IMG/VR virus record: IMGVR_UViG_3300042502_001732
Coordinates: 62,001 to 126,000 of that record
From: a virus
DNA length: 64,000 nucleotides
Reading direction: 5' to 3' (one strand)
Shown here: in pieces, positions 1 through 64,000 of the stretch
How the letters are laid out: the number at the start of each line of letters is the position of its first letter
Position numbering within the stretch: position 1 is the stretch's first letter
Notes under the pieces: generated by a model
What the model was told of the DNA's origin: nothing
What the model saw: the letters and a program-made list of their open reading frames with translations, nothing else
The model's database searches: none
Program-made: the position numbers and the translations under genes

Positions 1-581
1 GCCCAGTAAGTTCAGACGGTCGTTGGACTGCAGAGCGTAATATCACTTTCTATCAAAAGCTACTCATCGAAGCTGGTCGTATGGCCGCTCGTAACCGTAG
101 AGGCGCTGCTAACTTTGTTATCGCAACTCCTCGCGTTTGCACCATCCTTGAAATGCTTCCTGACTTCAAGACATTTGAAATCACTGGAAACGTTACAACC
201 GCTGGTGTCGGAGTATCCAAGGTAGGAACTGTAGGAAGCCGCTTCACAGTATATCGTGATACACGTACCGAAGTACAAAATCAAACTCTCTATTCACCGA
301 ACTACTATCGCAATAGTCCAAATTCTGGACAAGGCGTTGAGTATGCTCTTCTTGGATATAAGGGTTCTGAGTACTACGACACTGGTATCATCTATTGTCC
401 TTACATTCCGATCATGGTTCAAAGAACCATCGGACCAAATGATTTCGCTCCTCGCGTTGGTCTCATGACCCGTTATGGAATCGTTAATAATATCTTTGGT
501 GCGAATCTTTATTACCATCTGATCATTGTTAAAGGTCTTGGTGCAGCATTTACTCCTGGTACAGTTTCCACATACTTATAA
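1..581 (+). CDS. 23: Major capsid protein, gp23-like, C-terminal part
   Basis: The reading frame is open from the window edge (first full codon at 3), so the start lies outside. The last about 190 residues match the end of T4 gp23: a KGSEYYDTGIIYCPYIPI block, then a block ending in TRYGIV. In T4 this protein forms the hexameric head lattice after prohead proteolysis. The stop is followed by a clean terminator, so this ends a late transcript. The family call is firm; the N-terminus cannot be judged. Confidence 0.93.
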   Translation, partial: PVSSDGRWTAERNITFYQKLLIEAGRMAARNRRGAANFVIATPRVCTILEMLPDFKTFEITGNVTTAGVGVSKVGTVGSRFTVYRDTRTEVQNQTLYSPNYYRNSPNSGQGVEYALLGYKGSEYYDTGIIYCPYIPIMVQRTIGPNDFAPRVGLMTRYGIVNNIFGANLYYHLIIVKGLGAAFTPGTVSTYL

Positions 582-618
582 TGTGAACTGACTGAAGTAA
601 GTACTTCAAAAAGTCTAT

Positions 619-656
619 CAAACCATGGGGGCCGAAGACCCCATGGTTTCTTTTTA
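619..656 (+). terminator. Terminator after major capsid gene
   Basis: An 11-bp perfect stem (AAACCATGGGG with CCCCATGGTTT), an 8-base loop and a run of T. A classic intrinsic terminator isolating the capsid transcript from the homing endonuclease gene. Confidence 0.9.
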
Positions 657-690
657 TATATTTAATAATTGACAATATATTTGGATGTAA

Positions 691-698
691 TATAAATA
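691..698 (+). promoter_or_regulatory. Late promoter TATAAATA
   Basis: Exact T4-type late box, five bases before the ATG at 704. With T4 geometry the transcript would start on the A of the ATG. Confidence 0.7.
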
Positions 699-703
699 AT
701 TAT

Positions 704-2254
704 ATGGATATAAAAACTATCATTCAAAAAGAATCTGATGAAAAGTACAATGGATCTTTTAGATTTTTCAAAGAACAAAACTTAAAAAAGTTGGTAAGTG
801 AAAAGGGATTTAAATATATCAAATCTAAAATTTCTGAAGATTTACATTTTCCTATATCTTTAATGGTATATTGTTTTGTGAATGACATATACAAACATCC
901 CACATGTGTCTGCGGAAATAAACAAAAATTCAACACTGCTAAAAAAGAATTTTCAAAATATTGTTCTAATAAATGTAGATATGAAAATTTTTCAGATATT
1001 ATATCTGTTAGACAGCAAACAAATTTAAAAAAGTACGGATCTACTAATGTATTAGCCAGTGAATATGGTAAGAAAAAAATATTAGAAACTAACTTATCAA
1101 AATACGGTGTTTCTAATTACACAAAAACTAAAGAATTTAAAGAAAAAGTTAAAGGTAAAAGTAATTTAACTTCCGATGGTAAGAAAATGTTAATTGAAAA
1201 AATAAAAAGAAAACATTACGATTCCATTTTTACAAAGTATACAAATTTTATTCCATTGTTTAAATTTGAAGAATATGATGGAGTAAAAGGATATAAAAAA
1301 TATCCATGGTTTTGTAAAACATGTAACTCTAATTTTATATCATCTTTTGATAATGGTTGTGCTCCTATATGTGATAATTGCAAACCTAAAGGAACAGATT
1401 TAGAAATATTCATTAAGAAGTTTTTGGATAAATATAAAATTGAATATATATTCAGATATAGAAAATTAGAATCTGGAAGAGAAATTGATTTTTACATACC
1501 TTCTAAGAATTTAGGAATAGAAACCAGCGGATTATATTGGCATTCAACTGCAAATAAAACATATTCAAAAAATGATCATATTTCTAAATTAGAAGAATGT
1601 GAACATCAAGGAATAAATTTAATAAATATTTTCGCTGATGAAATTTATAACAAACCTAAAATTGTAATTAATAGATTAAAAAGTAAATTAAGTCTTGTAA
1701 AAAGAAAAATACCAGCCAGAAAATGTCAAGTTGGAAAAATTAGTAATATTCAATGTGAACATTTTTTAAAAAAATATCACATACAAGGAAGTATCAAAAC
1801 AAATATTAAATATGGCTTGTTTTATAAAACTCGTTTAGTTGCAGTTATGACATTTAACAAAGGAAGATTAGCAACTGGTAACAAATCAATAAATGGAATT
1901 TTTGAGCTTGGTAGATATGCAACAATAGCCAATTTTAATATTGTTGGAGGTGCTGGTAAATTATTATCTTTTTTCAAAAATCAACACAGTCCAGAAAAAA
2001 TTTATTCATATGCAGATAGAAGATGGAGCAATGGTAATCTTTATAAAAAATTGAATTTTAAATTAGATAAAGCAACTATTCCTAATTACTGGTATGTGAA
2101 AGATTTCAAAAACAGACTACATAGATTAAAATTTCAAAAAAATAATTTAAAACATTTTTTAAATTATGATGAACAAAAAACTGAAGAAATGATAATGAAA
2201 GAGTCTAAATTTTATAAAATATGGGATTGTGGATCTTTATTATTCATCTTATAA
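704..2254 (+). CDS. Vsr-like (EDxHD-type) homing endonuclease
   Basis: 516 residues, very AT-rich. The N-terminus has a zinc-finger-like CVCG...CSNKC module (about 66-90), then two KYG repeats (KKYGSTN, SKYGVSN) typical of DNA-binding parts of phage homing endonucleases. A Vsr-like nuclease core follows at about 235-320: LEIFI, REIDFYIP, LGIETSGLYWHS, then GINLINIFADE. The C-terminal half resembles the extension common in these freestanding enzymes. It sits as an insertion between the capsid and baseplate genes and has its own late promoter. Such genes spread by cutting homologous phage DNA. Confidence 0.8.
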   Translation: MDIKTIIQKESDEKYNGSFRFFKEQNLKKLVSEKGFKYIKSKISEDLHFPISLMVYCFVNDIYKHPTCVCGNKQKFNTAKKEFSKYCSNKCRYENFSDIISVRQQTNLKKYGSTNVLASEYGKKKILETNLSKYGVSNYTKTKEFKEKVKGKSNLTSDGKKMLIEKIKRKHYDSIFTKYTNFIPLFKFEEYDGVKGYKKYPWFCKTCNSNFISSFDNGCAPICDNCKPKGTDLEIFIKKFLDKYKIEYIFRYRKLESGREIDFYIPSKNLGIETSGLYWHSTANKTYSKNDHISKLEECEHQGINLINIFADEIYNKPKIVINRLKSKLSLVKRKIPARKCQVGKISNIQCEHFLKKYHIQGSIKTNIKYGLFYKTRLVAVMTFNKGRLATGNKSINGIFELGRYATIANFNIVGGAGKLLSFFKNQHSPEKIYSYADRRWSNGNLYKKLNFKLDKATIPNYWYVKDFKNRLHRLKFQKNNLKHFLNYDEQKTEEMIMKESKFYKIWDCGSLLFIL

Positions 2255-2276
2255 TATAAAAATTAAAAACAAATAA

Positions 2277-2283
2277 CTAAATA
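2277..2283 (+). promoter_or_regulatory. Late promoter CTAAATA
   Basis: T4-like late box exactly five bases upstream of the ATG at 2289. Confidence 0.6.
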
Positions 2284-2288
2284 ATATT

Positions 2289-2666
2289 ATGGCTAGTTAT
2301 ACATTCGACACGCAAATTTTATCAGCATCACAAGTGGGTATTGGAAATCCAATAGCTCCCGCCGATTCCTTTCCATTAACAGCGGTTGGTGTTGGAATCC
2401 TTGCTCTTTCTTCTACTCACCAAGGGCTCGCTTTTAACTCTCTTCCATTAAGTGCTCAAGTTGTTAGAACTACTGTCAGAGGCAGCGTTTTCAATATAAA
2501 CAGCGCTTATCATAATAAGCCCATGGCTTTGATTGAATTTGATAATACTTATACCGTATTCACTTTCAATTCATCAGCTCCAACATCGCAAGTTCTTTTA
2601 CTTTCTGGAACCAGAGATGTATCAACACCAGAGCATAGAAGAAAGTGGGTTTTGGGATATTATTAA
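2289..2666 (+). CDS. Hypothetical protein, probably structural
   Basis: 125 residues, not recognised. Rich in Ser, Thr, Val and Ala with alternating hydrophobics, suggesting beta structure; no signal peptide or membrane segment. It lies between capsid and baseplate genes, has its own late box and is followed by a terminator, so it is a single-gene late unit. A virion role is inferred from position only. Confidence 0.7.
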   Translation: MASYTFDTQILSASQVGIGNPIAPADSFPLTAVGVGILALSSTHQGLAFNSLPLSAQVVRTTVRGSVFNINSAYHNKPMALIEFDNTYTVFTFNSSAPTSQVLLLSGTRDVSTPEHRRKWVLGYY

Positions 2667-2694
2667 TACAATAAACATTCAAATTTAAATATTA

Positions 2695-2722
2695 AACGCC
2701 AGATTAATTTCTGGTGTTTTTT
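2695..2722 (+). terminator. Terminator
   Basis: ACGCCAG / CTGGTGT stem (one G-T pair), 8-base loop, then six T. It ends the 2289-2666 transcript. Confidence 0.8.
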
Positions 2723-2731
2723 ATTATATAG

Positions 2732-2738
2732 TTAAATA
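2732..2738 (+). promoter_or_regulatory. Late promoter TTAAATA
   Basis: Late box seven bases before the ATG at 2746. Confidence 0.55.
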
Positions 2739-2745
2739 ATAATAC

Positions 2746-3465
2746 ATGTTTATCGGAGGTTCAGGAAGCGGTAATGAATTTAGTAAAAACGATCAAGGTT
2801 TTTATAGAGGAATTGTTGTTAAAAACAACGATCCCCTTCGTTTAAATAGAATTAAAATTTACATTTCCGAATTATCAAACCAGCCTTTCGAAGAGTGGTT
2901 TGATTCATATGATGAAATTGAAGTAAAAACACCTGGTGAAAATAATACAGATGACAAATGGTCAGATGTTAATATTTTTGAAGAAATATCAAAAAACATT
3001 CCATGGGCTGAACCTTGTTATCCAATTATAGGAGAAAGTGGAAACAGTAGATATTATAAAGATGGTAAAATAGTAACCATATCTGATTGTAATTATCTTG
3101 AAGGATTTGAAGTTATAAATGATGAGCCTCCATCTTTAGAAAAAGGATCATTTGCGCCATCATTTATATATGAAAATGGCGGTACATATATTGGAGATGC
3201 TTTTTCTAATCCAACTGCTAATTTTTCAGCACAATGCAATCCTTATAGTTTTTTATATAAACCATCATCACACACAAACAAAGCAAAGGGCGTTTTTGGT
3301 ATTCCAGAAGTAGGTTCTAAAGTTTGGGTATTCCATTGGCAAGGAGATTTCAATTTCCCTGTTTATTTTGGAACTATGAAAGATTATAGAGAACTCACAT
3401 TAATCAATGATACTGATAATACAACAAAAATGAGCCCATCATATCCTGTTGATTTTGAAAATTAA
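2746..3465 (+). CDS. 5: Baseplate hub protein with gp5-type OB fold
   Basis: 239 residues. The start FYRGIVVKNNDPLRLNRIKI and the later FGIPEVGSKVWVFHWQ plus FPVYFGTM are the hallmark strands of the OB domain that opens T4 gp5 and related gpV/VgrG hub proteins. No lysozyme domain is present, unlike T4 gp5. The next gene carries the likely needle part, so the hub appears split into two proteins. It acts in the tail baseplate during membrane puncture. Confidence 0.75.
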   Translation: MFIGGSGSGNEFSKNDQGFYRGIVVKNNDPLRLNRIKIYISELSNQPFEEWFDSYDEIEVKTPGENNTDDKWSDVNIFEEISKNIPWAEPCYPIIGESGNSRYYKDGKIVTISDCNYLEGFEVINDEPPSLEKGSFAPSFIYENGGTYIGDAFSNPTANFSAQCNPYSFLYKPSSHTNKAKGVFGIPEVGSKVWVFHWQGDFNFPVYFGTMKDYRELTLINDTDNTTKMSPSYPVDFEN

Positions 3466-3468
3466 ACC

Positions 3469-3475
3469 TTAAATA
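3469..3475 (+). promoter_or_regulatory. Late promoter TTAAATA
   Basis: Late box six bases before the GTG at 3482; it supports that unusual start. Confidence 0.55.
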
Positions 3476-3481
3476 ATTCAA

Positions 3482-5077
3482 GTGTCTTTAAGATATAAAA
3501 ATAGAACAATTATAAATCAAAGGGGGGGTTCGATAGATATTGATAACTCTACCGAAAAAGAAAAAATACAAATCTCTCATAGAAGCGGAAGTAATTTAAA
3601 TTTTACAAATATAGTTACAAGCGAATTAGCTTCTAATAATAAACAATTAATTGTAATAAACGATAATTATAAAACTGTAGGTGGTACAGATTCAGAATAT
3701 GTAGTAAAAGACAAAATAGAAAGAGTTGGAGAAAATTCATATTCATTTAAAGGAACTTATGGAGATTCAGAAATAGACGCATTTAAACAATGGAAAGCTG
3801 CATATAAAACAATAGCAAATGCTAATTCCAGATTTAAAATTAATAGAGGCGGCGCAAGCTTTCCAAACGGTCCAACTACACCAACAAGTGGAACTAGATC
3901 TTCAAATCCAACATTAAATCAAACTATCGTTCCAGTTGAAAATAATTTCGGAGGATACATTAAAACACCTATTAGAAATGCATCAACAGATGAAGTTGTT
4001 GATTATGTTCCTATGCCATATAGGGACACAGAACCAGCAACTCCGAAAGATGTAACCACATCTGATGTCGATTTGGCTGCGGGTGTTAATGGATCTGCTG
4101 CTCCTGGTGTTTTAGAATTTGGATCTTCTAATTCAGCAGCTACCGAAGACGGATCTTGGACACCCAACACGCAGTCTACTAATATTGGAAACTCTATAAA
4201 AAATTTACAAGATAGTGCTTTAAACGCTATAGAAGCACAAATGGGAAATGGTGGTGATGATATTTCATTCGTTAAAAGAAATAAATCAGATACCGTTGGT
4301 GCTATTTTCAATGATTATCCATCTATAAGAATAGATACCAAAGGAAGAAGTCAACCAATAGAAGTTGTAGTATCAGCATCAGGCGCTTTCAAAAATCACG
4401 ATTATGTACCAATTGTTGAAGATATTGATAATTCTTCAACATTTCCGTGTGGAAATGAAAATAAAACAGTGGGAAATAAATATAATTTAAATGTAGGATC
4501 GGGAGGAATTAATTTAAAATCCACGGGCTCTATTGAATTAGGAGGTAGTAATTTAAAAATGGGATTCCAAAAAGTTAATATAAGTGCTCTTCATGGTATA
4601 CACTTACATTCAGAAAGCGTTGTTGAATTAGTATCATTAAAATCTATATCTTTAAGAACAAACAGACAGGTTTATATAGAAAGTTCATTAGGTGTTAAAA
4701 ATAATACAATAATTGGTGGAGGTCTTTATACAGAAGGTGAAGTTTATCTACATCATATAACTGCACCAATCGAAATTCAACAAACTTTAGATACTACATT
4801 GTACGGTAGATTCAATTGCACAGCCCCAAGAACACTTCCAATCGGTGAAGTATTTGATCCAGAATGGGGATGGTTAACTGTTTATGCATTGGCTGATGAT
4901 AATTTGATTATAAATTATCCACACAGTCATCATTTCCCAAATCTTCCTTTGAGATTAACAAGTTCAAATTCAGATGTTCGTAAATTTGCAGCTAATGAGA
5001 GAATAAACACACACGGTGCTTTTTCTACAGCATTAGCTCAAAAACACGAAAGAAGAAGGGCTGAAGTTGCTCCTTAA
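3482..5077 (+). CDS. Baseplate hub / tail needle-like protein
   Basis: 531 residues from a GTG placed six bases after a late box. The early segment (SIDIDNSTEKEKIQISHRSG, about 14-33) resembles the beta-prism region of gp5/VgrG proteins. Residues about 330-440 are short beta repeats (INLKSTGSIELGGSNLKMG, then HGIHLHSESVVELVSLKSIS) like a trimeric beta-helix. The C-terminal region is His-rich (PHSHHFPNLP). Following the OB-fold gene, it probably completes the puncturing device. A tail-spike role is an alternative. Confidence 0.6.
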   Translation: MSLRYKNRTIINQRGGSIDIDNSTEKEKIQISHRSGSNLNFTNIVTSELASNNKQLIVINDNYKTVGGTDSEYVVKDKIERVGENSYSFKGTYGDSEIDAFKQWKAAYKTIANANSRFKINRGGASFPNGPTTPTSGTRSSNPTLNQTIVPVENNFGGYIKTPIRNASTDEVVDYVPMPYRDTEPATPKDVTTSDVDLAAGVNGSAAPGVLEFGSSNSAATEDGSWTPNTQSTNIGNSIKNLQDSALNAIEAQMGNGGDDISFVKRNKSDTVGAIFNDYPSIRIDTKGRSQPIEVVVSASGAFKNHDYVPIVEDIDNSSTFPCGNENKTVGNKYNLNVGSGGINLKSTGSIELGGSNLKMGFQKVNISALHGIHLHSESVVELVSLKSISLRTNRQVYIESSLGVKNNTIIGGGLYTEGEVYLHHITAPIEIQQTLDTTLYGRFNCTAPRTLPIGEVFDPEWGWLTVYALADDNLIINYPHSHHFPNLPLRLTSSNSDVRKFAANERINTHGAFSTALAQKHERRRAEVAP

Positions 5078-5722
5078 TCAAACAATCTCATCGATTATTC
5101 CAAATTCTAAACATTCATCAGCGGTTAGCCAAATATCTTTCTTCAAAAGATCATCCAATTTTTTCATTGGAATTTTAGTAGTTTCTTTATAAAAAGACTT
5201 GATAAGTTTCATTAATGTTGTGGAGTTATAAAATTCATCCTCCATTTCACTAAATTTTCCATACATTCCACCACTTAATTGATGAATTAAAAGATGTGCA
5301 TGTTTTCCCATAAATCTTTTATTACCAATTGCTGAAATTAAAGTACCAGCACTTGCTACTGAACCATCAACATGCGTATATACTTTAGATTTCATTTTTC
5401 TAATTATATCAACAGTTGAAAATGCTGGGAAGATTTCTCCACCGTATGTGCATAAATGCAAGTGGCAAACTGGATCAAAACAATCACCCAATGCATTTTT
5501 GGTATTTTGTAATTTAACATCTATTTCCAGCAAAAGCTTATTCAATTCCAAAATTGAATTGGCATCTATATCAGAATAGAATAATATTTTATTTTCTAAA
5601 ACTTTAATATTAGACTGAACTGACCATCCTTCATTTGCAGATGGTGTTTGAAGGTTTAAAAATATTGGTTGATTTTGAGGAGCTTCCTCCTCTTTGTTTG
5701 CTTTATATACCCAGTTTTTCAT
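5078..5722 (-). CDS. ClpP-like serine protease
   Basis: 214 residues from the ATG at 5722; a GTG at 5749 would extend it into nrdA. The ClpP fold is shown by HLCTYGGEIFPAFS (oxyanion-type Gly-Gly), the nucleophile in DGSVASAGTLIS and the His in HLLIHQLSGGMYG. It ends in the WLTADECLEFGIIDEI signature of ClpP C-termini. It is the last gene of the leftward nrdB-nrdA-clpP operon, 16 bases after nrdA. It may supply a host Clp ATPase partner or act alone; a head-maturation role is possible but unproven. Confidence 0.85.
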   Translation of the reverse strand: MKNWVYKANKEEEAPQNQPIFLNLQTPSANEGWSVQSNIKVLENKILFYSDIDANSILELNKLLLEIDVKLQNTKNALGDCFDPVCHLHLCTYGGEIFPAFSTVDIIRKMKSKVYTHVDGSVASAGTLISAIGNKRFMGKHAHLLIHQLSGGMYGKFSEMEDEFYNSTTLMKLIKSFYKETTKIPMKKLDDLLKKDIWLTADECLEFGIIDEIV

Positions 5723-5738
5723 ATGTTTAATTTGTTTA

Positions 5739-7388
5739 TTATGATTCACAAGTGGAACAAGTTAAAATTGATCTTGCTAATTCTTGAGACGGATTTGAAC
5801 TTCTTTGATAATATAATCCTTTTATACCTTGCTCCCATGCAAAAATCATAAGCTCGTTGACTTCTTTGGGTTTTGCGTTAGGAGGTATCATCAAGTTAAG
5901 AGATTGACCTTGATCAATAAATTTTTGTCTTTGTGCAGCTTGTATGATAATTTCCTTTTGAGAAATTTCACCAAACGTTTTAAAAACATCTTTTTCTTCT
6001 TGAGAAAGAAAATCTAAATGTTGAACTGATCCACCTTTGATAAGAATAGATTTCCAAGTTTCTTGATCGTTCTTTTCTTTACTCTTTAAAAGATTTTCCA
6101 AATGTGGATTTTTAAAAGTAAATTTACCTTTAGCAAGATCTTTAACAAAATAATTACTATTCAATGGTTCTATTGATGGAGAAGATTGACCTAAAATAAA
6201 CGAACTGCTTGTAGTTGGTGCAACTGCTAGTGTTGTTGTATTTCTTCTATTGTATCCTTCTAAAATAGGAGCCTCGCCAAAAATTCCAGCAAGCTCTTCA
6301 GAAGCTTTATCAGAATGCTTACGAATATGTTTCCAAATTTCCATATTCAATATTTTTGCATCCATTGATTCAAATGCCATCATTTTGGATTGTAATAAAG
6401 AATGCCATCCAAGAACTCCAACACCAAGCGCTCTTTGATTAATTGCGAATCGTCTAGGAGCTTCCATGAATTTAATACCATCTGTTTTTTCAATAAATTC
6501 TGTCATTACAGCATCCAAGAAATAAACCAAAACTTCAACAGCATCAGTATCTTTCCATTCTTCCCATCTTTCAAGATTTAGTGAAGATAAATCACAAACG
6601 AAAGATTCATCTTCAGAGTTAGAAAGCATTATTTCATTACAAAGATTAGAATTATTAATTTTTAATCCTTTATCTTTATAAACTTGTGGAGCTTGGTTAT
6701 TAGCATTATCAGAAAAGAAAATATAAGGATATCCAGATTCAAATCTCTTTTTAATTACCTGTCCCCATATTTTACGAGCCTGTTTATCTCCATCGATCAT
6801 TTTTTTCATCCATTCATCTGAAACACAAACGCCGACAGACATTTCTTGAATTTCATGACCTTCTCCTCTAATCTTTAAAAATTCTTCAATATCTGGATGA
6901 TCAACAGGAAGATAAGCAGCAAATGAACCACGTCGAACATTACCCTGCGACACAACGTTCATAAGCTTATCATAAAGCTCCATAAAATGAATAGAACCAG
7001 TAGAACTACCACCTGATGATATCGCGGCTCCACGACCTCTCAAGGCTCCAAAATAAGCACTTGTCCCGCCACCACCTTTGGTCATTTGACCGACTTCGGC
7101 AACTTTTTCTAAAATAGAAACCATGGTGTCTCCTATATAACTTCCAAAACATGAAATAGGCAATCCTCGTTCGCGTCCAAAATTACTCCAAATTGGACTT
7201 GATAAAGAATAATATCCTTTAGACATATAATCATAGAATTTATCTGAAAATCCTTCTATACCTAATAGGCTTTGCGCTCTATCAGCTATATCTTGAATTC
7301 TTTGTTCTGGTGTTTCGCCTTCTATTAAATATCCTCTTTCGAGAAATTTCCTTGAGTCTTTATTGAGCCAATATATATTCTGTGTCAT
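5739..7388 (-). CDS. nrdA: Ribonucleotide reductase, class Ia large subunit
   Basis: 549 residues, shorter than bacterial NrdA because the N-terminal ATP-cone is missing. Seen directly: PISCFGSYIGD (first redox Cys), NLCNEIML (Asn, radical Cys and Glu of the active site), CDLSSLNL (second redox Cys), GLYYQRSS (tyrosine pair of the radical path) and a C-terminal CSTCES swinging-arm pair. It reduces ribonucleotides to make dNTPs for phage replication. Three bases separate it from nrdB. Confidence 0.95.
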   Translation of the reverse strand: MTQNIYWLNKDSRKFLERGYLIEGETPEQRIQDIADRAQSLLGIEGFSDKFYDYMSKGYYSLSSPIWSNFGRERGLPISCFGSYIGDTMVSILEKVAEVGQMTKGGGGTSAYFGALRGRGAAISSGGSSTGSIHFMELYDKLMNVVSQGNVRRGSFAAYLPVDHPDIEEFLKIRGEGHEIQEMSVGVCVSDEWMKKMIDGDKQARKIWGQVIKKRFESGYPYIFFSDNANNQAPQVYKDKGLKINNSNLCNEIMLSNSEDESFVCDLSSLNLERWEEWKDTDAVEVLVYFLDAVMTEFIEKTDGIKFMEAPRRFAINQRALGVGVLGWHSLLQSKMMAFESMDAKILNMEIWKHIRKHSDKASEELAGIFGEAPILEGYNRRNTTTLAVAPTTSSSFILGQSSPSIEPLNSNYFVKDLAKGKFTFKNPHLENLLKSKEKNDQETWKSILIKGGSVQHLDFLSQEEKDVFKTFGEISQKEIIIQAAQRQKFIDQGQSLNLMIPPNAKPKEVNELMIFAWEQGIKGLYYQRSSNPSQELARSILTCSTCES

Positions 7389-7391
7389 AAA

Positions 7392-8411
7392 TTAAAATAA
7401 GTCGTCTTCTGAAAATGATTGATTTTTCTTTGAATATTCTGTTGGTCTAGAATGGAAAAAATCAGTCATGTTATTGCCAAGTAATTCTTCATCAAACCAA
7501 GTGGTAGAAGATACTAATTCTTCATCGATTTCAAACACTTTTGAAAATCCTATTTGACTTAATGATTCGTTGATTCGGTTTTTGATGAATTCTTTAAGAA
7601 TATTAGCAGACAATCCTGGTTCGTCAATACCATTAACCATCCAATCTACAATTTTAGCTTCGGATTTGAATGCTTCTTGAGCTTCCATTAAAATTCTTTC
7701 TTCTAATTCTTGATCAAACAATTCAGGCAATTCCTCACGAATAGTGTTAATAATTTGTATACCAACCAAAGCATGAATATTTTCTTCATTACGAGTATAC
7801 TTAACTTGTTGATCTGTATCTTTCAACACGTTTTTAAATCTTGCAAACCAATTGATAACATAGAATTGTGAAAATAAAGAAACATTTTCAACGAACAGTG
7901 TGAATAAAATCAATGCGTATAAATATTGTTTCTTTGAATCTTTATAAAATTTATGAGTATATTTTTTTAAATATTTCACTCTGCCTTGAATCCACTCAAG
8001 TTTAAGATTTTCTTCAAAAATATCCTCTAATTCTAAAACGCTCAACAAACGCTCATATGCACTGTTGTGAATAACTTCCACATTAGCCATAACATATCCA
8101 AGATCTTGAAGAGATGGATGTGGGAGATTATCTCCCAATTTGGCCCAAAATGTTTTAACAGCAACTTCGATTTGTCCAATTGCAGAAAGAGTTCTTATGA
8201 TGATTTCTCTTTCTTGCTCTGTCAATTCTACTTTAAACTGTTGTACATCAGATTTAAAATTAAACTCTTTATCAGTCCAAAAGCCATTTTGCATTGCTTC
8301 AATAAATTGTTCTGTCCACGGATATCTGTTTGGTTTTCTGCTTATTTGCTCTTGGAATATGTTCATTTTTGTTTCCTCTAAATTCGTTTTCAATAATGTA
8401 TCGTCATTCAT
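7392..8411 (-). CDS. nrdB: Ribonucleotide reductase, class Ia small subunit
   Basis: 339 residues from the ATG at 8411; a TTG at 8468 in the same frame would add 19 residues. Di-iron ligands are visible: FWTDKEF, IGQIEVAVKTFW, VEVIHNSAYERL (Glu, His and the radical Tyr), LFVENVSLF and RNEENIHALVG. It generates the tyrosyl radical for NrdA. It precedes nrdA, the reverse of the T4 order, and the operon runs against the surrounding late genes. Confidence 0.93.
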   Translation of the reverse strand: MNDDTLLKTNLEETKMNIFQEQISRKPNRYPWTEQFIEAMQNGFWTDKEFNFKSDVQQFKVELTEQEREIIIRTLSAIGQIEVAVKTFWAKLGDNLPHPSLQDLGYVMANVEVIHNSAYERLLSVLELEDIFEENLKLEWIQGRVKYLKKYTHKFYKDSKKQYLYALILFTLFVENVSLFSQFYVINWFARFKNVLKDTDQQVKYTRNEENIHALVGIQIINTIREELPELFDQELEERILMEAQEAFKSEAKIVDWMVNGIDEPGLSANILKEFIKNRINESLSQIGFSKVFEIDEELVSSTTWFDEELLGNNMTDFFHSRPTEYSKKNQSFSEDDLF

Positions 8412-8494
8412 AAAATTGTCAATTAAGCTTTTTGTTTGATTATTTAGTTGGCTATTTTTGTCTTTCAAAAAACATTTTTTATCATTCCGTTTAA

Positions 8495-8501
8495 TTAAAT
8501 A
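8495..8501 (+). promoter_or_regulatory. Late promoter TTAAATA
   Basis: Late box nine bases before the ATG at 8511. Confidence 0.5.
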
Positions 8502-8510
8502 AAGATAATC

Positions 8511-8843
8511 ATGAGTGATAAATGGATTGAAGAATTAAGCTTACTTTATGAATCAGATCCCAGACAAATAACACCACATAGAGCATCTGGAATGGGTCCA
8601 GAAGCATACGATCCTAGAAACTCATGGAGTGGTAAAGTTGGAATTTCTGATGGCACAGCAAGCACTAGAGCGGCTGCTACGCCATATCAACAATCTTTTA
8701 TTGGAGAGATGGAAGAAGATGAAAATAAAATAATGTCTGCTATACAAAAAATAGAAGACCAATTTAATTCTAATTCTGATAAAGACAAAAGCGTTAGATA
8801 TGCATTGGGTCTTCTTAAAAAAGAATTAAAGCGCAAGCTTTAA
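8511..8843 (+). CDS. Hypothetical protein with capsid-tag-like N-terminus
   Basis: 110 residues. The first 15 residues (MSDKWIEELSLLYES) match the tag pattern shared by many late proteins here and contain LYE, a (L/I)xE motif. The rest is polar with a helical C-terminus (IQKIEDQFNSN ... LGLLKKELKRKL). Function unknown; packaging in the head is inferred from the tag. Confidence 0.75.
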   Translation: MSDKWIEELSLLYESDPRQITPHRASGMGPEAYDPRNSWSGKVGISDGTASTRAAATPYQQSFIGEMEEDENKIMSAIQKIEDQFNSNSDKDKSVRYALGLLKKELKRKL

Positions 8844-8848
8844 TAAAT

Positions 8849-10612
8849 TTATCTACTTACTTCTTCCCAATCCATAGAAGCAAACATACCAGAACCATTA
8901 GTGGTATCTGATGCAGCAACCAAAGTTAATTCAAAAGGAGTTTTTGTTAAATTGTTTCGTTCTAATTGAAACTTAAACAAAGCTTCTTTAAGAATATCCA
9001 AATTCGGAGAACCTTGATTAGAAGAATTTAAGAAGCCACTTGCTAAAATTCTTCCCCCCGCATAGCTTGTTCCTGTAATGTTGTATTGAACGGCACTATC
9101 AACTCCAGCATCAACCCAACTTCCCCCTGTTGTGACTCCGCTTGCTCTTACCTGCCAGTTATAGTTTATGCCATTTCCATCCCCAAGAATTGATAAAGCC
9201 GTTAAAATAATAATTGCATCAAGTCTGTCTGGAGTTGTTTTTAATCGAATTGAAATAATTGGATAAAACGTACCAGCTACTGCAAACGTTCTTGGTGCAG
9301 TTATTGGGATAGATGCTGCTTGTTGTAATCCTCTTAATTCATAGCCACCTTCGGATATAACCGTACTACATACTTGCTTCAATTTACTAGGACCTGATGT
9401 AGCTGCTTTATTTTCTATTTCGTATCTTAAAGGTAATGACGCGGTGGTAATATATGTAGAGTCAATTAAGTTAGCGTGATGAAAGTAATGACATGGTACA
9501 AACTGACCATTAATAACAAACCCAGTTCTGACAGTACCTAACCCCAGCCATTCTATATCCATGAATAGGATTTGTGCTTTTGTAATATCAAGCGTGATTC
9601 CTGATGGTCCTGAACCATCAAGCTTATCAACATTCCATCCTGATTGTGGTGTTCTTGTTGAAGTAACAGTACCAGTTACAAGGCTGCGTTCAACCATATA
9701 CAATGAACTATCATCTAGTTCTAAATATATACCGTTTTCAGCTCCATAATAACCAACACGCTGTCTTAGGTTGGTAGTAGAAGGACTAAAAGTAAAGGTA
9801 CTCATTATCTGTAACGATTTACCTGGTTGATAAGCAAACACTTTTGTTGTCTCTCTATATACTTTAGAGCCACTTAATGCATCTACCTTTAACTCTACCA
9901 GTCCTTGATTTTGATTAAACTGAGCAGATGCAGAGGTTGTAGTTGTACCACCTGTGAGAGTAGACCAAAGATTGTTATCGGCATATCTATGGGATGAATC
10001 AAATAAAGTTAATGGAGAAGATATTCTTGTACGACCAAACGCATCAGACGCTAAGTTGTAATTTCCAGAATAGTTAATTAAAGGCGTAACGCTTATAGCA
10101 GTAACTGGATTTGTAATTGTAACTGCTGTAACTGGATTAACTAAAGAAAAAGAACTAACTGGATTGTTAATTGTAACTGCTGTAACTGGATTAACTAGAG
10201 AGAACGAACTAACTGTATTAAGAACCGTAACAGCAGTTATAGGATTACTAACAGTAATAGTACCGCTTATAGGAGTAATGCCTGTTGTTATAACTCGCAC
10301 TGCACCTACTTCAGATCCATCTACAGTAGCTGTACGGACTATTTGCGCATATACATCTGTTCCTGTGGTATGATCAACGATACCAACATTGCCAATATCA
10401 ACATTACTAGCTGATAAAATTAAATTGATATCTGACGCATTAACCAGGTGGGTTAATACTGCGTATTTAGGATATATTGTATTGTTATAACCATCACCGT
10501 AAGTGCCATTTGCAGAAGTTATTGCGGGAAATCTAGAATCACCTACAATTTCTACATATTTACCATAGTCTGCAGTTGCCTTATTGATTACAACATTGCT
10601 ATTAATAGCCAT
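8849..10612 (-). CDS. Tail fibre-like / virion surface protein
   Basis: 587 residues from the ATG at 10612, five bases after a late box; 18 codons upstream are probably untranslated. Residues about 110-180 hold near-identical repeats built on VNPVTAVTI and SSFSLVNPVTAV. After these come DAFGRTRISSPLTLFDSSHR and YQPGKSLQIMSTFTFSPS, blocks I recall from virion proteins of marine and freshwater phages. Mostly beta-rich. Likely a fibre or adhesin. It converges tail to tail with 8511-8843. Confidence 0.65.
   Translation of the reverse strand: MAINSNVVINKATADYGKYVEIVGDSRFPAITSANGTYGDGYNNTIYPKYAVLTHLVNASDINLILSASNVDIGNVGIVDHTTGTDVYAQIVRTATVDGSEVGAVRVITTGITPISGTITVSNPITAVTVLNTVSSFSLVNPVTAVTINNPVSSFSLVNPVTAVTITNPVTAISVTPLINYSGNYNLASDAFGRTRISSPLTLFDSSHRYADNNLWSTLTGGTTTTSASAQFNQNQGLVELKVDALSGSKVYRETTKVFAYQPGKSLQIMSTFTFSPSTTNLRQRVGYYGAENGIYLELDDSSLYMVERSLVTGTVTSTRTPQSGWNVDKLDGSGPSGITLDITKAQILFMDIEWLGLGTVRTGFVINGQFVPCHYFHHANLIDSTYITTASLPLRYEIENKAATSGPSKLKQVCSTVISEGGYELRGLQQAASIPITAPRTFAVAGTFYPIISIRLKTTPDRLDAIIILTALSILGDGNGINYNWQVRASGVTTGGSWVDAGVDSAVQYNITGTSYAGGRILASGFLNSSNQGSPNLDILKEALFKFQLERNNLTKTPFELTLVAASDTTNGSGMFASMDWEEVSR
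10099..10230 (-). repeat. In-frame tandem repeats in fibre gene
   Basis: Imperfect 30-60 base units encoding NPVTAVTI and SSFSLVNPVTAV; for example the 18-base GTTACAGCAGTTACAATT type unit recurs with changes. Such arrays vary in copy number by slippage. Confidence 0.7.
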
Positions 10613-10617
10613 ATTTA

Positions 10618-10624
10618 TATTTAT
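10618..10624 (-). promoter_or_regulatory. Late promoter ATAAATA
   Basis: Reverse-strand late box five bases before the ATG at 10612, arguing for that start. Confidence 0.6.
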
Positions 10625-10748
10625 CAAAAAGTCGTACATCTTACATAATATTGACAAAAATAACAACGGTGTTTAAATATGTGCGACTTTCTGAAAAGAA
10701 ATCACAAGAAAAAGAGGAGCCTTGCTCCCCTCAACATTATAAAAAATT

Positions 10749-11162
10749 ATGAAAAACTTATTATTAATACTATCGTGTAGTATTTTGTTAATAAACAATT
10801 CTGCAAATGCATACACTGAAATTAAAAAATCAAATAATGAAAATTATTTCATGGCTAGAATAACCTTTTACACAGACTGTCCAAGATATGGTAAAAAAAC
10901 AGCCAGTGGAAAAATTGCGAAAGAAGGATATACTGTAGCAGCAGAGAAAAAAATACCATTCGGAACGCTTTATAATATTCCAAGTTTGAAAAATATAATA
11001 AAAACTGATGGGATATTTCAAGTTCAAGATCGAGGATCAGCAGTAGATAAAAGAACCGCTAGTAAAAATAAATATCCAGTTATTGATGTATACGTTTCTT
11101 CACATGAAAAAATAAATATTTTGAAAAAAATAAAAAATAACATAGTTAAAGTTTATTATTAA
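10749..11162 (+). CDS. Secreted 3D / double-psi barrel protein
   Basis: 137 residues. Residues 1-21 are a signal peptide (MKNLLLILSCSILL ... ANA). The mature part has ITFYTDCPRYGKKTASGKIA, VAAEKKIPFGTLYNIP, GIFQVQDRGSAVD and VIDVYVSS, the layout of 3D-domain and RlpA/MltA-type barrels that act on cell-wall glycan. The Asp residues in QDRGSAVD and IDVY fit the family. It may act on peptidoglycan in the periplasm. Its stop overlaps the next ATG (TAATG). Confidence 0.7.
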   Translation: MKNLLLILSCSILLINNSANAYTEIKKSNNENYFMARITFYTDCPRYGKKTASGKIAKEGYTVAAEKKIPFGTLYNIPSLKNIIKTDGIFQVQDRGSAVDKRTASKNKYPVIDVYVSSHEKINILKKIKNNIVKVYY

Positions 11163-11698
11163 TGAAAATTTTAAATAAAACAAAAACCTACCTTATAGGT
11201 CCAATGCAATATGGTGATGGTAGATCATGGAGAGAAGAGATATCTGAATTTTTAAAAACTATCGGAGTTATTGTGTTTGATCCATATAAAAAACCATTTA
11301 TAAATGCACCATCTGAAGATGAAGATACCCATGCAAAAATGTACAAACTTATGAATATAGGCGAATATGATGAAGTTGCTGAACATTTTAAAGCTGTTCG
11401 TTCTTTTGATTTGTCTATGGTAGATAGAGCTGATTTTATCATATGTTATTTAAATCCTAAAGTTCCGACTTATGGAACTGTAGAAGAATTGGTAACAGCA
11501 GTTAGAATGAAACGTCCAGTTTTTGTTGTGATAGAAGGTGGTAAAAAAAATACACCACTGTGGGTTATGGGAATGCTGCCACACAAATATATATACGATT
11601 CATTTGATGAAATAAAACAAGTATTGACAAATATAAATGACGGACTAAAGTCAATAGACAGTGATCGTTGGAGATTATTTGAACAAGAATTAAGATGA
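11162..11698 (+). CDS. Nucleoside 2-deoxyribosyltransferase-like protein
   Basis: 178 residues. YLIGPMQ at 10-16, DLSMVDRADFIICYL and PTYGTVEELVTA match the nucleoside deoxyribosyltransferase / DUF4406 fold (substrate loop, catalytic Glu, nucleotide site). Such enzymes exchange or hydrolyse deoxynucleosides. Coupled to both neighbours by overlapping stop and start codons. The fold is fairly clear, the substrate unknown. Confidence 0.7.
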   Translation: MKILNKTKTYLIGPMQYGDGRSWREEISEFLKTIGVIVFDPYKKPFINAPSEDEDTHAKMYKLMNIGEYDEVAEHFKAVRSFDLSMVDRADFIICYLNPKVPTYGTVEELVTAVRMKRPVFVVIEGGKKNTPLWVMGMLPHKYIYDSFDEIKQVLTNINDGLKSIDSDRWRLFEQELR

Positions 11699-11919
11699 AA
11701 GTGGAAGGTTTAATATCATTAAAACTTACAGACGCTTCTAAGCTAGAAGTGTTTTATCAATTTTTATTTGATAAATTCAATTTTAATAAAAATTATATAA
11801 TTAAGCAAAATAAAATATATCAAATTGAAGAACACAGAGATGAATATTATGATATCTATATTAGAGACGCTGACGAATTAGATTATCACATATATGAAAT
11901 AATAAAAAAAATAAAATGA
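11695..11919 (+). CDS. Hypothetical small acidic protein
   Basis: 74 residues, not recognised. Rich in Tyr, Asp and Lys. It starts with ATGA overlap on the previous gene, so it is translated from the same message as the deoxyribosyltransferase-like protein. Confidence 0.65.
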   Translation: MKVEGLISLKLTDASKLEVFYQFLFDKFNFNKNYIIKQNKIYQIEEHRDEYYDIYIRDADELDYHIYEIIKKIK

Positions 11920-11935
11920 CATTTATTTAAAAAAA

Positions 11936-11942
11936 ATAAATA
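11936..11942 (+). promoter_or_regulatory. Late promoter ATAAATA
   Basis: Late box six bases before the ATG at 11949. Confidence 0.6.
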
Positions 11943-11948
11943 TACTCA

Positions 11949-12788
11949 ATGTCAATAGATGTCGGTTTCACTTTTACGTGTAGGTTAAATGGAAGATTAG
12001 GAAATCAAATGTTTATGATAGCGCATGCATATTCACAGGCGCTAGACCATAATTCCAAATTTATTTCTGCAAAATATGATGTCCCAGCATCTGATTATTT
12101 TGATAATATTTATAGAAATATAGATTTTTCTATAAATTATATTGATGATTTAAAAGAAGATGAGTCCTATGTTAATATAGGAACTACCTTTCATTATACC
12201 CCAATCAAAGTCCCTAAAAATAAAAATATAATTTTTCATGGATATTGTCAAAGTGAAAAATTCTTTATATCTAATAGTTTAAAAATAAAAGAATTATTTT
12301 CAGCAAATGAAGAATTTATAACAGAATATTTTAATAAATATCCATTTTTAAAAGATAACAACACTATTGTTATAAATGTGAGACGAGGAGATTACTTACA
12401 TTATCCAAATCACCATCCAGTTATTTCAAAAGAATATATATACAAATCGTTAGAATATATACCAGATTATAAAAAAAATCCAATTATTATTATAAGTGAT
12501 GATATTGAATGGTGTCAAGAAAACATCAATATTGATAATGCGATATTTATTACTGATATATTACCATGGCAAGCATTGTGGTTAATATCTCTTTGTAAAT
12601 ATTTTATAATTTCAAATAGTAGTTTTTCTTGGTGGGGTGCATTTTTGGGTGAAAAAGAAAACAGTATCGTGGTGTGTCCAGATATTTGGTTCGGTCCAGA
12701 AATAACAGTCAACACTTCTGACATATATAGAAACAATTGGATAAAAATTCCAACTTATCACCAAAATGGTGTATTATATCCGAAATAA
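11949..12788 (+). CDS. Alpha-1,2-fucosyltransferase-like (GT11)
   Basis: 279 residues. GRLGNQMFMIAHAYSQAL near the start, INVRRGDYL in the middle and FIISNSSFSWWGAFLG near the end are the three GT11 motifs. It should move fucose from GDP-fucose to a glycan. It forms a late unit with the GT2 gene that follows. The target could be virion protein or host envelope glycan. Confidence 0.85.
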   Translation: MSIDVGFTFTCRLNGRLGNQMFMIAHAYSQALDHNSKFISAKYDVPASDYFDNIYRNIDFSINYIDDLKEDESYVNIGTTFHYTPIKVPKNKNIIFHGYCQSEKFFISNSLKIKELFSANEEFITEYFNKYPFLKDNNTIVINVRRGDYLHYPNHHPVISKEYIYKSLEYIPDYKKNPIIIISDDIEWCQENINIDNAIFITDILPWQALWLISLCKYFIISNSSFSWWGAFLGEKENSIVVCPDIWFGPEITVNTSDIYRNNWIKIPTYHQNGVLYPK

Positions 12789-12796
12789 AAAATAAA

Positions 12797-13567
12797 ATGA
12801 AAACATTAGTAGTTTGTCCAACTTATGGGAGAGTTCCATATTTAAATCGTATGGTAGCTAGTTTTTTATCACAAACATATGATGATAAACATTTAGTAAT
12901 TATAAATGATGATAAAAATGTAGAAATATGCTGTGATAACAATCAAGTCACTTGTATAAATTTAAATAAAAAAATTCTACTTCCACAAAAAAGAAACATC
13001 GGCATTATGCTAGGATATTACGATCTTATCATGCAATATGACGATGATGATATTTTTTTACCAAACAGAATATCAAATCATGTTCAAAAACACATTGAAA
13101 ATCCAGATATTTGGTATTATTGGAATATGTCATCATATATTATATATGGAGATAAATTTGAAATCGCTGGATGTTCTCCCAATCACAGTTCTTTTTTAAG
13201 AAAGGCGTGGTTTTCTGTTGGTGGATATGCCAACAATGAAAATATCGGAGATGATATGGAATTTTTTTACAAAATACCAAACAATTTTAAAAAGGAAGAA
13301 AATGATCCAACATTAGCTGATTATGTTTACAACTTCGGCGGAGTTAACTATCACGCATCTTATGAAAAAGATATTAGAATAGATGAAATTGCATATAATC
13401 AATTATCTAATATGAATTTAATAGGTAAAAAATATTGGATAGAACCAGATTATGAAGAATATAACAAATTCTTGATATTAGAAAATTTATATAAACAGAA
13501 AAAAGAATCTTTAATTATTAAACATATAGATCAAGGAAAAATCGGTATAGATCATTTAATGATATGA
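12797..13567 (+). CDS. GT2-family glycosyltransferase
   Basis: 256 residues from the ATG at 12797; an upstream in-frame ATG at 12737 lies inside the fucosyltransferase gene. VVCPTYGRVPYLNRMV opens a GT-A fold, MQYDDDDIFLPNRI is the DXD metal site, and NIGDDMEFFYKIP is the acceptor-side acidic motif. Its end overlaps by 16 bases the convergent o-spanin gene. Confidence 0.82.
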   Translation: MKTLVVCPTYGRVPYLNRMVASFLSQTYDDKHLVIINDDKNVEICCDNNQVTCINLNKKILLPQKRNIGIMLGYYDLIMQYDDDDIFLPNRISNHVQKHIENPDIWYYWNMSSYIIYGDKFEIAGCSPNHSSFLRKAWFSVGGYANNENIGDDMEFFYKIPNNFKKEENDPTLADYVYNFGGVNYHASYEKDIRIDEIAYNQLSNMNLIGKKYWIEPDYEEYNKFLILENLYKQKKESLIIKHIDQGKIGIDHLMI

Positions 13568-13800
13568 TAAAACAATTGATTTTCTAATTTTTTAAAACGA
13601 GCATCTGAATGCCACACCTCATCTGTTTGAGGTGTATAAATACCATCTTTTGTTATGATAGATTTACCTTTTTCCAGAGAGAGAATAGAAGGTTGATAAA
13701 TGTTGTATATAGGCTCTTTCTTGAATGAGCCTATCTCGCAAGATGTCAGCCCTATCATTACTATCATTAGTTTTAGAAGATCGCAACTTTTCAATTTCAT
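13552..13800 (-). CDS. o-spanin lipoprotein (lysis cassette 1)
   Basis: 82 residues. A hydrophobic N-terminus ends in the lipobox GLTSC (Cys 21), predicting an outer-membrane lipoprotein. It starts inside the preceding i-spanin gene in another frame, the overlapping Rz/Rz1 design. It should link to the i-spanin across the periplasm and fuse membranes at lysis. Confidence 0.7.
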   Translation of the reverse strand: MKLKSCDLLKLMIVMIGLTSCEIGSFKKEPIYNIYQPSILSLEKGKSIITKDGIYTPQTDEVWHSDARFKKLENQLFYHIIK

Positions 13801-13924
13801 TGATAATTTGTTCTTGGTTGATTCTAGATTTTTGAATCATATCATAATAAAATGCTCTATTCTTTAACTCCAAAAAAGCAGTTAAAGCAGATAGAGCATT
13901 TTTAATTAATCCTATAATATCCAT
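13664..13924 (-). CDS. i-spanin-like protein (lysis cassette 1)
   Basis: 86 residues: hydrophobic N-terminal segment (about 3-18), then a charged coiled-coil-like stretch (QEQIINEIEKLRSS ... RADILRDRLIQERA). TAATG overlap with the holin-like gene. Together with the overlapping lipoprotein gene this fits an i-spanin. The membrane segment is short, so the call rests partly on context and on the parallel cassette at 50 kb. Confidence 0.62.
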   Translation of the reverse strand: MDIIGLIKNALSALTAFLELKNRAFYYDMIQKSRINQEQIINEIEKLRSSKTNDSNDRADILRDRLIQERAYIQHLSTFYSLSGKR

Positions 13925-14112
13925 TATTCGCCTTTATCTTTTGCTTTGCCGATATTAATGGCAGCAAAATCGATAAGAGCGTACAATTTAGCAAGGAATG
14001 TACCTGGAGCTGGTGTTGGTGTAGCTGCAGCAATAGCTGATGCTAACGCTACAACTGCTGTGATTATATTCAATATATCATTACCAGTGACGAGTTCTAA
14101 TATTGTATTCAT
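13924..14112 (-). CDS. Holin-like membrane protein (lysis cassette 1)
   Basis: 62 residues. One long hydrophobic stretch, IITAVVALASAIAAA, then TPTPAPGT and a short tail ending GKAKDKGE. A clear paralogue lies at 50435-50623 with the same core and end. Small size, position at the head of a spanin pair and divergence from an endolysin suggest a holin; not proven. Confidence 0.6.
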   Translation of the reverse strand: MNTILELVTGNDILNIITAVVALASAIAAATPTPAPGTFLAKLYALIDFAAINIGKAKDKGE

Positions 14113-14119
14113 ACACTAG

Positions 14120-14126
14120 TATTTAG
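14120..14126 (-). promoter_or_regulatory. Late promoter CTAAATA (leftward)
   Basis: Reverse-strand late box seven bases before the holin-like ATG at 14112; back to back with the rightward box at 14138. Confidence 0.55.
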
Positions 14127-14137
14127 TTCACTGCCTA

Positions 14138-14144
14138 ATAAATA
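14138..14144 (+). promoter_or_regulatory. Late promoter ATAAATA
   Basis: Late box five bases before the endolysin ATG at 14150. Confidence 0.6.
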
Positions 14145-14149
14145 TTATT

Positions 14150-14785
14150 ATGGAGTTTCCAGGTAAAAAACAAAAAGTAATGAATGTTCAGAAGGCTTTA
14201 GGACTATCAACTGATGGTATTGATGGTCCTAGAACATGGGATGCTATTGAAGAAACTGTTGTAAAGGACAAGCCTCAAACAGTTCCTACTACTCCTACAG
14301 GCAATACATTAGCTGAAAAGTTAGTAGCTCTAGCAAAGAAAGAAGTAGGTGTGGAAGAAGTTAACGGGACCAACTGCGGTCCTAGAGTTAACGAATATAA
14401 ATCAGCAACTTGGTTAGATTCAACGAAATCATGGCCTTGGTGCGCTGCTTTCATTTGCTGGTTGTTTAGAGAAGCAATGAAAGATGGTAAGTATAGCTTC
14501 GAAAGACCCAAGACAGCAGGTGCTTATGATTTTGAAAATTGGTGCAGAGAGCAAGATACACATGTTCTTTTAAAGAAACCTCATAATGGCGATATTAAGC
14601 CTGGAGATATTGTTATCTTTAACTTTTCTCACATTGGATTAGCAATTGGAAATCCAGATTCTGCTGGTTATGTTAAAACAATCGAAGGAAACACTGATGG
14701 CTTTGGATCTCGTGAAGGCGGAGCGGTGTTAGAAAAAAGACGTAAATTGTCATCTATACGTAGTAGAATTAGAGTTGTAATTTAA
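14150..14785 (+). CDS. CHAP-type endolysin with peptidoglycan-binding N-terminus
   Basis: 211 residues. Residues about 8-32 (VQKALGLSTDGIDGPRTW) resemble a peptidoglycan-binding repeat. After a Thr/Pro linker, a CHAP-like hydrolase has NEYKSATWL, WPWCAAFICWLF (catalytic Cys), GDIVIFNFSHIGLAIG (catalytic His) and TIEGNTDGFGSREGG. No signal peptide, so release should need the holin-like protein encoded divergently. Cassette 2 has an unrelated amidase instead. Confidence 0.8.
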   Translation: MEFPGKKQKVMNVQKALGLSTDGIDGPRTWDAIEETVVKDKPQTVPTTPTGNTLAEKLVALAKKEVGVEEVNGTNCGPRVNEYKSATWLDSTKSWPWCAAFICWLFREAMKDGKYSFERPKTAGAYDFENWCREQDTHVLLKKPHNGDIKPGDIVIFNFSHIGLAIGNPDSAGYVKTIEGNTDGFGSREGGAVLEKRRKLSSIRSRIRVVI

Positions 14786-14795
14786 TATCAAATAA

Positions 14796-14802
14796 TTAAA
14801 TA
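14796..14802 (+). promoter_or_regulatory. Late promoter TTAAATA
   Basis: Late box eight bases before the ATG at 14811. Confidence 0.5.
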
Positions 14803-14810
14803 AAAATACT

Positions 14811-15008
14811 ATGATCAAAAGAATAAGCGATAACTCTGTTAAACTTTGCTGCAATAATAATGGTTGCCCAACCGTAACTGATATTGGTGAAGGATTAATT
14901 GAAATTACAGACGATAACGGCAATAAAATCGTTGTCAAGAAAGAAGAAGCGAGTTTAATTTCTGACGGTGTTAAAACACTCGATAAAGAAAATCTCATTC
15001 TTGGATGA
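14811..15008 (+). CDS. Hypothetical small protein with Cys pair
   Basis: 65 residues. SVKLCCNNNGCPTV gives three clustered cysteines, then an acidic beta-like part. Similar short LCC..GCPTV proteins occur in T4-like marine phages as I recall; no function known. ATGA overlap with the next gene. Confidence 0.65.
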   Translation: MIKRISDNSVKLCCNNNGCPTVTDIGEGLIEITDDNGNKIVVKKEEASLISDGVKTLDKENLILG

Positions 15009-15271
15009 ATTTAATTTATCACACTTTCGTATTATTAGGAATATGCTTCATATTAAAATATGGAGCTATTCTTAATTTTATAAGAAATCCTTTGAAAAAA
15101 ATATCTTTTTTTAAAGAACTTTTTAATTGCTGTTTGTGTATGGGATTTTGGATTGGTTTATTTTATTCAACAATTTCCCAAATGCCTTGGACTTTATGTT
15201 TTTATTCTGCCGCTGTTTGCTGGATCGCGGATTATATTATACAAATAATTCAGAAATATTTGTATAATTAA
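15005..15271 (+). CDS. Small membrane protein
   Basis: 88 residues with two or three hydrophobic segments (about 3-17, 40-55, 62-80) and the motif ELFNCCLCMGFWIGL, reminiscent of phage and bacterial inner-membrane proteins with CxxCxGFW-G. Translationally coupled to the Cys-rich protein. Function unknown. Confidence 0.65.
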   Translation: MNLIYHTFVLLGICFILKYGAILNFIRNPLKKISFFKELFNCCLCMGFWIGLFYSTISQMPWTLCFYSAAVCWIADYIIQIIQKYLYN

Positions 15272-15882
15272 CGTTTAACTATTGTGTTTTTAATATTGTT
15301 AACCAATAATTCAAATCCTGTTATTTGATTTTTATCAAATTTTCCAGCTTTAGTTCCGATACTTATATAAAAATATTGTTTATCTACCACGCCTATATTG
15401 TACATTATATTTTGTGTAACTCCTAGATGTTCAAAATGATGTTTTAATTGACACTCATTCATTTCTGAAACATCACTAATACAATAACCAGCTCTTATAA
15501 CTTCTAATAAATTTTTAATATAATCTGAATCTATTGAAATATTTTCATATGTTGGTATTTCGTTCAAATTATTTCTATTCCAATCTTTATATATAGCTGA
15601 TGTATAAAATGATTTTCCAACTTGGGGAATCCCCCCTCCATTATGAGCTGCAAAAATAATAGCATGGTCTGCTCCAGCCTTTATTATTTCATATAAGTAT
15701 TCTTGTATATCTATACTATCTTGTAAAAATTCTAACATTTTTAAATTAGAAAAAGGTCTTCTTTCTACAAAAAATTTAATCATAGATGTTGTTGCTTTTA
15801 TTAAAGTAACTAAAGCACCAGAACTGATCAGAGCCATTAATATTAAAAATCCTCCGCTCTGTGTATCAAAAAATTCATTCAT
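15268..15882 (-). CDS. Membrane-anchored protein with GAF-like domain (tentative)
   Basis: 204 residues. One N-terminal membrane helix (about 12-34), then a soluble domain with ADHAIIFAAHNGGGIP, FEHLGVTQNIMYNIG and a C-terminal YFYISIGTKAG. The order suggests a GAF-like sensor fold facing the cytoplasm, but this is a guess from pattern. Late box eleven bases upstream. Confidence 0.6.
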   Translation of the reverse strand: MNEFFDTQSGGFLILMALISSGALVTLIKATTSMIKFFVERRPFSNLKMLEFLQDSIDIQEYLYEIIKAGADHAIIFAAHNGGGIPQVGKSFYTSAIYKDWNRNNLNEIPTYENISIDSDYIKNLLEVIRAGYCISDVSEMNECQLKHHFEHLGVTQNIMYNIGVVDKQYFYISIGTKAGKFDKNQITGFELLVNNIKNTIVKR

Positions 15883-15893
15883 GTTTATTATAT

Positions 15894-15900
15894 TATTTAT
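15894..15900 (-). promoter_or_regulatory. Late promoter ATAAATA (leftward)
   Basis: Reverse-strand late box eleven bases before the ATG at 15882; spacing longer than usual. Confidence 0.4.
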
Positions 15901-15935
15901 AAAAGAAAATTAATTTTTTAAAAAAATTATGAAAG

Positions 15936-15942
15936 ATAAATA
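15936..15942 (+). promoter_or_regulatory. Late promoter ATAAATA
   Basis: Late box five bases before the GTG at 15948; it fixes that start. Confidence 0.6.
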
Positions 15943-15947
15943 ATAAA

Positions 15948-16328
15948 GTGAATAGCAAATATATAGAATTAATTGATAGCGTGTATTCCTCTATTTTAGA
16001 GGAAAAAAACGATAATTCATCTATCGATGAATTTATCAAAATACGATCAAACGGAGCTAAAAAAATTGAAAAACAAGCCAAAGAAAAAGGCGGAGCTTCG
16101 ATATTAACAGCGATTCATTTTAAAGCAAAAGAAATTCCATATGAACATTGCTTAGAAAATTCAGAAGATATAAAATCTATAGAAAAAAAAGCAGATCTTG
16201 TTTTTAATAAACTTAAAAATTGGAAAAATTTATCACAAAGACAATTTCAAGCTTTGATGGGTGAACTTGAAGCTTATGGTGAAATTTATATAAAAATTAA
16301 AAAGCCAAACAGTATAAATTTAAATTAA
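15948..16328 (+). CDS. Hypothetical tagged protein
   Basis: 126 residues from a GTG five bases after a late box. N-terminus MNSKYIELIDSVYSSILEE matches the shared tag and contains LEE. The body has NGAKKIEKQAKEKGGASIL and TAIHFKAKEIPY, a segment I recall from T4-like phages without assigned function. Convergent with 16329. Confidence 0.72.
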   Translation: MNSKYIELIDSVYSSILEEKNDNSSIDEFIKIRSNGAKKIEKQAKEKGGASILTAIHFKAKEIPYEHCLENSEDIKSIEKKADLVFNKLKNWKNLSQRQFQALMGELEAYGEIYIKIKKPNSINLN

Positions 16329-16682
16329 TTATTTTTGTTGTAATCTATACAACAAATGATTGAATTCTGCTTCGATTTCATCTTTGATATTTTTTAAATC
16401 ATCAAATCCTTCAGAGATGGATGATAAATATGAAACGATCTCAGTTTTTAATGATGTGTACGAAGATATCAAATCTCCTTTATATGATTCCACTTTAATT
16501 GTATAATTTGTATTATTATTGGGAATTGTCGTTCTTCCGTAATAAACTTCTACAAACTTATCAAATAATTCATCCAACGTTTCGTATGCAGTTGATAACG
16601 CTTTATGTTCAGCATAACTCTTAGTTTGCCAATGATCAACCTTTAGTTGATTTAAAACCGTGAAAACTGCAATCAAATTCAT
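16329..16682 (-). CDS. DUF5856-like helical protein
   Basis: 117 residues from the ATG at 16682, just after the upstream stop; an ATG at 16715 would overlap that gene by 29 bases. VLNQLKVDHWQTKSYAEHKAL and LDELFDKFVEVYYGR match the DUF5856 family of phage four-helix proteins that look ferritin/Dps-like. Function unknown. Coupled to the DUF5661-like gene. Confidence 0.72.
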   Translation of the reverse strand: MNLIAVFTVLNQLKVDHWQTKSYAEHKALSTAYETLDELFDKFVEVYYGRTTIPNNNTNYTIKVESYKGDLISSYTSLKTEIVSYLSSISEGFDDLKNIKDEIEAEFNHLLYRLQQK

Positions 16683-16686
16683 ATGT

Positions 16687-16965
16687 TTATTTATGAGGTT
16701 TTTTAGCTTTTTCAACTTTATCCAATAATTTGTAATAATCTATTCTCTCAAAAAGATGATGAGATGCTATAGTTCTTGCTTGCTTTTCGTCTAACGGATT
16801 TTCTGGATCTTCCTCATGTTCCATTTCTATTTTCATTCCATCATTCAATGCGGTTTCTACATCTTCTTTAGAAACGCCATGCTTTTTCATTATTTCTTCA
16901 ACAGTTTTTGGCGGCTTCATTCCTTCATAAATTAAACCGATATTGATTGAATCTTTATTAAGCAT
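16687..16965 (-). CDS. DUF5661-like tagged protein
   Basis: 92 residues. The start MLNKDSINIGLIYEG fits the shared tag, with IYE as a possible processing site. The body KHGVSKEDVETALNDGMKIE then EHEEDP and TIASHHLFERIDYYKLLDKVE fits DUF5661. Late box five bases upstream, divergent from the ArdC-like gene. Confidence 0.72.
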   Translation of the reverse strand: MLNKDSINIGLIYEGMKPPKTVEEIMKKHGVSKEDVETALNDGMKIEMEHEEDPENPLDEKQARTIASHHLFERIDYYKLLDKVEKAKKPHK

Positions 16966-16970
16966 TTATA

Positions 16971-16977
16971 TATTTAA
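16971..16977 (-). promoter_or_regulatory. Late promoter TTAAATA (leftward)
   Basis: Reverse-strand late box five bases before the ATG at 16965. Confidence 0.6.
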
Positions 16978-16985
16978 TAAAAATG

Positions 16986-16992
16986 ATAAATA
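16986..16992 (+). promoter_or_regulatory. Late promoter ATAAATA
   Basis: Late box five bases before the ATG at 16998; the ATG at 16983 would sit upstream of it, so 16998 is the better start. Confidence 0.6.
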
Positions 16993-16997
16993 TAAAT

Positions 16998-18239
16998 ATG
17001 AGCTTTTACGAATTTTACAATTCCATCATAAATGAAAATTTAGTTCTCAAAAAAAGACCAATACAATTAGATGATGGTTCAACTGTATACGAATTTATAG
17101 TTGATAGTGATATTGAAAATCCCAGAGATAAAAGCAACGAAACATATAAAAATAAAGATAACATAAAAAAAGCTGGGTTCGTGTGGAATAAAAATATTGG
17201 AAAGTGGACAAGTTCTGAAAAATTTTCTTTAGAAAATTTACAACAAGGAATTGCAAAATATAAAAGAGCCATTTTATCAATAAACAAAGATTTTAATGCC
17301 GTCGGATTTGATGATTATGCTGACGACCTTGAAGAATTTTTAGATCTTGGAATAACTGATAAACTTAAAGAATTCTTCACAGAATTAAAAGAAAAAATTA
17401 AAAATGCAAAAGATTCCCCAGAAGTTAAAGCGTTTTTTGAATTTAGAAAAAATTTCACCAATAGAAGTTTTAATAATCAAATGCTTATATTCATGCAGAA
17501 TAGAAAAGCAACTCATGTAGAAGGCAAAAAAACATGGGAAACGAAATTTGGAAGAAGACTCAAACTTGGAGCAAAATCAATTAAAATTTTTGTTCCTATC
17601 ATATCTAAAGATAAAAAGAATGAAGATGCTCCACAAGCTGATATGAAAGTTGATGAAACTCAACAATTAAAAGGATTTACAATTGGCAATGTATATGATA
17701 TATCAGATACTGTACCAATAGAAGGCAAGGAACATATGTATGTACAAGAACCAAAATGGTACGATGATGCAACCCCAGATGAAAAAACTAGATATCTTTA
17801 TGATGCTCTTGTTAAATTTGCCGAAGAACATAATGTTCAAGTATCTATAAGTGATGAGGGATTAGGCGGAGCTAGAGGAGTCAGCAGAGCAGGATCAATA
17901 CAATTGATGCAAGAAAACATATCAACAATGATTCATGAATTAACTCATGAAATTTTACACCCCGCTGATAAAAGAAAAGAATTATCAAGTGAAATAAAAG
18001 AATTACAAGCGGAAGGTGTAACATATCTAGTATTGAAACATTATGGTCTTCCTACATCACACGCTGAAATATATCTAGCTCTTTGGGAAAAAGATCCAGA
18101 AAATGTAAAACAAAATGAAGAAATAATAAGAGACACTGCTAAAATGTTTATTGAATATATTGACAATGCTACTATGAATTCTTCAGAAGAATCTCCCGTT
18201 CAGGAATCTTATATAAACAGCTTGAAAGCAATGTGGTAA
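16998..18239 (+). CDS. ArdC-like antirestriction protein with capsid tag
   Basis: 413 residues. Residues 1-15 (MSFYEFYNSIINENL) form the shared tag with INE as a possible cleavage site. Residues about 130-200 match the ArdC N-terminal ssDNA-binding domain: FFEFRKNFTNRSFNNQMLIF, MQNRKATHVEGKKTW, LKLGAKSIKIFVPI. The C-terminal part has the zinc-protease motif TMIHELTHEILH and a distal Glu (ELQAEGVTYLV). ArdC protects incoming DNA from restriction. Packaging it in the head would deliver it with the genome, as T4 does with IPI. Confidence 0.8.
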   Translation: MSFYEFYNSIINENLVLKKRPIQLDDGSTVYEFIVDSDIENPRDKSNETYKNKDNIKKAGFVWNKNIGKWTSSEKFSLENLQQGIAKYKRAILSINKDFNAVGFDDYADDLEEFLDLGITDKLKEFFTELKEKIKNAKDSPEVKAFFEFRKNFTNRSFNNQMLIFMQNRKATHVEGKKTWETKFGRRLKLGAKSIKIFVPIISKDKKNEDAPQADMKVDETQQLKGFTIGNVYDISDTVPIEGKEHMYVQEPKWYDDATPDEKTRYLYDALVKFAEEHNVQVSISDEGLGGARGVSRAGSIQLMQENISTMIHELTHEILHPADKRKELSSEIKELQAEGVTYLVLKHYGLPTSHAEIYLALWEKDPENVKQNEEIIRDTAKMFIEYIDNATMNSSEESPVQESYINSLKAMW

Positions 18240-18240
18240 T

Positions 18241-19077
18241 ATGAAAAGCTTTGAAAATTTTTACGAAAACTATACAAACGAGTCCGAATTAAATGAAGGA
18301 TTCAAAGAGAATTTAATAAATTCATTACTGGCATTGTTTAGTATGGGAGCCGCTGTTTATGAAGGAAATTATGTTCTTAATTTCTTAAACAATCAACCAG
18401 CCCCAATGGAACAAAAAATCGATGCTTTAAATCAAGTAAAAGACCAAACAGACAATATAAAGATTAAAAAAGCCGTTGATGATGCCATTCAAAAAATAAA
18501 TCAACCAGCTCAAAAAGTAAAAGAAAACATCACTGGGGAAAAATCTAAAATATTAGATCTCGCTGTAAAACTTACATTGCCAAGTGAAATATTAGGAACC
18601 AATATATATGATAAAGTGAACGATAGTTTTATGAGACCATATCTTGATGACAAAGGATATTGGACGATTGGGGTTGGTCATTTATTAGGTAGCGAAGCTA
18701 AGAAAAATTTTTGGATACAAAATAGAGCAAAGCAAGGAAAATCAGCCACTTTATCAAGACCAGAGGCGCTGGCTCAATTTAAACAAGATCTTGAAAAACA
18801 TCATAATCTAGCACAAAAGAAATTCCAAAAGGAATGGCATAAATTTCCAAATGAACTCAAAGCGGTGTTAGTAGACATATCATTCAGAGGAGATCTTGAG
18901 AAAAAAGGATTAGGTGATTTCGCATTCGTTGAACTTTTAAAACAAGGAAAATATAAACAAGCAGCGAAAGAATATTTGGATCACACTGAATATAAATCAA
19001 GAATGAAAAAGGATAAACCAGACGGTGTTGTGAAAAGAATGAACAGAAACGCTGCTATTATATCAAAAACGACATAA
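18241..19077 (+). CDS. Lysozyme-like (GH24-type) protein with capsid tag
   Basis: 278 residues. Tag MKSFENFYENYTNESELNE, where LNE could be a prohead-protease site, then a hydrophobic segment (about 25-45) and a charged linker. From about 105 a T4-lysozyme-like fold: DSFMRPYLDDKGYWTIGVGH aligns with the Asp and Thr of T4 lysozyme. The catalytic Glu position reads Asn-Asp, so activity is uncertain. The later FPNELKAVLVDISFRGD also fits the family. It may aid DNA entry rather than lysis. Confidence 0.72.
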   Translation: MKSFENFYENYTNESELNEGFKENLINSLLALFSMGAAVYEGNYVLNFLNNQPAPMEQKIDALNQVKDQTDNIKIKKAVDDAIQKINQPAQKVKENITGEKSKILDLAVKLTLPSEILGTNIYDKVNDSFMRPYLDDKGYWTIGVGHLLGSEAKKNFWIQNRAKQGKSATLSRPEALAQFKQDLEKHHNLAQKKFQKEWHKFPNELKAVLVDISFRGDLEKKGLGDFAFVELLKQGKYKQAAKEYLDHTEYKSRMKKDKPDGVVKRMNRNAAIISKTT

Positions 19078-19124
19078 CATTAATTCTATTGACAATGTAT
19101 TTTCATGTGGTAAGTATTATACAT

Positions 19125-19862
19125 ATGAAAACAAAAAACATATTGTTGGCAGTCGCAGCATTTGCTGCATTCACAAGCGTACAAGCTGGTACAGTTGAAC
19201 CTGTAACTGTTACAGCTGAAGAGTCCTCGACACCATCCATTGTTGTTGAAACTGGATATTCTTCTGAAAGCGTGTGGCGCGGTGCTGACCTTGGCAGAGA
19301 CGAAGCAAGTGCTGTTGTAACTACAACCACAGAATTACCAATTGGTGTTGGTCTTGATCTGGTCGCTGGTTATAGCAACGCTGACACTGAAGTAAAAGAC
19401 GAAGAAACCGATCTTTCTGCAGTTTTCTCAAAAGAGATTGCTGATTATCTTGTTTCTTTGAGTTATACTTGGTATTCGCAAGACTTTGCCAAAGATGGTA
19501 GTGGACAAGCGCAAGAAGCTGGTCTTTCGGTTTCGCGTGAAGTTGGACCTGTTGATGTTACATTCACTCAATACCTTGCGATCAAGGGTGATAATAACTC
19601 ATACAGCGAACTAGCAGCAACATACAGTGACGATTTCGGTCTTCCTGTTGTGTTGGATTTCCGTTCTGAACTCGGCTATCTTGCTCAAGAAGGAAAATGC
19701 ACTCATTTTGAAACTAGAATTTCAACCGATATTCCAGTTTTGCAAGAAGTAACAGCAGTTCCGTTTGTTGCATATTCTCTTGGTCTTGATGACTCTGTAG
19801 GTGCGCATTCAGACATGCATAATGTTTTCTTCGGTGGGATCGAGTTTAAGCGCTCGTTCTGA
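19125..19862 (+). CDS. Outer-membrane beta-barrel protein
   Basis: 245 residues from the ATG at 19125. Signal peptide MKTKNILLAVAAFAAFTSVQA, then an acidic linker and alternating strands with the start VVETGYSSESVWRGADLG like the TIGR02001 outer-membrane family. It ends FFGGIEFKRSF, a C-terminal Phe as used by the Bam machinery. Base composition is richer in G and C than the neighbours and it carries its own terminator, suggesting capture from a host. It could block receptors against superinfection. Confidence 0.75.
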   Translation: MKTKNILLAVAAFAAFTSVQAGTVEPVTVTAEESSTPSIVVETGYSSESVWRGADLGRDEASAVVTTTTELPIGVGLDLVAGYSNADTEVKDEETDLSAVFSKEIADYLVSLSYTWYSQDFAKDGSGQAQEAGLSVSREVGPVDVTFTQYLAIKGDNNSYSELAATYSDDFGLPVVLDFRSELGYLAQEGKCTHFETRISTDIPVLQEVTAVPFVAYSLGLDDSVGAHSDMHNVFFGGIEFKRSF

Positions 19863-19895
19863 TTTAGATATTCAAAAACCAAAATAAAAACCAAT

Positions 19896-19928
19896 ACCGT
19901 CTTGTGAGAAATCGCAAGGCGGTTTTTT
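19896..19928 (+). terminator. Terminator after outer-membrane protein gene
   Basis: 9-bp stem ACCGTCTTG / CAAGGCGGT (one G-T pair), 10-base loop and six T. Confidence 0.8.
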
Positions 19929-19950
19929 AATGTAAAAATTTTATTATATA

Positions 19951-19957
19951 TTAAATA
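19951..19957 (+). promoter_or_regulatory. Late promoter TTAAATA
   Basis: Late box six bases before the ATG at 19964. Confidence 0.6.
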
Positions 19958-19963
19958 TTAAAT

Positions 19964-22027
19964 ATGCGCAAAGATTTTTCAGAATTGTCATTTTTATATG
20001 AAAATGTTCTTATAAATGAAATATCTCAAAAATATGTGGATGTTATAAAAAAAGCTGCCAATGACCATGTGTTACCATTTGAAAATGTTTTTAACAATAA
20101 GTTGAGGATTATACTTCCCATCAAGGGAACTGAAACATACAATGCTATTTTAAATGATATTTCAAAAATAAAAGATTTTGATCGTTTCGATCCAGAAAAA
20201 AAAGAGGTCGTTAGAAAAATAAAACTCGATCCAAAATATGGCGGGGGAGAGAAAGAACAAAAAATAAACTTGGGAAGAGCGATCAATTCTTTAAAAATTG
20301 ATCCAGAAACAAAAAAGAAATATTTAAATTGGTTTGCCAATTACGAATCCAACATACCAGAAATGAATGATCTTAAAAGATTTTCTGTGGTTGTTTCAAG
20401 AAGTCCAATTGATGTGTTGAGAATGTCTGATATCAGCGATATAGAATCATGTCATAGTCAAGGCGGTGCGTATTTTCAATGTGCGATTCAAGAAGCTATA
20501 ACAGGCGGGGCTGTGGCTTATGTTGTACACACCAGAGATCTTAAAAAATTATCAGACGATGAGTTTCAAAATGAAGAAATATTCGAAGACAAAGAAAGAA
20601 ACGTCAAAGGAATCGGCGTATGGTCTAGATTAAGAATAAGAAGATACGAAATAGAAGAAAACAACAATGATATCGGGATTCCAGAAGTCAGAATCTATGG
20701 TCGAAAAATACCAGGATTTTATGACACTGTGAAAAACTTTTTAACAAAATCTCAACAATACAGCGTTGATAATCTTTATAAATTATATAAAAATAAACAA
20801 CTTAAAAAAACTGGTGGCTCTTATTCAGATTCCAGCGATAGTCAATTATTCAATAGAATGTACGACACTGATGTTTTTTATGGAAGCATTCGTCACGAAG
20901 ACAATGATGAAAATGCGGGTAGAGAAGCGCAATTCGAAGAAGAATTAGCAGGATTTCAAAACCGTTTCGAGTTTGAACATTGTAATGCGGGTTATAGTAT
21001 TGATGGAGATGATGATTATGTTTATTATACAGCGTGGGGAGCAATCAATATAGATCTTGGAGAATATCAAGTGATTGATGATTTTGTAGAATTTGACAGC
21101 GAGTATGAGATAAGCCAATTAAAAAAATACAACAAAGATTCTCAACACCAATGGGAAAGATCACTGCCATATAATTTTAAAAACAGAAACCAAGAATCCT
21201 CAATAAACACTTATAAAAATTTCCTAACAGATTTTGAACAATACGATAGCACATCTTTCGTAGAAGACTCGTTGGCTTCGATAAGCATAAAAAGAAATTA
21301 CAATGAAAAAACGGGAAATTGGGAAAAAAATCATTCATCAATGTCGCTGGGAATATTATTCAACAACGAAGAAAGCACAGACGACACTGACGAGTATCTC
21401 TCTTTCTTGAGAGAGGTTGACAACATAGATGGAAACTACGAATCAATCAAAAAAGCATTATTAAAAGCTTTATTGAAAAACGGTTTGATAAAATCAGGAC
21501 CAGATATGGAAAAATATACCACCATATCAAAAGAAAAAGAATTTGTAGAAGATATAAAGAACTTTGAATTTGATACGTCAGAAGACGCATTAACAACTGA
21601 TATATTTTTGGGAAGATACACAGAGCTATCAAAAGATGTTGCTTACGCAAACATCAGCATGATATTTGGAGAAGCACTTGAAAAATATCTAGACACGTAT
21701 TACAAATCACCGCAAATCAATACACAGCAAACCACATTTGATAAGTTTTTTGAAAACCACTACAACGAAACGCTTGTTAATAAGTATGGAATAGAAAATA
21801 TCAAATGCAGATACACCACCCAAGCATTCAACACCGAATTATACAACATGAGTTTGGAAATAAAATTCGAAGCATTGAACAGCAAAACCGCGCCAATTAT
21901 CAAATTCCTAAATGATCACTATGATGATATAACCAACATAGCCAAAATGTTTTTCTTAAAACTCGCCAAAATAGAAAACCAGGACACCAAAAGATTACAA
22001 CAGGTGTATGGTAAGTTATTACAATAA
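19964..22027 (+). CDS. Large tagged protein with SCHS motif, function unknown
   Basis: 687 residues. Tag MRKDFSELSFLYENVLINEI (INE possible cleavage). Residues about 140-185 read VVVSRSPIDVLRMSDISDIE, then SCHSQGGAYFQCAIQEA and GGAVAYVV, a Cys/His motif I recall from other large T4-like phages without a known function. The rest is acidic, with repeated Asp/Tyr-rich stretches. Probably packaged in the head. It converges with 22028. Confidence 0.72.
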   Translation: MRKDFSELSFLYENVLINEISQKYVDVIKKAANDHVLPFENVFNNKLRIILPIKGTETYNAILNDISKIKDFDRFDPEKKEVVRKIKLDPKYGGGEKEQKINLGRAINSLKIDPETKKKYLNWFANYESNIPEMNDLKRFSVVVSRSPIDVLRMSDISDIESCHSQGGAYFQCAIQEAITGGAVAYVVHTRDLKKLSDDEFQNEEIFEDKERNVKGIGVWSRLRIRRYEIEENNNDIGIPEVRIYGRKIPGFYDTVKNFLTKSQQYSVDNLYKLYKNKQLKKTGGSYSDSSDSQLFNRMYDTDVFYGSIRHEDNDENAGREAQFEEELAGFQNRFEFEHCNAGYSIDGDDDYVYYTAWGAINIDLGEYQVIDDFVEFDSEYEISQLKKYNKDSQHQWERSLPYNFKNRNQESSINTYKNFLTDFEQYDSTSFVEDSLASISIKRNYNEKTGNWEKNHSSMSLGILFNNEESTDDTDEYLSFLREVDNIDGNYESIKKALLKALLKNGLIKSGPDMEKYTTISKEKEFVEDIKNFEFDTSEDALTTDIFLGRYTELSKDVAYANISMIFGEALEKYLDTYYKSPQINTQQTTFDKFFENHYNETLVNKYGIENIKCRYTTQAFNTELYNMSLEIKFEALNSKTAPIIKFLNDHYDDITNIAKMFFLKLAKIENQDTKRLQQVYGKLLQ

Positions 22028-22438
22028 TCAACCTTCCATAACTTCATCTAAATCATAAAAGCTATTTATAAAATTGATATTGGCTTTTTGGATTGGTGTG
22101 AATCTGTGTGTAACTTCTTTTTCGTAAAATGTTTTGTTCTGCGAAAAAACAATTCGAACCCATCCCAAAGAAAAAAGAGTATCGTATACTCCTTTTTTGG
22201 AAGAAGTCCCAATACTATCTAAAATTTGTTTTCCAACGATTTCATGTTGTCCAACACCACCACGCACCACTGCAAAATTACCATGGCGATCCATCCAAAA
22301 CCCATAAGGTTTGTTCATAGGCAAACGAACAATGCTGTTGTGTATTTTCAAGGTGTCTTGATCATCAAAAGCTTTTGTTTTACTTGCTTCTTCAATCATT
22401 TCAAGATAAATACTGTTTATATCTAAACGATAATTCAT
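22028..22438 (-). CDS. Hypothetical tagged protein
   Basis: 136 residues. N-terminus MNYRLDINSIYLEMIEEAS fits the tag (IEE). The body has PYGFWMDRHGNFAVVRGGVG then QHEI and LFSLGWVRIVF, a compact layout seen in other phage proteins of unknown role. Late box five bases upstream, lying in the 3' end of the next leftward gene. Confidence 0.72.
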   Translation of the reverse strand: MNYRLDINSIYLEMIEEASKTKAFDDQDTLKIHNSIVRLPMNKPYGFWMDRHGNFAVVRGGVGQHEIVGKQILDSIGTSSKKGVYDTLFSLGWVRIVFSQNKTFYEKEVTHRFTPIQKANINFINSFYDLDEVMEG

Positions 22439-22443
22439 AATTT

Positions 22444-22450
22444 TATTTAA
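22444..22450 (-). promoter_or_regulatory. Late promoter TTAAATA (leftward)
   Basis: Reverse-strand late box five bases before the ATG at 22438. Confidence 0.6.
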
Positions 22451-22920
22451 TATAATTCGTTTTGTATAGAAGATAAGTATTCTCCATCCAGAGTTTGGAT
22501 TATTTTGGATTGCACAACAACACCAGGATTGATGATAATCACCGAAAGGTTTTCGTTTCTAATGTCTCCTTCGCCTGTGTTCTTGTAAAACGCTACATCA
22601 TAATCACCCAAACCTTCAACATAATCATAACCGTGATCAGAGCCATCGTCTGGCAACAACTTTGGATACACATCACCCGTTCTAATAATTAGCTCATAAA
22701 GATAATATGTGTCATACTTTCCTTCGTCATTGATCATATAATCAGCGCGAATCAACGCTTGTTGACGAGTACCACAATGAGATCCCGAAACGTAATCTCG
22801 CTTATCACCACGAGCAGAACTACGAAAAACTTTTAAATATTCCACACCTTCAACGTCTTTAAACTTTGTATTTGCCGTTAATTCTTGAGTGTTATAGAAA
22901 GATTCCAAAAAGCTTTTCAT
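22447..22920 (-). CDS. Probable ADP-ribosyltransferase-like protein with capsid tag
   Basis: 157 residues from the ATG at 22920, five bases after a late box; an upstream ATG at 22995 lies inside the divergent gene. Tag MKSFLESFYNTQELTAN. The body follows the order of ART-PolyVal-type domains: VFRSSARGD, GSHCGTRQQALIRAD, YLYELIIRTGDVYPKLLPDD, DYDVAFYKNTGEGD and LSVIIINPGVVVQSKI. A DNA-injected ART would parallel T4 Alt. The fold assignment is an inference from motif order. Confidence 0.5.
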   Translation of the reverse strand: MKSFLESFYNTQELTANTKFKDVEGVEYLKVFRSSARGDKRDYVSGSHCGTRQQALIRADYMINDEGKYDTYYLYELIIRTGDVYPKLLPDDGSDHGYDYVEGLGDYDVAFYKNTGEGDIRNENLSVIIINPGVVVQSKIIQTLDGEYLSSIQNELY

Positions 22921-22925
22921 AGGAT

Positions 22926-22932
22926 TATTTAA
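22926..22932 (-). promoter_or_regulatory. Late promoter TTAAATA (leftward)
   Basis: Reverse-strand late box five bases before the ATG at 22920. Confidence 0.6.
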
Positions 22933-22936
22933 TTGA

Positions 22937-22943
22937 CTAAATA
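22937..22943 (+). promoter_or_regulatory. Late promoter CTAAATA
   Basis: Late box nine bases before the ATG at 22953, divergent from the box at 22926. Confidence 0.5.
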
Positions 22944-22952
22944 TTTTAGATA

Positions 22953-23348
22953 ATGAAAAACAGAGATCAACTATTATTGACAAATATATATACAAGTTCT
23001 GTTTTGTCAGAAAGTATAACAGCAGCTGTTAAAAAAATTTCAATTGAAAACCTTTTACCAGATAAAGATAACATGGAAGTGGCTGTTGATTCTCTAAGAA
23101 AAGGCATGCGCAGTTCTGATAATAATCCTATATCGGTTTATAAAAATAAAAATAAATATATAGTAGCAGACGGACATCATCGCTTGTTGCAATCCATAAT
23201 CAACGGCGATGAATCCATCAACGCAAAAATCCTTCACTCAGACACACCAGTATCCACAACAGGAACAATCAAATTAGACTTATTCGACGGCGATTACTAT
23301 GGACTGGATTCATCTCTAGAAAACGGATGGTTAATAAAAAGACTATGA
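22953..23348 (+). CDS. ParB-like nuclease-fold protein with capsid tag
   Basis: 131 residues. Tag MKNRDQLLLTNIYTSSVLSE (LSE possible cleavage). NPISVYKNKNKYIVADGHHR followed by LLQSIINGDESINAKIL is the ParB/Srx nuclease fold (GHHR). Such domains bind or cut DNA or hydrolyse CTP. Its stop overlaps the next ATG (ATGA). Confidence 0.75.
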   Translation: MKNRDQLLLTNIYTSSVLSESITAAVKKISIENLLPDKDNMEVAVDSLRKGMRSSDNNPISVYKNKNKYIVADGHHRLLQSIINGDESINAKILHSDTPVSTTGTIKLDLFDGDYYGLDSSLENGWLIKRL

Positions 23349-24199
23349 AAAACGAAGACAGATATTTTTTAGAAGAACTCTATACAGAAATGGCATTGTC
23401 CAATCTACAAACGATTGGCAAATGGCAAGACGATAAAAATAGACACGGATATGACAAAGCATCAGTAGGAATACTATCATCTCCCGCAGGATTAAAAAAA
23501 TTAGAAGACACATTCAACAAAATAGGAGGATGGGACTTTAATCTATATTTCGTAAAATTACCAAACGCATGGAAACAAAGCGAAATGGGACTGGTTGATA
23601 TCAACAACCTACCACAATTAATCAAAGTCGAAGCGGGAAAAGATTTCCCCATGCCAACAGACAGCGAAATAACAATCATATTCACAAACAACGCAGCGGC
23701 AGAAAAAGTACCATTAACACCATGGACAATAGCACACAGAATAGGACATTCTTTCGCAGCAACATTCAGAAGAGGAAACGATAAATCTATACAACACTAT
23801 GATAACGAAATATCAAATATATTAAAAAAATTATTAATGTGTTATAATATAAAACCAGAAGGAAATCTGTTATACTCCCAAGCTTATTATATAAGAGATC
23901 TATTTCAAAAAATAGGAAAGTTCCGTAGTGCTAGAATGGGTAAATTAAATCGCCCAGCAGAATTCTATCACGAAGCGTTCTCGTATTGGTTATTACACGA
24001 TGGAGAACTAAACTTCAATGATCCCCCACAATCACTGATAGACAGCAACAAACAAGCATGGGGAACACCAGTGGGTATGAATTATAGATTACAAGATGCA
24101 GAAACAGCAGAAGACTTATTATATCAATTAAAATATGAATTAGAAGAGAAATTCAATTATATGATAGGAAGACACATCGGCACAACGTCGATTATGTGA
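23345..24199 (+). CDS. Metallopeptidase-like tagged protein
   Basis: 284 residues from the ATG at 23345, coupled by ATGA to the ParB-like gene; an ATG at 23327 is less likely. Tag MKNEDRYFLEELYTEMALSN. TPWTIAHRIGHSFAATF resembles a zinc-peptidase helix but reads HRIGH, so the catalytic Glu of HExxH is replaced. A later AEFYHEAFSYWLLHDG supplies His/Glu. It could be an inactive or divergent protease. Last gene before the tandem repeats. Confidence 0.62.
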   Translation: MKNEDRYFLEELYTEMALSNLQTIGKWQDDKNRHGYDKASVGILSSPAGLKKLEDTFNKIGGWDFNLYFVKLPNAWKQSEMGLVDINNLPQLIKVEAGKDFPMPTDSEITIIFTNNAAAEKVPLTPWTIAHRIGHSFAATFRRGNDKSIQHYDNEISNILKKLLMCYNIKPEGNLLYSQAYYIRDLFQKIGKFRSARMGKLNRPAEFYHEAFSYWLLHDGELNFNDPPQSLIDSNKQAWGTPVGMNYRLQDAETAEDLLYQLKYELEEKFNYMIGRHIGTTSIM

Positions 24200-24203
24200 T
24201 CGG

Positions 24204-24405
24204 GCCTTATACAAAAAACCTATAAAAATATAAAAAAAAATATTTTAATAAAAATTGGCCTTATATAAAAACCTACAAAAAATACAAAAAATATTTTATA
24301 TAGTAAAAAAGCCTTATAGTAAAACTTACAAAAAATACAAAAAATATTTTAATAGTAAAAAAGCCTTATATAAAAAACTTACAAAAAATACAAAAAATAT
24401 TTTTC
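24204..24405. repeat. Four AT-rich tandem repeats, 52-54 bp each
   Basis: Units begin at 24204, 24258, 24311 and 24363 with GCCTTATA, then ACAAAAAATACAAAAAATAT. Unit 1 is the most diverged. They occupy the gap where rightward late and leftward early transcription converge; no gene. An origin, recombination or termination role is possible. Confidence 0.85.
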
Positions 24406-24420
24406 CATGGCCCCCCCTTT

Positions 24421-24470
24421 CAAAAAAAACCTACCAGCGTGTAGAAGCAAATTCTAACACGCTGGTAGGT
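24421..24470 (-). terminator. Strong terminator for the leftward early array
   Basis: Perfect 14-bp stem ACCTACCAGCGTGT with its complement, plus an inner AGAA/TTCT pair, followed on the reverse strand by eight T. It ends transcription arriving from the right. Confidence 0.9.
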
Positions 24471-24482
24471 ATGGTTGTATGT

Positions 24483-24504
24483 TATTCTAGTTTCTTACTA
24501 CTCA
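24483..24504 (-). promoter_or_regulatory. Early leftward element, copy 1 (terminal)
   Basis: Reverse strand carries AGTAGTAAGAAACTAGAAT right after the stop of the last gene. No gene lies downstream, so this copy may be vestigial. Confidence 0.4.
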
Positions 24505-24729
24505 GTAGTCAGCTAACTCACCGAATTCCTCTTCGACGAACTCTCGTGCGAACTCTCTGGCAGCGTCAGTGACTTCAGCAGCTAGGTCATAGCCGTTGTC
24601 GATCATCTCTTCGATCTCGTCGATGTAGTCGCAAAGTGATGCCGTGTCTGGCAGGTCTGATAGACTCATCATGGTGATGGCTTCGACTTCACGATTGATA
24701 ATGTTGATTGCTTTTTGTCTGTTTGTCAT
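24502..24729 (-). CDS. Hypothetical acidic protein
   Basis: 75 residues, strongly acidic and helical (DEIEEMIDNGYDLAAEVTDA). Not recognised. Last gene of the leftward array; copy 2 of the early element lies nine bases upstream of its ATG. Confidence 0.7.
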   Translation of the reverse strand: MTNRQKAINIINREVEAITMMSLSDLPDTASLCDYIDEIEEMIDNGYDLAAEVTDAAREFAREFVEEEFGELADY

Positions 24730-24738
24730 GGCAAGGTT

Positions 24739-24762
24739 ATGATAATCTAGTTTTTAACTGGT
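24739..24762 (-). promoter_or_regulatory. Early leftward promoter element, copy 2
   Basis: Reverse strand: an ACTAATAAAAAACTAGA-like block (here ACCAGTTAAAAACTAGAT) followed by the -10 hexamer TATCAT. Nine bases to the ATG at 24729. Copies 3-31 follow the same consensus: block, then TATNNT-like hexamer, then 6-9 bases to the start. Confidence 0.65.
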
Positions 24763-24765
24763 GAT

Positions 24766-24800
24766 TGGCAAGCAGGAGACGATCAATCTCCCACTTGCCT
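24766..24800 (-). terminator. Hairpin upstream of element copy 2
   Basis: Reverse strand GGCAAG-TG-GGAGA ... TCTCC-TG-CTTGCC: two stacked stems, no T run. It lies in a 75-base gene-free spacer and may end or process the upstream transcript. Confidence 0.55.
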
Positions 24801-24812
24801 TTACCATGCTAC

Positions 24813-24890
24813 CTATTGAAACATTTGAATGACTACAACCATCCAGATGGCAAGGTTGAGTCCAATGACGATACCGAGTAATTCTTTCAT
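24813..24890 (-). CDS. Single-pass membrane micropeptide
   Basis: 25 residues: MKELLGIVIGLNLAIWMVVV then IQMFQ, almost entirely one membrane helix. Below usual length limits, but framed like its neighbours in the array. Function unknown. Confidence 0.5.
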   Translation of the reverse strand: MKELLGIVIGLNLAIWMVVVIQMFQ

Positions 24891-24906
24891 GATGTTAAGA
24901 TATGTT

Positions 24907-24975
24907 GTCGCCCCCTCAACTTTCTACTGCGTTGCTACGGGATCTTGTGAGTAGGGGAAACCACCCCAGGGCGAC
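24907..24975 (-). ncRNA. Putative cloverleaf-like structured RNA
   Basis: Ends pair as GTCGCCC / GGGCGAC (7 bp). Inside are GGGG-TGGTTT-CCCC, CTAC...GTAG and CAAC...GTTG stems, giving a cloverleaf outline of 69 bases. It lacks the TTCRA T-loop, so it is not a normal tRNA. Element copy 3 lies just upstream. Could be a small RNA or a 5' leader of the membrane micropeptide. Confidence 0.4.
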
Positions 24976-24981
24976 AAAAGG

Positions 24982-25005
24982 ATTATGTTCTAGTTTTTTA
25001 CTGGT
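24982..25005 (-). promoter_or_regulatory. Early leftward promoter element, copy 3
   Basis: -10 CATAAT; transcription would begin about at the structured RNA 24907-24975. Confidence 0.55.
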
Positions 25006-25198
25006 GGCCAGAGTAGTTTACTGGTTCGTCAGAGTCAACCTTGACGCACCAGCACTTCTTGGCTGTTTTCTTCTGGTAGTCAGTCCATGGCTTTGGGCCA
25101 AAGGCAGCTTCCCAAGCTGCCTTTTCTGTTGGGCCATCGCCCAGATTGCAATGTCGAAGGCAATTGATGCCCGATTGTCCTTTGATGATGTATTTCAT
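24998..25198 (-). CDS. Hypothetical small protein with Cys residues
   Basis: 66 residues: CLRHCNLGDGP, then EKAAWEAAFGPKPWTDYQKK and a CWCVKV strand. Not recognised. Element copy 4 is nine bases before its ATG. Confidence 0.65.
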   Translation of the reverse strand: MKYIIKGQSGINCLRHCNLGDGPTEKAAWEAAFGPKPWTDYQKKTAKKCWCVKVDSDEPVNYSGHQ

Positions 25199-25207
25199 GG
25201 CGAAACT

Positions 25208-25231
25208 ATTATGATCTAGTTTTTTACTGGT
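25208..25231 (-). promoter_or_regulatory. Early leftward promoter element, copy 4
   Basis: -10 CATAAT, nine bases to the ATG at 25198; the block overlaps the stop codon of the upstream gene. Confidence 0.6.
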
Positions 25232-25445
25232 TGACTTTAGCTTCCCAGTTGAAAATGTCGGCTTGACTGATCTTGATGCCGTGCTTGTAAAACAAGTGGG
25301 ACAACGCGAGTCGGCTCATGCCTTTCTTGCGGCACACTCTGATTGCCTTTCGATAAGGCTCACAGCGCTTCACAAAGGGAGCGGTGCGGCGTGGCATCGG
25401 AGTGTTGATGATTTGATTTGAGATGTGTGCGGATGATAGTTTCAT
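25224..25445 (-). CDS. Possible helix-turn-helix DNA-binding protein
   Basis: 73 residues, very basic. YRKAIRVCRKKGMSRLALSH then LFYKHGIKISQADIFNWE resembles small HTH regulators with a recognition helix near the end. An internal ATG at 25397 could be the start. A regulatory role is inferred only. Confidence 0.55.
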   Translation of the reverse strand: MKLSSAHISNQIINTPMPRRTAPFVKRCEPYRKAIRVCRKKGMSRLALSHLFYKHGIKISQADIFNWEAKVNQ

Positions 25446-25465
25446 AGTAGTGGTGTGGTATTGGA

Positions 25466-25489
25466 ATGATATTCTAGTTTTTTATTAGT
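25466..25489 (-). promoter_or_regulatory. Early leftward promoter element, copy 5
   Basis: -10 TATCAT; 20 bases to the ATG at 25445, the longest leader but one in the set. Confidence 0.6.
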
Positions 25490-25694
25490 TAAATCGGCAA
25501 ACCTCTTCAAAAATTCCTTCGTTGTTTTGGACATAAAAGGAACAATCGAGCATTTCCATTTCGTCGTCCACTTCGTCTTCCATTGGAGGGCCAAACTCAA
25601 TCACATCGCAAATTGGAGTGAAGTGAAGCTCCTTGTGCTTGTCGATGTAGCAAAGGAACAAATTGTCTACTGTGTAATCTTCTAGTGTATTCAT
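25485..25694 (-). CDS. Hypothetical acidic protein
   Basis: 69 residues from the ATG at 25694 (nine bases after element copy 6). VDNLFLCYIDKHKELHFTPI then an acidic tail with MEDEVDDEMEML. Not recognised. Confidence 0.65.
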   Translation of the reverse strand: MNTLEDYTVDNLFLCYIDKHKELHFTPICDVIEFGPPMEDEVDDEMEMLDCSFYVQNNEGIFEEVCRFN

Positions 25695-25703
25695 GGTATT
25701 GGA

Positions 25704-25726
25704 ATGATATTCTAGTTTTTTAATAC
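25704..25726 (-). promoter_or_regulatory. Early leftward promoter element, copy 6
   Basis: -10 TATCAT, nine bases to the ATG at 25694. Confidence 0.6.
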
Positions 25727-25923
25727 TCCCATTCTGGCTCGTATCCATCAGCGAAACGATCTTCGTATGCCGCATCGAGCCATGCGTCTTCGTTGCCCTC
25801 GTTGGTGAGGTCATAGGGAAGCAGGTCGTCTTGCAGATTGTAATGGGGATCATACAATGCTTCATCGCCGTATTCTTCAACAAAGACATTGTATGGGATG
25901 GTATCGGGTTCAATAGTATTCAT
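25720..25923 (-). CDS. Hypothetical very acidic protein
   Basis: 67 residues, more than a quarter Asp/Glu, with many Tyr. Not recognised; the charge suggests a nucleic-acid mimic or an inhibitor but this is speculative. Its start resembles that of 25485-25694 (MNT..). Confidence 0.65.
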   Translation of the reverse strand: MNTIEPDTIPYNVFVEEYGDEALYDPHYNLQDDLLPYDLTNEGNEDAWLDAAYEDRFADGYEPEWEY

Positions 25924-25932
25924 GGTAGTGTT

Positions 25933-25956
25933 AGGATAATTTAGTTTCTTACTGGT
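25933..25956 (-). promoter_or_regulatory. Early leftward promoter element, copy 7
   Basis: -10 TATCCT, nine bases to the ATG at 25923. Confidence 0.6.
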
Positions 25957-26092
25957 GATCCTTTAGGCGGATCAATCCATCGCTTTTCTGGCAAGCCGAT
26001 TGCCACGCACCGCCACGCTCTCCGTTGCGGCTTTTCTCTTGTGCCTATTTGATCGGTCGGCTTCCGTGTTCCTACTATGCGGGAACCTAACG
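25957..26092 (-). ncRNA. Putative structured RNA, gene-free spacer
   Basis: No convincing ORF. Reverse strand holds three hairpins: GTTCC...GGAAC, GGCAA-TCGGC-TTGCC and GATCC-GCCTAAA-GGATC. Element copy 8 sits where its promoter should be. The segment 26640-26705 is similar in layout, so these may be related small RNAs. Confidence 0.4.
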
Positions 26093-26099
26093 CAAATTC

Positions 26100-26123
26100 A
26101 TCATAACCTAGTTTTTAACTGGT
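26100..26123 (-). promoter_or_regulatory. Early leftward promoter element, copy 8
   Basis: -10 TATGAT; no start codon at the usual distance, so it may drive the structured RNA below 26092. Confidence 0.6.
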
Positions 26124-26242
26124 CAGATTTCGATGATGTCATCGTCATCGGCATAGGGATAAATCCCAGTATCGGGATCGTAAAGATCACCGAAAACGAT
26201 TTGCAATTCCAAGGTATCAAGTAGGGCGAGTAGGTCAATCAT
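26123..26242 (-). CDS. Hypothetical acidic small protein
   Basis: 39 residues (MIDLLALLDTLELQIVFGDL then an Asp-rich end). Element copy 9 lies nine bases upstream. Not recognised. Confidence 0.55.
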   Translation of the reverse strand: MIDLLALLDTLELQIVFGDLYDPDTGIYPYADDDDIIEI

Positions 26243-26251
26243 GGCAGGGTC

Positions 26252-26275
26252 ATCATAACCTAGTTTTTAACTAGT
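26252..26275 (-). promoter_or_regulatory. Early leftward promoter element, copy 9
   Basis: -10 TATGAT, nine bases to the ATG at 26242. Confidence 0.6.
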
Positions 26276-26286
26276 GGATTTGAGAT

Positions 26287-26320
26287 AAAAAAAGGGGAGA
26301 GTGAAAAATCACTCTCCCCT
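26287..26320 (-). terminator. Intrinsic terminator
   Basis: Perfect 12-bp stem AGGGGAGAGTGA with TCACTCTCCCCT, 4-base loop, seven T on the reverse strand. It ends the 26330-26605 transcript. Confidence 0.9.
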
Positions 26321-26329
26321 TGTGGATTG

Positions 26330-26605
26330 TTATGCGTTGGCTTTTGCCGCTTCCATTTCCGCGATCATCGCCTTGAGGCGTTCGATCTTGGCCGCAGTTT
26401 TGGTTTCAGCGCGTCCGTTGTGGATTGCCTTGGACTCGACCTCAAAAAGGTCAACGCCATCGGGAGTGAAGCGGTGGGACATTGCCACTTCGACAATGAC
26501 GCGCAATGCTTCGCCGTCATTCTTCAACTCAAATTCCTCTTTCAAGGATTGGATGAAGTCTTTGTCGCGGAGGGTGGGAACGATAGGATGCTGTTTATTT
26601 TTCAT
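26330..26605 (-). CDS. Hypothetical helical protein
   Basis: 91 residues: FIQSLKEEFELKNDGEALRV and a C-terminal coiled coil (AAKIERLKAMIAEMEAAKAN). Not recognised. Single-gene unit with element copy 10 nine bases upstream and a terminator downstream. Confidence 0.7.
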   Translation of the reverse strand: MKNKQHPIVPTLRDKDFIQSLKEEFELKNDGEALRVIVEVAMSHRFTPDGVDLFEVESKAIHNGRAETKTAAKIERLKAMIAEMEAAKANA

Positions 26606-26614
26606 AGCAAGGTC

Positions 26615-26638
26615 AGTGTATTCTAGTTTCTAACTGGT
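26615..26638 (-). promoter_or_regulatory. Early leftward promoter element, copy 10
   Basis: -10 TACACT, nine bases to the ATG at 26605. Confidence 0.6.
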
Positions 26639-26639
26639 C

Positions 26640-26700
26640 TCAACCTTTCAGGCAGGTATCATTCCATCAATCTTCTTGGCGATTGATTGCCGTTTGGTGC
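26640..26700 (-). ncRNA. Putative small structured RNA
   Basis: Gene-free spacer. Reverse strand has ATCAATC...GATTGAT and ACCT-GCCTGA-AAGGT hairpins, echoing 25957-26092. Element copy 11 lies just upstream. Only a 16-codon ORF is possible. Confidence 0.35.
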
Positions 26701-26707
26701 TGGCATC

Positions 26708-26731
26708 ATCATAACCTAGTTTCTAATTAGT
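26708..26731 (-). promoter_or_regulatory. Early leftward promoter element, copy 11
   Basis: -10 TATGAT; only the putative small RNA follows. Confidence 0.55.
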
Positions 26732-26800
26732 CATTGCAAATTCATCAATGAATGTTTCGAGAATGTCACTAGGTGCTTCAATGCTTATTGCGATAATCAT
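26723..26800 (-). CDS. Micropeptide
   Basis: 25 residues: MIIAISIEAPSDILETFIDE then FAMTN. Framed by element copies 11 and 12 exactly like longer genes in the array. Function unknown. Confidence 0.4.
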   Translation of the reverse strand: MIIAISIEAPSDILETFIDEFAMTN

Positions 26801-26808
26801 GCGGTTAA

Positions 26809-26832
26809 ATTTTATTTTAGTTTTTTATTAGT
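26809..26832 (-). promoter_or_regulatory. Early leftward promoter element, copy 12
   Basis: -10 TAAAAT, eight bases to the ATG at 26800. Confidence 0.55.
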
Positions 26833-26892
26833 CTGGTGTATTTTTTAACTTATTATGAATAGATTGTTATGGTTAAGATTCCAGATTGGAAT

Positions 26893-26943
26893 AAAAAGAT
26901 TCCGCTGGAGGATAATAATAACACAAAATTATCCTCCAGCGGA
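26893..26943 (-). terminator. Intrinsic terminator
   Basis: Perfect 16-bp stem TCCGCTGGAGGATAAT with its complement, 11-base loop, then ATCTTTTTATT on the reverse strand. It ends the transcript of 26992-27216. Confidence 0.88.
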
Positions 26944-26991
26944 TTTTACCACGATACTACACCTATAAAAAATTATATGATTTTAGGGAAA

Positions 26992-27216
26992 TTAGTCACA
27001 AAACAATCCCTTGCGTATCTTTCTTTTGCGATTCTTTGAAGGGGTATTTGCACAAGGCTTGAGCAAGCGCATAGGATTTTTGGATTTGACTGCTGTTAAA
27101 ATCCCGTGGATGAAGTATCCAAGGATTAGAATTGTTGTGAATCCAATTGAAAACCACACATAAAATGTGATGAATGTTTCGATTGTGAAGAATGATGTTG
27201 TTAGATATTCAATCAT
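26992..27216 (-). CDS. Membrane protein with basic tail
   Basis: 74 residues: a hydrophobic region (about 8-43, one or two helices: FVWFSIG-like, ILILGYFIHGIL) then a Lys/Arg-rich tail (SKNRKRKIRKG). Driven by a near-perfect sigma70 promoter six bases from its ATG. Function unknown. Confidence 0.7.
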   Translation of the reverse strand: MIEYLTTSFFTIETFITFYVWFSIGFTTILILGYFIHGILTAVKSKNPMRLLKPCANTPSKNRKRKIRKGLFCD

Positions 27217-27222
27217 AATTTG

Positions 27223-27250
27223 ATTATATAATAAAGTTATTGATTGTCAA
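27223..27250 (-). promoter_or_regulatory. Sigma70-type promoter
   Basis: Reverse strand TTGACA, 16-base spacer, TATAAT: both boxes are consensus. Only six bases separate the -10 from the ATG at 27216, so the mRNA should begin at or next to the start codon. Confidence 0.85.
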
Positions 27251-27253
27251 GAG

Positions 27254-27306
27254 AGTTGCATTGGTAGCCAAGGAATTAGTTATATGAAACGAACGCAAGA
27301 GATTTT
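27254..27306. repeat. Inverted repeat / long hairpin in gene-free spacer
   Basis: GTAGCCAAGGAA pairs with TTCCTTGGCTAC across about 28 bases. The spacer 27251-27453 has no gene; its other notable content is the conserved element at 27340-27400. Confidence 0.7.
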
Positions 27307-27339
27307 CCTTGGCTACCTTTGCAAAATTATCGTATACCA

Positions 27340-27403
27340 GCAAGCGCATCAGCCACTATGCGTTTTATCAGACTTAATAATGTATGTAGAACTCACAAAG
27401 TTG
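27340..27403. repeat. Conserved noncoding element, copy A
   Basis: AGCCACTATGCGTTTTATCA and, about 25 bases on, ACAAAGTTGTGAT recur at 34355-34415 (AGCCATTATGCGTTTTATCA, ACAAAGTTGTGAT). No ORF. The paired blocks suggest a regulatory site or RNA. Confidence 0.6.
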
Positions 27404-27453
27404 TGATGACAAACTGATTATATTATCATCGCAACTTTATAAACATCATTTTA

Positions 27454-27618
27454 TCATTTACCAGATGAGATTACTTCGTGTGTTTTGGGATTGATCATTC
27501 TCACCAGATAGTCAATGATGAATTGAGTTGAGTCTTCTCCTATTGGATGGCTACCTAGTTGGTTGCCCATGCGATAAGTTAGATAGTTTTCGTGGATGGT
27601 AAAGACTAGATGGTTCAT
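27454..27618 (-). CDS. Hypothetical small protein
   Basis: 54 residues, MNHLVFTIHENYLTYRMGNQ onward. Not recognised. Its ATGA overlaps the stop of the upstream gene, so the two are coupled. Confidence 0.55.
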   Translation of the reverse strand: MNHLVFTIHENYLTYRMGNQLGSHPIGEDSTQFIIDYLVRMINPKTHEVISSGK

Positions 27619-27920
27619 TGTTTGGAATGTTTGATGTGAAAAGCCACAAAGTCTTCTGCGAGATTATCAATTAGTTCTTCAACAAAAGCACTGGCATCAT
27701 CCATTGGGTGAAGTTCAAACTTTGAAACCGCATCCCAAACTTCGATTTGCTTTTGATCTTCCTGCTGTTCTGATGTGCTGTATTCATCAGCGAGCAAAGC
27801 GAGAGAGAGTCTTTCAGCACTCCAATCTTTGGGCCATTTGGAAAGGAAATGACCTGCGGCGATTAGGTATGCTTCGGCGTGGAGGGGATTGTTAGTGTCG
27901 AGGAGGATGTAGTCTTGCAT
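27615..27920 (-). CDS. Hypothetical acidic protein
   Basis: 101 residues, helical, with AEAYLIAAGHFLSKWPKDWS and a C-terminal VEELIDNLAEDFVAFHIKH. Not recognised. First of a coupled pair with 27454-27618. Confidence 0.65.
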   Translation of the reverse strand: MQDYILLDTNNPLHAEAYLIAAGHFLSKWPKDWSAERLSLALLADEYSTSEQQEDQKQIEVWDAVSKFELHPMDDASAFVEELIDNLAEDFVAFHIKHSKQ

Positions 27921-27929
27921 GGCGTGAGG

Positions 27930-28148
27930 TTAGTTGTTTTGGGATTGCTTGTCAACAAGTTCTTTCGCGATTTCTTCTTTGAGGTCTTCCAGTAGATCAA
28001 TGAAGTCAGAGAGTTCATCGTCCATAAGAAACATAGGAAGAATGCGGTCAATGATTGGTTCAGCAGGAAGCTCCCTTGTCAATTCGTAGTAACGCTTGAG
28101 TTTACAAGTATCGTGTGCGAACTCACCGATTTGTTTGATTGGTTGCAT
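27930..28148 (-). CDS. Hypothetical small protein
   Basis: 72 residues, MQPIKQIGEFAHDTCKLKRY then an acidic end (FIDLLEDLKEEIAKELVDKQ). Shares the MQPI start with 28151-28312, suggesting a duplicated start region. Confidence 0.65.
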   Translation of the reverse strand: MQPIKQIGEFAHDTCKLKRYYELTRELPAEPIIDRILPMFLMDDELSDFIDLLEDLKEEIAKELVDKQSQNN

Positions 28149-28150
28149 GG

Positions 28151-28312
28151 TTATTGTTCGATGAGGTTATTTTGTTTACAAAACTCGGCAATTACACCAT
28201 TCATCTCCGTAAGAAAGTCGGAGATCATGAGTTCCTTGTCGAATGAGACTTCGTTGCCTTCGATGCAATATAAAAGGTCAACTTGGATTGTGGGTGGATT
28301 GATTGGTTGCAT
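28151..28312 (-). CDS. Hypothetical small protein
   Basis: 53 residues: MQPINPPTIQVDLLYCIEGN, then FDKELMISDFLTEMNGVIAE. Not recognised. Packed with two bases before the next gene. Confidence 0.55.
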   Translation of the reverse strand: MQPINPPTIQVDLLYCIEGNEVSFDKELMISDFLTEMNGVIAEFCKQNNLIEQ

Positions 28313-28317
28313 GGTGA

Positions 28318-28482
28318 TTAGTCGTCAGCGTGGTGAGTTTCCATTAGTTCAGCAAGATAGCCGCGAATTTCATCAGCGGTTTCGCTTTCTCCTCCAGAGT
28401 ATTCGTTAACAAGATCGAGAGCTTGATTGGCGATTTCCTCAAGGGCTTCAATTGTGTTTAGTAGTTTTTCGATTGTGGTCAT
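28318..28482 (-). CDS. Hypothetical small helical protein
   Basis: 54 residues (MTTIEKLLNTIEALEEIANQ ... MetGluThrHisHis end). Element copy 13 lies six bases upstream of its ATG. Not recognised. Confidence 0.6.
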   Translation of the reverse strand: MTTIEKLLNTIEALEEIANQALDLVNEYSGGESETADEIRGYLAELMETHHADD

Positions 28483-28488
28483 GTCAAT

Positions 28489-28512
28489 AGTATAGTTTAG
28501 TTTCTTATTAGT
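28489..28512 (-). promoter_or_regulatory. Early leftward promoter element, copy 13
   Basis: -10 TATACT, six bases to the ATG at 28482. Confidence 0.65.
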
Positions 28513-28520
28513 GAAAGTGT

Positions 28521-28618
28521 GCTCCCCGCTAGGAGTCGAACCTAGGCTTCCAAGCTATCAGCAAAGCTATCCATGGTTTGCTTTGCTTTAGTGTTTGGTG
28601 TGCCAGCGCATCGGGGAG
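28521..28618 (-). tRNA. tRNA-like RNA, isotype not assignable
   Basis: Reverse strand has a perfect 7-bp acceptor stem (CTCCCCG / CGGGGAG) and a perfect T arm CTAGG-TTCGACT-CCTAG with the universal TTCRA. The 60 bases between do not form normal D and anticodon arms; the best stem is AGCAAAG/CTTTGCT with a large loop. No CCA is encoded. Element copy 14 puts the -10 box nine bases from its 5' end. It could be a divergent class II tRNA or a tRNA mimic. Confidence 0.55.
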
Positions 28619-28626
28619 GTGAGCTT

Positions 28627-28649
28627 ATTGTAAGTTAGTTTTTTATTAG
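28627..28649 (-). promoter_or_regulatory. Early leftward promoter element, copy 14
   Basis: -10 TACAAT ends nine bases before the tRNA-like 5' end, so the transcript can start directly at that RNA. This supports the promoter reading of the whole element family. Confidence 0.6.
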
Positions 28650-29128
28650 ACGCTGGCAGGAATTTCTTCGTCCTCGTCGTATTCGACAAAGTTAAAGTTT
28701 TCTTTTGCAAACTCCGTGACATCAGCATCATCGACTTGGTTGTCGTCAATTTGACCTTCGGAGATGATAGCAGTCCCAGCAAACCAGCAACCGCTCTCAA
28801 AGTAGTCCAGCGTGAATTGATCGTTTGGAAACATTTCAGACAAAGCGGCAATGGCTTGAAGTGGTGGACTCCAAGCAGTCATAAAGGTTGCTTGAAAGTC
28901 TGCGATCTCGGAGATGAGTTGGTCAGCAACTTCACGCTGCTCTTCTTCGCTCAAGTCCCATTTGGTTCCCCAGTTTTCAAGTCTCCAATCATACCATCCA
29001 TTGCCCTCAAGCAATTCGGGTGGCGTGGGTTTGATCTTCTCAAAAGAAAGACCATTTTCTTTTAGATAGCTTTCCAATTCTGGACTGCAATCCATGATCG
29101 ACAATTTGTTTTCGCACCAGTTAGGCAT
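28646..29128 (-). CDS. DUF1281-like (ferredoxin-like) protein
   Basis: 160 residues. MPNWCENKLSIMD, YDWRLENWGTKWDL, TAWSPPLQAIAALSEMFP and LDYFESGCWFAGTA match the DUF1281 / YubB family found on plasmids and phages, order and spacing included. No established activity. Element copy 15 lies six bases upstream. Confidence 0.8.
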   Translation of the reverse strand: MPNWCENKLSIMDCSPELESYLKENGLSFEKIKPTPPELLEGNGWYDWRLENWGTKWDLSEEEQREVADQLISEIADFQATFMTAWSPPLQAIAALSEMFPNDQFTLDYFESGCWFAGTAIISEGQIDDNQVDDADVTEFAKENFNFVEYDEDEEIPASV

Positions 29129-29134
29129 AGTAGT

Positions 29135-29158
29135 AGTATAGTTTAGTTTCTTATTAGT
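29135..29158 (-). promoter_or_regulatory. Early leftward promoter element, copy 15
   Basis: -10 TATACT, six bases to the ATG at 29128. Confidence 0.65.
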
Positions 29159-29402
29159 TGATCTTCATCAAAGAAAGAAGTTTCAATGTGATTGGCTTTT
29201 CAGCAACATGGAAGAAGAAACCATATTCCAAAACCTCAATGTCGCCATCGACTTCGGCAAGAGAAATATAGTCATCGCCGTGATTATCAGCAACGAATGG
29301 GCCTTCGTCATCATAGCCGATAAAGTAAAGCGTATCGTTTAGATCGACAGCATAAGCGTCACCAAGTTCTTCGTGTAGTTGTTCAAGTGTGGTTGTTTGC
29401 AT
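29154..29402 (-). CDS. Hypothetical acidic beta-rich protein
   Basis: 82 residues: DLNDTLYFIGYDDEGPFVAD then ISLAEVDGDIEVLEYGFFFH. Not recognised. Nine bases after element copy 16. Confidence 0.65.
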   Translation of the reverse strand: MQTTTLEQLHEELGDAYAVDLNDTLYFIGYDDEGPFVADNHGDDYISLAEVDGDIEVLEYGFFFHVAEKPITLKLLSLMKIN

Positions 29403-29411
29403 GTTGTTAGT

Positions 29412-29435
29412 AGTATAGTTTAGTTTCTTATTAGT
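29412..29435 (-). promoter_or_regulatory. Early leftward promoter element, copy 16
   Basis: -10 TATACT, nine bases to the ATG at 29402. Confidence 0.65.
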
Positions 29436-29515
29436 GTATGGGAGTATCTCAAGTCTTCTTCGCTGTTGAAGGTGATGAAGTATTCAATTTCGGTCATATT
29501 AGGGTAGTTTGACAT
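29420..29515 (-). pseudogene. Truncated copy of the MTEMEYF family gene
   Basis: 31 codons. MTEIEYFITFNSEEDLRYSH matches the first 15 residues of the 66-residue protein at 35441-35641 (MTEMEYFITFNSEED), then diverges and runs through an early element to a stop. Likely a fragment left by duplication. Confidence 0.65.
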
Positions 29516-29537
29516 GGTATTAGTGGTGGTATTTGTA

Positions 29538-29717
29538 TTAGAGGAGATTGTGATCAATGTAGTCTTGAATGGATGGAATGCTTTCCATGTATTGCTGCAG
29601 ATCAGCAATAATATCATCTAGATTCTCGCGGTTGTGAGTGTGGGGGCAACCAAGGTTGTTGTTGACAAGCTTGAGGATTTGCTCTGCGATTTCTTCGTGG
29701 GTTGGGTAGTGTTTCAT
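29538..29717 (-). CDS. Hypothetical small protein
   Basis: 59 residues: MKHYPTHEEIAEQILKLVNN, then a Cys/His pair (GCPHTHNRENL) and a helical end. Not recognised; no early element upstream. Confidence 0.55.
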   Translation of the reverse strand: MKHYPTHEEIAEQILKLVNNNLGCPHTHNRENLDDIIADLQQYMESIPSIQDYIDHNLL

Positions 29718-29762
29718 ATTGTTGCTTATATGGCTTTAGTGTAGGTTAGGAGTTGGGGTTAG

Positions 29763-29951
29763 TCAAATTTTTTCTGCATCCAAGTCGATGCCGTCATAGT
29801 CAACCCAGAAAGATCCTTCGATGTAGGAGCTTTCTTTGGGCAAAGGTCTTTCATCTTGTTCCGCGAGTTCAATCGCATCTTGCAATGATTCAGCTTCAAT
29901 TTCCATGTATCCGTAAGATTCCCAGACACAGGGGATTTTGTATGTTTTCAT
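29763..29951 (-). CDS. Hypothetical small protein
   Basis: 62 residues: MKTYKIPCVWESYGYMEIEA, SLQDAIELAEQ, LPKESSYIEGSFWVDYDGI. The W...G.I.VEA / A..A / LP....Y.EGSF order is common in small phage proteins as I recall; function unknown. Nine bases after element copy 17. Confidence 0.68.
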   Translation of the reverse strand: MKTYKIPCVWESYGYMEIEAESLQDAIELAEQDERPLPKESSYIEGSFWVDYDGIDLDAEKI

Positions 29952-29960
29952 GTTGTTAGT

Positions 29961-29984
29961 AGTATAGTTTAGTTTCTTATTAGT
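29961..29984 (-). promoter_or_regulatory. Early leftward promoter element, copy 17
   Basis: -10 TATACT, nine bases to the ATG at 29951. Confidence 0.65.
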
Positions 29985-30120
29985 CTACGAGAAACCTGCG
30001 CTTCCATTGTGATTCTTGCACTTGTTTATCAAGCCAAGATTGTTGTTGAAAGATGCGGATTCCATACACAGGTTTTTGTTTTGTAAAAAACAATGATATG
30101 ATTTGGTCGAGTAGCTTCAT
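29980..30120 (-). CDS. Hypothetical small protein
   Basis: 46 residues, basic: MKLLDQIISLFFTKQKPVYG then a Gln-rich, Trp-containing tail. The N-terminus could be an amphipathic membrane anchor. Six bases after element copy 18. Confidence 0.55.
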   Translation of the reverse strand: MKLLDQIISLFFTKQKPVYGIRIFQQQSWLDKQVQESQWKRRFLVD

Positions 30121-30126
30121 GTTGTT

Positions 30127-30150
30127 ATGATAGTTTAGTTTTTTATTATT
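30127..30150 (-). promoter_or_regulatory. Early leftward promoter element, copy 18
   Basis: -10 TATCAT, six bases to the ATG at 30120. Confidence 0.65.
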
Positions 30151-30499
30151 ACCTTGCATTTAGAGCATACACAAGTCGGTTGTTAATAATGACACCATCG
30201 GCTTTGTCAATATACTTTGTTCCATCAAAGAATCTTTCTTTTAGATATGGATTGTATCCTACGATTTGGTATTGATGTTGAGTGGGATCAAGTTCATTGG
30301 TAGGTTCTCCAATAATAAATGCGTGGACATTTTTCCTCTTTTGTTGCAACACTCTTTGTCTTCCTGCTTCACTCACCTTGAATGAAACATTCTTGAGATG
30401 TATTGCATCAACATGACGCATGACTTTCCACACGCCATTGACTTTCTCTTGAACACTCAAGCGTTTTTTATGTAGATTGTAGTAGACGCGAACATTCAT
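30149..30499 (-). CDS. Conserved phage protein, function unknown
   Basis: 116 residues, basic. VRVYYNLHKKRLSVQEKVNG, HLKNVSFKVSEAGRQRVLQQ and KRKNVHAFIIGEP form a pattern I recall from many phages with no assigned role. Its end overlaps element copy 18. Confidence 0.7.
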   Translation of the reverse strand: MNVRVYYNLHKKRLSVQEKVNGVWKVMRHVDAIHLKNVSFKVSEAGRQRVLQQKRKNVHAFIIGEPTNELDPTQHQYQIVGYNPYLKERFFDGTKYIDKADGVIINNRLVYALNAR

Positions 30500-30503
30500 A
30501 AGT

Positions 30504-30686
30504 TTATTGAGCTAGTTTTTGAAGGGCTTCAAGACAATCAAGGCGGGTCTTTTTTCCCGTGATTGCTTTGGCAGTTTTGAATACGAGATTGCGACTATGC
30601 CGCATTCCCATGATTTCAAGTTTCAATCCGCTGATAAGGACACGCAAGCGGTATCCATCAATTTGTTCTTTAGTAGTTAGTATCAT
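30504..30686 (-). CDS. Hypothetical small basic protein
   Basis: 60 residues: YRLRVLISGLKLEIMGMRHS, then KTAKAITGKKTRLDCLEAL. GAGGT, a fair Shine-Dalgarno, lies five bases before the ATG inside the nine-base gap after element copy 19. Function unknown. Confidence 0.65.
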   Translation of the reverse strand: MILTTKEQIDGYRLRVLISGLKLEIMGMRHSRNLVFKTAKAITGKKTRLDCLEALQKLAQ

Positions 30687-30695
30687 AGCGACCTC

Positions 30696-30719
30696 AGTAT
30701 ATTCTAGTTTTTTATTATT
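30696..30719 (-). promoter_or_regulatory. Early leftward promoter element, copy 19
   Basis: -10 TATACT, nine bases to the ATG at 30686. Confidence 0.65.
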
Positions 30720-30766
30720 AAAATAAGGGCAGTTTTATGTCATACCCAGGACATTGCTACTACTAC

Positions 30767-31270
30767 TTATGAAAGTTCCTCATAATCCTCTGTGCCAAGG
30801 ATATTGTTAGATTTTACGGTGAAACATTCGGGGCGATTTTCTTCTGGATTCAGTAGCTTTTTGCGCTCGCTTTCAGTAAGAAACTCAGCGAATGTTCCTT
30901 TATCGACCACTTGCCCATCGACATAATAAGTCGAAGATGGAAAGTGATTGTTGCCAGTTGAAGGATAAAGCCTGATATATTCAGCATCTTTATGCTCAAT
31001 AACATAGGGAAATTGTTTCCAATTACCCCATGGCAGACTTTGCACTTCCCCACGCTCGCCATTTTCAATGGCATCTTTGACGCTGGAAAGGTTAGCAAAG
31101 TTCACGCCAGCACGAACAACAGCACTTGTCACTTTTTCAAGAATGACATTCTTATGAGCGGCGGCGGGTTTGGGATTGCTTTTCCAATAGGCTTTTACAA
31201 AAGAACCTTTCGTGTTGAGGATCTTATTGATAACTTCAGTTGCGGTTAGTGATGCAGTATGTGTATTCAT
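30767..31270 (-). CDS. Hypothetical protein
   Basis: 167 residues. AHKNVILEKVTSAVVRAGVN and WGNWKQFPYVIEHKDAEYIR are the clearest segments; no known domain seen. AAGGT lies before the start within the gap after element copy 20. Confidence 0.7.
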   Translation of the reverse strand: MNTHTASLTATEVINKILNTKGSFVKAYWKSNPKPAAAHKNVILEKVTSAVVRAGVNFANLSSVKDAIENGERGEVQSLPWGNWKQFPYVIEHKDAEYIRLYPSTGNNHFPSSTYYVDGQVVDKGTFAEFLTESERKKLLNPEENRPECFTVKSNNILGTEDYEELS

Positions 31271-31279
31271 AGCGACCTT

Positions 31280-31303
31280 AATATAATCTAGTTTCTTATT
31301 AGT
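31280..31303 (-). promoter_or_regulatory. Early leftward promoter element, copy 20
   Basis: -10 TATATT, nine bases to the ATG at 31270. Confidence 0.65.
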
Positions 31304-31307
31304 GACA

Positions 31308-31351
31308 GTGTATTGGGGTTTGGTAACGAAACAGATTTCATTACCAAAACC
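31308..31351 (-). ncRNA. Small hairpin RNA or attenuator
   Basis: Reverse strand TTGGTTTTGGTAATGAAA pairs almost fully with TTTCGTTACCAAACCCCAA around a TCTG loop. Element copy 21 ends at its 5' edge, so a short hairpin transcript is possible. No T run follows. Confidence 0.4.
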
Positions 31352-31375
31352 AATATATTCTAGTTTTTTATTAGT
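31352..31375 (-). promoter_or_regulatory. Early leftward promoter element, copy 21
   Basis: -10 TATATT; followed directly by the hairpin 31308-31351, not by a start codon. Confidence 0.55.
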
Positions 31376-32893
31376 TTATTCAGCTTCTTTATTGCCACGA
31401 GTCGGGCAATCGGTGATATGAACAAGTTTGTTCTTTGCTCGCGTGATGGCAACATATGAGAGATTCTTTTCTTGTTCTTTCATCCAATCCAAAACCGCAT
31501 ACTTACTTGGTTGAAATTGACTCATACCAAGGATATAACAGTTGTCAAATTCCAATCCTTTTGACTTGTGAATGCTTGACAGTGTGACTACATTCGGCTT
31601 TTTATAGTCGTCATTATCACTGAACATATCACTGATAAGTTTTTGAAGAGATGCAACATCATGCTTGCCGAGGGTTTGGCATCGCTCAATGAGAATCATC
31701 ATTGTATCAAATTTGTCTTCAAGCAGTGCAAGTTTTGCTTTACTAGCCTTTTCGCTTTCACGATCAAAATGCTTTTGAAGTCGAAGTGTAAACGTTGCCA
31801 AGTCTTTTACTTTCCACTTGCGAGTGAGTGTAATAAGGTTTTGACCAATGTCTTTTCCTTCGATTCTACAACCAATGCCTTCACGAATAAGCGCAAACGC
31901 AAGAGCAACAAGCGGGGAATTATTGCGACATATGATACCATCATTTTTATTAAGGTTTAATGACGGTGTAGATTTTACAAATTCATCATACTTAATTGAA
32001 GATATTTCCCCGTCGTTGTTATTTTCAAATGCTTCAATGTCTGCTACATATTCTTTAGCAGCGGTGATAATATTCTTTCCGCAGCGATAGCAAACACTCA
32101 GCGGAAGTTCAACAGCGTCAAACATAGTTTTGATGAGTTCCATGCTATTGTTTTCAGCACCAGTAAACCCATAGATAGCTTGATTTGGATCACCAATAGC
32201 AATCAATCTACCACCTGGCTTAAGCATTTTCTTGAGCAAAAGCTTTCTACAAACATTGGTATCTTGTGCTTCATCAACAATAATCCAATCATATTGTATC
32301 ATATCAACATCAAAAAGCAATGGGAAATAAAGCATATCACTGAAATCAATGCTTTTGACATCACGGTTATTAAGATCCAGTACCTTTTGGCATACATCAA
32401 TAATCGTTTCCAAGCTCACATCAGCATCAATATCAATATCATTATGCTGAATAATATTGACCCAAGCATTGATATCATCAACAGTGTTGCAACCAGAAAC
32501 ACCAAAACCGTATTCTTTTGCAAAGCGAACCATATCCATGATTGCTTTACGACACTTCATAAGTTCCCCTTCTTGAGTGAAATACTCAACAAAGTTATAA
32601 ACCTTGGAGTTATTAACACTCATTTTGCCTTTTGCTTTGGCAAGACTTTTCAATGATTCACTATGAAAAGTAGCAGCACTTGCATTGGGATAACCCATAG
32701 TAACAAGACGATTTTGCAATTCAGTTGCAATTTTCTTGTTGAAAGCAAGCATCAAAACATCACCGCTCATACGATCAACAGCATTGATAGCAGTAGTAGT
32801 TTTACCACTTCCCGCTTTAGCATTGACAATCGCATTGCCAGTTCCTTCAGATACCCATTTATATATATTTTCTTGATAAGTAGATGCAAACAT
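31376..32893 (-). CDS. SF1 DNA helicase, UvrD/Rep-like
   Basis: 505 residues with the full SF1A set: VNAKAGSGKTTTAINAV (motif I), VLMLAFNKKIATEL (Ia), YDWIIVDEAQDTN (II), IAIGDPNQAIYGFTGA (III), SVCYRCGKNI (IV), VVTLSSIHKSKGLEFDNCYI (V) and LSYVAITRAKNKLVHI (VI). It unwinds DNA with 3'-5' polarity in this family and likely serves replication, recombination or repair. Element copy 22 is eight bases upstream. Confidence 0.92.
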   Translation of the reverse strand: MFASTYQENIYKWVSEGTGNAIVNAKAGSGKTTTAINAVDRMSGDVLMLAFNKKIATELQNRLVTMGYPNASAATFHSESLKSLAKAKGKMSVNNSKVYNFVEYFTQEGELMKCRKAIMDMVRFAKEYGFGVSGCNTVDDINAWVNIIQHNDIDIDADVSLETIIDVCQKVLDLNNRDVKSIDFSDMLYFPLLFDVDMIQYDWIIVDEAQDTNVCRKLLLKKMLKPGGRLIAIGDPNQAIYGFTGAENNSMELIKTMFDAVELPLSVCYRCGKNIITAAKEYVADIEAFENNNDGEISSIKYDEFVKSTPSLNLNKNDGIICRNNSPLVALAFALIREGIGCRIEGKDIGQNLITLTRKWKVKDLATFTLRLQKHFDRESEKASKAKLALLEDKFDTMMILIERCQTLGKHDVASLQKLISDMFSDNDDYKKPNVVTLSSIHKSKGLEFDNCYILGMSQFQPSKYAVLDWMKEQEKNLSYVAITRAKNKLVHITDCPTRGNKEAE

Positions 32894-32901
32894 GTGACAG
32901 C

Positions 32902-32925
32902 AGTATATTCTAGTTTTTTAGTAGT
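32902..32925 (-). promoter_or_regulatory. Early leftward promoter element, copy 22
   Basis: -10 TATACT, eight bases to the helicase ATG at 32893. Confidence 0.65.
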
Positions 32926-32932
32926 CTTTTTT

Positions 32933-32956
32933 CTACAATTCTAGTTTTTTAGTAGT
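32933..32956 (-). promoter_or_regulatory. Early leftward element, copy 23 (tandem duplicate)
   Basis: Same block as copy 22, 31 bases away, but the -10 position reads TTGTAG, a poor match. Probably an inactive tandem duplicate. Confidence 0.45.
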
Positions 32957-32961
32957 GGATA

Positions 32962-33660
32962 TTACTCTGGATTCACAACAAATCCCGTATCATCTTTCTT
33001 GGCTTTGCCTTTATCAACAAGACCAACAACACAATTACTAGGATCAAGAAAGCGAAGATCATTGGTATCACCATCAACAACAACCTTATTCTTGTAAGTA
33101 GCAGGAAGTTTTTTGCGAAAAACAACAGCAACATTGCCACCCATACTCATAATAAGATCAGTATGAGATTCATTGCTTTCACTACGAGAGAAAGTAAGAT
33201 GATAATTCTTTGGAAAATTACCATTAACAAACTCAATCATACGCTTTACATTCTTGGTATAATCATAAAATACAACATCGGGAAAGTGTTGCATCATATT
33301 CTTGCCTTGAAACAAGACATTTTCCCAAGGAATATCACTTGTAAGATTGAATCTAAAGCAAGGAATCATATCATTCTTCTTTGCTTTTTTAACAGCACTT
33401 TGAATTTCTTTATACAATTTAAGCAAGAAATCTTGTTTATCATTAAAGAAATACTTGGTTTTATTGATACGAGATTGTTGAACATTTGAATAAACACCCA
33501 TGCCAGCGGTATTAAGACAAGCAGCCGCACAACCTATTGATGCAAATTGACAAGTGTTATAACCAGACAATTTAGCAGGAGCTAAATGAATACCATTTGA
33601 ATAATAACCAAATGATTCACCTTTTTTGATTTTTGTATTTGCAGTAGTGAGTAGTTTCAT
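32962..33660 (-). CDS. gp88-family protein
   Basis: 232 residues. NTKIKKGESFGYYSNGIHLA, SGYNTCQFASIGCAAACLNT, AGMGVYSNVQQSRINKTKYF and a later FSRSESNESHT match the phage gp88 family (PF17338), including its conserved Cys cluster. Role unknown, perhaps in DNA replication or host takeover. Nine bases after element copy 24. Confidence 0.85.
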   Translation of the reverse strand: MKLLTTANTKIKKGESFGYYSNGIHLAPAKLSGYNTCQFASIGCAAACLNTAGMGVYSNVQQSRINKTKYFFNDKQDFLLKLYKEIQSAVKKAKKNDMIPCFRFNLTSDIPWENVLFQGKNMMQHFPDVVFYDYTKNVKRMIEFVNGNFPKNYHLTFSRSESNESHTDLIMSMGGNVAVVFRKKLPATYKNKVVVDGDTNDLRFLDPSNCVVGLVDKGKAKKDDTGFVVNPE

Positions 33661-33669
33661 AGCGACAAC

Positions 33670-33693
33670 AATATAATCTAGTTTTTTATTAGT
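33670..33693 (-). promoter_or_regulatory. Early leftward promoter element, copy 24
   Basis: -10 TATATT, nine bases to the ATG at 33660. Confidence 0.65.
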
Positions 33694-33699
33694 TTCGAT

Positions 33700-33762
33700 T
33701 CAATCGTGATGATGAATATCAATAAAACAATATGATGATTTATTGATATTGATTTCAATCAT
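33700..33762 (-). CDS. Micropeptide ending in His-His-His-Asp
   Basis: 20 residues, MIEINI... to HHHD. It sits between element copies 24 and 25 with the usual eight-base gap, which is the only support for translation. Confidence 0.35.
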   Translation of the reverse strand: MIEININKSSYCFIDIHHHD

Positions 33763-33770
33763 GCGAAATC

Positions 33771-33794
33771 ATTATGATCTAGTTTCTTATTAGT
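33771..33794 (-). promoter_or_regulatory. Early leftward promoter element, copy 25
   Basis: -10 CATAAT, eight bases to the ATG at 33762. Confidence 0.6.
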
Positions 33795-33840
33795 TTTTAT
33801 ATCTTTTTCTATATTGATATATAAACTTATATCTTCAACT

Positions 33841-33864
33841 ATGATAATCTAGTTTTTTATTAGT
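33841..33864 (-). promoter_or_regulatory. Early leftward promoter element, copy 26
   Basis: -10 TATCAT. No start codon follows before copy 25, so it may boost the gp88 transcript or be vestigial. Confidence 0.5.
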
Positions 33865-33865
33865 C

Positions 33866-34455
33866 TTTTTATCCTTTCTACTATCTGTTTATCTTTGTTT
33901 TATTTTTTTAATTATTATTGTCTTTATCATTGATAAAATTTGCTATATCATTATTAGTTACGCTACGCGACATGTTTTATTCCGTAACTCATTGATAATC
34001 AATGATTTTGTTTTTTTGGATACAGATCGTTGGATATATATTATATTGTGTTTATCTGGCGTATTTTGTTGATATATATCGTGTGTGTATCTGTGTGTGC
34101 TTGTGTGTATCTATGTGTATTTTGATACATTTTATGCGTATTTTGATATTGTTTTAGTATATTTTGGTGTATTTATACGCTATTTTTGTTTGTTTTTGAT
34201 CCTCATTTCCTTTATGAGTTGATCGTATTCCCCGCTTCTGTATTGTTTTAAGATGATATCCACTGCAATGCAACAGGCTTTAAAATTATTTTTTTGGGTA
34301 TTGTTTGATTGTTTCATGTGTGTGTTGTTGTTATTGTGTGTATGCTTATTCACTAGCCATTATGCGTTTTATCAAATTTACATGTTTATATCAGATAAAC
34401 AAAGTTGTGATATTTACAAAGTTATAATGGTGACATTATTGTATTGATACCAATG
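33866..34455. other. T-rich intergenic region, possible origin
   Basis: 590 bases without a supported gene. The + strand is strongly T-rich, with short TGTGTGTRT and TATTTTGRTA runs at 34030-34160 and the conserved element copy B at 34355-34415. Base skew and lack of genes fit a replication or regulatory region; nothing direct proves it. Confidence 0.5.
34352..34417. repeat. Conserved noncoding element, copy B
   Basis: AGCCATTATGCGTTTTATCA then ACAAAGTTGTGAT, matching copy A at 27340-27403 in sequence, order and spacing. Confidence 0.6.
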
Positions 34456-34641
34456 TCAATGAACTGATATGTTATTGTCTATTTTTATTTTAGAATTTGG
34501 AAAAGTCCAACACTCTTTTGTATCGTTTATAAAACAAACCCAGTGTAAGTCATGTTCTTGGGAATAATCAATTACCAGATGTGCATATCCTTTTCCTTTG
34601 GGTGTTGTTACTGGTATTGTTGGGTTTAATTGTAATATCAT
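34456..34641 (-). CDS. Hypothetical small protein
   Basis: 61 residues: TPKGKGYAHLVIDYSQEHDL then HWVCFINDTKECWTFPNSKI. The A.LVIDY..EH.L.WV....ECWTF pattern occurs in many phages as I recall; function unknown. Confidence 0.68.
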   Translation of the reverse strand: MILQLNPTIPVTTPKGKGYAHLVIDYSQEHDLHWVCFINDTKECWTFPNSKIKIDNNISVH

Positions 34642-34656
34642 AAGTTACATTTGTTT

Positions 34657-34920
34657 TTATAATTTATATTTGAATGTCTTACCATCTATGATATTGTCTT
34701 GTACCAATATATCAAGTGCCAAGGATTTATCTAGGATTTCGTAGGGATTATCTTTTGATTCCAACAACATATTGTTTCCTATCTTGTCGTTGATTACAGG
34801 ATGGATTGTTATGTTTTGTATGTTTATTGTTTTGTCTTGCAGTAATGTGAACGTTATGTGTGCTAGATGAACATCTGCGTCTTCTTCGCTGGTTATCAAT
34901 GATCGATGAATGTACTGCAT
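34657..34920 (-). CDS. Hypothetical protein
   Basis: 87 residues, beta-rich start (DVHLAHITFTLLQDKTINIQ) and helical end. Not recognised. Part of a tight leftward run to 35788. Confidence 0.62.
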   Translation of the reverse strand: MQYIHRSLITSEEDADVHLAHITFTLLQDKTINIQNITIHPVINDKIGNNMLLESKDNPYEILDKSLALDILVQDNIIDGKTFKYKL

Positions 34921-34948
34921 ATTTGATGTTTTGTTGTATCAAAGTTTG

Positions 34949-35197
34949 TTACTTTTTAATCTCTAGGATTTCCACCTTCACGATCTTGCGTGAGATTTCG
35001 TTGTGGAATACATAATCAGATCCCACATAATAATCATCTACAATCTGTTGGATTGATTTATCTACCAGCATTACTAAAAGAACATTAAAGCCAGTAGTGA
35101 AGCGATCACCGTCTTCAATTGTGATATTCAGTGTAACTGTGATATATTCGCGTCTACTACAATCTTCATAAAAAACGCTTGAGTGTTCGTTGGTCAT
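34949..35197 (-). CDS. Hypothetical protein, paralogue of 51826-52035
   Basis: 82 residues. From LNITIEDGDRFTTGFNVLLV to the end it is nearly identical to the protein at 51826-52035, but it has a 13-residue insertion after MTNE. Function unknown. Member of a block duplicated between 35 and 52 kb. Confidence 0.68.
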   Translation of the reverse strand: MTNEHSSVFYEDCSRREYITVTLNITIEDGDRFTTGFNVLLVMLVDKSIQQIVDDYYVGSDYVFHNEISRKIVKVEILEIKK

Positions 35198-35220
35198 ATT
35201 GTTATTGTATCAGAGTTTTA

Positions 35221-35418
35221 TTACCAGTGGGTGTATTCTTTGATGATACCCTCTTCATTCAGATAGCGAGCACACACATAAGTCTGAACGCAACTATCAT
35301 CACATGTCTCGAAAACATGAAACTTATCTTGCAACTCATACACAGCTTCGAGATACAATCTGCATGCTTCTTTTGCAGAGTCTAAGTTAGGATGAACATC
35401 ATTAGGTGGCATAGTCAT
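35221..35418 (-). CDS. Hypothetical small protein
   Basis: 65 residues with four Cys (ETCDDSCVQTYVCARYLNEE). Possibly metal-binding. A second ATG two codons in (35412) could be the start. Confidence 0.62.
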   Translation of the reverse strand: MTMPPNDVHPNLDSAKEACRLYLEAVYELQDKFHVFETCDDSCVQTYVCARYLNEEGIIKEYTHW

Positions 35419-35440
35419 ACTCTTATTGTATTAGTGTTCC

Positions 35441-35641
35441 TTAGTCCAATTCGTAGGTATCAACCTCGATGCCGATCTTACTTAGCTCGTGTACAGCGTG
35501 ATTGCGATACCATTCTTGATTCCAAAGCATCTCAAGACCTCCTTTTTTGAAGTCGTCTGGAAGAAGAAGGGATGTCATCTCACTAGCTTTGATAAAGTCT
35601 TCTTCGCTGTTGAAGGTGATGAAGTATTCCATTTCGGTCAT
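35441..35641 (-). CDS. Hypothetical small protein, MTEMEYF family
   Basis: 66 residues: MTEMEYFITFNSEEDFIKAS then LEMLWNQEWYRNHAVHELSK. A truncated relative lies at 29420-29515. Function unknown. Confidence 0.65.
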   Translation of the reverse strand: MTEMEYFITFNSEEDFIKASEMTSLLLPDDFKKGGLEMLWNQEWYRNHAVHELSKIGIEVDTYELD

Positions 35642-35653
35642 ATTATTATTGTA

Positions 35654-35788
35654 TCAGTGTTCCTTGTTTATTTCCTTCTTACCATCCTTACGCACACGCT
35701 TATTCTGTATGCGTTTATAGTATTTGCGTAGATGCTTCCACCATTGAACGGTCTTGACACCGCCTTTACTCTTTGATGAACTACTCAT
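35654..35788 (-). CDS. Small basic protein, SSS-KSKGGV family copy 1
   Basis: 44 residues, Lys/Arg-rich: KSKGGVKTVQWWKHLRKYYK. Nearly identical copies at 52047-52181 and, broken, at 53333-53461. Charge suggests nucleic-acid binding. Below common length limits but clearly conserved as protein: differences between copies are mostly silent or conservative. Confidence 0.68.
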   Translation of the reverse strand: MSSSSKSKGGVKTVQWWKHLRKYYKRIQNKRVRKDGKKEINKEH

Positions 35789-35804
35789 TTGTTTATTGAT
35801 AAAA

Positions 35805-36413
35805 TTAACTGACGGTTTGTTGTTCTAGTTGTTTGAGTTTGTTTTTCAAGCTGTTTAATTTGTTTTCAATCGAGCTGTTTTTATTTTCAACGAGTCGTAT
35901 CATTGATCTACAGCATTTACAAAACTGATAGTATGATGGTTTTGGATTGTTGCCTTGATATTTCAAGGAGTTTTGAATACGATTATGACTGGTGGTTTTG
36001 ACGCGAATAATCCTTGAACAATCGCATGTGTATTCGTATGTGTTTTGTCGTTTGGTTTTGGTAACACTGGTGTCATAGCTGTGGCAACGAATCGGTTCAG
36101 CATTGAAAACCTTTATCATAACATATTTCCATTCTTTGCCATGACTCTTTACAAAACTACCAAACACCATTCTCTGAATATAATGAGCCATTTCATGAAC
36201 AACAATCTCATGAAAGGTTTGTTTGTTATGCTCTGCCAAGTCAAGTTGGAACATCAATTCTCTGATTGATTGATTAAAAGACACAAGACAAGTTCCTGCT
36301 GTTGTGCCGTTTCTTTTAAAGATGATGTTGGTGGGTCTTGGAAAAACCCTGTTAAAGAATTTTTCAGCAATGAGGAAACATTCTTCAACCTTTTGTAGTA
36401 TGGTGTCTTGCAT
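35805..36413 (-). CDS. SprT-like zinc metalloprotease
   Basis: 202 residues. EIVVHEMAHYIQRMVFGSFV has the HExxH motif, KSHGKEWKYVM supplies the third His, and CDC...CKCC at about 125-165 forms the zinc ribbon of SprT/Spartan proteins. A C-terminal coiled coil follows. SprT-like proteases cut DNA-protein crosslinks. Six bases after element copy 27. Confidence 0.85.
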   Translation of the reverse strand: MQDTILQKVEECFLIAEKFFNRVFPRPTNIIFKRNGTTAGTCLVSFNQSIRELMFQLDLAEHNKQTFHEIVVHEMAHYIQRMVFGSFVKSHGKEWKYVMIKVFNAEPIRCHSYDTSVTKTKRQNTYEYTCDCSRIIRVKTTSHNRIQNSLKYQGNNPKPSYYQFCKCCRSMIRLVENKNSSIENKLNSLKNKLKQLEQQTVS

Positions 36414-36419
36414 GACAAC

Positions 36420-36443
36420 AGTATATTTTAGTTTTTTATTAGT
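36420..36443 (-). promoter_or_regulatory. Early leftward promoter element, copy 27
   Basis: -10 TATACT, six bases to the ATG at 36413. Confidence 0.65.
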
Positions 36444-36505
36444 TTCTTGAAATCCATCAAACGATGAAATGAATCTACAATCCTTTTATAAAAAAAACAA
36501 TTTGA

Positions 36506-36512
36506 CTAAATA
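36506..36512 (+). promoter_or_regulatory. Late promoter CTAAATA
   Basis: Five bases before the ATG at 36518; a late rightward island inside the early array. Confidence 0.62.
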
Positions 36513-36517
36513 ATACT

Positions 36518-36823
36518 ATGACTACAAAAGATCAATATAATTTAGCTAACTTGTATAAGGAATCATACGAAAATGATGACATTTCATTTGATGCTGATTT
36601 ATCCGATGTTAATTTAACTTACAATGATGAAGAATCTGCACTTATTGAAAAATATGGCAAATTGGGAGAAAAGCTTGTAAATTACTTTCATGCACTTGAA
36701 AATGCACTTAAAAATCCCATGACTAATTTTGCAACTATTCAACACTTAACGGATAAAATCAATTCCATGCAACATGGTATGCGTATGGTAGATAGTAGAA
36801 ACAAAGTTGATAGACATTCATAA
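36518..36823 (+). CDS. Hypothetical tagged protein
   Basis: 101 residues. Start MTTKDQYNLANLYKESYEND fits the shared tag. The rest is helical with EKYGKLGEKLVNYFHALENA. Alone on the + strand within leftward early genes and served by a late box, so it belongs with the 8-24 kb tagged set in timing. Confidence 0.72.
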   Translation: MTTKDQYNLANLYKESYENDDISFDADLSDVNLTYNDEESALIEKYGKLGEKLVNYFHALENALKNPMTNFATIQHLTDKINSMQHGMRMVDSRNKVDRHS

Positions 36824-36833
36824 ATTTTTAAAG

Positions 36834-37043
36834 TTATCCAATTAAGATTGCTTTACAATCGCTTTCTTCCTCCTCTTCAACAATCTCATGGTTGCCATAA
36901 TACCATTCACTATTTACTCCTAGCTTTATAGACTCTTCTCTACATACAGAACACGCATTTACTCCTCCTTCATATCCATTAACAACAACCATTGTTTCTG
37001 GATCGTATTCTTGAAGTTTTTCAATTAATTGTTTGACTTTCAT
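36834..37043 (-). CDS. Conserved small phage protein
   Basis: 69 residues from the ATG at 37043 (a TTG at 37049 is possible). MKVKQLIEKLQEYDPETMVV then VNGYEGG is a start I recall from many phages; acidic end (EEEEESD). Role unknown. Confidence 0.68.
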   Translation of the reverse strand: MKVKQLIEKLQEYDPETMVVVNGYEGGVNACSVCREESIKLGVNSEWYYGNHEIVEEEEESDCKAILIG

Positions 37044-37045
37044 CT

Positions 37046-37252
37046 TCAATTAAAAAAGAAAGGAAACGATTGTTTGACTAGGGAAAGAGTCAATTCTTCA
37101 CAGATCAACCATTTGATAAGAACGATTGGGTAAAAGATGGCATCAATGATTCCCCAGAATAGACTATTGTTGTTTAGGTTATATCCCAGTACACCAACGA
37201 TGTAAGCCAAGACATAACTATAATTAGAACGGTAATGATAAGTTTTGTTCAT
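37046..37252 (-). CDS. Small membrane protein
   Basis: 68 residues with hydrophobic stretches at about 11-24 and 31-49 (FWGIIDAIFYPIVLIKWLIC). Coupled to the genes on both sides. Function unknown. Confidence 0.6.
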   Translation of the reverse strand: MNKTYHYRSNYSYVLAYIVGVLGYNLNNNSLFWGIIDAIFYPIVLIKWLICEELTLSLVKQSFPFFFN

Positions 37253-37253
37253 A

Positions 37254-37364
37254 TTAAAAAAGATTAATAATTGCTTTAATGATGGTTACGAAAACCATTG
37301 TTAAGCACACTCCCATAAAGAGTGTGCAAAGAATTAGGATTGGTGTTGAATCAAAGTTTTTCAT
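37254..37364 (-). CDS. Single-pass membrane micropeptide
   Basis: 36 residues: TPILILCTLFMGVCLTMVFV is one membrane helix. Overlaps the end of the upstream gene by 14 bases. Function unknown. Confidence 0.55.
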   Translation of the reverse strand: MKNFDSTPILILCTLFMGVCLTMVFVTIIKAIINLF

Positions 37365-37614
37365 TTAAAAATGTTTCTATTTCTTCGAAAAATTCACCAT
37401 CCCATTCACGATTTTTATTGATGGTTTCAAATTCATCTGTTAAGTCTTCAGCAAGTTCATAAAGACCACCGTGTCCTTTTTCTTTAATAGTCTTTTCCAA
37501 CAATTCACTGTGGTCTATTTCATGCGTATGCATCGCATGTGCAACAGTGATTGCCGCAACTACTTCATAATGAGTCTCTTGCCAAGATGCAAATCCGTTT
37601 GGGAAATTTTTCAT
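37351..37614 (-). CDS. Hypothetical acidic protein
   Basis: 87 residues. FASWQETHYEVVAAITVAHA then GHGGLYELAEDLTDEFETIN; pattern recalled from other phages, no known role. Element copy 28 is 21 bases upstream. Confidence 0.68.
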   Translation of the reverse strand: MKNFPNGFASWQETHYEVVAAITVAHAMHTHEIDHSELLEKTIKEKGHGGLYELAEDLTDEFETINKNREWDGEFFEEIETFLNEKL

Positions 37615-37635
37615 AAATGTAATTTAGATGAGATG

Positions 37636-37659
37636 ATTGTATTTTAGTTTTTTATTAGA
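37636..37659 (-). promoter_or_regulatory. Early leftward promoter element, copy 28
   Basis: -10 TACAAT; 21 bases to the ATG at 37614. Confidence 0.55.
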
Positions 37660-37710
37660 ATTTTTTTATAAAAGATTATGAATCTATTCATAATATGGAT
37701 AAATAATAAT

Positions 37711-38070
37711 ATGAAATGTTTAATTTGTGAGAAATCATTAGAGGGAAGACAGAAAAAATTTTGTAGTAGTAAATGTAAAAGTATGTTAGCTAATAATAAA
37801 TTGCAAAATTATCAAGCACAGCAAACAAGGGGCAAGATAAGAAAAAAAAAGTTAATCGAAATGAAAGGAGGCTGTTGTGAAAAATGCGGTTATAATAAAA
37901 GTTTAGCAGCATTGTCTTTTCATCATTTGAATCCAAATCTTAAAAAATTTCATTTAGATATTAGAAATCTTTCCAATAGGAAGTGGGAAATGATTATTGA
38001 AGAATTTAATGAATGTGAATTGTTGTGTTTTAATTGTCATATGGAATTACATCATGGTTGCGAATGGTAG
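37711..38070 (+). CDS. HNH endonuclease
   Basis: 119 residues from the ATG at 37711 (an upstream ATG at 37678 is in frame). CLICEKSLEGRQKKFCSSKC is a zinc finger; GGCCEKCGYNKSLAALSFHH and ELLCFNCHMELHH give the HNH site with two CxxC zinc pairs. It runs toward the intron-bearing tRNA and its stop codon shares bases with the tRNA 3' end. A homing enzyme linked to that site is likely. Confidence 0.82.
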   Translation: MKCLICEKSLEGRQKKFCSSKCKSMLANNKLQNYQAQQTRGKIRKKKLIEMKGGCCEKCGYNKSLAALSFHHLNPNLKKFHLDIRNLSNRKWEMIIEEFNECELLCFNCHMELHHGCEW

Positions 38071-38347
38071 GGGTGGAGGGATTCGAACCCCCACTCAATC
38101 GATTATGCTTACCACTATAGTTTTCACTACCCTTTCGGTTTGTGGTCTGGACTATCCCTTAATCTTCAGCATTACCTGTTAAGACTGAACTATTATAGTC
38201 TCTGCACGTCTCTCTTTCGAGATTTCGCTCAAGATTGGCATCAGCATTACCTGTTAAGCGTTCCTTGAATTTAAGTTCTGCTAACTTATTATTTCTAACA
38301 AGAAGACCCGTTAAAGTCGACTGCTTTGACCATTAAGCTACACCCCT
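38065..38347 (-). tRNA. tRNA with CAU anticodon, interrupted by a group I intron
   Basis: Exons 38347-38315 and 38107-38065 join to a 76-base tRNA. Acceptor AGGGGTG / CACCCCT, D arm GCTT-AATGGTCA-AAGC, anticodon stem GTCGA / TCGAT, loop CTCATAA, T arm GGGGG-TTCGAAT-CCCTC, and an encoded ACCA end. The intron sits between U33 and C34. Whether it is initiator, elongator Met or Ile(k2C) cannot be told by eye. Confidence 0.85.
38108..38314 (-). ncRNA. Group I intron in tRNA(CAU)
   Basis: 207 bases. The 5' exon ends ...GACU and pairs with GGUC just inside the intron, giving the required U-G at the splice site; the intron ends in G. The core has GCAGAGACTATA and AAGGGATAGTCCAGACC (P7/P3 strands), like T4 td-type introns. 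Too small to hold an ORF; the HNH gene lies outside it. Confidence 0.82.
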
Positions 38348-38400
38348 TTATATAAAATTGAACAGCCTTTTATTGACTTGCTTAGGTCAGATTGCCGATA

Positions 38401-38574
38401 TTATCGGAGTCTGTATTGATTTGTTTCGATGTTGACATCGACAAGATTGCGCTTTTCAAGAGCAAGAATAATGCGCTTGGCGTTCTTATCAAAAGAATGC
38501 CATCCATCAATCTTACTGATGAATGCAAACGCTTCTCTTTGATGTTTGCCCATCTTTTTAATGTTTGTTTCCAT
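38401..38574 (-). CDS. Hypothetical small basic protein
   Basis: 57 residues: MGKHQREAFAFISKIDGWHS then NAKRIILALEKRNLVDVN. Looks like a winged-helix-type fragment (helix, turn, strand pair) but that is only an impression. Ends at a CCGATATTATCGG palindrome. Confidence 0.6.
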   Translation of the reverse strand: METNIKKMGKHQREAFAFISKIDGWHSFDKNAKRIILALEKRNLVDVNIETNQYRLR

Positions 38575-38668
38575 ATTATTGCGTTTTTTGCTGTTATCGG
38601 TGAATCATCATCACCGCCGACTAATTTAAGATACCAACAATTTTCACTTTGTCAACATCTTGTCCCAT

Positions 38669-38692
38669 AAGATAATCTAGTTTTTTATTAAT
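38669..38692 (-). promoter_or_regulatory. Early leftward promoter element, copy 29
   Basis: -10 TATCTT. A GGTGA-TGATGAT-TCACC hairpin and a 15-codon ORF lie between it and the gene at 38574. Confidence 0.5.
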
Positions 38693-38880
38693 TATTCTGA
38701 AAACATGCTGTTGTCGTTTTCGTATTCATCGGAAGAAAAAGTCTTTCTTAAAACTATTTCTGTAATATATTTGTCACACAGATGATTGATATAATCATCA
38801 AATTCTTTATCATTCAGAAAACCAACAGCCACATGCCCATTGGCAAGCATAACTTTTTCTATTGGTTTTTTATTATACAT
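38692..38880 (-). CDS. Hypothetical small protein
   Basis: 62 residues: KVMLANGHVAVGFLNDKEFD then helical acidic end. Not recognised. Confidence 0.6.
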   Translation of the reverse strand: MYNKKPIEKVMLANGHVAVGFLNDKEFDDYINHLCDKYITEIVLRKTFSSDEYENDNSMFSE

Positions 38881-38895
38881 TATATAAACTTTTTA

Positions 38896-39123
38896 TCAAG
38901 CGAATTCTACTTCGATTTCGTGTCCTGTTTCTGATTTGGTTTGTCCATCTAGAACAAGATAGATTGCGGCGTGGTATTTATCTTCATCAATATCATAGAA
39001 AAAGTTTAAATCAACAAATTCATTTATTACATGCCACTCATCTTCTTCATGAGCGCGTTTAATTGTATACTGACCTTCTTGTGTGTCAAGAATAAGTTCT
39101 TGTTCTTTGACAATAAGTTTCAT
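38896..39123 (-). CDS. Hypothetical acidic protein
   Basis: 75 residues, beta-rich (MKLIVKEQELILDTQEGQYT), Asp/Glu-rich. Not recognised. Confidence 0.6.
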   Translation of the reverse strand: MKLIVKEQELILDTQEGQYTIKRAHEEDEWHVINEFVDLNFFYDIDEDKYHAAIYLVLDGQTKSETGHEIEVEFA

Positions 39124-39144
39124 TTGTTTCTTTATTAGATGTGT

Positions 39145-39345
39145 TTAAGAACTTTTCCTACCATTCGAATAGCAACGATGAATTTTACCATCATCACCCG
39201 TTTTAAATAAAATCCATTCTCCTTTATTATGTTTTTGTTTAAGATAGTCTTTAACCCATTTAGGAAAATCTGTAAAACTATCAGCAGTCTTTATTTTATG
39301 TTCAAATGGAGTAGCGATAATACAAACATACCTAGCGGGTTTCAT
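39145..39345 (-). CDS. Hypothetical small basic protein
   Basis: 66 residues: FTDFPKWVKDYLKQKHNKGE. Not recognised. ATGA overlap with the upstream gene. Confidence 0.62.
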   Translation of the reverse strand: MKPARYVCIIATPFEHKIKTADSFTDFPKWVKDYLKQKHNKGEWILFKTGDDGKIHRCYSNGRKSS

Positions 39346-39605
39346 TTGTTTCTGTATTTACGGAGAAGTTGCTCGTCTGTCATGCGGGTAGTCAAGAATG
39401 TCTGGTGGAAAGTGACAGGGATGTTGCCATACTCACCATCATCATGGATAAGAGTGTCGCCATTGTAGATATCAAAATCTGCACCCCAATAACTTTCATT
39501 AATAACTACTGGTGGGAATCTCTCACCATCAATATTTGAGGTGATATTATGCTCAATGACTACTCGTCTTTTAGGATTAAAAAGATTAAAAATATTAAAA
39601 AACAT
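39342..39605 (-). CDS. Hypothetical protein
   Basis: 87 residues from the ATG at 39605, four bases after the upstream stop; a longer start at 39680 would overlap that gene. FFNIFNLFNPKRRVVIEHNI then ESYWGADFDIYNGDTLI. Not recognised. Confidence 0.6.
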   Translation of the reverse strand: MFFNIFNLFNPKRRVVIEHNITSNIDGERFPPVVINESYWGADFDIYNGDTLIHDDGEYGNIPVTFHQTFLTTRMTDEQLLRKYRNK

Positions 39606-39609
39606 ATTA

Positions 39610-39786
39610 TTAGTATTGGTTGTTGTGTTTATCCATGATAGCGTTGAACCTCTCTTGAAATATATTTGAGGAATCATCAAATAGACTAATATCGGGTTTG
39701 AGTGAATTGATTGTTACTTGAGTGAGTTCTGAAAGATCCCGAATAGTTGCGAGCAATTGCTCAATTGTTTGTTCCACAGTATCCAT
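39610..39786 (-). CDS. Hypothetical small helical protein
   Basis: 58 residues: MDTVEQTIEQLLATIRDLSE then FDDSSNIFQERFNAIMD. Not recognised. It begins 18 bases after the 3' end of tRNA-Arg on the same strand. Confidence 0.58.
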   Translation of the reverse strand: MDTVEQTIEQLLATIRDLSELTQVTINSLKPDISLFDDSSNIFQERFNAIMDKHNNQY

Positions 39787-39803
39787 ATTATTTATTATTA
39801 GAT

Positions 39804-39878
39804 TGGTAGGCCGTGATGGAATCGAACCATCGACTAAAAATTAGAAATTTCTTGTTATATCCCCTTAACTAACGGCCC
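39804..39878 (-). tRNA. tRNA-Arg (anticodon UCU)
   Basis: Acceptor GGGCCGT / ACGGCCT (one G-T), D arm GTTA...TAAC, anticodon stem AGAAA / TTTTT with loop TTTCTAA (UCU), T arm GATGG-TTCGATT-CCATC, encoded CCA. It reads AGA/AGG, which suits the AT-rich late genes. Confidence 0.9.
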
Positions 39879-39885
39879 AAAATTA

Positions 39886-40104
39886 TTAGAAGTTTTTAAA
39901 GTCGTGATCTGGGAAAATCTCTTTGATTTGTTCATGAAGGAGGCGTTGAAACTGTAGGAACTTATCTGTCAACTCCCAAAGATTATCCTTGCCAAGTTTT
40001 TCATAAGCAATATTAACTTCATTGATTAGTTCATGACCACAGGAATCAAGAACAGATTCCATGTCTTCAAAGTTTGGTGCAAGTATTTTCATATATTCTT
40101 TCAC
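39886..40104 (-). CDS. Hypothetical protein
   Basis: 72 residues from a GTG seven bases after element copy 30; an ATG four codons in (40092) is the alternative. KILAPNFEDMESVLDSCGHE then helical. Not recognised. Confidence 0.58.
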   Translation of the reverse strand: MKEYMKILAPNFEDMESVLDSCGHELINEVNIAYEKLGKDNLWELTDKFLQFQRLLHEQIKEIFPDHDFKNF

Positions 40105-40111
40105 TTGTGTT

Positions 40112-40135
40112 AGTTTATTTTAGTTTCTTATTAAT
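40112..40135 (-). promoter_or_regulatory. Early leftward promoter element, copy 30
   Basis: -10 TAAACT, seven bases to the GTG at 40104. Confidence 0.55.
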
Positions 40136-40614
40136 CACCAAGATGAAGTATAAAACAATCGTTCTTTATCCCAGTTGGTGTTGTCAATAAGATTAGAAAT
40201 TTCATCAATTGCTTTTTCAATACGTTCCCAATAGTATTCATCAACATCAGTTGATCCAAAAAAGAAACCAGAAACTGGCATCATTTCAGAAGGATCATTT
40301 TCTGATTTTGTATTCAGTAATGTTTCCAGCAAATCAATTAAAACATCTTTGTCTAGTTCATAATGTGCGCAGTTGTCGATTCCTACTTGAACATGTGTGA
40401 CAAACCAATTATGAAGCGCATTAAATTTGCGCCAATAGGCCACCTGATGAAAGATAGTATAATAGTCTTTAAAAGTATCTGGATATGGTTGATCTAATGG
40501 CAAAAACTCTACGATTTTTGGATCGTTTGGATTGGGTTCCCTGTCGAGTTCGTGCAATTCGTCGATGGTGTGTTTGGTCTTTTTGACCTTAAAGATATAC
40601 ATGTCTAGTCCCAT
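40135..40614 (-). CDS. Conserved protein of the MGLDMY family
   Basis: 159 residues. MGLDMYIFKVKKT, VAYWRKFNALHNWFV, DNCAHYELDKDVLIDLLETL and PVSGFFFGSTDVDEYYWERI match a family widespread in bacteria and phages with no proven activity. Six bases after element copy 31. Confidence 0.78.
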   Translation of the reverse strand: MGLDMYIFKVKKTKHTIDELHELDREPNPNDPKIVEFLPLDQPYPDTFKDYYTIFHQVAYWRKFNALHNWFVTHVQVGIDNCAHYELDKDVLIDLLETLLNTKSENDPSEMMPVSGFFFGSTDVDEYYWERIEKAIDEISNLIDNTNWDKERLFYTSSW

Positions 40615-40620
40615 GGCTTT

Positions 40621-40644
40621 ATTCTATTTTAGTTTTTTATTAGT
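40621..40644 (-). promoter_or_regulatory. Early leftward promoter element, copy 31
   Basis: -10 TAGAAT, six bases to the ATG at 40614. This is the last copy; genes to the right use other promoters. Confidence 0.65.
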
Positions 40645-40834
40645 ATCGAAATTCAGTTTCATCAACTGCATCTTTCATTAGTTGTCGAAACAACACACGC
40701 CAAGACCTTTCGTTTAGAATTTCCATTCTTTGTTTATTGATTATTACTTTGCTTTCTTCAAGTTGATCTTTATAAGAAGCTACTTTCTTTTCGAGATATT
40801 TGATTCTGTTTTCAGTTTTTTTAGTATCACTCAT
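40640..40834 (-). CDS. Coiled-coil small protein, copy 1
   Basis: 64 residues, helical throughout: IKYLEKKVASYKDQLEESKV ... WRVLFRQLMKDAVDETEF. Paralogue of 41219-41428 (same WR..F..LMKD.V end). Overlaps the upstream gene start. Confidence 0.65.
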   Translation of the reverse strand: MSDTKKTENRIKYLEKKVASYKDQLEESKVIINKQRMEILNERSWRVLFRQLMKDAVDETEFRY

Positions 40835-41027
40835 AAGAAAATGTTTTTACTACTCTGTTTGGATTTTTCATAAGTTTCATAACCATATCTTCTGCGGCTT
40901 CCGCTGTCGCCCAAATTCCATAATCAAAATCTGTAATCCAAAAACAAAGAAACTTAAATTGAATTGCATAGTATATTCTAGCAGTTCGATTGTCTATGCG
41001 TTCTACAATTCTATATTGTTCACTCAT
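40827..41027 (-). CDS. YRIVER-family small protein, copy 1
   Basis: 66 residues: YRIVERIDNRTARIYYAIQF, then FWITDFDYGIWATAEAAEDM and a basic end. Near-identical copies at 41541-41741 and 54575-54775; 42293 and 53062 are distant kin. Fold resembles a short two-strand-helix domain; function unknown. Confidence 0.7.
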   Translation of the reverse strand: MSEQYRIVERIDNRTARIYYAIQFKFLCFWITDFDYGIWATAEAAEDMVMKLMKNPNRVVKTFSYE

Positions 41028-41043
41028 TGTTTTCTAGAGTTCC

Positions 41044-41244
41044 TTACTTCAGCTGTATTGTACTTTCCACAAGTTCTGTCACATACAGAGATGGATTCTT
41101 GCCTGTTTCTAGTTTCGTTTCATACCAATCTTCAGCAACTTCTCGATCATCAAATTCTTGTTCTTTTCGCTCTGAATCAAAAGTCCAAGTGAGAATATAC
41201 TTTACAACTCTATTGTTTTTAACTTTCGTCATAATTTGCTTCAA
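41044..41244 (-). CDS. Hypothetical small protein
   Basis: 66 residues: VKYILTWTFDSERKEQEFDD, YETKLETGKNPSLYVTELVE. Distant relative of 54385-54582 (same strand-helix-strand outline with K.GT/NP). An ATG at 41232 may be the start. Confidence 0.6.
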   Translation of the reverse strand: MKQIMTKVKNNRVVKYILTWTFDSERKEQEFDDREVAEDWYETKLETGKNPSLYVTELVESTIQLK

Positions 41245-41428
41245 GAGTATCAGTATGAACTACATCCTTCATTAGTTTTTGAAAGTTTCTTCGCCATTCT
41301 TGTTCATAATACAGAATGCGTTTTTGCTTATGTATTTCAGCATTAGCAACCAGTAAATCATCTTTCAAATCGTCTATCTTTTTTTGAAGACGTTTAATTT
41401 TTGCTTCGTATTTTTTATCGTCGTTCAT
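41219..41428 (-). CDS. Coiled-coil small protein, copy 2
   Basis: 69 residues: AKIKRLQKKIDDLKDDLLVA ... WRRNFQKLMKDVVHTDTLEA. Paralogue of 40640-40834. Confidence 0.62.
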   Translation of the reverse strand: MNDDKKYEAKIKRLQKKIDDLKDDLLVANAEIHKQKRILYYEQEWRRNFQKLMKDVVHTDTLEANYDES

Positions 41429-41449
41429 ACCTAATTATATCAGTGTTCC

Positions 41450-41548
41450 TTAATACCAAAAGTCTTCATCACTAGCCTTATAAATGATGTAGCATACTGC
41501 AAACATTGCGAGTGAGCCTAAAATTATTGCTATCCACATATCACTCAT
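41450..41548 (-). CDS. Single-pass membrane micropeptide, copy 1
   Basis: 32 residues: WIAIILGSLAMFAVCYIIYK then ASDEDFWY. A paralogue at 42173-42280 has the same core and AVCYIIYKASD end. The pair supports real translation. Confidence 0.58.
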   Translation of the reverse strand: MSDMWIAIILGSLAMFAVCYIIYKASDEDFWY

Positions 41549-41741
41549 AAGAAAATGTTTTTACTACTCTGTTTGGATTTTTCATCAGTTTTATAACCAT
41601 ATCTTCTGCAGCTTCCGCTGTCGCCCAAATTCCATAATGATACTCTGTAAACCAAAAACAAAAAAACTTAAATTGAATTGCATAGTATATTCTAGCAGTT
41701 CGATTGTCTATGCGTTCTACAATTCTATATTGTTTACTCAT
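41541..41741 (-). CDS. YRIVER-family small protein, copy 2
   Basis: 66 residues, about 90 percent identical to 40827-41027; differs mainly in FWFTEYHYGIW. Recent duplication with the flanking membrane micropeptide. Confidence 0.68.
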   Translation of the reverse strand: MSKQYRIVERIDNRTARIYYAIQFKFFCFWFTEYHYGIWATAEAAEDMVIKLMKNPNRVVKTFSYE

Positions 41742-42144
41742 TATTTTCTCCTTCCACGGCGGCGAGAGCGTCGCAGGCTAATAAGTCAGCTTCAGTACTC
41801 ACACGACCATCTAGCCTGTAATCTGCCATTACAATCCGTAAAGCCTCCGCCAGCCTGTCGCGTTGCTCTGTCACGGCTTCGTGCTTGAGCGCCCACCCTT
41901 GAGCGGATGCGGTTGTTGTGCCGTGAGTGCATACGGAGGATGTCCGAGCTTCGTTGCGCTCTTCCAATAGCAACTTCATATTTGGGTGGGACAGATCGAG
42001 CATGGACTGCTTCAAGGCATCAAGCTCCTCTGCCAGCCTGTCGCGCTCCCTTTCGAGTTGGCGGGCAAATTCAAGTGGAATATTGTCGTGCATATCCCAC
42101 GGATGGTTTTTGTATGCATAGTCTGTCTCTGGTGTATCACTCAT
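41734..42144 (-). CDS. Coiled-coil protein of the MSDTPETD family
   Basis: 136 residues: MSDTPETDYAYKNHPWDMHD, ARQLERERDRLAEELDAL, DLSHPNMKLLLEERNEA, then a second helical part. Related to 53889-54392 and 53540-53896. The middle (41750-42080) is richer in G and C than its surroundings, hinting at transfer. Function unknown. Confidence 0.7.
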   Translation of the reverse strand: MSDTPETDYAYKNHPWDMHDNIPLEFARQLERERDRLAEELDALKQSMLDLSHPNMKLLLEERNEARTSSVCTHGTTTASAQGWALKHEAVTEQRDRLAEALRIVMADYRLDGRVSTEADLLACDALAAVEGENNE

Positions 42145-42172
42145 ATTATTATTCTATTATTATTCCTTAATA

Positions 42173-42280
42173 CTAAAGATCGTCATCACTAGCTTTATAG
42201 ATGATATAGCATACTGCAAATGTTGCCAGAGATGCTAAAACTATTATTGCTATCCACATAATGATTATAGCCATACTCAT
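42173..42280 (-). CDS. Single-pass membrane micropeptide, copy 2
   Basis: 35 residues: MWIAIIVLASLATFAVCYII then YKASDDDL. Paralogue of 41450-41548. Confidence 0.58.
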   Translation of the reverse strand: MSMAIIIMWIAIIVLASLATFAVCYIIYKASDDDL

Positions 42281-42292
42281 AATTTTAGTTTA

Positions 42293-42553
42293 TTAAATTT
42301 CTATATGAGGAGGTTGTTCATTTGTCCACACTACTTCATCTCTCATTTGCTTAGGCTGTAGCAATTTATCAACGACTGCCATAGCTTCTTCTTTAGAGCT
42401 AAACCAGCTCTTATAATTAGCAACACCATCGACGCCTAAAATAAAGGAGTTGTTAAGTATGTCAAGCCAGAAGCATAAAACCTTTCGCTCTACATGATAG
42501 GTCTCTTTGCTATCAAATCTTAATCTTCTTTTAATAATTCGATATGTTGCCAT
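42293..42553 (-). CDS. YRIVER-like small protein, divergent
   Basis: 86 residues: MATYRIIKRRLRFDSKETYH, VERKVLCFWLDIL, KSWFSSKEEAMAVVDKLL. Same outline as the YRIVER family and as 53062-53328. Function unknown. Confidence 0.65.
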   Translation of the reverse strand: MATYRIIKRRLRFDSKETYHVERKVLCFWLDILNNSFILGVDGVANYKSWFSSKEEAMAVVDKLLQPKQMRDEVVWTNEQPPHIEI

Positions 42554-42557
42554 AATT

Positions 42558-42947
42558 TTAGTCTTCGTCGCTATAAGCCTCAGCTAGTTTCTTAGCCGCA
42601 ATTTCATATACCTCAAAGAAAGTATCGCGATCTTCTTTGGAGAGATCAAGCAAACGCTCACCAATAGTTGAAAGCTCAGTACAATCCTCTTTAGGATTCC
42701 ACTCTATTTGAGCAATTGAATTGCATACTTCTTCAATAGTAAAACAAGATTTGCCTATAGTACAGTTATCCTTTCTTATAACACCGTTACCACAATCTTC
42801 CCAGCCATCATTAAGATACTCTTCTAGCTTACCATAATACCTACACGGATAGTATTGCACTATATCGAGTATATGATGCGCATTAGCAGGAGGCTTACCA
42901 ATATAAGCAGGGCTCTTTGCTCCAAAGTTGTTAATTCTAATCTTCAT
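42558..42947 (-). CDS. Hypothetical protein
   Basis: 129 residues from the ATG at 42947, overlapping the upstream stop (ATGAAGATTAG). HHILDIVQYYPCRYYGKLEE and CGNGVIRKDNCTIGKSCFTI. Not recognised; Cys-rich centre. Confidence 0.62.
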   Translation of the reverse strand: MKIRINNFGAKSPAYIGKPPANAHHILDIVQYYPCRYYGKLEEYLNDGWEDCGNGVIRKDNCTIGKSCFTIEEVCNSIAQIEWNPKEDCTELSTIGERLLDLSKEDRDTFFEVYEIAAKKLAEAYSDED

Positions 42948-43257
42948 AGTTTTGTTCAGGTATGTTATTGTTGAAGAGTTCACGCCAACGATTCACCGCA
43001 GCCTTTTCAGCAGTAAACAAATAATCGCGATCATTCATATAATCAAAGTTATCCGTAAAATAGCCAAGTGCGTGATAGAGCGCATGTCCAGCATCAGTTA
43101 ACTTTTGATTGAGTTCTCCTACAGGCTCGCATGCATAACACGCTCCTTGAAAGCCATTGCGAAGTTTATAATTTTCTTCCTTGAGAGAATCAATCTCTTG
43201 TTGTAATTCAGCAAATCTGCAGTCAAGCACTTCACGCAATGAGTCTAGTCTATTCAT
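42937..43257 (-). CDS. Coiled-coil protein
   Basis: 106 residues from the ATG at 43257, which has AGGAG eight bases upstream, one of few clear Shine-Dalgarno sites here. Coiled coil (DCRFAELQQEIDSLKEENYK), then CYACEP and a helical end. Confidence 0.65.
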   Translation of the reverse strand: MNRLDSLREVLDCRFAELQQEIDSLKEENYKLRNGFQGACYACEPVGELNQKLTDAGHALYHALGYFTDNFDYMNDRDYLFTAEKAAVNRWRELFNNNIPEQNYED

Positions 43258-43258
43258 G

Positions 43259-43432
43259 TTATGCTCCTGGTTTTGATCCAACTGCGATCTGAGATTTGAA
43301 AGATTCTCCACAAAATTCGAAACTCATCACATCTCCGAATGGTCCTTCTTCGATGCCAGAAAATTTCACCTCGTCGGTTGAAATCCAACCCCATTGCCCA
43401 GCGCAAACCCAAGTTTTTTGTTTCATATTCAT
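43259..43432 (-). CDS. Hypothetical small protein
   Basis: 57 residues: MNMKQKTWVCAGQWGWISTD then SGIEEGPFGDVMSFEFCG. Not recognised. Start could be the second ATG (43426). Confidence 0.58.
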   Translation of the reverse strand: MNMKQKTWVCAGQWGWISTDEVKFSGIEEGPFGDVMSFEFCGESFKSQIAVGSKPGA

Positions 43433-43762
43433 TTATTCGATGACATCATTTACAGTTTCAACCTTTTCCCATCCAACCATCTTGCATTTATAGAGGGTGT
43501 CATTGATGCCAACTACGTCTCCGCGAGAGAGCGCATACAGTTTTGCATCAGCAAATGTCTGACGCACAAACATCTGCTCAGCGTCAAGAAAACTTTCTGG
43601 AGCATTGGTCGCTTCGAACAGCCATTCCAGCATGTCATCGGCTCGCATGCAGCGAAATGTGATGTGTCGTTGGCGATCGTCAGCGTCATCGACAAATCGG
43701 TTATTGAGGCTACGATAGAGTGAAACTGTGGCTACGGCAGAGGTAATATCAGTGGTGGTCAT
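43433..43762 (-). CDS. Hypothetical protein
   Basis: 109 residues from the ATG at 43762. RQRHITFRCMRADDMLEWLF, LYALSRGDVVGINDTLYKC. Shares its MTTT start and upstream promoter block with 45254-45745. Not recognised. Confidence 0.65.
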   Translation of the reverse strand: MTTTDITSAVATVSLYRSLNNRFVDDADDRQRHITFRCMRADDMLEWLFEATNAPESFLDAEQMFVRQTFADAKLYALSRGDVVGINDTLYKCKMVGWEKVETVNDVIE

Positions 43763-43782
43763 ATTGTTGCTTACAGGATTAT

Positions 43783-43811
43783 TATACACTAAAACCCGCA
43801 AAAAGTACACA
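43783..43811 (-). promoter_or_regulatory. Sigma70-type promoter, GTTGTGTAC module copy 1
   Basis: Reverse strand TGTACT, 17-base spacer, TATAAT; drives 43433-43762 through a leader ending GTAAGCAACAAT. Confidence 0.8.
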
Positions 43812-43866
43812 ACTTTTTTCAAAAAAGTGAAAAAACTTCACTTTTTTCGACCTCCAGGGTCACATT

Positions 43867-44979
43867 TTAGTCAATTCCGGGTCCAGGTCTCAATCTGGTG
43901 ACGTATGGAAAGCGTGGGATGCCATCTGGAGTCAGGTTGAAATAGGTGCATGTAGCATAGGTTCCACGAAGAGACTCAGCATCCTTTAAGAGCTCTTTCA
44001 AAAATGAGTGTGTACCTTTGATGTTGCTTCGGAATGTTTTGCCGTCTGGTCTTTGCAAGACCGCATAACCAGCCATGCCGCTTTTGTTACCGTTGCCTTC
44101 GCAAATTTCAACAATAAGATACTCACCATCCTGAAACTCTTTGCGCTTGAGCAGCGAGTCACTACGCTTACACTCGTATGGCGCGTCAACTCGTACCATC
44201 TGACCTTCATAGCCATCTTGCAAATAGTTTTCATATGTCGCATCAAGTGAAATCTCGTCACACACCATAGTGGTAGGTACATTCACAATAATGTTTGGAT
44301 TTAACTTGAATGCGTTTGCATAGTAAGCAGCCTGAGAAGAACGTGTCGAAAACTTTTTACTTGGGTCAACCGTATCATACCACCAAAATTGGATCTTATT
44401 GGCACACTCCTGTAGGTCTGCAGCGGATGGTTTGGTTTTTTTCACAAGACTACAAATACTATTAAAGTCATCCTTATATTTGTGAGTATAAAGCTCGCCA
44501 TCAAGCACAAGATCTGGATGTGCCTTAAAAAGAGGAGCCAACTCCTGCAAGATATGCGGAATTGTGACCCAGGCCTTGCCATTTCGCGTAGTTGCCCTCT
44601 TTGCTGTGATGACTGCTCGTAAACCATCAAGCTTTGGTTGACTATAGACTGGATAGACGACACGACTTTTGCGATCTTCCCATTTTTTAGCAAGCATTGG
44701 CTCAATATAGAGACTGCGATCAATGTCAGCAATTGACTCAAAACAACCACTTTCCTTTTTCTTTTTCCAGAGTGCTTGTGCCTCGAAAAGTGCTTGAGCT
44801 GAAATGTCGCGCTCATTTGCTCGGCCGACATTGGTGGCTTCACATGTGGTCCACAACGTGGTCACAATCTTGCCTCCGACCTTGCCATGATGGGTACGAC
44901 ACCGTCCATCTTCGATTTCAATCGTCCATTCTTGAATGCTCCCAGTCGATGTACGACTGTATAGTGTAGGTAATTTCAT
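43867..44979 (-). CDS. ATP-dependent DNA ligase
   Basis: 370 residues. An N-terminal domain (about 5-75: LYSRTSTGSIQEWTIEIEDG, THHGKVGGKIVT) looks WGR-like. The nucleotidyltransferase core has the lysine in YSQPKLDGLRAVI (motif I), LVLDGELY (III), YEGQMVRV (IV) and LLKRKEFQDGEYLIVEI (V); an OB-type end follows. It seals nicks in replication and repair. Upstream TTTATATC may be a weak -10. Confidence 0.92.
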   Translation of the reverse strand: MKLPTLYSRTSTGSIQEWTIEIEDGRCRTHHGKVGGKIVTTLWTTCEATNVGRANERDISAQALFEAQALWKKKKESGCFESIADIDRSLYIEPMLAKKWEDRKSRVVYPVYSQPKLDGLRAVITAKRATTRNGKAWVTIPHILQELAPLFKAHPDLVLDGELYTHKYKDDFNSICSLVKKTKPSAADLQECANKIQFWWYDTVDPSKKFSTRSSQAAYYANAFKLNPNIIVNVPTTMVCDEISLDATYENYLQDGYEGQMVRVDAPYECKRSDSLLKRKEFQDGEYLIVEICEGNGNKSGMAGYAVLQRPDGKTFRSNIKGTHSFLKELLKDAESLRGTYATCTYFNLTPDGIPRFPYVTRLRPGPGID

Positions 44980-44997
44980 ACGATATAAAGTTGAAGT

Positions 44998-45234
44998 TTA
45001 GCGCATGCCACGAACATAGTCCTTTTCACGAAGTTTGTGATAGGTGCGTTCAAGAGTCTTCATTCCAGTATGGGTGCATACAATCCAACCGTCTGGTTGA
45101 CGAGTAAACGTCCATGCTGCTCCAATGCCAAATCGTCCTCGTTTTGTATAGATACCAAGGGCTTCGGCTGGGGTGCGAGCAAGTATTGTTGCTTCTCCAC
45201 CAGTTTTCGTCTTTACAATGTATTCTTTGTCCAT
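44998..45234 (-). CDS. Hypothetical small basic protein
   Basis: 78 residues from the ATG at 45234; an upstream ATG would overlap the previous gene. GGEATILARTPAEALGIYTK and AAWTFTRQPDGWIVCTHTG. Not recognised. Confidence 0.6.
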   Translation of the reverse strand: MDKEYIVKTKTGGEATILARTPAEALGIYTKRGRFGIGAAWTFTRQPDGWIVCTHTGMKTLERTYHKLREKDYVRGMR

Positions 45235-45253
45235 ATTTTTGTGTGTTGAGAGA

Positions 45254-45745
45254 TTAGAGAGCATAGACTCGGCTGTGTTTGCTCTTGCAGATGACCTCGC
45301 CTGTAAATTGACCTTCTAGATAACGGGCTCGTAGTGTGCCAGCAGCGGTGTCTTGGACTCGCTGCATAAGTAGAGCGCCTTCATAGTTAGAACTTTTGAA
45401 TAGTCCACCAACTGGAATCGCGCTCAAAAACCAACGTAACTTTCGTGGTGTCGCCTTGGTTGGTTTGAAGAGGTGATGAAAGCGAACCGAAGTGGGGGAC
45501 CAGCCAGAATGTTTGAGAACTTCAAGCACAATGAGTGGTTCGTACCATTGCTCTTGAATTATGTCAGTGACACGATAGAGTGTGATGTCATCTGCAACGT
45601 TGCTGTCTTTGATGATGTCTCCAATGCGAACGTCTTGCTCAGAGATATGAGCTTCATAATCAGCGAGGGCAAGTTCTGCAGCCTCTGCTAATGTGGCGGA
45701 GTATTCTTCGGGACTGACTTCTGAGGCGTAGTAGGTGGTGGTCAT
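45254..45745 (-). CDS. Hypothetical protein
   Basis: 163 residues from the ATG at 45745. Helical acidic N-terminus, then ITLYRVTDIIQEQWYEPLIV and PRKLRWFLSAIPVGGLFKSS. Not recognised. Served by promoter module copy 2. Confidence 0.65.
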   Translation of the reverse strand: MTTTYYASEVSPEEYSATLAEAAELALADYEAHISEQDVRIGDIIKDSNVADDITLYRVTDIIQEQWYEPLIVLEVLKHSGWSPTSVRFHHLFKPTKATPRKLRWFLSAIPVGGLFKSSNYEGALLMQRVQDTAAGTLRARYLEGQFTGEVICKSKHSRVYAL

Positions 45746-45763
45746 ATTGTTGCTTACATGGTT

Positions 45764-45792
45764 ATTATAGCATAAACCACGACAAAAGTACA
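45764..45792 (-). promoter_or_regulatory. Sigma70-type promoter, GTTGTGTAC module copy 2
   Basis: TGTACT, 17 bases, TATAAT with an extended TGN just upstream of the -10. Confidence 0.8.
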
Positions 45793-45874
45793 CAACTTTT
45801 TTCAAAAAAGTGAAAAAAGGTCCCGGGCAGTGTCCCCGTATAGAGAAAATGACCTCCTGGAGGCCTAAAAAAGC

Positions 45875-46477
45875 TCACAATTGAGGGATATCTGTACGGA
45901 GATATCGAAAAAGCTCTAGGGTTTGACGAATATCATAGGCAGCATCATGCGCGGCAGACTCATCCCATCCTAATTCAGCACATTGACACAGGGTTCCAAG
46001 TTTGAAATTTGGGAGAGCGCCTCGTACCCTCATTGTCATCCATGCGGCGGCTTGCATCACACAGATTGGTGGGTTCCAAAACCAACTGCCAAAAAACTGA
46101 TCTCCATTTTTCTCAAAAAACCTACGAATAAAATCAATATCAAAAGCAGCGTTATATGCAACAAAGTGAAGCTTGTCCTTTTTATCAAACTTATCACAAT
46201 GACGTCCTAACATTTCAACTAGTTGCGAATATGCCTCTCGAGCAGAAAGAGGCAAATCACTTAAACTTTGGAGAGTCATTCCTGTTTTTGTGAGTGCTTC
46301 GTCCTGAACGCATTCTAGAGACAGTGGACGAAATCTCAAATCGCATTCTTCAAGAACGTTAAGATTTGTGTCAGTGATTATTCCACTAATTTGAAATATT
46401 TCATTCCGGTCACGATCAAGACCAGTTGTCTCTACGTCAAGAAAAAAATGTTTGTATCCTGTGTATTGTGTGCTCAT
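45875..46477 (-). CDS. DnaQ-like 3'-5' exonuclease
   Basis: 200 residues. HFFLDVETTGLDRDRNE (Exo I Asp-Glu), HFVAYNAAFDIDFIRRF (Exo II) and AAHDAAYDIRQTLELF (Exo III, DEDDh type) are all present. It degrades DNA or RNA from the 3' end; T4 DexA or bacterial oligoribonuclease are comparable. ATGA overlap with the upstream gene. Confidence 0.88.
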   Translation of the reverse strand: MSTQYTGYKHFFLDVETTGLDRDRNEIFQISGIITDTNLNVLEECDLRFRPLSLECVQDEALTKTGMTLQSLSDLPLSAREAYSQLVEMLGRHCDKFDKKDKLHFVAYNAAFDIDFIRRFFEKNGDQFFGSWFWNPPICVMQAAAWMTMRVRGALPNFKLGTLCQCAELGWDESAAHDAAYDIRQTLELFRYLRTDIPQL

Positions 46478-47007
46478 GATTGTTTATAATGATATAGTTT
46501 ATGAGAAAGTTGAATGTTTGATAGTAAGAGGTGAGCCTCTGGAGTTGCTGGCCGGCCTATATGAGTTGAAAATATATTATGCACCACATTTGCGACAGAG
46601 ATGTCGTCATCTGTATCTAAAGAAGACGCATGTGTTTCAAACTGGAAAGCCGATCGATATCCAGTTTCTGTTTTAGGATTTTGCGCGGCATACATCCAAG
46701 TTTGAGACTCTGGGTCCGAACAAACATATTCCCATAATTTTCCATAGTTGCACCATATTGCACTGATAATATATTCACGCACATTTATAGCGGTGTTGTT
46801 ATAGTTTTTATACAGCGAGCACAACAATATTCCAGAACTTATAATCTCGTGAGTGTGGTTACATAGACCTCCAACATATGAGTATGGAGAGTCTGGTTCC
46901 AGACTCAAAGGACATGTCAAAAAGGTTGGTGAGTCAAGTACCGGGAGACAATAATCCACAGTATTTGAGTCCTCACACAGCTTTTTAAGTTCATCTAGTG
47001 TTAACAT
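46474..47007 (-). CDS. Degenerate HD-domain protein
   Basis: 177 residues. GGLCNHTHEIISSGILLCSL, YIISAIWCNYGKLWEYVCSD, VVHNIFSTHIGRPATPEAHL follow the order of phage HD phosphohydrolases, but the HD dyad position reads Cys-Asn (AIWCNYGK instead of the usual HDYGK). Metal-dependent activity is therefore doubtful. Coupled to the exonuclease gene. Confidence 0.5.
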   Translation of the reverse strand: MLTLDELKKLCEDSNTVDYCLPVLDSPTFLTCPLSLEPDSPYSYVGGLCNHTHEIISSGILLCSLYKNYNNTAINVREYIISAIWCNYGKLWEYVCSDPESQTWMYAAQNPKTETGYRSAFQFETHASSLDTDDDISVANVVHNIFSTHIGRPATPEAHLLLSNIQLSHKLYHYKQS

Positions 47008-47013
47008 ATTTTT

Positions 47014-47277
47014 TTAAAATTCAGCCGCATATGGCATGCCATCACCACCTCTAAACACATAACCATTTACATATTGAGGATCAGGATCAAACCCATGTGC
47101 AACCGGAGTAATTGTTGGCCGGCGATATGAGCGATAACAATTGTATGGTCGGTACGTAGATAATGAGTGTGAACCAGAATATCTATAGTAACCAACCGAT
47201 GAATAGCCGGTTGGAGTATATTCGACAACACAACTCGTTAAACAAATTGATAGCAGTGCAACTATTAAACGTTTCAT
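47014..47277 (-). CDS. Small lipoprotein
   Basis: 87 residues from the ATG at 47277. MKRLIVALLSICLTSCVVEY has a lipobox LTSC (Cys 16). The mature part is Tyr/Arg/Ser-rich (SYRRPTITPVAHGF). An outer-membrane surface role such as exclusion is possible. ATG follows the upstream stop by one base. Confidence 0.65.
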   Translation of the reverse strand: MKRLIVALLSICLTSCVVEYTPTGYSSVGYYRYSGSHSLSTYRPYNCYRSYRRPTITPVAHGFDPDPQYVNGYVFRGGDGMPYAAEF

Positions 47278-47278
47278 A

Positions 47279-47440
47279 TTAAAGGCTTTCATCAACATTT
47301 ACAAACCCTTCATCAATCAAGTAAGAAACTATAGTTTGTAGTGTCACCAAATCTGGAAGTGGATCCAATGTAAAACAGCCATTGACATAATAGACATCAT
47401 GACCGCGAAGGTGAGCAATAAAATTTGATTTGTCATTCAT
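47279..47440 (-). CDS. Hypothetical small protein
   Basis: 53 residues: FIAHLRGHDVYYVNGCFTLD then TIVSYLIDEGFVNVD. Not recognised; coupled on both sides. Confidence 0.58.
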   Translation of the reverse strand: MNDKSNFIAHLRGHDVYYVNGCFTLDPLPDLVTLQTIVSYLIDEGFVNVDESL

Positions 47441-47685
47441 GCAGTCAAAAAGATATACAGTGTCATAAGAATCAAAATGATCATAGTAATGCCCTGTAAA
47501 GCTTTAGGCGACAACATTTCGACTATGCATAATGCTGCAAAAATTTTTAGATTATGAAAATCTTTATTAAAAATTTTAGTAATTGCCCAATCCGTCCACA
47601 GCACTTGTAGATATATTCCAAATGCTACAATTGCAAAAAAAGCAACTATGAATGCAAACGCCAGCGGCTTAGATATAACTTTCAT
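47437..47685 (-). CDS. Membrane protein, two helices
   Basis: 82 residues: helix about 8-30 (LAFAFIVAFFAIVAFGIYLQ), helix about 63-81 (GITMIILILMTLYIFLT). Function unknown; neighbours include a lipoprotein and another membrane peptide. Confidence 0.65.
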   Translation of the reverse strand: MKVISKPLAFAFIVAFFAIVAFGIYLQVLWTDWAITKIFNKDFHNLKIFAALCIVEMLSPKALQGITMIILILMTLYIFLTA

Positions 47686-47690
47686 ATGAC

Positions 47691-47885
47691 TTAAGACTGA
47701 GCACTAGCCAATTCCTTCAACTCATTTTCTAAAACATCAACTACTCTCTCGAGCGTGAGGTTTTCAGTTTGAAGGTCAAGTGCTTCGGCATAGCGGCCAT
47801 CGGGCAAAATCTCAGCAATATCCTGTAGATTAGAGGCAATATCAGCATTAAACTGAGCGATTAGTTTCTGTAGTGTATTTTTCAT
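47691..47885 (-). CDS. Hypothetical helical protein
   Basis: 64 residues, probably a coiled coil (LDLQTENLTLERVVDVLENE). Not recognised. Confidence 0.6.
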   Translation of the reverse strand: MKNTLQKLIAQFNADIASNLQDIAEILPDGRYAEALDLQTENLTLERVVDVLENELKELASAQS

Positions 47886-47888
47886 AGA

Positions 47889-48035
47889 TTAGTCTTCAAG
47901 TGTAAATGCAACCAAGCACAGCATTGCGGCAAAAATAGGGGAGCCCCCAATGAGTGCAAATAATGCACCAATATAGAGCAATTTACGATGATTGCTGTTT
48001 GACATATTTTCTATACGTTCTAGTAGTGTTTTCAT
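47889..48035 (-). CDS. Small membrane protein
   Basis: 48 residues; LLYIGALFALIGGSPIFAAM then LCLVAFTL forms one or two helices. Overlaps the upstream gene by four bases. Confidence 0.58.
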   Translation of the reverse strand: MKTLLERIENMSNSNHRKLLYIGALFALIGGSPIFAAMLCLVAFTLED

Positions 48036-48241
48036 GCAGGTGTTTTCTTATTACGTTTTTTAGCCTCAATGCTGGCAATCTCTTCCTCCAAGGACCGTAT
48101 GATGCCGTCATAGCTATGAATAACGGCACCGACATTATAACCGGCTCGTTTAATAAAAAACCCGCCAGAACCGTCTACCAGGGCTTCACGACTTTTGAGG
48201 TGAAGCTCAAGGTCAGTCTTTAGTGTTTCGAGGTGTGTCAT
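48032..48241 (-). CDS. Hypothetical small protein
   Basis: 69 residues from the ATG at 48241: LKTDLELHLKSREALVDGSG, FFIKRAGYNVGAVIHSYDGI, then a coiled coil. Not recognised. Promoter module copy 3 upstream. Confidence 0.62.
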   Translation of the reverse strand: MTHLETLKTDLELHLKSREALVDGSGGFFIKRAGYNVGAVIHSYDGIIRSLEEEIASIEAKKRNKKTPA

Positions 48242-48258
48242 ATTGTTGCTTACATGAC

Positions 48259-48287
48259 TATTATACCACAAAACTCACGATTTGTAC
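48259..48287 (-). promoter_or_regulatory. Sigma70-type promoter, GTTGTGTAC module copy 3
   Basis: TGTACA, 17 bases, TATAAT. The region 48290-48418 behind it holds no supported gene. Confidence 0.8.
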
Positions 48288-48418
48288 ACAACCTTTTTCA
48301 CAAAAGTGCATAAAATTCTCGACAAAATAAGAAAAATGTCTAATCTGGCATTAACTCAACACTATTTATCCGTTCCGGAACCTTCGGGCATAGTTTGGAT
48401 AGGTCCTTATTTATGCTT

Positions 48419-48488
48419 GTCTTTTTTGGGGTTTTCTATGTACCATAGATTTATCTATATAGAAAACCATAGAAAACCCCCAAAAAAG
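48419..48488. repeat. Long inverted repeat downstream of phoH
   Basis: CTTTTTTGGGGTTTTCTATG pairs with CATAGAAAACCCCCAAAAAAG across about 28 bases that also repeat ATAGAAAACC directly. Stem near 20 bp with one bulge. It could end phoH transcription, though no T run follows the stem on either strand. Confidence 0.75.
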
Positions 48489-48506
48489 TGAAAAAAGTTT
48501 ATTTTT

Positions 48507-49268
48507 TTATGCTTCAAGCACCTGTACAATATAGCGTAATATCTTGCTGCGTACAATTTCACTATCTCCAAACTTAAAGGTGTGTATGTTATTTTCTACA
48601 GCAGATGTATTGTTAAATCGAGAATAAACATCTGGATAGCCTGAAAGTTTACCAATATCTGACTGCTTAAGATCTCCGCAGATTACATATTTTGTATTTT
48701 TACCAAAACGGGTAAGTATCGTTACAAGCTCTGAACGTGTTAGGTTTTGTGCCTCGTCGACAATCACAACACTATCATTGAATGTAAGGCCGCGTACAAA
48801 ATTTACTGGAGTGGCACTCACAACATTTGCATTGCGAAGTTGCAGACAAGTACTCTCGTCTGTAATCTCGCGTATTTTTTCTAGACATGGCATTGCATAT
48901 GGTAAAAACTTATCGTCAACCTCACCAGGCAATGCACCAATGCTACGAGACGCGCTTTCAATTACGCTGCGTATATAGTTTATATGCTTAATCTTTTTGT
49001 CCTTAAAGAGTTCCAAGGCGGCAAGTACAGCAATATAACTTTTAGCGCTTCCTGCAGGACCGTCAACAAATGCCATATTTGTATCGTCTGCCTTTATACA
49101 GTCATAAAATGCCTTGTGCGCCTCATTAAAGTGAAACGGCTTTTTGACTTTAAAATTAAAGCAGAAATTTAAAGCAATCGAGGACTCAATGTTAGTTGAG
49201 TCCTCGGCGAAAAGATCAGGTTTTGAAGCAGTAGCTTTTTTCTTTTTTTCTCGTTTGGCAGTGGCCAT
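48507..49268 (-). CDS. phoH: PhoH-like ATPase
   Basis: 253 residues. MAFVDGPAGSAKSYIAVLAA (Walker A), PGEVDDKFLPYAMP, VVIVDEAQNLTRSELVTIL (Walker B) and YVICGDLKQSDIG are the PhoH signature, common in marine T4-like phages. A Lys-rich N-terminus precedes. Predicted ATPase/RNA helicase-nuclease; true role in phage unclear. Confidence 0.92.
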   Translation of the reverse strand: MATAKREKKKKATASKPDLFAEDSTNIESSIALNFCFNFKVKKPFHFNEAHKAFYDCIKADDTNMAFVDGPAGSAKSYIAVLAALELFKDKKIKHINYIRSVIESASRSIGALPGEVDDKFLPYAMPCLEKIREITDESTCLQLRNANVVSATPVNFVRGLTFNDSVVIVDEAQNLTRSELVTILTRFGKNTKYVICGDLKQSDIGKLSGYPDVYSRFNNTSAVENNIHTFKFGDSEIVRSKILRYIVQVLEA

Positions 49269-49330
49269 AATTTTATTTGTGTGTTGTTATTGTTGGTGTT
49301 ACCATGGTATAATACATCACTCCATTAAAA

Positions 49331-50095
49331 TTAAGATTTTTTAGGTACGTCTGTGTCTAATTCGCTGCTGAGTGCAAGTGTGGTTGCGCGTTGTGAGTCA
49401 TAACGTGCGCTTTCGATCCATGTTCCATTAAAGGTTGTCATTCCATTTTTAACCTTTAATAACTTTGTTGCTGTTTTAGCATCATAGCCTTTGTGCTGCA
49501 CCACATAGTCAATGAGTGGTACTTCTGTTCCAGCTATAGCAAATATTGGAGCAGGAGTAACTGTTTTAACTTCACTACCTTGTACAAGTGAGATGAACCA
49601 ATCCTTTTTAACCTTTTTGCCAGGACAGGTTTTACTTGTCTTTGGGTCATCGCGATGAAACTTTAATGTGTTTTCATTAACTGGCATGTCTAGCCAATTG
49701 AAGAGCGCCTTTGTAATTGCAGCTGTATTTTTTATGCATGCTAATCCACGACCAGTTAGTGGATCTTCACTGTCATAGTCTCCAAGTATTTCGATGCCTA
49801 TAGAGTTACGATTAAATGAAACTGCATGTATGCCAGGAACATTCAGTGGGGTCATGCCAAAGATTTGATCCTCGTCAACAAAAAGATGCGGTCCACGATT
49901 CCAACCGAGTGATTGGTAATATGCCTTTATGTTTAAGATATGTTGAGCGAGCAGACCACTCTTGCGCTGCGCCAATGAAGGTGCACCTGTGTGGTGTATA
50001 GTAACGCTCTTTACATATGCAGGCTTTTTAAGCGTGCTTAGATATTCTTTAAATGACTCTACTGTCCAAACTTTACCAACGTTTGCGTATGACAT
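49331..50095 (-). CDS. N-acetylmuramoyl-L-alanine amidase endolysin (cassette 2)
   Basis: 254 residues. VKSVTIHHTGAPS (zinc His), NSIGIEILGDYDSEDP and TLKFHRDDPKTSKTCPGKKV (second His and Cys) make an Amidase_2 domain over about 25-165. The C-terminal 85 residues could bind the wall. No signal peptide; the holin-like and spanin genes lie just upstream in the same operon. Confidence 0.88.
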   Translation of the reverse strand: MSYANVGKVWTVESFKEYLSTLKKPAYVKSVTIHHTGAPSLAQRKSGLLAQHILNIKAYYQSLGWNRGPHLFVDEDQIFGMTPLNVPGIHAVSFNRNSIGIEILGDYDSEDPLTGRGLACIKNTAAITKALFNWLDMPVNENTLKFHRDDPKTSKTCPGKKVKKDWFISLVQGSEVKTVTPAPIFAIAGTEVPLIDYVVQHKGYDAKTATKLLKVKNGMTTFNGTWIESARYDSQRATTLALSSELDTDVPKKS

Positions 50096-50100
50096 AACTT

Positions 50101-50340
50101 TTATTTATTAGAATTTCCTATAATTATTGCTCTGCGATAGCTATAGTCGCTATGAAATTTTTGACCACGCCCAATGAGTGTTCCTTCAGCAAAGGTGTAT
50201 TGTTTTCCTTCAATGAGGGTAACTGTCACCGGATCATAGAGCGCCGAGGCGTTCAAGCTTTCGTTTTTTTCTCGTTGCGAGTCGTTCAATCCGCAACTTT
50301 GCAGCAGGATCACCAGTGGCAGCAAGCTTATCAATTTCAT
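50101..50340 (-). CDS. o-spanin lipoprotein (cassette 2)
   Basis: 79 residues. MKLISLLPLVILLQSCGLND has a lipobox LQSC (Cys 16). It starts inside the i-spanin gene in another frame, as in cassette 1. Confidence 0.72.
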   Translation of the reverse strand: MKLISLLPLVILLQSCGLNDSQREKNESLNASALYDPVTVTLIEGKQYTFAEGTLIGRGQKFHSDYSYRRAIIIGNSNK

Positions 50341-50434
50341 CTTCGATTCGATCTATTTCAGACTCTCGTTGCCATGCCACCCATGATGCATAGGCATTGC
50401 ATGCAGCGGCAATGGCAATGAGCAGTGTGTTCAT
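50234..50434 (-). CDS. i-spanin-like protein (cassette 2)
   Basis: 66 residues: one membrane helix (LLIAIAAACNAYASWVAW) then a charged coiled coil (RESEIDRIEDEIDKLAATGD). Begins right after the holin-like stop. Little sequence identity to the cassette 1 partner but the same design. Confidence 0.68.
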   Translation of the reverse strand: MNTLLIAIAAACNAYASWVAWQRESEIDRIEDEIDKLAATGDPAAKLRIERLATRKKRKLERLGAL

Positions 50435-50623
50435 TTATTCACCTTTATCTTTAGCCTTGCCAAAGTTTAATGCAAGAAAGTCAATGACTGCATAGAGCTT
50501 TGCAATGGCTGTTCCAGGAGCAGGCGTGGGAGTTGCTGCAGCGATTGCACTAGCAAGAGCAATAACAGCGGTTGCGATTCCAAACCAGCTTTGTGTCTGT
50601 ACGAAGTTTATGAGTAGTTCCAT
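50435..50623 (-). CDS. Holin-like membrane protein (cassette 2)
   Basis: 62 residues: ATAVIALASAIAAATPTPAP then AKLYAVIDFLALNFGKAKDK. About 65 percent identical to 13924-14112 including the GKAKDKGE end. First gene of the second lysis operon. Confidence 0.62.
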   Translation of the reverse strand: MELLINFVQTQSWFGIATAVIALASAIAAATPTPAPGTAIAKLYAVIDFLALNFGKAKDKGE

Positions 50624-50672
50624 ATGCTTTAGTATTTGTTATTAGGCATAATATAGAGTCATTCACTAGTTG

Positions 50673-50680
50673 TATTTATA
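50673..50680 (-). promoter_or_regulatory. Late promoter TATAAATA for cassette 2
   Basis: Exact late box on the reverse strand, 49 bases upstream of the holin-like ATG at 50623, just after the terminator stem. The longer leader differs from other late genes. Confidence 0.5.
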
Positions 50681-50681
50681 C

Positions 50682-50710
50682 AAAAAGGCATATCAAAAAA
50701 TGATATGCCT
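50682..50710 (-). terminator. Intrinsic terminator
   Basis: 10-bp stem AGGCATATCA / TGATATGCCT, 5-base loop, five T on the reverse strand. It separates 50741-50941 from lysis cassette 2. Confidence 0.82.
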
Positions 50711-50740
50711 CTCTGATTTTATGTATGCTTAAACAGGTGT

Positions 50741-50941
50741 TTAAAACCCGTTTAGTTTATCATATTCGCTTTTTAGATATTTTTTTACTGTATATTTTAG
50801 ATGCAACCCTGAATTTTTCAGAGTCTTTTGTTTTATATATTCTTTTATTGCCGCGTTGTCACTTTGAAAAAAGCATGCGCTTGACCCATCAGACCACTTC
50901 ATAATTATTACGATAGTGTCTTCTCGAGTCCCCTCTTTCAT
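50741..50941 (-). CDS. Hypothetical small basic protein
   Basis: 66 residues: TIVIIMKWSDGSSACFFQSD, then IKEYIKQKTLKNSGLHLKYT. Not recognised. ATGA overlap with the upstream gene. Confidence 0.6.
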   Translation of the reverse strand: MKEGTREDTIVIIMKWSDGSSACFFQSDNAAIKEYIKQKTLKNSGLHLKYTVKKYLKSEYDKLNGF

Positions 50942-51192
50942 GCCCCATTGTATATTTTAGAGATGATGCCCTCAAAAGCTTTTACCTTGTCTAGCCGATT
51001 TGGCCAGTAAATATAATCCTTTTCTGGGTTTTTCTTTAGATTTGAGACAAGAGGCAAGATAGATTTATAGAGTGAATCAAGACGAGTCTGAAGTTCAATC
51101 ACTTCATCTTCCTTTGCATTTGCTGCACGAACTACCTCTAGTTCATCTTCTGCAACAGCAGTAAACCCAAAATCAAATACTTCGTCTGACAT
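50938..51192 (-). CDS. Conserved protein of the FDFGF family
   Basis: 84 residues from the ATG at 51192, one base after the upstream stop. SDEVFDFGFTAVAEDELEVV, then LYKSILPLVSNLKKNPEKDY and IYWPNRLDKVKAF, a pattern I recall from T4-like cyanophages; function unknown. Confidence 0.72.
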   Translation of the reverse strand: MSDEVFDFGFTAVAEDELEVVRAANAKEDEVIELQTRLDSLYKSILPLVSNLKKNPEKDYIYWPNRLDKVKAFEGIISKIYNGA

Positions 51193-51193
51193 A

Positions 51194-51523
51194 TCAAACC
51201 TTGGTTTGCGGTTTCTTACGAATTGCTGTCTTTTTATTTGCTCCCTTGACTGGTTGCTTTTTTGTCGCTGCTTTTTTAGCAGCATCTGCAGCAGCTTGCT
51301 TTATAGTTGGCTGTTTTTTTGCAGGATTTTTATATACCGCTTTCTTTTTTGGTGCAGTTTGGTTTTTTACAACGGGCACTTCTACTGGTGTTGGCATTTT
51401 AAGCGGCTTCAGTTTACGCATCGCAATATACTCAGAGAAGAGTCGGCATGCAACGTAAAACAGGCTGCAAATCGCGCCAAGACTAAGGGTATATGCTAAT
51501 ATTGTAGTTATTGTTGTCATCAT
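51194..51523 (-). CDS. Membrane protein with Lys/Ala-rich tail
   Basis: 109 residues: one membrane helix (about 4-27), then a tail of more than 60 residues rich in Lys, Ala and Pro (KQAAADAAKKAATKKQPVKG). The tail resembles histone-like DNA-binding tails, so membrane-bound DNA contact is possible. Late box eight bases upstream. Confidence 0.65.
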   Translation of the reverse strand: MMTTITTILAYTLSLGAICSLFYVACRLFSEYIAMRKLKPLKMPTPVEVPVVKNQTAPKKKAVYKNPAKKQPTIKQAAADAAKKAATKKQPVKGANKKTAIRKKPQTKV

Positions 51524-51531
51524 ATATTTTG

Positions 51532-51538
51532 TATTTAT
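51532..51538 (-). promoter_or_regulatory. Late promoter ATAAATA (leftward)
   Basis: Eight bases before the ATG at 51523. Confidence 0.5.
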
Positions 51539-51577
51539 CGTGGTTCTATAGTCATTTATAGATTTTTTATAGTAATT

Positions 51578-51814
51578 TTACGTTAGTTGTCCTCCAACCC
51601 ATTCTTTGCTCCATACTGATATAGAGTCGGGTGTATAACAACCTTCTGGGATTGATGATGCCGCTTTGTTGTATTTTCCTGCTAACACATCACACAGGTG
51701 ATTCCATTCTTCTGCATCAAAAACCATCTCTTTGCCTTCTTTATAGATACAAATTTTTTCTGGCTTATAAGAGCCGTCCCATTCTCTTAAAAGATTTGCT
51801 AGTACACTAATCAT
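51578..51814 (-). CDS. Hypothetical protein
   Basis: 78 residues: ICIYKEGKEMVFDAEEWNHL then SIPEGCYTPDSISVWSKEWV. Not recognised. Confidence 0.62.
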   Translation of the reverse strand: MISVLANLLREWDGSYKPEKICIYKEGKEMVFDAEEWNHLCDVLAGKYNKAASSIPEGCYTPDSISVWSKEWVGGQLT

Positions 51815-51825
51815 ATTTGAGTTTC

Positions 51826-52035
51826 TTATTTCTTAATCTCTAGGATTTCCACCTTCACAATCTTTCGTGAAATCTCATTATGGAACGTATAGTCAGATCC
51901 AACATAGTAATCATCTACAATCTCTTGGATTGATCTATCTATCAGCATTACTAAAAGAACATTAAAGCCAGTAGTGAAGCGGTCGCCGCCTTCAATTGTG
52001 ATATTCAGTGTAGCTGTGATGTATTCGTTGGTCAT
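51826..52035 (-). CDS. Hypothetical protein, paralogue of 34949-35197
   Basis: 69 residues. Near-identical to the 35 kb copy from LNITIE to the final ILEIKK, without its 13-residue insertion. Function unknown. Confidence 0.68.
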   Translation of the reverse strand: MTNEYITATLNITIEGGDRFTTGFNVLLVMLIDRSIQEIVDDYYVGSDYTFHNEISRKIVKVEILEIKK

Positions 52036-52046
52036 ACCTTATTGTA

Positions 52047-52181
52047 TCAGAGTTCCTTCCGTATTTCCTTCTTACCATCCTTACGTACACGCTTATTTTG
52101 CACACGGCTCCAGTACTTGCGTAGATGCTTCCACCATTGAACGGTCTTGACACCGCCTTTACTCTTTGCTGAACTGCTCAT
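52047..52181 (-). CDS. Small basic protein, SSS-KSKGGV family copy 2
   Basis: 44 residues: SKGGVKTVQWWKHLRKYWSR. Same order relative to 51826 as the 35 kb pair, showing a duplicated two-gene block. Confidence 0.68.
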   Translation of the reverse strand: MSSSAKSKGGVKTVQWWKHLRKYWSRVQNKRVRKDGKKEIRKEL

Positions 52182-52182
52182 A

Positions 52183-52326
52183 CTATCGGAGTTCCTTACG
52201 AACTATTTTCATTTGCTCATCATAAGCACCTGCGCGTCTCTCTTCCAGGACCTTATCAACAATATCACAACATTTTTCGAAGAGCTTGAAGCTCTCTTCA
52301 AACAGCTTTTGTTTGTCTTCTTTCAT
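52183..52326 (-). CDS. Hypothetical small helical protein
   Basis: 47 residues: KLFEESFKLFEKCCDIVDKV then LEERRAGAYDEQMKIV. Not recognised. Confidence 0.58.
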   Translation of the reverse strand: MKEDKQKLFEESFKLFEKCCDIVDKVLEERRAGAYDEQMKIVRKELR

Positions 52327-52352
52327 AGATTTATCGAGTGTAATGGTTAGAT

Positions 52353-52655
52353 TTATTTAAGAACTGCATCGATTTTAGACAACATGCTCGCCGGAACTTT
52401 CCATCGACCGCCACTAGTTTGAACCGTGACAAACTTAACGGCAATCTTGACAACATGTCCAGTGGTCGCACCTCCACTTCGTGGGTTTGTAAATTGAACA
52501 TTGTCGCCGATATGAAGAGAAGCTTTGGTCTTTTGAGCAAGGCGAGTGCGGGCAAAGGTGATGGCTTGGATTATGCTATTGAGATCATCATTTGCAAAGC
52601 CTCCAGAGATGATGGCTGTATTGATGTCTTGTACGCTGAGCGATGCTGTTTTCAT
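52353..52655 (-). CDS. Hypothetical protein with KOW-like end (tentative)
   Basis: 100 residues: helical N-terminus, then HIGDNVQFTNPRSGGATTGH, VVKIAVKFVTVQTSGGRWKV, a small barrel outline like KOW/Tudor domains. Function unknown. Confidence 0.62.
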   Translation of the reverse strand: MKTASLSVQDINTAIISGGFANDDLNSIIQAITFARTRLAQKTKASLHIGDNVQFTNPRSGGATTGHVVKIAVKFVTVQTSGGRWKVPASMLSKIDAVLK

Positions 52656-52690
52656 AGGTGGTGTGGTTTGTTGCTTACGTGGTTAGTTTC

Positions 52691-52942
52691 TTAGTCGATC
52701 GAGTCGTTCAACTCTTTGATGAGTTGAGCACGAGTGGTGATTTCGTCTTCGCGAGGGTCAAGTCTGAGCCAGTTGCCAAATTTGTCTTCAGCGATGAGGG
52801 TGATTTTGTTGACTTTGGTGACTGTCATGGATTTGCGCTTGCATTCAGAGGTACGACCGTCGAACATCGAATATTGGAGGACGATTTCGTCTCCTACCTT
52901 GTAGGTTGCTTCTTGTTGCGGTGCTGTTTTAATCAGTTTCAT
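52691..52942 (-). CDS. Hypothetical protein with small barrel outline
   Basis: 83 residues: KVGDEIVLQYSMFDGRTSEC, KSMTVTKVNKITLIAEDKFG. Similar strand pattern to 52353-52655. Promoter module copy 4 upstream. Confidence 0.62.
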   Translation of the reverse strand: MKLIKTAPQQEATYKVGDEIVLQYSMFDGRTSECKRKSMTVTKVNKITLIAEDKFGNWLRLDPREDEITTRAQLIKELNDSID

Positions 52943-52970
52943 TTGGTATCGAATTGTTGCTTACATGGTT

Positions 52971-52999
52971 ATTATAGCATAAACCGCGACAAAAGTACA
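52971..52999 (-). promoter_or_regulatory. Sigma70-type promoter, GTTGTGTAC module copy 4
   Basis: TGTACT, 17 bases, TATAAT with extended -10. Preceded by the shared TTCTCTATACGGGG block and a T run. Confidence 0.8.
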
Positions 53000-53061
53000 C
53001 AACTTTTTTCATAAAAGTGAAAAAAGGTCCCGGACGGTGTCCCCGTATAGAGAAAATGACC

Positions 53062-53328
53062 TCAGCAAGGCCATTCTGGGCGTGGTTTTGGCCACACAAC
53101 CTCTAATCCGCGACACTTGAGAGCCTCAATCTCTTCGATCTTCGTGTATACCTCGAGTGCCTCTTCAAACGTGTCCCATCTTTTACCGCTTCTGTAAAAA
53201 CTCGAGTCGACGTCAAATGGGTCAATGTCATTCCACATCCATAACGACTTGCGTTGAATATAGTATTTTTCATGTGACAGTTTTGTGTTTCTGTCGCGAT
53301 AGTCTCTTACGATTCTGTATTTTGGCAT
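53062..53328 (-). CDS. YRIVER-like small protein, divergent
   Basis: 88 residues from the ATG at 53328. MPKYRIVRDYRDRNTKLSHE, YYIQRKSLWMWNDI, DTFEEALEVYTKIEEIEAL, VVWPKPRPEWP. Same outline as 42293-42553. It starts just after a broken copy of the SSS-KSKGG gene. Confidence 0.65.
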   Translation of the reverse strand: MPKYRIVRDYRDRNTKLSHEKYYIQRKSLWMWNDIDPFDVDSSFYRSGKRWDTFEEALEVYTKIEEIEALKCRGLEVVWPKPRPEWPC

Positions 53329-53332
53329 AAGT

Positions 53333-53461
53333 TTATTCTTGTGTTTGTTTTTTCCCATCAGCGCGTACACGCTTGTTTTAAACGCGCTTCCAATATTTTC
53401 GAAGATGTTTCCACCATTGAACGGTTGGCACGCTACCTTTACTTTTTGCTGAGCTGCTCAT
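53333..53461 (-). pseudogene. SSS-KSKGGV family copy 3, broken
   Basis: Codons 1-27 read SKGSVPTVQWWKHLRKYWKR then V, followed by an in-frame TAA (53378-53380); the old reading continues NKRVRADGKKQ to a second stop. A third, decaying copy of the 35654 and 52047 genes. Confidence 0.75.
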
Positions 53462-53539
53462 GATTTTTACTAGGGTTGATCGTTTTTACTGTGCAGTGAA
53501 AGTTTGTTATGCAGTAAACAGTTAAGGTCACTGCTTAGC

Positions 53540-53896
53540 TCATTGATAGGGCGGCAGTTCCCACTTTTGCGGCACAAATGTCTTGCATGAAAAGTTATCG
53601 GTGCAAACGGTTAATGTATCATCATACTCTTTGAGTTTTTCCTTTAGTATCATAACCTCTGCTTCAAGACGATTAGCATCAAGTCGATAGCGCTCAGTAG
53701 TTTCTTTTGCTTGCTTTAGTTTCCATCGCACACTGATAATATCATTGACTGCATTGGTCGCTTCTGCGATTGCATTGTCGCGCTCGCGTTCTAGTTTGCA
53801 TGCATGTTCTGACATCTCTTCCCATGCTTCATGATATGGGGTGTCTGACATAATTTGCGCATCCCATAGGGCGTCTGTTTCTAGTGTTTCACTCAT
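53540..53896 (-). CDS. Coiled-coil protein of the MSDTPETD family
   Basis: 118 residues from the ATG at 53896. MSETLETDALWDAQIMSDTP, CKLERERDNAIAEATNAV, long coiled coil, then a Cys pair. Related to 41734-42144. Confidence 0.65.
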   Translation of the reverse strand: MSETLETDALWDAQIMSDTPYHEAWEEMSEHACKLERERDNAIAEATNAVNDIISVRWKLKQAKETTERYRLDANRLEAEVMILKEKLKEYDDTLTVCTDNFSCKTFVPQKWELPPYQ

Positions 53897-54392
53897 GATC
53901 GCCTCCTTTTGTATCGGCAGTTTGCCTTTTCTGATAGCGATTAAAGAACGGTTTGAAACTGTTTGCATAATTGATAAGGTCTTTCAAACCCTTCGCCAGC
54001 TTATCACGTTCACTCTCTGCTTTCTTTAGATCTTTCTTTGCTTTCTTTAGATCCTTATCAATCAACTTCGCGCCAATTACTGCGGCATTGTAAAGTTTAA
54101 CTGCTTCATTATAACGTTCAAATGCTGCATCCCGTTGATTGCATACCTCATTGCGTTCTTCTAACAGCAATTGCATATTGGGATGAGACAAATCCAGAAT
54201 TGATTCTTTAAGCGTATCAAGTTGCTCCTGCATACGATGCTCTCGTAGCACAGCAGTTTCATAGTTGTTGACTGCTTCATCGCGTTGCTGTTCTAGCTTA
54301 CGAGCAACTGTTGCTGGCACAAAATAGTCACCTTCATCTGGATTGAATCCTAGAAAGATTTGATTTGCATCTGTGTCCGGTGTATTACTCAT
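53889..54392 (-). CDS. Coiled-coil protein of the MSDTPETD family, long form
   Basis: 167 residues: MSNTPDTDANQIFLGFNPDE, ARKLEQQRDEAVNNY, DLSHPNMQLLLEERNEVCNQ (shared with 41734), and a KKAKKDLKKAESERDKLAKG coiled coil. Overlaps both neighbours by eight bases. Confidence 0.68.
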   Translation of the reverse strand: MSNTPDTDANQIFLGFNPDEGDYFVPATVARKLEQQRDEAVNNYETAVLREHRMQEQLDTLKESILDLSHPNMQLLLEERNEVCNQRDAAFERYNEAVKLYNAAVIGAKLIDKDLKKAKKDLKKAESERDKLAKGLKDLINYANSFKPFFNRYQKRQTADTKGGDHE

Positions 54393-54582
54393 GATCTATT
54401 TTATTGACTGCGCATTGTAGTATCGTTGTAACGGTTACATGCTGTTTAATCTGTGGTTTTGTTCCCATTTTTAGTTTCTCAACGTAAAAATCTAAAGCAA
54501 TGTCCTGATCAAAAAAGATTGCATTTTTAAACACTTTATTTTTGTTTAGCCAAAGCACTTCGTATTTTATATCTTCACTCAT
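54385..54582 (-). CDS. Hypothetical small protein
   Basis: 65 residues: YEVLWLNKNKVFKNAIFFDQ, FYVEKLKMGTKPQIKQHVTV. Distant relative of 41044-41244; again next to a YRIVER gene. Confidence 0.6.
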   Translation of the reverse strand: MSEDIKYEVLWLNKNKVFKNAIFFDQDIALDFYVEKLKMGTKPQIKQHVTVTTILQCAVNKIDHE

Positions 54583-54775
54583 AAGAAAATGTTTTTACTA
54601 TTCTGTTTGGGTTTTTCATCAGTTTTATAACCATATCTTCTGCGGCTTCTGCTGTTGCCCAAATTCCATAACTAAAATCTGTGATCCAAAACCAAAGAAA
54701 CTTCTCTTGAATTGCATAGTATGTTCTAGCAGTTGGAACGTCTATACGTTCTACTATTCTATATAGTTCTTTCAT
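54575..54775 (-). CDS. YRIVER-family small protein, copy 3
   Basis: 66 residues, same as 40827 and 41541 apart from about ten changes (RIDVPTARTYYAIQEKFLWF). Synteny with the 41 kb block points to segmental duplication. Confidence 0.7.
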   Translation of the reverse strand: MKELYRIVERIDVPTARTYYAIQEKFLWFWITDFSYGIWATAEAAEDMVIKLMKNPNRIVKTFSYE

Positions 54776-54779
54776 AAGT

Positions 54780-55028
54780 TTATTCTACTACAGTTTCGGT
54801 CCACGTTCTGTATTGACGTTGCAGTCCTCGCTTCTTGTATTCTCTTTCGATGGTGTCATCGATATACGCGCTGCCATCTGCACCGATTACTTCGGCACCG
54901 CATGAACAGCAACGAAGAATAGGAATGTCTTTAATGGTAATGCTACCAAGAACATGTTCATCATAAGTTTCGGTGACGAACACCCGCTGCAGTGTGCCAT
55001 TGCATTCCCAACATTTTTCATTTTTCAT
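54780..55028 (-). CDS. YgiT/MqsA-type zinc-finger protein
   Basis: 82 residues. CWECNGTLQRV...DIPILRCCSCGAEVI gives two CxxC pairs as in the N-terminal half of MqsA/YgiT antitoxins; the HTH half is missing. It may bind a toxin or be a stand-alone finger. Confidence 0.68.
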   Translation of the reverse strand: MKNEKCWECNGTLQRVFVTETYDEHVLGSITIKDIPILRCCSCGAEVIGADGSAYIDDTIEREYKKRGLQRQYRTWTETVVE

Positions 55029-55050
55029 CTAATAAAGGTCTCCTTCAAAT

Positions 55051-56004
55051 TTATGCCTCCCAACTTGTAACGAGCATTGATTCTACGCTCGGGATATCAA
55101 GTAAGTTTCTTCCACCGGAGTAAGAAACCGCACTTTGAAGGTCCTGTTCTATCTCGAGCAATTTTTCTGCATAGGTCATTGTGTCAAGATCTAGTGCACG
55201 CTTAACTCCTTCAACGTTTCGATATTCACCCTTGTTGTATTGAGAAGCACTTCCAAAATAAACTTTTTGACCGTCAATCATTTCAGCCGGTGAATCAATA
55301 CATCGACTAAATAGACCACCAACCATAACCATCTCTGCTCCGGCGTGAATTGATTTTACAATGTCGGCATGCTCACGAACTCCGCCATCTGCAATTATTG
55401 GTGGATCATCGAGTTCTCGCACACGATCAATGAGTGTGATACAACTATACATTGGAAAAGTAAAGCCAGTTTTGTTTTTTGTGCTGCACACACCTCCACC
55501 GCCAATACCAACTTTTACAGCATCTGCCCCCCATTCAACAAGCCTGCGATAGCCTTCGGGAGTGCAGACATTGCCGGCAATAATTTTTGTATCAAGAGAC
55601 AGCGAAGAAATATGACTCAACATCTCTTTCATAAGAATGCTATCACCATGAGCAATGTCGATTGTGACATAGTCTAACTTTAAATCTTCTGCTGCGATCT
55701 GCTCAAGTAGATATTTGTCAACTTCTTGCACACCTACGCTGATGCTGACTGTTTTCCAACCTTGGGCAGCGCGAACAAATTCAAGGTTATCGACACCGAA
55801 ACGATGCATGACATAGAAATAGCCATGCTCACTCAGCCATTTTGCATGTGATTCGTTTATGACACATACCATATTCGAAGGCACAACTGGCAATTTAAAT
55901 TGTGATCCTAAAAATACTGTAGAAACTTCAGCTCTTTGACGAGTCTTTAGGCTACTATAGCGAGGCAGCAAACATATGTCTTTATATTGATATGCAGTTT
56001 TCAT
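55051..56004 (-). CDS. guaC: GMP reductase / IMP dehydrogenase-family enzyme
   Basis: 317 residues, TIM barrel. KDICLLPRYSSLKTR, VTIDIAHGDS, IIAGNVCTPEGYRRL, VKVGIGGGGVCSTKNKTGFT (catalytic Cys), PIIADGGVREHADIVKSI, MVMVGGLFSR and YFGSAS match GuaC better than GuaB; no CBS domains. It would turn GMP to IMP with NADPH, reshaping purine pools. Such a gene is unusual in phages. Confidence 0.85.
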   Translation of the reverse strand: MKTAYQYKDICLLPRYSSLKTRQRAEVSTVFLGSQFKLPVVPSNMVCVINESHAKWLSEHGYFYVMHRFGVDNLEFVRAAQGWKTVSISVGVQEVDKYLLEQIAAEDLKLDYVTIDIAHGDSILMKEMLSHISSLSLDTKIIAGNVCTPEGYRRLVEWGADAVKVGIGGGGVCSTKNKTGFTFPMYSCITLIDRVRELDDPPIIADGGVREHADIVKSIHAGAEMVMVGGLFSRCIDSPAEMIDGQKVYFGSASQYNKGEYRNVEGVKRALDLDTMTYAEKLLEIEQDLQSAVSYSGGRNLLDIPSVESMLVTSWEA

Positions 56005-56090
56005 TTGTCGTATTTTTCAAAAATTATAAGTGTGCCAATTGCAAGTGAAGTCATGAGAATACAATAGAGTACTATGGTTAAATCATTCAT
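56001..56090 (-). CDS. Single-pass membrane micropeptide
   Basis: 29 residues: LTIVLYCILMTSLAIGTLII. ATGA overlap with guaC and eight-base overlap upstream make it a coupled middle gene. Confidence 0.55.
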   Translation of the reverse strand: MNDLTIVLYCILMTSLAIGTLIIFEKYDK

Positions 56091-56271
56091 AGTCATATCC
56101 TATTTTATGAGTCTCGATCCAGCGATAATTTCTTTTATCACCTACACGCTCAATAGTCATATGACCATTTTCATATGCTTCACGATGTGTTTCATTAACA
56201 CCCATCCAAAAACCAGCAATCATACACAAAGCAGTATGAATGACCAATAAAATTACAATAACAATATTCAT
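56083..56271 (-). CDS. Small membrane protein
   Basis: 62 residues: N-terminal helix (IVIVILLVIHTALCMIAGFW), then a charged tail. Function unknown. Confidence 0.62.
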   Translation of the reverse strand: MNIVIVILLVIHTALCMIAGFWMGVNETHREAYENGHMTIERVGDKRNYRWIETHKIGYDYE

Positions 56272-56274
56272 AAT

Positions 56275-56568
56275 TTAAGAATTCATCACCTTCAATAAAT
56301 CTCTTCTATTTTCAATATAAAATTGTTCATCGGCAATTTTTACTAGCATACCTTTTTCTCCCATATCATTGTCATAGATGTACCACATAATCCAACTATA
56401 TGGATCAATAATATCTACTGTATCTTCAAATGCTTTCCAAACTGTATTGTAGATTGGACCATCTGGGTCTAAACACCCGACTTCGACTGCAGAGTCGATC
56501 ACGCGCTTCAATGCAATATATGAATCTAAAATTTTATTTAGTTCTTCAATAGTCAGTTGTTTATTCAT
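56275..56568 (-). CDS. Hypothetical protein
   Basis: 97 residues from the ATG at 56568. LNKILDSYIALKRVIDSAVE then DIIDPYSWIMWYIYDNDMGE. Not recognised. ATGA overlap with the phosphoesterase gene. Confidence 0.65.
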   Translation of the reverse strand: MNKQLTIEELNKILDSYIALKRVIDSAVEVGCLDPDGPIYNTVWKAFEDTVDIIDPYSWIMWYIYDNDMGEKGMLVKIADEQFYIENRRDLLKVMNS

Positions 56569-57236
56569 CTTATTTCTCCGATTTCTAGTTCGTCTAATAT
56601 TGTACTCACACATCCATCAAAGTCAACTGAAGAAGAGGTATGAAAATGACCAGCGTAATGGCGACTCGCACCACAAAGTTTTAAAAGTATATCATGATCT
56701 TTGCGTTCTTGTACACACTCATCCCAAAGAGTAGAGTCACGATCACACCAACCTGAGATTCCAGACTTATCACACGGTCCATTCCATGTTGGAGCACTGT
56801 GCGTAATGAGTACATCACATCGCTTTATCTTAGAAACATCCAAGACAAACTTTTCATCTGCCCAGTATGAAATGCCCTGTGCTCTCATACGTCGATCGAC
56901 ACTGACAGCGCCACCAACAAACAAAAATTCTTTATCATCTAGAGTCATTGATGTATAATCTGGAAGCAACTTGAAATTACTCATGCTTATCTTTCCATCA
57001 AAATATGCTGGGTCATCATGATTGCCGCGAATGCCTAAAAAATCGATGTTTCGACTTTTGAAAAAGGTGTTGATATATTCAAACTGACGATCCTGTTGCT
57101 TCTCGAGTTTAAAACCGACTCCAAGGTCACCAACACCGATCAAGACAAAATCACGAATATCGCCAGCTTTTATCTTAAGAAAAAGCGCATCCCACTTGCC
57201 ATGAATGTCTCCTACTACAAAGATTGGCTTGTTCAT
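56565..57236 (-). CDS. Calcineurin-like metallophosphoesterase
   Basis: 223 residues with all motifs: FVVGDIHGKWDAL, LIGVGDLGVG, LGIRGNHDDPAYFDG, VLITHSAPTWNG and HYAGHFHTSS. Two-metal phosphatase or nuclease; substrate unknown. In phages these often act on nucleotides or RNA. Confidence 0.88.
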   Translation of the reverse strand: MNKPIFVVGDIHGKWDALFLKIKAGDIRDFVLIGVGDLGVGFKLEKQQDRQFEYINTFFKSRNIDFLGIRGNHDDPAYFDGKISMSNFKLLPDYTSMTLDDKEFLFVGGAVSVDRRMRAQGISYWADEKFVLDVSKIKRCDVLITHSAPTWNGPCDKSGISGWCDRDSTLWDECVQERKDHDILLKLCGASRHYAGHFHTSSSVDFDGCVSTILDELEIGEIR

Positions 57237-57245
57237 AATTATTAT

Positions 57246-57395
57246 TTACTCTACTCTATTAGCTATTGACGCACTCCAATCCAAAATGAACTGAGCATCT
57301 TCTTCACTCAATACCACCTCTCTGCCATCCGTGAGATTAGCAATTGGAGTATTGCCATCATACCAAAATCCTTGTACTGTATTAATATCAATCAT
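57246..57395 (-). CDS. Hypothetical small protein
   Basis: 49 residues from the ATG at 57395: FWYDGNTPIANLTDGREVVL then SEEDAQFILDWSAS. Upstream is a decayed copy of the promoter block (GTAAGCAACAAT kept, TATAAT lost). Confidence 0.55.
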   Translation of the reverse strand: MIDINTVQGFWYDGNTPIANLTDGREVVLSEEDAQFILDWSASIANRVE

Positions 57396-57417
57396 ATTGT
57401 TGCTTACGTGGTTATTA

Positions 57418-57666
57418 TTAGGCATATTGAAGCAGCGCTTCTGGCGAGTTTGCATACTCTTCAAGAATTTCATAAAGTTCCTGTAGAGCTTCTTGATGAG
57501 AGTAGTATTCCTCAATGCTTATTTCCCATTTGTCGCGAAGAAGTCTAGTATTGGTAAACGTTCCAGTGATAAACTTATCTCCTTCTTTTACTACTTCGGT
57601 GGTGAAATACTCACCATTTGACATCTTGATCTCTACTGTTCCGTAATGTTTGTCGTCGTTGGTCAT
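57418..57666 (-). CDS. Hypothetical protein
   Basis: 82 residues: HYGTVEIKMSNGEYFTTEVV, KFITGTFTNTRLL, then an acidic helix. Not recognised. Promoter module copy 5 upstream. Confidence 0.62.
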   Translation of the reverse strand: MTNDDKHYGTVEIKMSNGEYFTTEVVKEGDKFITGTFTNTRLLRDKWEISIEEYYSHQEALQELYEILEEYANSPEALLQYA

Positions 57667-57695
57667 TCTGGTATCGAATTGTTGCTTACATGGTT

Positions 57696-57724
57696 ATTAT
57701 AGCATAAACCGCGGCAAAAGTACA
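57696..57724 (-). promoter_or_regulatory. Sigma70-type promoter, GTTGTGTAC module copy 5
   Basis: TGTACT, 17 bases, TATAAT; same flanks as copies 2 and 4. Confidence 0.8.
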
Positions 57725-57787
57725 CAACTTTTTTCATAAAAGTGAAAAAAGTCCCCAAAGTTAAGCCCCGTATAGAGAAACAGACCT

Positions 57788-58705
57788 TTAGGAGGCAAAA
57801 AAGGTGCTCAGAATATGAGCAATTGCATTGTCTTTTGCCTTGAGTTCGACTTCCCAGGTGACGTCACGATTTGCAGAGACTACATGTGGGAGATGGGTTG
57901 CATAGTCAGTATGACTACGAGTGCTGCCAATACCTTCGCTCCAATGAAACACAGGAGTATATTTTCCCCAACTTTGGCGAAATCGAGAGATGCTTTGAGA
58001 CGAGTCGCATGACGGGTTGCACGTGTCATGAAGATTGTCATAGACGAGTGGAAGATGCCCTGCAAAATGTGTGTAGAGATTCTCGCAATTCCAGTATGCC
58101 TTGTCTTCGTTTTCTAACACAAGTCGATGACGAACGCCACGACTACAACGGGCGAGATTTGCACAAAAGCGAGACACATACTCGCCAATAGTTTCACGCT
58201 TAAAGTCAGGGCTCTTGTTGAGATGCAGACACATTGGAGAACTATAGTTTGCTTTACATCCCATCATATCAAGCACATATGACTGATGGTCAAGTTCGCG
58301 AATAGTCTTGTCTACAACATCAGGGTTATAACTTGATAGGACATTAAACTGATCGGGATGTGAGCTGCATGTGATGTCATGCTGCCGAGCAAATTCACCA
58401 GCCTTCGCAAGGTTGCTTGCGATATCATCAAACCCATGCAGGTCGTCGTAGCGCAACTCGAGCGTATGATCAGTAAGCAACGGGAAAATTGAACTCGACA
58501 CACGATAGTGACGAGCACCTGAGTCGATGCATGCCTGGAGTGTACGCAAGATGTGCTGCGAATTATGAAGTATACGCTCGGATAGTACTTGCAACCCACG
58601 CTCACGACCAAGAGTTACAAACTGCTTGCGAGTCATCGTCTTTGCTGAGATCTTTTGGTATGTCAGTCTTTCACTTATGCAAACTAGTCCCAGTCGTGGT
58701 GTCAT
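57788..58705 (-). CDS. uvsE: UV damage endonuclease (UvdE/UvsE)
   Basis: 305 residues, TIM barrel of the UVDE family. RLGLVCISERLTYQKISAKT start, YRVSSSIFPLLT, ITCSSHPDQFNVLSSYNPDV, CLHLN, RLVLENEDKAYW, PLVYDNLHDTCNPS and PVFHWSEGIGSTRSHTDY carry the metal-binding His, Glu and Asp residues. It nicks 5' of UV photoproducts. Its ATG is five bases from the -10 box. Confidence 0.92.
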   Translation of the reverse strand: MTPRLGLVCISERLTYQKISAKTMTRKQFVTLGRERGLQVLSERILHNSQHILRTLQACIDSGARHYRVSSSIFPLLTDHTLELRYDDLHGFDDIASNLAKAGEFARQHDITCSSHPDQFNVLSSYNPDVVDKTIRELDHQSYVLDMMGCKANYSSPMCLHLNKSPDFKRETIGEYVSRFCANLARCSRGVRHRLVLENEDKAYWNCENLYTHFAGHLPLVYDNLHDTCNPSCDSSQSISRFRQSWGKYTPVFHWSEGIGSTRSHTDYATHLPHVVSANRDVTWEVELKAKDNAIAHILSTFFAS

Positions 58706-58710
58706 GATGT

Positions 58711-58739
58711 ATTATACCCTAAAAGCGTCAATTTGTAAA
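58711..58739 (-). promoter_or_regulatory. Sigma70-type promoter for uvsE
   Basis: TTTACA, 17 bases, TATAAT; five bases to the ATG, predicting a leaderless mRNA. The -35 box overlaps the T run after the tmRNA. Confidence 0.82.
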
Positions 58740-58747
58740 CAAAAAAA

Positions 58748-59074
58748 TGGTGGATGTGTGGAGGATCGAACTCCAGTCCATGACTTCTCGGCAATATACT
58801 TCTACAATTTATTGATTGATGTTAGGACAATCACAACCTAGATTGTTGTCGAGCAATCCCGCATCAATATTCGAATCGATGAGTCTATTATATTTTCGAT
58901 ATACAACTATCCGACCCTACTCTGTACCAACGCATGTTATCGGAGTTGATGCGTTGGTGCGGTTATGCCGCGAGAGCTAGTGTATCTTTTTCGTTTTTCT
59001 CTTGCACTTAGAGTCGTGCAGACTGTGCATTGCATATATTGCTTCAAATGTCATGTCGAAACCATGTCACACCC
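58748..59074 (-). ncRNA. ssrA: tmRNA (one-piece)
   Basis: 327 bases. 5' GGGTGTG pairs with CACATCC before ACCA (7 bp, one G-T); the T arm is TGGAG-TTCGATC-CTCCA, and the 5' D-like region reads GGTTTCGACATG as in bacterial tmRNA. The tag reading frame 59007-58963 ends in Leu-Ala-Leu-Ala-Ala and TAA. It should rescue stalled ribosomes and tag their products. No SmpB gene is seen here, so host SmpB would be used. Confidence 0.88.
58963..59007 (-). other. tmRNA proteolysis tag reading frame
   Basis: Codons GTG CAA GAG AAA ... to TAA give (V)QEKNEKDTLALAA. The ending LALAA matches tags read by ClpXP-type proteases. The codon before GTG is TAA, so the resume codon is GTG or the next one. Confidence 0.8.
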
Positions 59075-59076
59075 GT

Positions 59077-59266
59077 TTAAGTTATTATTTTATTTATCTC
59101 ATTATGTATATTATCATCTAGACCTCCCCATGACCAATATTGTTTACAAACAGTTGGTACATCACTAGGATACATCCAAGTAAACGCATCTTGCATGAAA
59201 TTTACGTGCCAATTGACCAAGTGTATTAAATTCACTAATACGAACAAGTCTCAATCTTGGCATCAT
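59077..59266 (-). pseudogene. Chimeric remnant: uvsE start fused to glycosyltransferase end
   Basis: Begins ATGATGCCAAGATTGAGA (MMPRLRLVRISE, compare uvsE MTPRLGLVCISE), runs into EFNTLGQLARKF and, after one frameshift, QDAFTWMYPSDVPTVCKQYW, matching the end of 59954-60637. A full promoter precedes it. A deletion-type recombination remnant. Confidence 0.8.
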
Positions 59267-59271
59267 GATGT

Positions 59272-59300
59272 ATTATACACCAAATCTACTTATTTGTACA
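59272..59300 (-). promoter_or_regulatory. Sigma70-type promoter upstream of the chimeric remnant
   Basis: TGTACA, 17 bases, TATAAT; five bases to the remnant ATG. It may now serve the tmRNA downstream. Confidence 0.78.
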
Positions 59301-59303
59301 CAA

Positions 59304-59957
59304 CTATTGTGATCGTACTAAATTCAACAATTGTGTTTTATTATGCAACCCTACTGTAAAATTTGCATGAAATGCTAAGGCATCACTATCTAAAACAAAA
59401 TGCGGAGAATCTGGACTCCAAAGGCCGAGTTCTAGATTGCCATATGTCGTAAATTTGAGACTAAGTGGAATATATTTTAAACCTGAATGCGGTAACATCT
59501 CATTTATTACAGTTTGGTCACATTCCTTTGCTGCATAATATTCTTTATTACAAATGAGAGCTTCTTTTACATTATTAAAAAAGTTAATAGTTTCAGGACA
59601 TACCCGACATACAAAAAGTCCGGCACATAATGCGTTTTTGCTATCTTGTTGAAATGCAATATGAGAGTCTCCAAGTTCTTCTAACATTGTAGTTACTATG
59701 TTGCCTCTTACGCATATATCACTATCTAGATATATGAGTGCATCACCATATTGCAAAGCCTCAAGTTCAGTGATAATATGGTGTGTTTTATTATAACATG
59801 CATTAAAAAATGCCTCACTTTGAAAGTCTCCTTCGCAACTATTATCAAGATATGCAATCTTACATTCATGTTTGCAATGTAACAAAATTTCATTATAAAG
59901 CTTTTCAGTAAAGTTTTGATGACGAGCCGAACAAACTGTTAAAAGCAAAACTTTCAT
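59304..59957 (-). CDS. Nucleotide-sugar transferase (GT-A type)
   Basis: 217 residues. LLTVCSARHQNFTEKLYNEI, then ALIYLDSDICVRG (DXD site), CAGLFVCRVCPETINFF and DALAFHANFTVGLHNKT fit the nucleotide-diphospho-sugar transferase group (PF03407-like). Coupled to the next gene by ATGA-type overlap. Confidence 0.72.
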   Translation of the reverse strand: MKVLLLTVCSARHQNFTEKLYNEILLHCKHECKIAYLDNSCEGDFQSEAFFNACYNKTHHIITELEALQYGDALIYLDSDICVRGNIVTTMLEELGDSHIAFQQDSKNALCAGLFVCRVCPETINFFNNVKEALICNKEYYAAKECDQTVINEMLPHSGLKYIPLSLKFTTYGNLELGLWSPDSPHFVLDSDALAFHANFTVGLHNKTQLLNLVRSQ

Positions 59958-60637
59958 GCCAGTAATGTTTCAATGTCTTTGATTATATCATCTTGCAATC
60001 CTCCCCATGACCAATATTGCTTACAATATTCTGGAACTTCGCTTGGGTGACACCATGAAAATGCTTCAGGATAAACTTTATGCGCCCATTGACCAAGAGT
60101 ATTAAACTCACTAAATTCATTACGCTGTTGTTGGCATATCCATTGTTCAAGGCTGCAACTATGTTTTTTCATTATCCATGCTCTAAACTCGTTATATATC
60201 CATCGTGGATATATAATTGGATGTCTTCTCATATATTCATAACTATCATACCAACCAAGAGTCTTTTCAGAGATCGCATTCCATGGACTATTAGAACATT
60301 CTTCGCGAAGCATAATAGGTTTGTTATCTTTAAAAAAACAAGTTGGTGAAAAATCTTTATAAAAAATACAGTCACTATCAACATGAAGAATATAGTCAGA
60401 TAAACACCACGTGTCTGCATGTAATTTAGTAATCTGTTGCGCAAGATAGCCATCACATTGATCAACTGTGCCATGTACATTCTCTGCTGTAAGGTGAGCG
60501 AGCAGTTGAACATCAGATTCTGGGACTACAAGATGAAGAGTTTCAAACTCTTTACCATATTTATGTATACTTTTTAAAGAATGCCACAACCATTTAAAGT
60601 CATTGCGATACGAACGTATGAGTATATCAGTTTTCAT
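59954..60637 (-). CDS. Glycosyltransferase (DUF6492-like)
   Basis: 227 residues from the ATG at 60637. ILIRSYRNDFKWLWHSLKSI, SDYILHVDSDCIFYKD (DXD), and a C-terminal CKQYWSWGGLQDDII. The last about 55 residues recur in the chimeric remnant next to the tmRNA. Sugar and acceptor unknown. Confidence 0.7.
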   Translation of the reverse strand: MKTDILIRSYRNDFKWLWHSLKSIHKYGKEFETLHLVVPESDVQLLAHLTAENVHGTVDQCDGYLAQQITKLHADTWCLSDYILHVDSDCIFYKDFSPTCFFKDNKPIMLREECSNSPWNAISEKTLGWYDSYEYMRRHPIIYPRWIYNEFRAWIMKKHSCSLEQWICQQQRNEFSEFNTLGQWAHKVYPEAFSWCHPSEVPEYCKQYWSWGGLQDDIIKDIETLLA

Positions 60638-61290
60638 TGCGGTATGCAAAGTATGTCATATTGTTCACCAACTTCAGGGAATGGTATTATGTCATAACCA
60701 AATTGAGACAGAAAGTTTTCAATATCATGCGCAGTTTTGCCATTTTGCGCAAGGGCACCGACATTAATTTCAATCCAAAAAACTGGACGATATTTTGAAA
60801 TTGTTTCTTTTGCTCCTTCTAAAGCATTGAGTTCATAACCCTCAATATCAAGCTTAAAAAAATCAAGAGCAGACAGGTTTAGTGAGTCTAGTGTTATAGT
60901 TTTTATGCAAAATGAACCATCACCAGACTGTTGTGATATTCGGCCAGCTCCAGCATTATTATCTACTGAATAGTTTACTTCTTCGTCACAGTTTGATAGT
61001 CCACAATTAAATAAATTTGCTGAACCGCAATTATATTGTAAACATTCAAAGGCTGCAGGATTTGGTTCAAATGCATAAACGTCTCCATTTTTACCAACTG
61101 CATCACAATATGCAAGTGTGTGGTCGCCTATAAATGCACCAGCATCAACAACTGTATAACCAGGTTGTATATATTCTAAAATGATTGGCAACGCGTAGCG
61201 ATCATGATCGAGGCGGCCACTTTCTTCAACCCAACGTGATATATGAGTATCATTCTCTAAAATCGCAATGTTTTCACGCGTTATTTTCAT
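60634..61290 (-). CDS. FkbM-family methyltransferase
   Basis: 218 residues. TVVDAGAFIGDHTLAYCDAV (SAM site), VYAFEPNPAAFECLQYNCGS, FFKLDIEGYELNALEGAKET and PVFWIEINV are the FkbM motifs. Such enzymes O-methylate sugars, fitting the glycan cluster. Late box six bases upstream. Confidence 0.88.
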   Translation of the reverse strand: MKITRENIAILENDTHISRWVEESGRLDHDRYALPIILEYIQPGYTVVDAGAFIGDHTLAYCDAVGKNGDVYAFEPNPAAFECLQYNCGSANLFNCGLSNCDEEVNYSVDNNAGAGRISQQSGDGSFCIKTITLDSLNLSALDFFKLDIEGYELNALEGAKETISKYRPVFWIEINVGALAQNGKTAHDIENFLSQFGYDIIPFPEVGEQYDILCIPQ

Positions 61291-61296
61291 ATATTT

Positions 61297-61303
61297 TATT
61301 TAT
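61297..61303 (-). promoter_or_regulatory. Late promoter ATAAATA (leftward)
   Basis: Six bases before the ATG at 61290; back to back with 61305. Confidence 0.58.
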
Positions 61304-61304
61304 A

Positions 61305-61311
61305 ATAAATA
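61305..61311 (+). promoter_or_regulatory. Late promoter ATAAATA
   Basis: Five bases before the ATG at 61317; it decides this start over one inside the divergent gene. Confidence 0.6.
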
Positions 61312-61316
61312 ATAAC

Positions 61317-62129
61317 ATGCTCATACACACATACTTTGCAAAAGAAAGGGGGATGGGATTGGGTGATTTTATACGAGGGTCAATCGCGGCAAATCAACTA
61401 TGCGTGGAATATAGTATACCATTTGAAATTGATTTTAGGCAGCACCCAATTGGTCAATATTTACAAAATCAATGTTCGGTTACACCTCCAAATACAAATA
61501 AAATTTTAGATTTACAAGACATTCAAAATGCCACTCTACGGGCACTACAAACCAATCTTAAAAATCAAATAAATCTAAAAAATTTACGGCGGGATAATTT
61601 ACATATTTACACAAATGTATGGCCAGTATTTAAACTACCAAGGCGAATAGTAGAGTCTGTTAGAAAATATTTGCAACCAACTGAAGAGTGTGAACGCGCA
61701 ATAGTTGCTGCATTAGATTCGTTGACAGATTATGAAGTTATTCATGTTCGCGTCGGTGACATACTTTCATTTGGCACTCAAATAGGAGACACTGTTGACT
61801 ATACAATGGAACAACTTATTGATAGGTTATCTGTTGTAAAAACTATACAAGATTCTACTACACGTCCATGCATAATAATGTCAGACTCGGCTGAATGTAA
61901 GCGCATCTTAGCAGAAAAATATGGTTTGAGATGCACTTCTACGGTTCCAAGTCATATGGCACTTGAAAATGATTCTGCGCTTGACACACTAGTAGATTTT
62001 TTTATCCTATCACGAGCACGACATATACATCAGTTTAGTGTGCATCATTGGGGCTCAGGATTTAGTGACTCAGTACACTGGCTCTATCGAGTGCCAATTA
62101 CAAAACATAAGCTATCTCCCACAAACTAA
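61317..62129 (+). CDS. Fucosyltransferase-like protein (GT-B)
   Basis: 270 residues. GMGLGDFIRGSIAANQLCVE at the start, VIHVRVGDILSFG in the middle (sugar-nucleotide Arg) and LVDFFILSRARHIHQFSVHH then WGSGFSD near the end follow the order of GT11/O-fucosyltransferase-type enzymes. Only distantly like 11949-12788. Last 18 bases overlap the convergent gene. Confidence 0.65.
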   Translation: MLIHTYFAKERGMGLGDFIRGSIAANQLCVEYSIPFEIDFRQHPIGQYLQNQCSVTPPNTNKILDLQDIQNATLRALQTNLKNQINLKNLRRDNLHIYTNVWPVFKLPRRIVESVRKYLQPTEECERAIVAALDSLTDYEVIHVRVGDILSFGTQIGDTVDYTMEQLIDRLSVVKTIQDSTTRPCIIMSDSAECKRILAEKYGLRCTSTVPSHMALENDSALDTLVDFFILSRARHIHQFSVHHWGSGFSDSVHWLYRVPITKHKLSPTN

Positions 62130-62366
62130 TTTAGCAAGCACTGCAGAAAAGCGATAATCATCAACTGTCGCATCACGCACTTCACTCGTAGTGTCCCAAC
62201 TATGAGTTGTGTGGTATGTTTCTGTCTTTAATACTTTATTGTTTGCAGTGTCAATATAGTAGTTTGATTGCCAGTCATATACTTCTCGCAGTTTATTAAG
62301 AGTAATTTGAAGAATTGTGCAATCATCGAGTTCAAACTGAGCACCATTTTTATCCTTGATTTTCAT
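62112..62366 (-). CDS. Hypothetical protein
   Basis: 84 residues from the ATG at 62366: IKDKNGAQFELDDCTILQIT then YIDTANNKVLKTETYHTTHS. Not recognised. Confidence 0.62.
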   Translation of the reverse strand: MKIKDKNGAQFELDDCTILQITLNKLREVYDWQSNYYIDTANNKVLKTETYHTTHSWDTTSEVRDATVDDYRFSAVLAKLVCGR

Positions 62367-62448
62367 GTTGTTATTATAACAATCTTTTTTAATTTGTAAA
62401 TATAAAAGTAGCCAGCGCAATACAACACTGGCTACTCGCTATTAACCT

Positions 62449-62667
62449 TTATGCTCCGTGCACAAATGCATAGAGTTCTTCTGCTCTTTCGATAACCTTA
62501 GATACAGCTGGTAGTGTGACATCTACAGTAGACAAGTCTGATGTTTCCTGTCCGTCCTGATAAATCGTCTCTTTTTGACAATTTAATGCCTCATGATATT
62601 GCGTCATAATATCGCCATGAGCGAGTTGCAATACCTCTAGTCGTATTTCGTATGCGTTTTTATTCAT
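62449..62667 (-). CDS. Conserved small phage protein
   Basis: 72 residues: MNKNAYEIRLEVLQLAHGDI, then a polar middle and VIERAEELYAFVHG. The NAYEIRLEVLQLAHGD start is one I recall from marine T4-like phages; function unknown. Confidence 0.7.
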   Translation of the reverse strand: MNKNAYEIRLEVLQLAHGDIMTQYHEALNCQKETIYQDGQETSDLSTVDVTLPAVSKVIERAEELYAFVHGA

Positions 62668-62735
62668 TTTATTGTGTGTGTTTGTGTGTGTTAAGTATAG
62701 AAGACAACCGCGTCCTCTATAGAGTTATATATACG

Positions 62736-62771
62736 AGAAAAGCCACTCAGAGTGACCCGAGTGGCTTTTCT
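62736..62771. terminator. Bidirectional-looking terminator
   Basis: 13-bp perfect stem AGAAAAGCCACTC / GAGTGGCTTTTCT, 10-base loop. It follows the stop of the large leftward gene at 62792. Confidence 0.82.
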
Positions 62772-62791
62772 ATATTATTTTTTAATTAGTA

Positions 62792-64000
62792 TTAGTGTAT
62801 CAATGCAAGATGTGTGACTTTGTCGTATAGATGGGGCACAACATACCATTGCTCTGCATCAGATATATCTTTTGGAGATTCGAGTGCACCAATCTCAAGA
62901 AGATCTGTTCCCCATGCAACTGATACTGCTTTCCACTCGCTGCCTAATTTCATGTGTGACATAAGTTTGCTGCTAGAGATTCGATCAAAATCAGTCTTTG
63001 CAAGCAGTTTATATGGGTCGAGTTGATAGAGTTCGCGGTCTTGAATAAAGAAGATATATTTTCCTTTTACTGGAGTAATTTTAGCGGCTTCTTCGAGAGA
63101 CTCGCCTTCTACTTCTATGTTTTCCAGGCGAACTGGACGCTTTGCATAGGCATCAGCTGCTGTAGAAATATGATCTGCTACAGTTTTCCATGCATTTGCA
63201 TTTGACTTTCCATCTTTTCCTGCTTGTGACATATTAGCGATGCCTTGCGCGTTGTCTGCGAGTGCCTGTAAGAAAACTAGATAGTCTTTAGGGCTTAGCA
63301 TATCAATTGATGTTATAAGCTTTTGTACAGCTGGTGTTGGAACAGCTTCTTCGAGTGTCTCTTCCTCCTTAACAAGATTTTTATAGACTCCACCTGGACC
63401 AGACAATTTGCTGCCGGCTGGACGATATTTACCAAGTTTATACTTTTTATTATAGTCATCGCGACTCATAGTTCCAGCATTTACTCGGGCCATGTCAACT
63501 TGCTTGCGGCGCTTGAGTGCCGCATCTGCTGCTTCATCCATCTTTTCATCGGGGCAATCAGACTCTTCTTTGTATGTGCCGACATGAGGAAGTTTTGGCT
63601 CTTTGATGCCCTTTGACTTTTGCTTGAGATATTCTTCAGCGTGATCCTTTGCCTCTTGAGGTGCATTGTATCTAACCGCACTTTGGTATATAACTCTTTT
63701 AGTTTTCTTATCAATAATTGTCGGACGATATCCGCCAAACTGACTCTTTTCTGAAGTTGGGAGATAGTCACCAAGCCAGTTGATTGCTTCATCAATTGTT
63801 TTTTCTTCAATGCTCTCTTCTTCTTTATAGACTGGATTGCTTTTCTGAGATTTGTTGAGGTCTGGATAATACTTGCGCACTGCTTCAATTGCTTTTTTAG
63901 CAATTTCTTTTGTCTTTTTAGCACCATTTGGTTGCATAATTTCAAACCACATATCTTCAACATAGTCATAAATCTTTGGAAAACGATCAAAGATGTCTTC
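62792..64000 (-). CDS. Large acidic protein, possible head-internal polyprotein (partial)
   Basis: The C-terminal 402 residues; the frame is open to the window edge. Regions of charged, low-complexity sequence carry repeated SIEEKTIDEA, EETLEEAV and ESLEEAA boxes, each with (I/L)xE sites like those cut by the T4 prohead protease. Between them are KYKLGKYRPAGSKLSGPGGV and a helical block (LSPKDYLVFLQALADNAQGI). The C-terminal part looks globular (GKYIFFIQDRELYQLDPYKL). Function unknown. Confidence 0.65.
   Translation of the reverse strand, partial: EDIFDRFPKIYDYVEDMWFEIMQPNGAKKTKEIAKKAIEAVRKYYPDLNKSQKSNPVYKEEESIEEKTIDEAINWLGDYLPTSEKSQFGGYRPTIIDKKTKRVIYQSAVRYNAPQEAKDHAEEYLKQKSKGIKEPKLPHVGTYKEESDCPDEKMDEAADAALKRRKQVDMARVNAGTMSRDDYNKKYKLGKYRPAGSKLSGPGGVYKNLVKEEETLEEAVPTPAVQKLITSIDMLSPKDYLVFLQALADNAQGIANMSQAGKDGKSNANAWKTVADHISTAADAYAKRPVRLENIEVEGESLEEAAKITPVKGKYIFFIQDRELYQLDPYKLLAKTDFDRISSSKLMSHMKLGSEWKAVSVAWGTDLLEIGALESPKDISDAEQWYVVPHLYDKVTHLALIH

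Follow-up and report, generated by a model that had tools for sequence, protein, structure and literature searches.

In a clade of uncultured T4-like phages, unrelated late proteins begin with a few recurrent types of short N-terminal tag, which very probably act as the T4 capsid-targeting sequence (CTS) does: packaging into the head, cleavage by the gp21 protease and injection, as in T4, would explain them. By computation, we found the same tag types on late proteins of ten phages. The DNA analysed here (the window, 64,000 bases) comprises bases 62001-126000 of the 143,932-base virus record IMGVR_UViG_3300042502_001732. A preliminary description of the window had named eleven such proteins, which we designate by their start positions, with a minus sign for the reverse strand. 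All eleven open reading frames and N-termini are present; from their sequences, nine are well supported as tagged proteins, whereas 15948 and 36518 are weak.

By its gp21-type prohead protease, gp23 capsid protein and gp55-type late sigma factor, the source of the window is an uncultured T4-like phage. The window opens with the 3′ portion of the gene for the gp23 major capsid protein (1..581, forward strand; PF07068, E=1e-85), and a T4-type head module (gp21, gp22-like, gp23) lies immediately to its left. This module encodes a 221-residue S77 prohead protease of the gp21 type at L004:19027-19692 (PF03420, E=3e-31) and, in the scaffold position between gp21 and gp23, a 291-residue protein that matches T4_CASP only below threshold (E=0.07); its position and this sub-threshold profile match suggest a gp22-like protein. 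The gp55-type late sigma factor is encoded at L003:3086-3541 (phrog_234, E=2e-25). The gp23 protein is only about 34% identical to those of the best-scoring phage records, which are cyanophages, and a DNA search found no cultured phage matching the record. At least 80 uncultured contigs carry gp23 at 57-100% identity; our sample of relatives consists of nine gp23-matching uncultured records, examined across nearly their full length.

Two contigs near-identical to the window, G001 and G021, agree with it until about position 41,541 and then diverge; to the right of this point, the record is about 95-97% identical to G013, another T4-like phage. A mis-join is likely because the switch point sits in a duplicated gene, and the record to the right of about 41.5 kb in the window is probably its product. 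All eleven proteins lie on the side of the join supported by G001 and G021, and the true continuation, examined in G001 beyond the join, contains no more tags. A group of genes at 126.8-134.4 kb with a different, DPL-type tag was rejected as part of the window's phage, since comparison of G001, G021 and G013 places it in the other phage. A homology search found no homologues in cultured phages of either 22920- or the DPL-tagged protein.

The preliminary description had defined the family by a literal pattern, [FLIV]Y with the Y at residues 7-13. As a detector, this rule proved only weakly enriched in the genome (19 matches where 11.7 were expected, P=0.03) and was rejected; we therefore built two position-specific profiles, trained on N-termini of uncultured relatives only. 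They describe two dialects. Dialect F, M-x-x-F-x-x-F-F/Y-x-E, has the spacing of the T4 CTS. Dialect Y, D/K…L-x-x-[LI]-Y-E with an aromatic residue at 10-13, is not in the CTS register, and its sole link to F is the exchange of Y and F tags on homologous bodies. Only the F dialect has aromatics at residues 4 and 7 (18241 and its relatives); 22920- has F4 and F8. Among the 150 proteins of the record, the Y profile placed 8511, 19964, 16965-, 22438- and 22953 at ranks 1-5 and scored seven proteins above 7, against 0.87 expected (P=3e-5; P values here are optimistic because the training tags were hand-picked from regular-expression matches after the window tags had been seen). The F profile added 16998 and 18241 from the window. 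The profile search of the phage and its relatives that the preliminary description had proposed was thus positive, and we extended it: across the ten phages it yielded 83 tagged proteins in 56 body clusters, against 6.6 expected, a count that is partly circular in the training phages.

Run without alteration on 250 annotated T4 proteins, the F profile placed gp61.1 (MKTFKEFIKED) first and ipII, ipIII and ipI second to fourth. The latter three are the experimentally established CTS proteins of T4. The likeness to the T4 CTS noted earlier is therefore recovered by a profile blind to T4, and gp61.1 may be an overlooked tagged member. The Y profile ranked Alt only ninth of 229 T4 ORFs, and the case for linking the Y dialect to the CTS therefore comes from elsewhere; as a putative capsid-targeting sequence, this dialect has no experimentally proven counterpart.

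The highest Y score belongs to 8511 (8511..8843, forward; 110 residues), whose tag MSDKWIEELSLLYE is followed by S, with TAAATA at -15; its homologue at G010:48426 bears a different tag. Second is 19964 (19964..22027, forward; 687 residues; TAAATA at -12), in which MRKDFSELSFLYE is followed by NVLINE and then I. The third, 16965- (16687..16965, reverse; MLNKDSINIGLIYE followed by G), is a DUF5661 protein (PF18905, E=1.5e-8) with the domain starting at residue 24. Fourth and fifth are 22438- (22028..22438, reverse; 136 residues; MNYRLDINSIYLEMIEE followed by A; TAAATA at -11) and 22953 (22953..23348, forward; MKNRDQLLLTNIYTSSVLSE followed by S; TAAATA at -15), the latter matching ParB-like phrogs. 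With the F profile, 16998 (16998..18239, forward; MSFYEFYNSIINE followed by N; p=1.3e-4; TAAATA at -11) is an antirestriction/metallopeptidase-like protein (phrog_7245, E=1e-5) whose phage homologues align from about residue 140 only; for this third forward-strand gene, 16998 is a better start than 16983, because the latter overlaps the gene's promoter. Directly behind it as a second gene, 18241 (18241..19077, forward; MKSFENFYENYTNESELNE followed by G; p=9e-4) encodes a GH24 lysozyme-like protein (Phage_lysozyme, E=1e-7, at residues 132-267) that resembles T4 lysozyme. The residue at the position of T4 E11 is not Glu, so we regard lysozyme activity as uncertain.

Two further members, 22920- and 23345, are borderline by profile, and have orthologues with clear F and Y tags in about 20 contigs. 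In the F-tagged 22920- (22447..22920, reverse; MKSFLESFYNTQE followed by L; p=0.0021; TAAATA at -11), tag residues M1, F4, F8, E13 and L14 are invariant in ten homologues, while the residues between them vary. In its AF2 model, which is confident (pLDDT 87), the tag is disordered; the best PDB matches are ADP-ribosyltransferase (ART) folds, with E values of 0.02-0.1 that are each not significant alone, which weakly suggests an ART-like protein. The ART analogy is apt given that T4 Alt is a packaged ART. The Y-tagged 23345 (23345..24199, forward; 284 residues; MKNEDRYFLEELYTE followed by MAL; p=0.015) lies directly behind 22953 as a second gene; its homologues have clear Y tags, with E15 and M16 invariant. 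A fold search with its model, which is mediocre, gave no match. The two weak members are possible Y-tagged proteins: 15948 (15948..16328, forward; 126 residues; GTG start; MNSKYIELIDSVYSSILEE followed by K; p=0.08; TAAATA at -11; LEE) and 36518 (36518..36823, forward; 101 residues; MTTKDQYNLANLYKE; p=0.017; TAAATA at -11), a lone late gene amid reverse-strand genes in a region backed by G001 and G021. As to the cargo domains proposed earlier, sequence comparison supports the antirestriction, lysozyme-like and ParB-like ones and fold comparison lends weak support to the ART-like one, but for the 'peptidase' (23345) we found nothing beyond an HRIGH stretch. The tagged set in the window is incomplete, since the same phage has further members outside it: a protein at L003:5491 with MSRTDATKLENIYLEM, and an F-tagged retropepsin-like protein (PF05618) at L003:8174, which is also encoded by eight of the nine relatives examined.

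The tags behave as modules that are exchanged between bodies. The 22438- body, Y-tagged in the window, is F-tagged in its homologue G004:132373; DUF5661 is preceded by a Y tag in 16965- but by F tags in G003, G004, G006 and G010. A single G003 gene runs from an F tag through DUF5661 and a stretch ending in YLSE, followed by MALSN, into the 23345 body (a tag–DUF5661–LSE–'peptidase' fusion); in other contigs, a Y tag immediately precedes the 23345 body, and the E-M junction never varies. Bodies with outside homologues begin well past the tag, at residue 24 for DUF5661, about 140 for the antirestriction/metallopeptidase-like protein and 131 for the lysozyme-like protein.

Potential gp21-type cleavage sites are unevenly distributed along these proteins. 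Across the 56 body clusters left after deduplication, the 20 residues that follow the tag show a modest excess of [LI]xE (1.7-1.8-fold, P 0.002-0.01), and the bodies a deficit (0.71-fold, P=6e-4). The control motifs [LI]xD, [LI]xQ, [LI]xN, [LI]xS and [FVM]xE are flat in both places, and [LI]xK is 1.3-fold up in the bodies. An (L/I)xE triplet had been reported for at least eight of the eleven window proteins; by direct reading, nine have one within about 22 residues, the exceptions being 22920- and 36518; in 23345, YTE is the likely site. Of 81 gp23 sequences from the clade, 57 read ENQExWC-[IL]-x-E where maturation cleavage is expected, and most of the others have F, M or V instead of I or L; this protease may therefore tolerate further hydrophobic residues. 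For each tagged protein, the precise position of the cut is putative.

From T4 (PMC9026906, PMC5694885), we infer the following course of events. Late in infection, mostly individual late promoters would give rise to unrelated effector proteins, each with an N-terminal tag of 10-20 residues. During prohead formation, the tag, which is conserved in its aromatic/aliphatic face, would bind the gp22-type scaffold core; the gp21-type S77 protease would then cut at the tag end, following (L/I)xE or a closely similar site. The mature protein would remain in the head with the DNA until injection into the next host, and could there exert an antirestriction, ADP-ribosylating, muralytic or other activity in the first minutes. 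Our results support the capsid-targeting interpretation of the preliminary description, with virion presence, cleavage and injection as its predictions. Alternatively, the tags might be handles by which late proteins at work in the same infected cell bind a target other than the core, such as the membrane, a host assembly factor or the tail. A tag that is a short amphipathic helix-like stretch, the lack of a tested relative of the Y dialect, and the similar N-termini of core-module proteins in some relatives that are not obvious cargo (cluster 53) would all suit such a handle. We nevertheless consider it unlikely, given that the T4 internal proteins have the top F-profile scores, that gp21-type sites are in excess behind the tag and scarce in bodies, and that Y and F tags interchange on the same bodies.

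It is far less probable still that the likeness reflects chance or composition, many small phage proteins having a charged start and then hydrophobic residues. The literal pattern is indeed barely enriched, and 15948 and 36518 taken alone are not significant. Against this stand the profiles and an unsupervised search for N-terminal motifs, which recovered M-x-x-F-x-x-[FY]-[FY]-x-E from G002, G003 and G007 and, from six G005 proteins unrelated to one another, M-N-x-D-x-x-L-I-F-E-A-Y. The G005 motif had a log-likelihood of 80.7, compared with 46-50 for shuffled sequences and 49.9 for interior segments; in G004, G006 and G008, this search gave no clear tag motif. The F profile matched none of 64 lambda genes. 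The tags are also associated with late promoters: TAAATA occurs no more than 30 nt before the start in 66% of tagged and 20% of untagged clusters (P=7e-13). For nine of the eleven window proteins, chance is already largely refuted.

That most of the eleven genes have T4-type late promoters was borne out, with TAAATA 11-15 nt upstream of the start in nine. The two members lacking their own TAAATA, 18241 and 23345, are those directly behind another tagged gene. The 32-bp intergenic region 22921..22952 holds two overlapping divergent late promoters, one for 22920- and one for 22953. The distance from late promoter to start is fixed; as a separate observation, late genes look leaderless. Tagged genes are clustered in five of the ten phages at P<0.01, the window's phage among them. 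The fixed spacing and the clustering would be expected if recombination had spread a DNA cassette of late promoter and start region whose encoded peptide has no role, an explanation we find hardly credible, because the same promoter precedes many untagged late genes (375/428), the 22920- homologues keep only M1, F4, F8, E13 and L14 of the tag, and synonymous codons in the tags are used at genome averages, which points to the peptide, and not a DNA cassette, as the target of selection.

To our knowledge, it is only in a few model tailed phages that the material injected along with the DNA has been identified. If the tags are read correctly, injected effectors could be listed straight from environmental genomes, and a zip code readable from sequence would allow the full complement of proteins that such phages inject to be predicted. 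The list would include candidate counter-defence enzymes (antirestriction metallopeptidase-like, ART-like, retropepsin-like and DUF5661 proteins, and many without assigned function), and the tags would be portable signals to load proteins into phage heads. On balance, we lean towards a zip code in this large uncultured clade that has at least two interchangeable dialects, alongside a third one, DPLxxAAxxIL…LxE, used by a neighbouring lineage, and that loads at least ten enzymes per virion, including one protease-cleavable two-cargo polyprotein.

The closest known system is that of the T4 internal proteins IPI, IPII and IPIII (CTS MKTYQEFIAEA). In T4, residues 4 and 7 of the CTS carry targeting (IPIII), residues 8 and 10 processing, and the gp21 motif is L/I-x-E (PMC9026906). 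IPI inhibits GmrSD, an in vivo precedent for counter-defence by an injected protein, and IPIII made by the host without its CTS restores growth of an ipIII-deleted phage (PMC9391042). Shared with the proteins described here are an N-terminal tag of 10-19 residues with aromatics at 4 and 7 (in the F dialect), (L/I)xE cleavage by an S77 protease (here predicted), and unrelated small cargo, which for IPI is antirestriction. However, T4 has three internal proteins, whereas each phage here has 9-13 cargo genes, including larger enzymes, a second (Y) dialect, and cargo islands with individual late promoters. T4 Alt is a head-packaged ART with a short processed N-terminus, of which 22920- looks like an ART-fold analogue, but the two have no sequence homology and Alt is also processed at its C-terminus. 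The inner-body and ejection proteins of phiKZ and SPN3US are likewise a multi-protein cargo, cleaved after glutamate by a gp21-related protease; unlike here, their propeptides are often longer than 100 residues, with another cleavage motif and no common short tag (PMC5694885). In P1, the N-terminal 10-30 residues of DarB suffice to load a reporter and an antirestriction protein into the head (PMC9024508), but the Dar proteins have no common consensus and no T4-type core. In a limited literature search, we found no account of CTS use for multiple cargo proteins by T4-like phages from the environment. We conclude that the kind of signal is already known, as the T4 CTS; what appears to be new is that each phage has so many cargo proteins and such large ones, that there is a Y dialect, that tags are swapped, that two cargoes are joined in a cleavable fusion, and that the tags extend across an uncultured clade.

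A retropepsin-like protein (PF05618, RimB/RloA-like), encoded at 8174-8620 of L003, a locus of the same record outside the window, carries the F tag, an N-terminal M-x-x-F-x-x-F-F/Y-x-E with the spacing of the T4 capsid-targeting sequence (CTS). Besides the window's phage, nine relatives were read; F-tagged PF05618 homologues were found in eight (G002-G007, G009 and G010) and not in the ninth, G008. A fusion in the related contig G003 (19425-20489; locus L106:426-1490) joins an F tag, DUF5661, LSE and the body of window protein 23345, an arrangement in which one tag would yield two released cargo proteins. T4 gp61.1 (MKTFKEFIKED...; NC_000866 18966-19130, locus L243) scores above known T4 internal proteins with the CTS profile and is a candidate overlooked head protein of T4.

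A third tag, [DN][PS]LxxAAxxIL followed by LTE, LQE, LSE or LNE at about residues 20-30, occurs in another T4-like phage (L006, also of this record, 1074-3099 and 8204-8629; contig G013 15376-16962; contig G016), where five or six late proteins carry it. A scan of 336,698 residues gave zero interior matches to this pattern.

The record diverges from contigs G001 and G021 at window ~41541, within a duplicated gene, and from there to the window's end, together with L006, it is G013-like phage sequence (about 95-97% identity). This departure probably reflects an assembly mis-join or a mosaic. The doubtful right part also encodes an F-tagged GNAT acetyltransferase-like protein (L006:8841-9209, reverse strand; N-terminus MIISFKQYFIRES). 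Each part has one of two related signal-peptide proteins with the motif ETGYSS..VWRGADLG (window 19125-19862; L006:3245-3985, reverse strand).

A tandem repeat (window 24204-24403; 53-bp unit, 3.8 copies), also present in other contigs spanning the same site, is placed where the AT-rich late region meets the more GC-rich early region.

Across all ten T4-like phages (loci L002-L163), 254 genes have TAAATA, the T4-type late-promoter core, positioned precisely at -11 relative to the start codon, including window genes 36518 (+), 22920 (-) and 16965 (-). Shine-Dalgarno-like sites accompany 5 of these 254 genes, as compared with 242 of 1303 genes lacking a nearby TAAATA. If T4 promoter geometry holds, this spacing would place the transcription start at the AUG, making this a leaderless late regulon. 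In T4, by contrast, late promoters are more distant from the start (-15 to -45) and are combined with Shine-Dalgarno-like sites.

Follow-up and report, generated by a model that had tools for sequence, protein, structure and literature searches.

The gene at 16998–18239 (plus strand) of the window, the 64,000-nucleotide stretch analysed here (positions 62001–126000 of the 143,932-base virus record), is an intact 413-residue open reading frame; the phage is of T4 type and comes from an environmental sample. The ORF, its homologues, a family profile and a predicted model together identify it as an ArdC-like gene with a candidate leader of the kind that targets proteins to the T4 head. The best explanation, to which we give a probability of roughly 0.58, is that its product is packaged in the head, co-injected with the DNA and shields the genome early in infection. 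The separate parts of this reading differ in strength. From its sequence, and by analogy with T4, the protein is probably packaged and processed; if it is packaged, a role in counter-defence is likely; and that this role is specifically antirestriction, as analogy with plasmid ArdC would suggest, has overall a little less than an even chance.

The ATG at 16998 is the better start codon, because it is shared by relatives; an alternative in-frame ATG lies five codons upstream, at 16983. Four further public viral contigs have copies of the gene that are identical or 92% identical, and a fifth such contig (G002) carries a relative of 56% identity. The protein comprises, in order, a 13-residue leader ending in INE, an extra domain of ∼80 residues, an ArdC-N domain, a zincin domain and a C-terminal tail following the tripeptide VQE. 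The extra domain (17037–17282, plus strand), which would form residues 14–95 at the N-terminus of the mature protein, is defined by the alignment, with the motif NETYKNKD-IK--GFVW---W, and by the AlphaFold model, in which its pLDDT is about 80–95. In the alignment it is kept in 28 of 28 long relatives and is missing from the short ones; the nine short-form relatives start at or near the ArdC-N domain, without leader or extra domain, and plasmid ArdC likewise has no counterpart to it. An earlier note on this DNA had the ArdC domains following a tag with an INE site; the INE is indeed present, at residues 11–13, but the ArdC domains do not adjoin the tag, since the extra domain intervenes.

The putative DNA-binding ArdC-N-type domain spans residues 119–245 (17352–17732, plus strand) and is assigned from PF08401 matches in the family and a structural match to the Rad4 BHD. 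The zincin metallopeptidase domain spans residues 265–395 (17790–18182, plus strand), with its HELTH motif at residues 313–317 (17934–17948) and the glutamate helix contributing E339, within ELQAEGVTY (codon at 18012–18014). The zinc-ligand histidines H313 and H317, the catalytic E314 and the downstream E339 are all invariant in the alignment of 37 relatives.

Recognition of the protein as ArdC-like depended on its relatives. By itself it gave no ArdC match in single-sequence Pfam, NCBIfam, PADLOC and PDB searches, because it is too divergent; alone it matches a PHROG labelled anti-restriction (E 1.1e-5). The 56% identical relative has a Pfam ArdcN match above the curated cut-off (E 3.4e-5), and distant phage homologues found by tblastn have strong ones. 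ArdcN (PF08401) is matched by 36 of the 37 aligned family members, the exception being the window protein, which is alignable over the whole ArdC-N domain despite its sub-threshold score. A seven-sequence family profile (A2) finds the R388 ArdC chains 6sna and 6i89 with an E-value of about 2e-5 (1.8e-5), covering both domains; profile A3 alone found no PDB sequence.

The AlphaFold model built from 37 sequences has a mean pLDDT of 84.4 and supersedes an earlier, poor run with 3 sequences (pLDDT 51). Foldseek searches with this model against the PDB and BFVD returned nothing at E ≤ 0.001. When the Foldseek candidates were realigned, R388 ArdC ranked first and second, with 6i89 at Z 8.2 over 171 residues and 6sna at Z 8.0 over 187, and the next match had Z 5.7. 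Sequence identity in the structural alignment is about 15%; a difference in the relative orientation of the two domains probably accounts for the high rmsd (16). Other matches are to IrrE (3dte, Z 5.3) and Spartan (6mdw, Z 3.5), and the ArdC-N region matches the Rad4 BHD (2qsg, Z 4.5, rmsd 1.8 across 45 residues); the same set of IrrE, Spartan and Rad4 is reported as the structural neighbours of R388 ArdC (PMC7213743). The earlier note had named a predicted structure unlike ArdC as a possible refutation; the model resembles ArdC, and the proposed N-domain and HELTH domain are borne out by the relatives' Pfam matches, the family profile, the predicted fold and the invariant zinc site. We conclude that, as judged jointly by sequence and predicted model, the window protein is ArdC-like. 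It shares with R388 ArdC an ArdC-N domain followed by an HExxH zincin with its glutamate helix, and differs in being encoded by a phage and in its leader with a predicted gp21 site, its extra domain and its C-terminal tail, all of which are additional.

The strict conservation of the zinc site makes a second reading the main and a serious rival, although we consider it unlikely: the protein would be packaged and injected, but would cleave a host or defence protein in the manner of IrrE or Spartan, or a DNA-bound protein, without shielding the genome from restriction. It would account for the conservation of HExxH and third-ligand Glu in 37 of 37 relatives even though antirestriction by R388 ArdC needs no protease, it is in keeping with IrrE and Spartan among the structural matches of the model, and host targets have been proposed for ArdC-like peptidases in a survey of jumbo phages (PMC7824862); no target is known, however, and Iyer et al. 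(PMC5512222) argue that in proteins of this kind the peptidase domain may have its own carrier as substrate. Within the preferred reading of early genome shielding, proteolysis probably contributes in the phages as well, unlike in R388 ArdC, because the site is invariant.

Internal head proteins guided by a CTS are textbook T4 biology. The leaders of the T4 internal proteins are 10–19 residues long, with CTS residues 4 and 7 serving targeting and residues 8 and 10 cutting; in the T4 record IPII and IPIII have the leader MKTYQEFIAE and IPI starts MKTFKEF. The candidate capsid-targeting leader of the ArdC-like protein, MSFYEFYNSIINE (16998–17036, plus strand), has Tyr at positions 4 and 7, and its INE, after which the cut is predicted, fits a T4-type propeptide ending in L/I-X-E, the cleavage motif of T4 gp21 (PMC9026906). 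Among the 28 long-form relatives, P1 is Glu in 28 and P3 is L, I, V, M or F in 28, while P2 is free. With one sequence taken per 60%-identity cluster, the counts are 17/17 for Glu at P1, where the background frequency is 8.4%, and 17/17 for a hydrophobic P3, where that of LIVMF is 26%. The leader site is conserved beyond chance, although conservation of the boundary Glu could be partly structural, since in the model a β-strand begins right after it. The leaders of the stand-alone long relatives vary in sequence and in length (11–44 residues), and the site immediately precedes a common mature start, which consists of a short residue, [LI]-x-[LVI] and, in most cases, Lys or Gln. When [LIV]xE was crudely counted close to every N-terminus in the record, the enrichment was only slight, and we therefore relied on the family-wide test and on the test of T4 positions chosen a priori.

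Seven fused proteins retain the site at the same ArdC boundary, six with 530–790 and one with about 260 preceding residues. In the six (L036, L038, L039, L047, L051 and L057), the residues ahead of ArdC start with MKKIKITKEQYNR or similar, the boundary reads [LIVM]xE, and a conserved SLNEG-type segment mostly stands before it. An ArdC relative in L027 (2623–4248) has an extra C-terminal module, and the joint, ESFKSFFNRKVLSE followed by NETP, resembles an internal leader with its cleavage site.

A candidate second gp21 site, VQE, precedes the C-terminal tail SYINSLKAMW (18198–18236, plus strand). In about ten tailed relatives a short aromatic tail comes after [LIV]xE, as in IQE-KSFKRFFEKRYKY and VKE-NFDYLFRLFCGL, and T4 Alt is cleaved at both ends (PMC5694885). 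We treat VQE as a candidate only, because the preceding core helix also contains an IDE, which inflates the naive count.

Leaders of the same kind are found on unrelated genes. The gene that follows (18241–19077, plus strand) encodes a lysozyme-domain protein (Phage_lysozyme PF00959, E 1.2e-7) with the leader MKSFENFYENYTNESELNE, which has aromatic residues at positions 4 and 7. In the T4 record the lysozyme gene e adjoins ipIII and ipII; we know of no tag on T4 e. Further leaders are carried by a 687-residue protein that matched no family (19964–22027, plus strand; MRKDFSELSFLYENVLINE), a weakly ParB-like protein (22953–23348, plus strand; phrog_4715 E 6e-4, phrog_3264 E 0.002; MKNRDQLLLTNIYTSSVLSE) and a 126-residue protein (15948–16328, plus strand; MNSKYIELIDSVYSSILEE).

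Positions 4 and 7 were taken from the T4 literature and not from the statistics of G002. In that contig the pattern M-x-x-[FYW]-x-x-[FYW] opens 20 of the 67 ORFs, where 1.1 would be expected (p 1e-19). The enrichment in the window record is modest (10 of 196 ORFs against 3.3 expected, p 0.002), and the matches there include the ArdC-like gene and the next gene. G002 (L112–L114), 55.6 kb in length, resembles an island of head cargo. Part of the data had been seen when the motif of another leader type, [LI]xx[ILAV]Y, was picked; it marks 13 of the 129 ORFs in G003 (p 5e-6) and 11 of the 196 in the window record (p 4e-4). Around the ArdC gene of G003, five genes in near succession, interrupted by one small ORF, bear this type, among them the gene for a 986-residue helicase of SNF2/ResIII type; a similar helicase is encoded near ArdC in G005. 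The likeness of the ArdC leader to those of unrelated proteins of the same phage is seen in the window through the next gene, and is strong in G002 and G003.

Helicases of ∼985 residues (SNF2/ResIII plus Helicase_C) lie beside or near ArdC at L108 11912–14872 and L111 15559–18504 (minus strand), with the leaders MYDKDSIILESLYEVVVE and MSLLEKTLLLDAYNSIYRIQE. In the window record a tagged helicase adjoining ArdC was not found, the one helicase match lying elsewhere in the record. A further leader class, ending in L-x-E, is present on at least six ORFs at 62792–63952 of the window and 124792–134429 of the record (L011), with leaders such as MNNFHYHQDPMYAAATAILTGKTQLQE, MNNFHYNQDPLYAAAAKILGRESLTE, MHKNPLIEAATRILQGKPEDLQE, MQPFDNYKNDSLVSAAATILEGKTSDGCLQE and MNNFTSYKEDPLVSAAAHVLSQEQLSE.

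The machinery that would act on such leaders is encoded in the same record. A gp21-type protease (PF03420, E 2.8e-31) lies at record positions 59063–59554, outside the window. The 3′ part of a major capsid protein gene resembling those of T4-type phages occupies 1–581 (plus strand), and its precursor has CIQE followed by ANTG in the region expected for gp23 maturation, just upstream of the window. Among contigs with tagged ArdC, 8 of 17 encode a gp21-type protease and 8 of 12 a T4-type portal; for contigs with the short, untagged form the count is 0 of 10 in both cases. The absences carry little weight, because many contigs are fragments. The capsid tag put forward in the earlier note is thereby upheld at the level of sequence, as a T4-type leader with a predicted gp21 site conserved in the long relatives and a matching protease in the genome.

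It is improbable, on these data, that the leader is a mere variable N-terminal helix and that the protein acts after its expression inside the cell, like plasmid ArdC. Helical leaders ahead of a strand are common and the tag enrichment in the window record is modest, but such a helix would not be expected to keep P1 Glu and a hydrophobic P3 around a free P2 across 17 clusters, to recur in the same types on unrelated neighbours, or to co-occur with the gp21-type protease and T4-type portal.

For the preferred reading of co-injection and early shielding, the following course of events can be proposed. As in T4, the 13-residue leader would dock the protein in the scaffold core during assembly. 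Cleavage by the gp21-type protease after INE, and possibly also at VQE, would then release the mature protein inside the head, and the protein would enter the host along with the DNA, as the T4 model suggests. There the ArdC-N domain, if it binds as ArdC does, may hold the protein on single-stranded DNA that is entering or has just been exposed, and the genome would be shielded from restriction or another first-minute defence before phage genes are expressed. In T4, each of IPI, IPII and IPIII is injected and inhibits Type IV enzymes (PMC12373910), and early antirestriction by virion delivery therefore has precedent.

Some points count against the preferred reading: neither delivery nor the protease site was required for R388 ArdC to work, and ArdC has a preference for single strands, while the DNA of phages arrives in the cell double-stranded. 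For R388, it was the recipient rather than the donor that had to express ArdC, protease activity was dispensable, and DNA occlusion is proposed (PMC7213743). That plasmid ArdC protects incoming single strands, as the earlier note stated, is accordingly not established, occlusion being the proposal of those authors.

In its processing the ArdC-like protein is most readily compared with T4 IPI, IPII, IPIII and Alt, whose short leaders are removed after L/I-X-E by a head protease of the class that this phage encodes; the aromatic residues at positions 4 and 7 recall the IPs, and the candidate C-terminal site recalls Alt. The mature proteins are unrelated, the IPs being small inhibitors of Type IV (GmrSD) enzymes and Alt an ADP-ribosyltransferase. 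The Dar proteins of P1 (DarA, DarB, DdrB and Hdf) are a virion-carried antirestriction set, and are likened here by role and not by sequence; the DarA precursor is cut by a head protease, and two of the ArdC relatives lie near a tagged SNF2/ResIII-type helicase, but the P1 head system is another one. Of the two precedents cited earlier for this gene, T4 IPI is the closer for delivery; DarA of P1 also has a part in head morphogenesis (PMC12810830). This joining of antirestriction and morphogenesis in DarA, with candidate sites at both ends of the window protein, leaves a very small probability that the leader places the protein in the prohead for its zincin to aid maturation or the self-processing of other cargo, against which stand the untagged ArdC homologues in unrelated phages and on plasmids, the gp21-type proteases that already carry out maturation, and a patchy distribution and fusion to other modules that suggest cargo.

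The same ArdC-N and MPTase domains occur in the polyvalent proteins of Iyer et al. (2017), and the excerpted text of that study predicts that ArdC-type proteins travel with DNA, places ArdC-N mostly in conjugative elements and describes no T4-type leader or gp21 site on ArdC (PMC5512222). ArdC-like peptidases have also been noted in some jumbo phages (PMC7824862). We found no report of an ArdC with a gp21-cleavable leader in the open-access literature, a scope outside which most subscription papers fall.

More tentatively, uncultured T4-type phages may carry a modular, tag-addressed set of injected cargo, comprising ArdC-type zincins, SNF2/ResIII-type helicases, ParB-like and lysozyme-domain proteins and many unknowns, with ArdC either free and tagged or fused behind an internal site; the leader and its L/I-X-E would make the whole set readable from sequence. 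The roles of most injected phage proteins are unknown. If leader and site do mark head cargo in these phages, a broad antirestriction family known mainly from plasmids would also be delivered ready-made in virions, and dozens of neighbouring unknown genes would become testable candidates for injected counter-defence.

Some other features of the window concern its context. T4 late-promoter boxes (TATAAATA) are not enriched in the analysed sequence (11 against 8.1 expected), and the box at 16991, which runs into the start codon, is probably a chance occurrence. Near window position 24000 the GC content, about 30% up to there, increases to about 40%, and beyond this point the ORFs are short and mostly on the minus strand. 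A chimeric join at this position was considered and rejected, as the same junction occurs at 100% identity in two other assemblies; the protease and the ArdC-like gene both lie on its low-GC side. Directly after the capsid gene, at 704–2254, is a gene of homing-endonuclease type (phrog_3339, E 5e-107).
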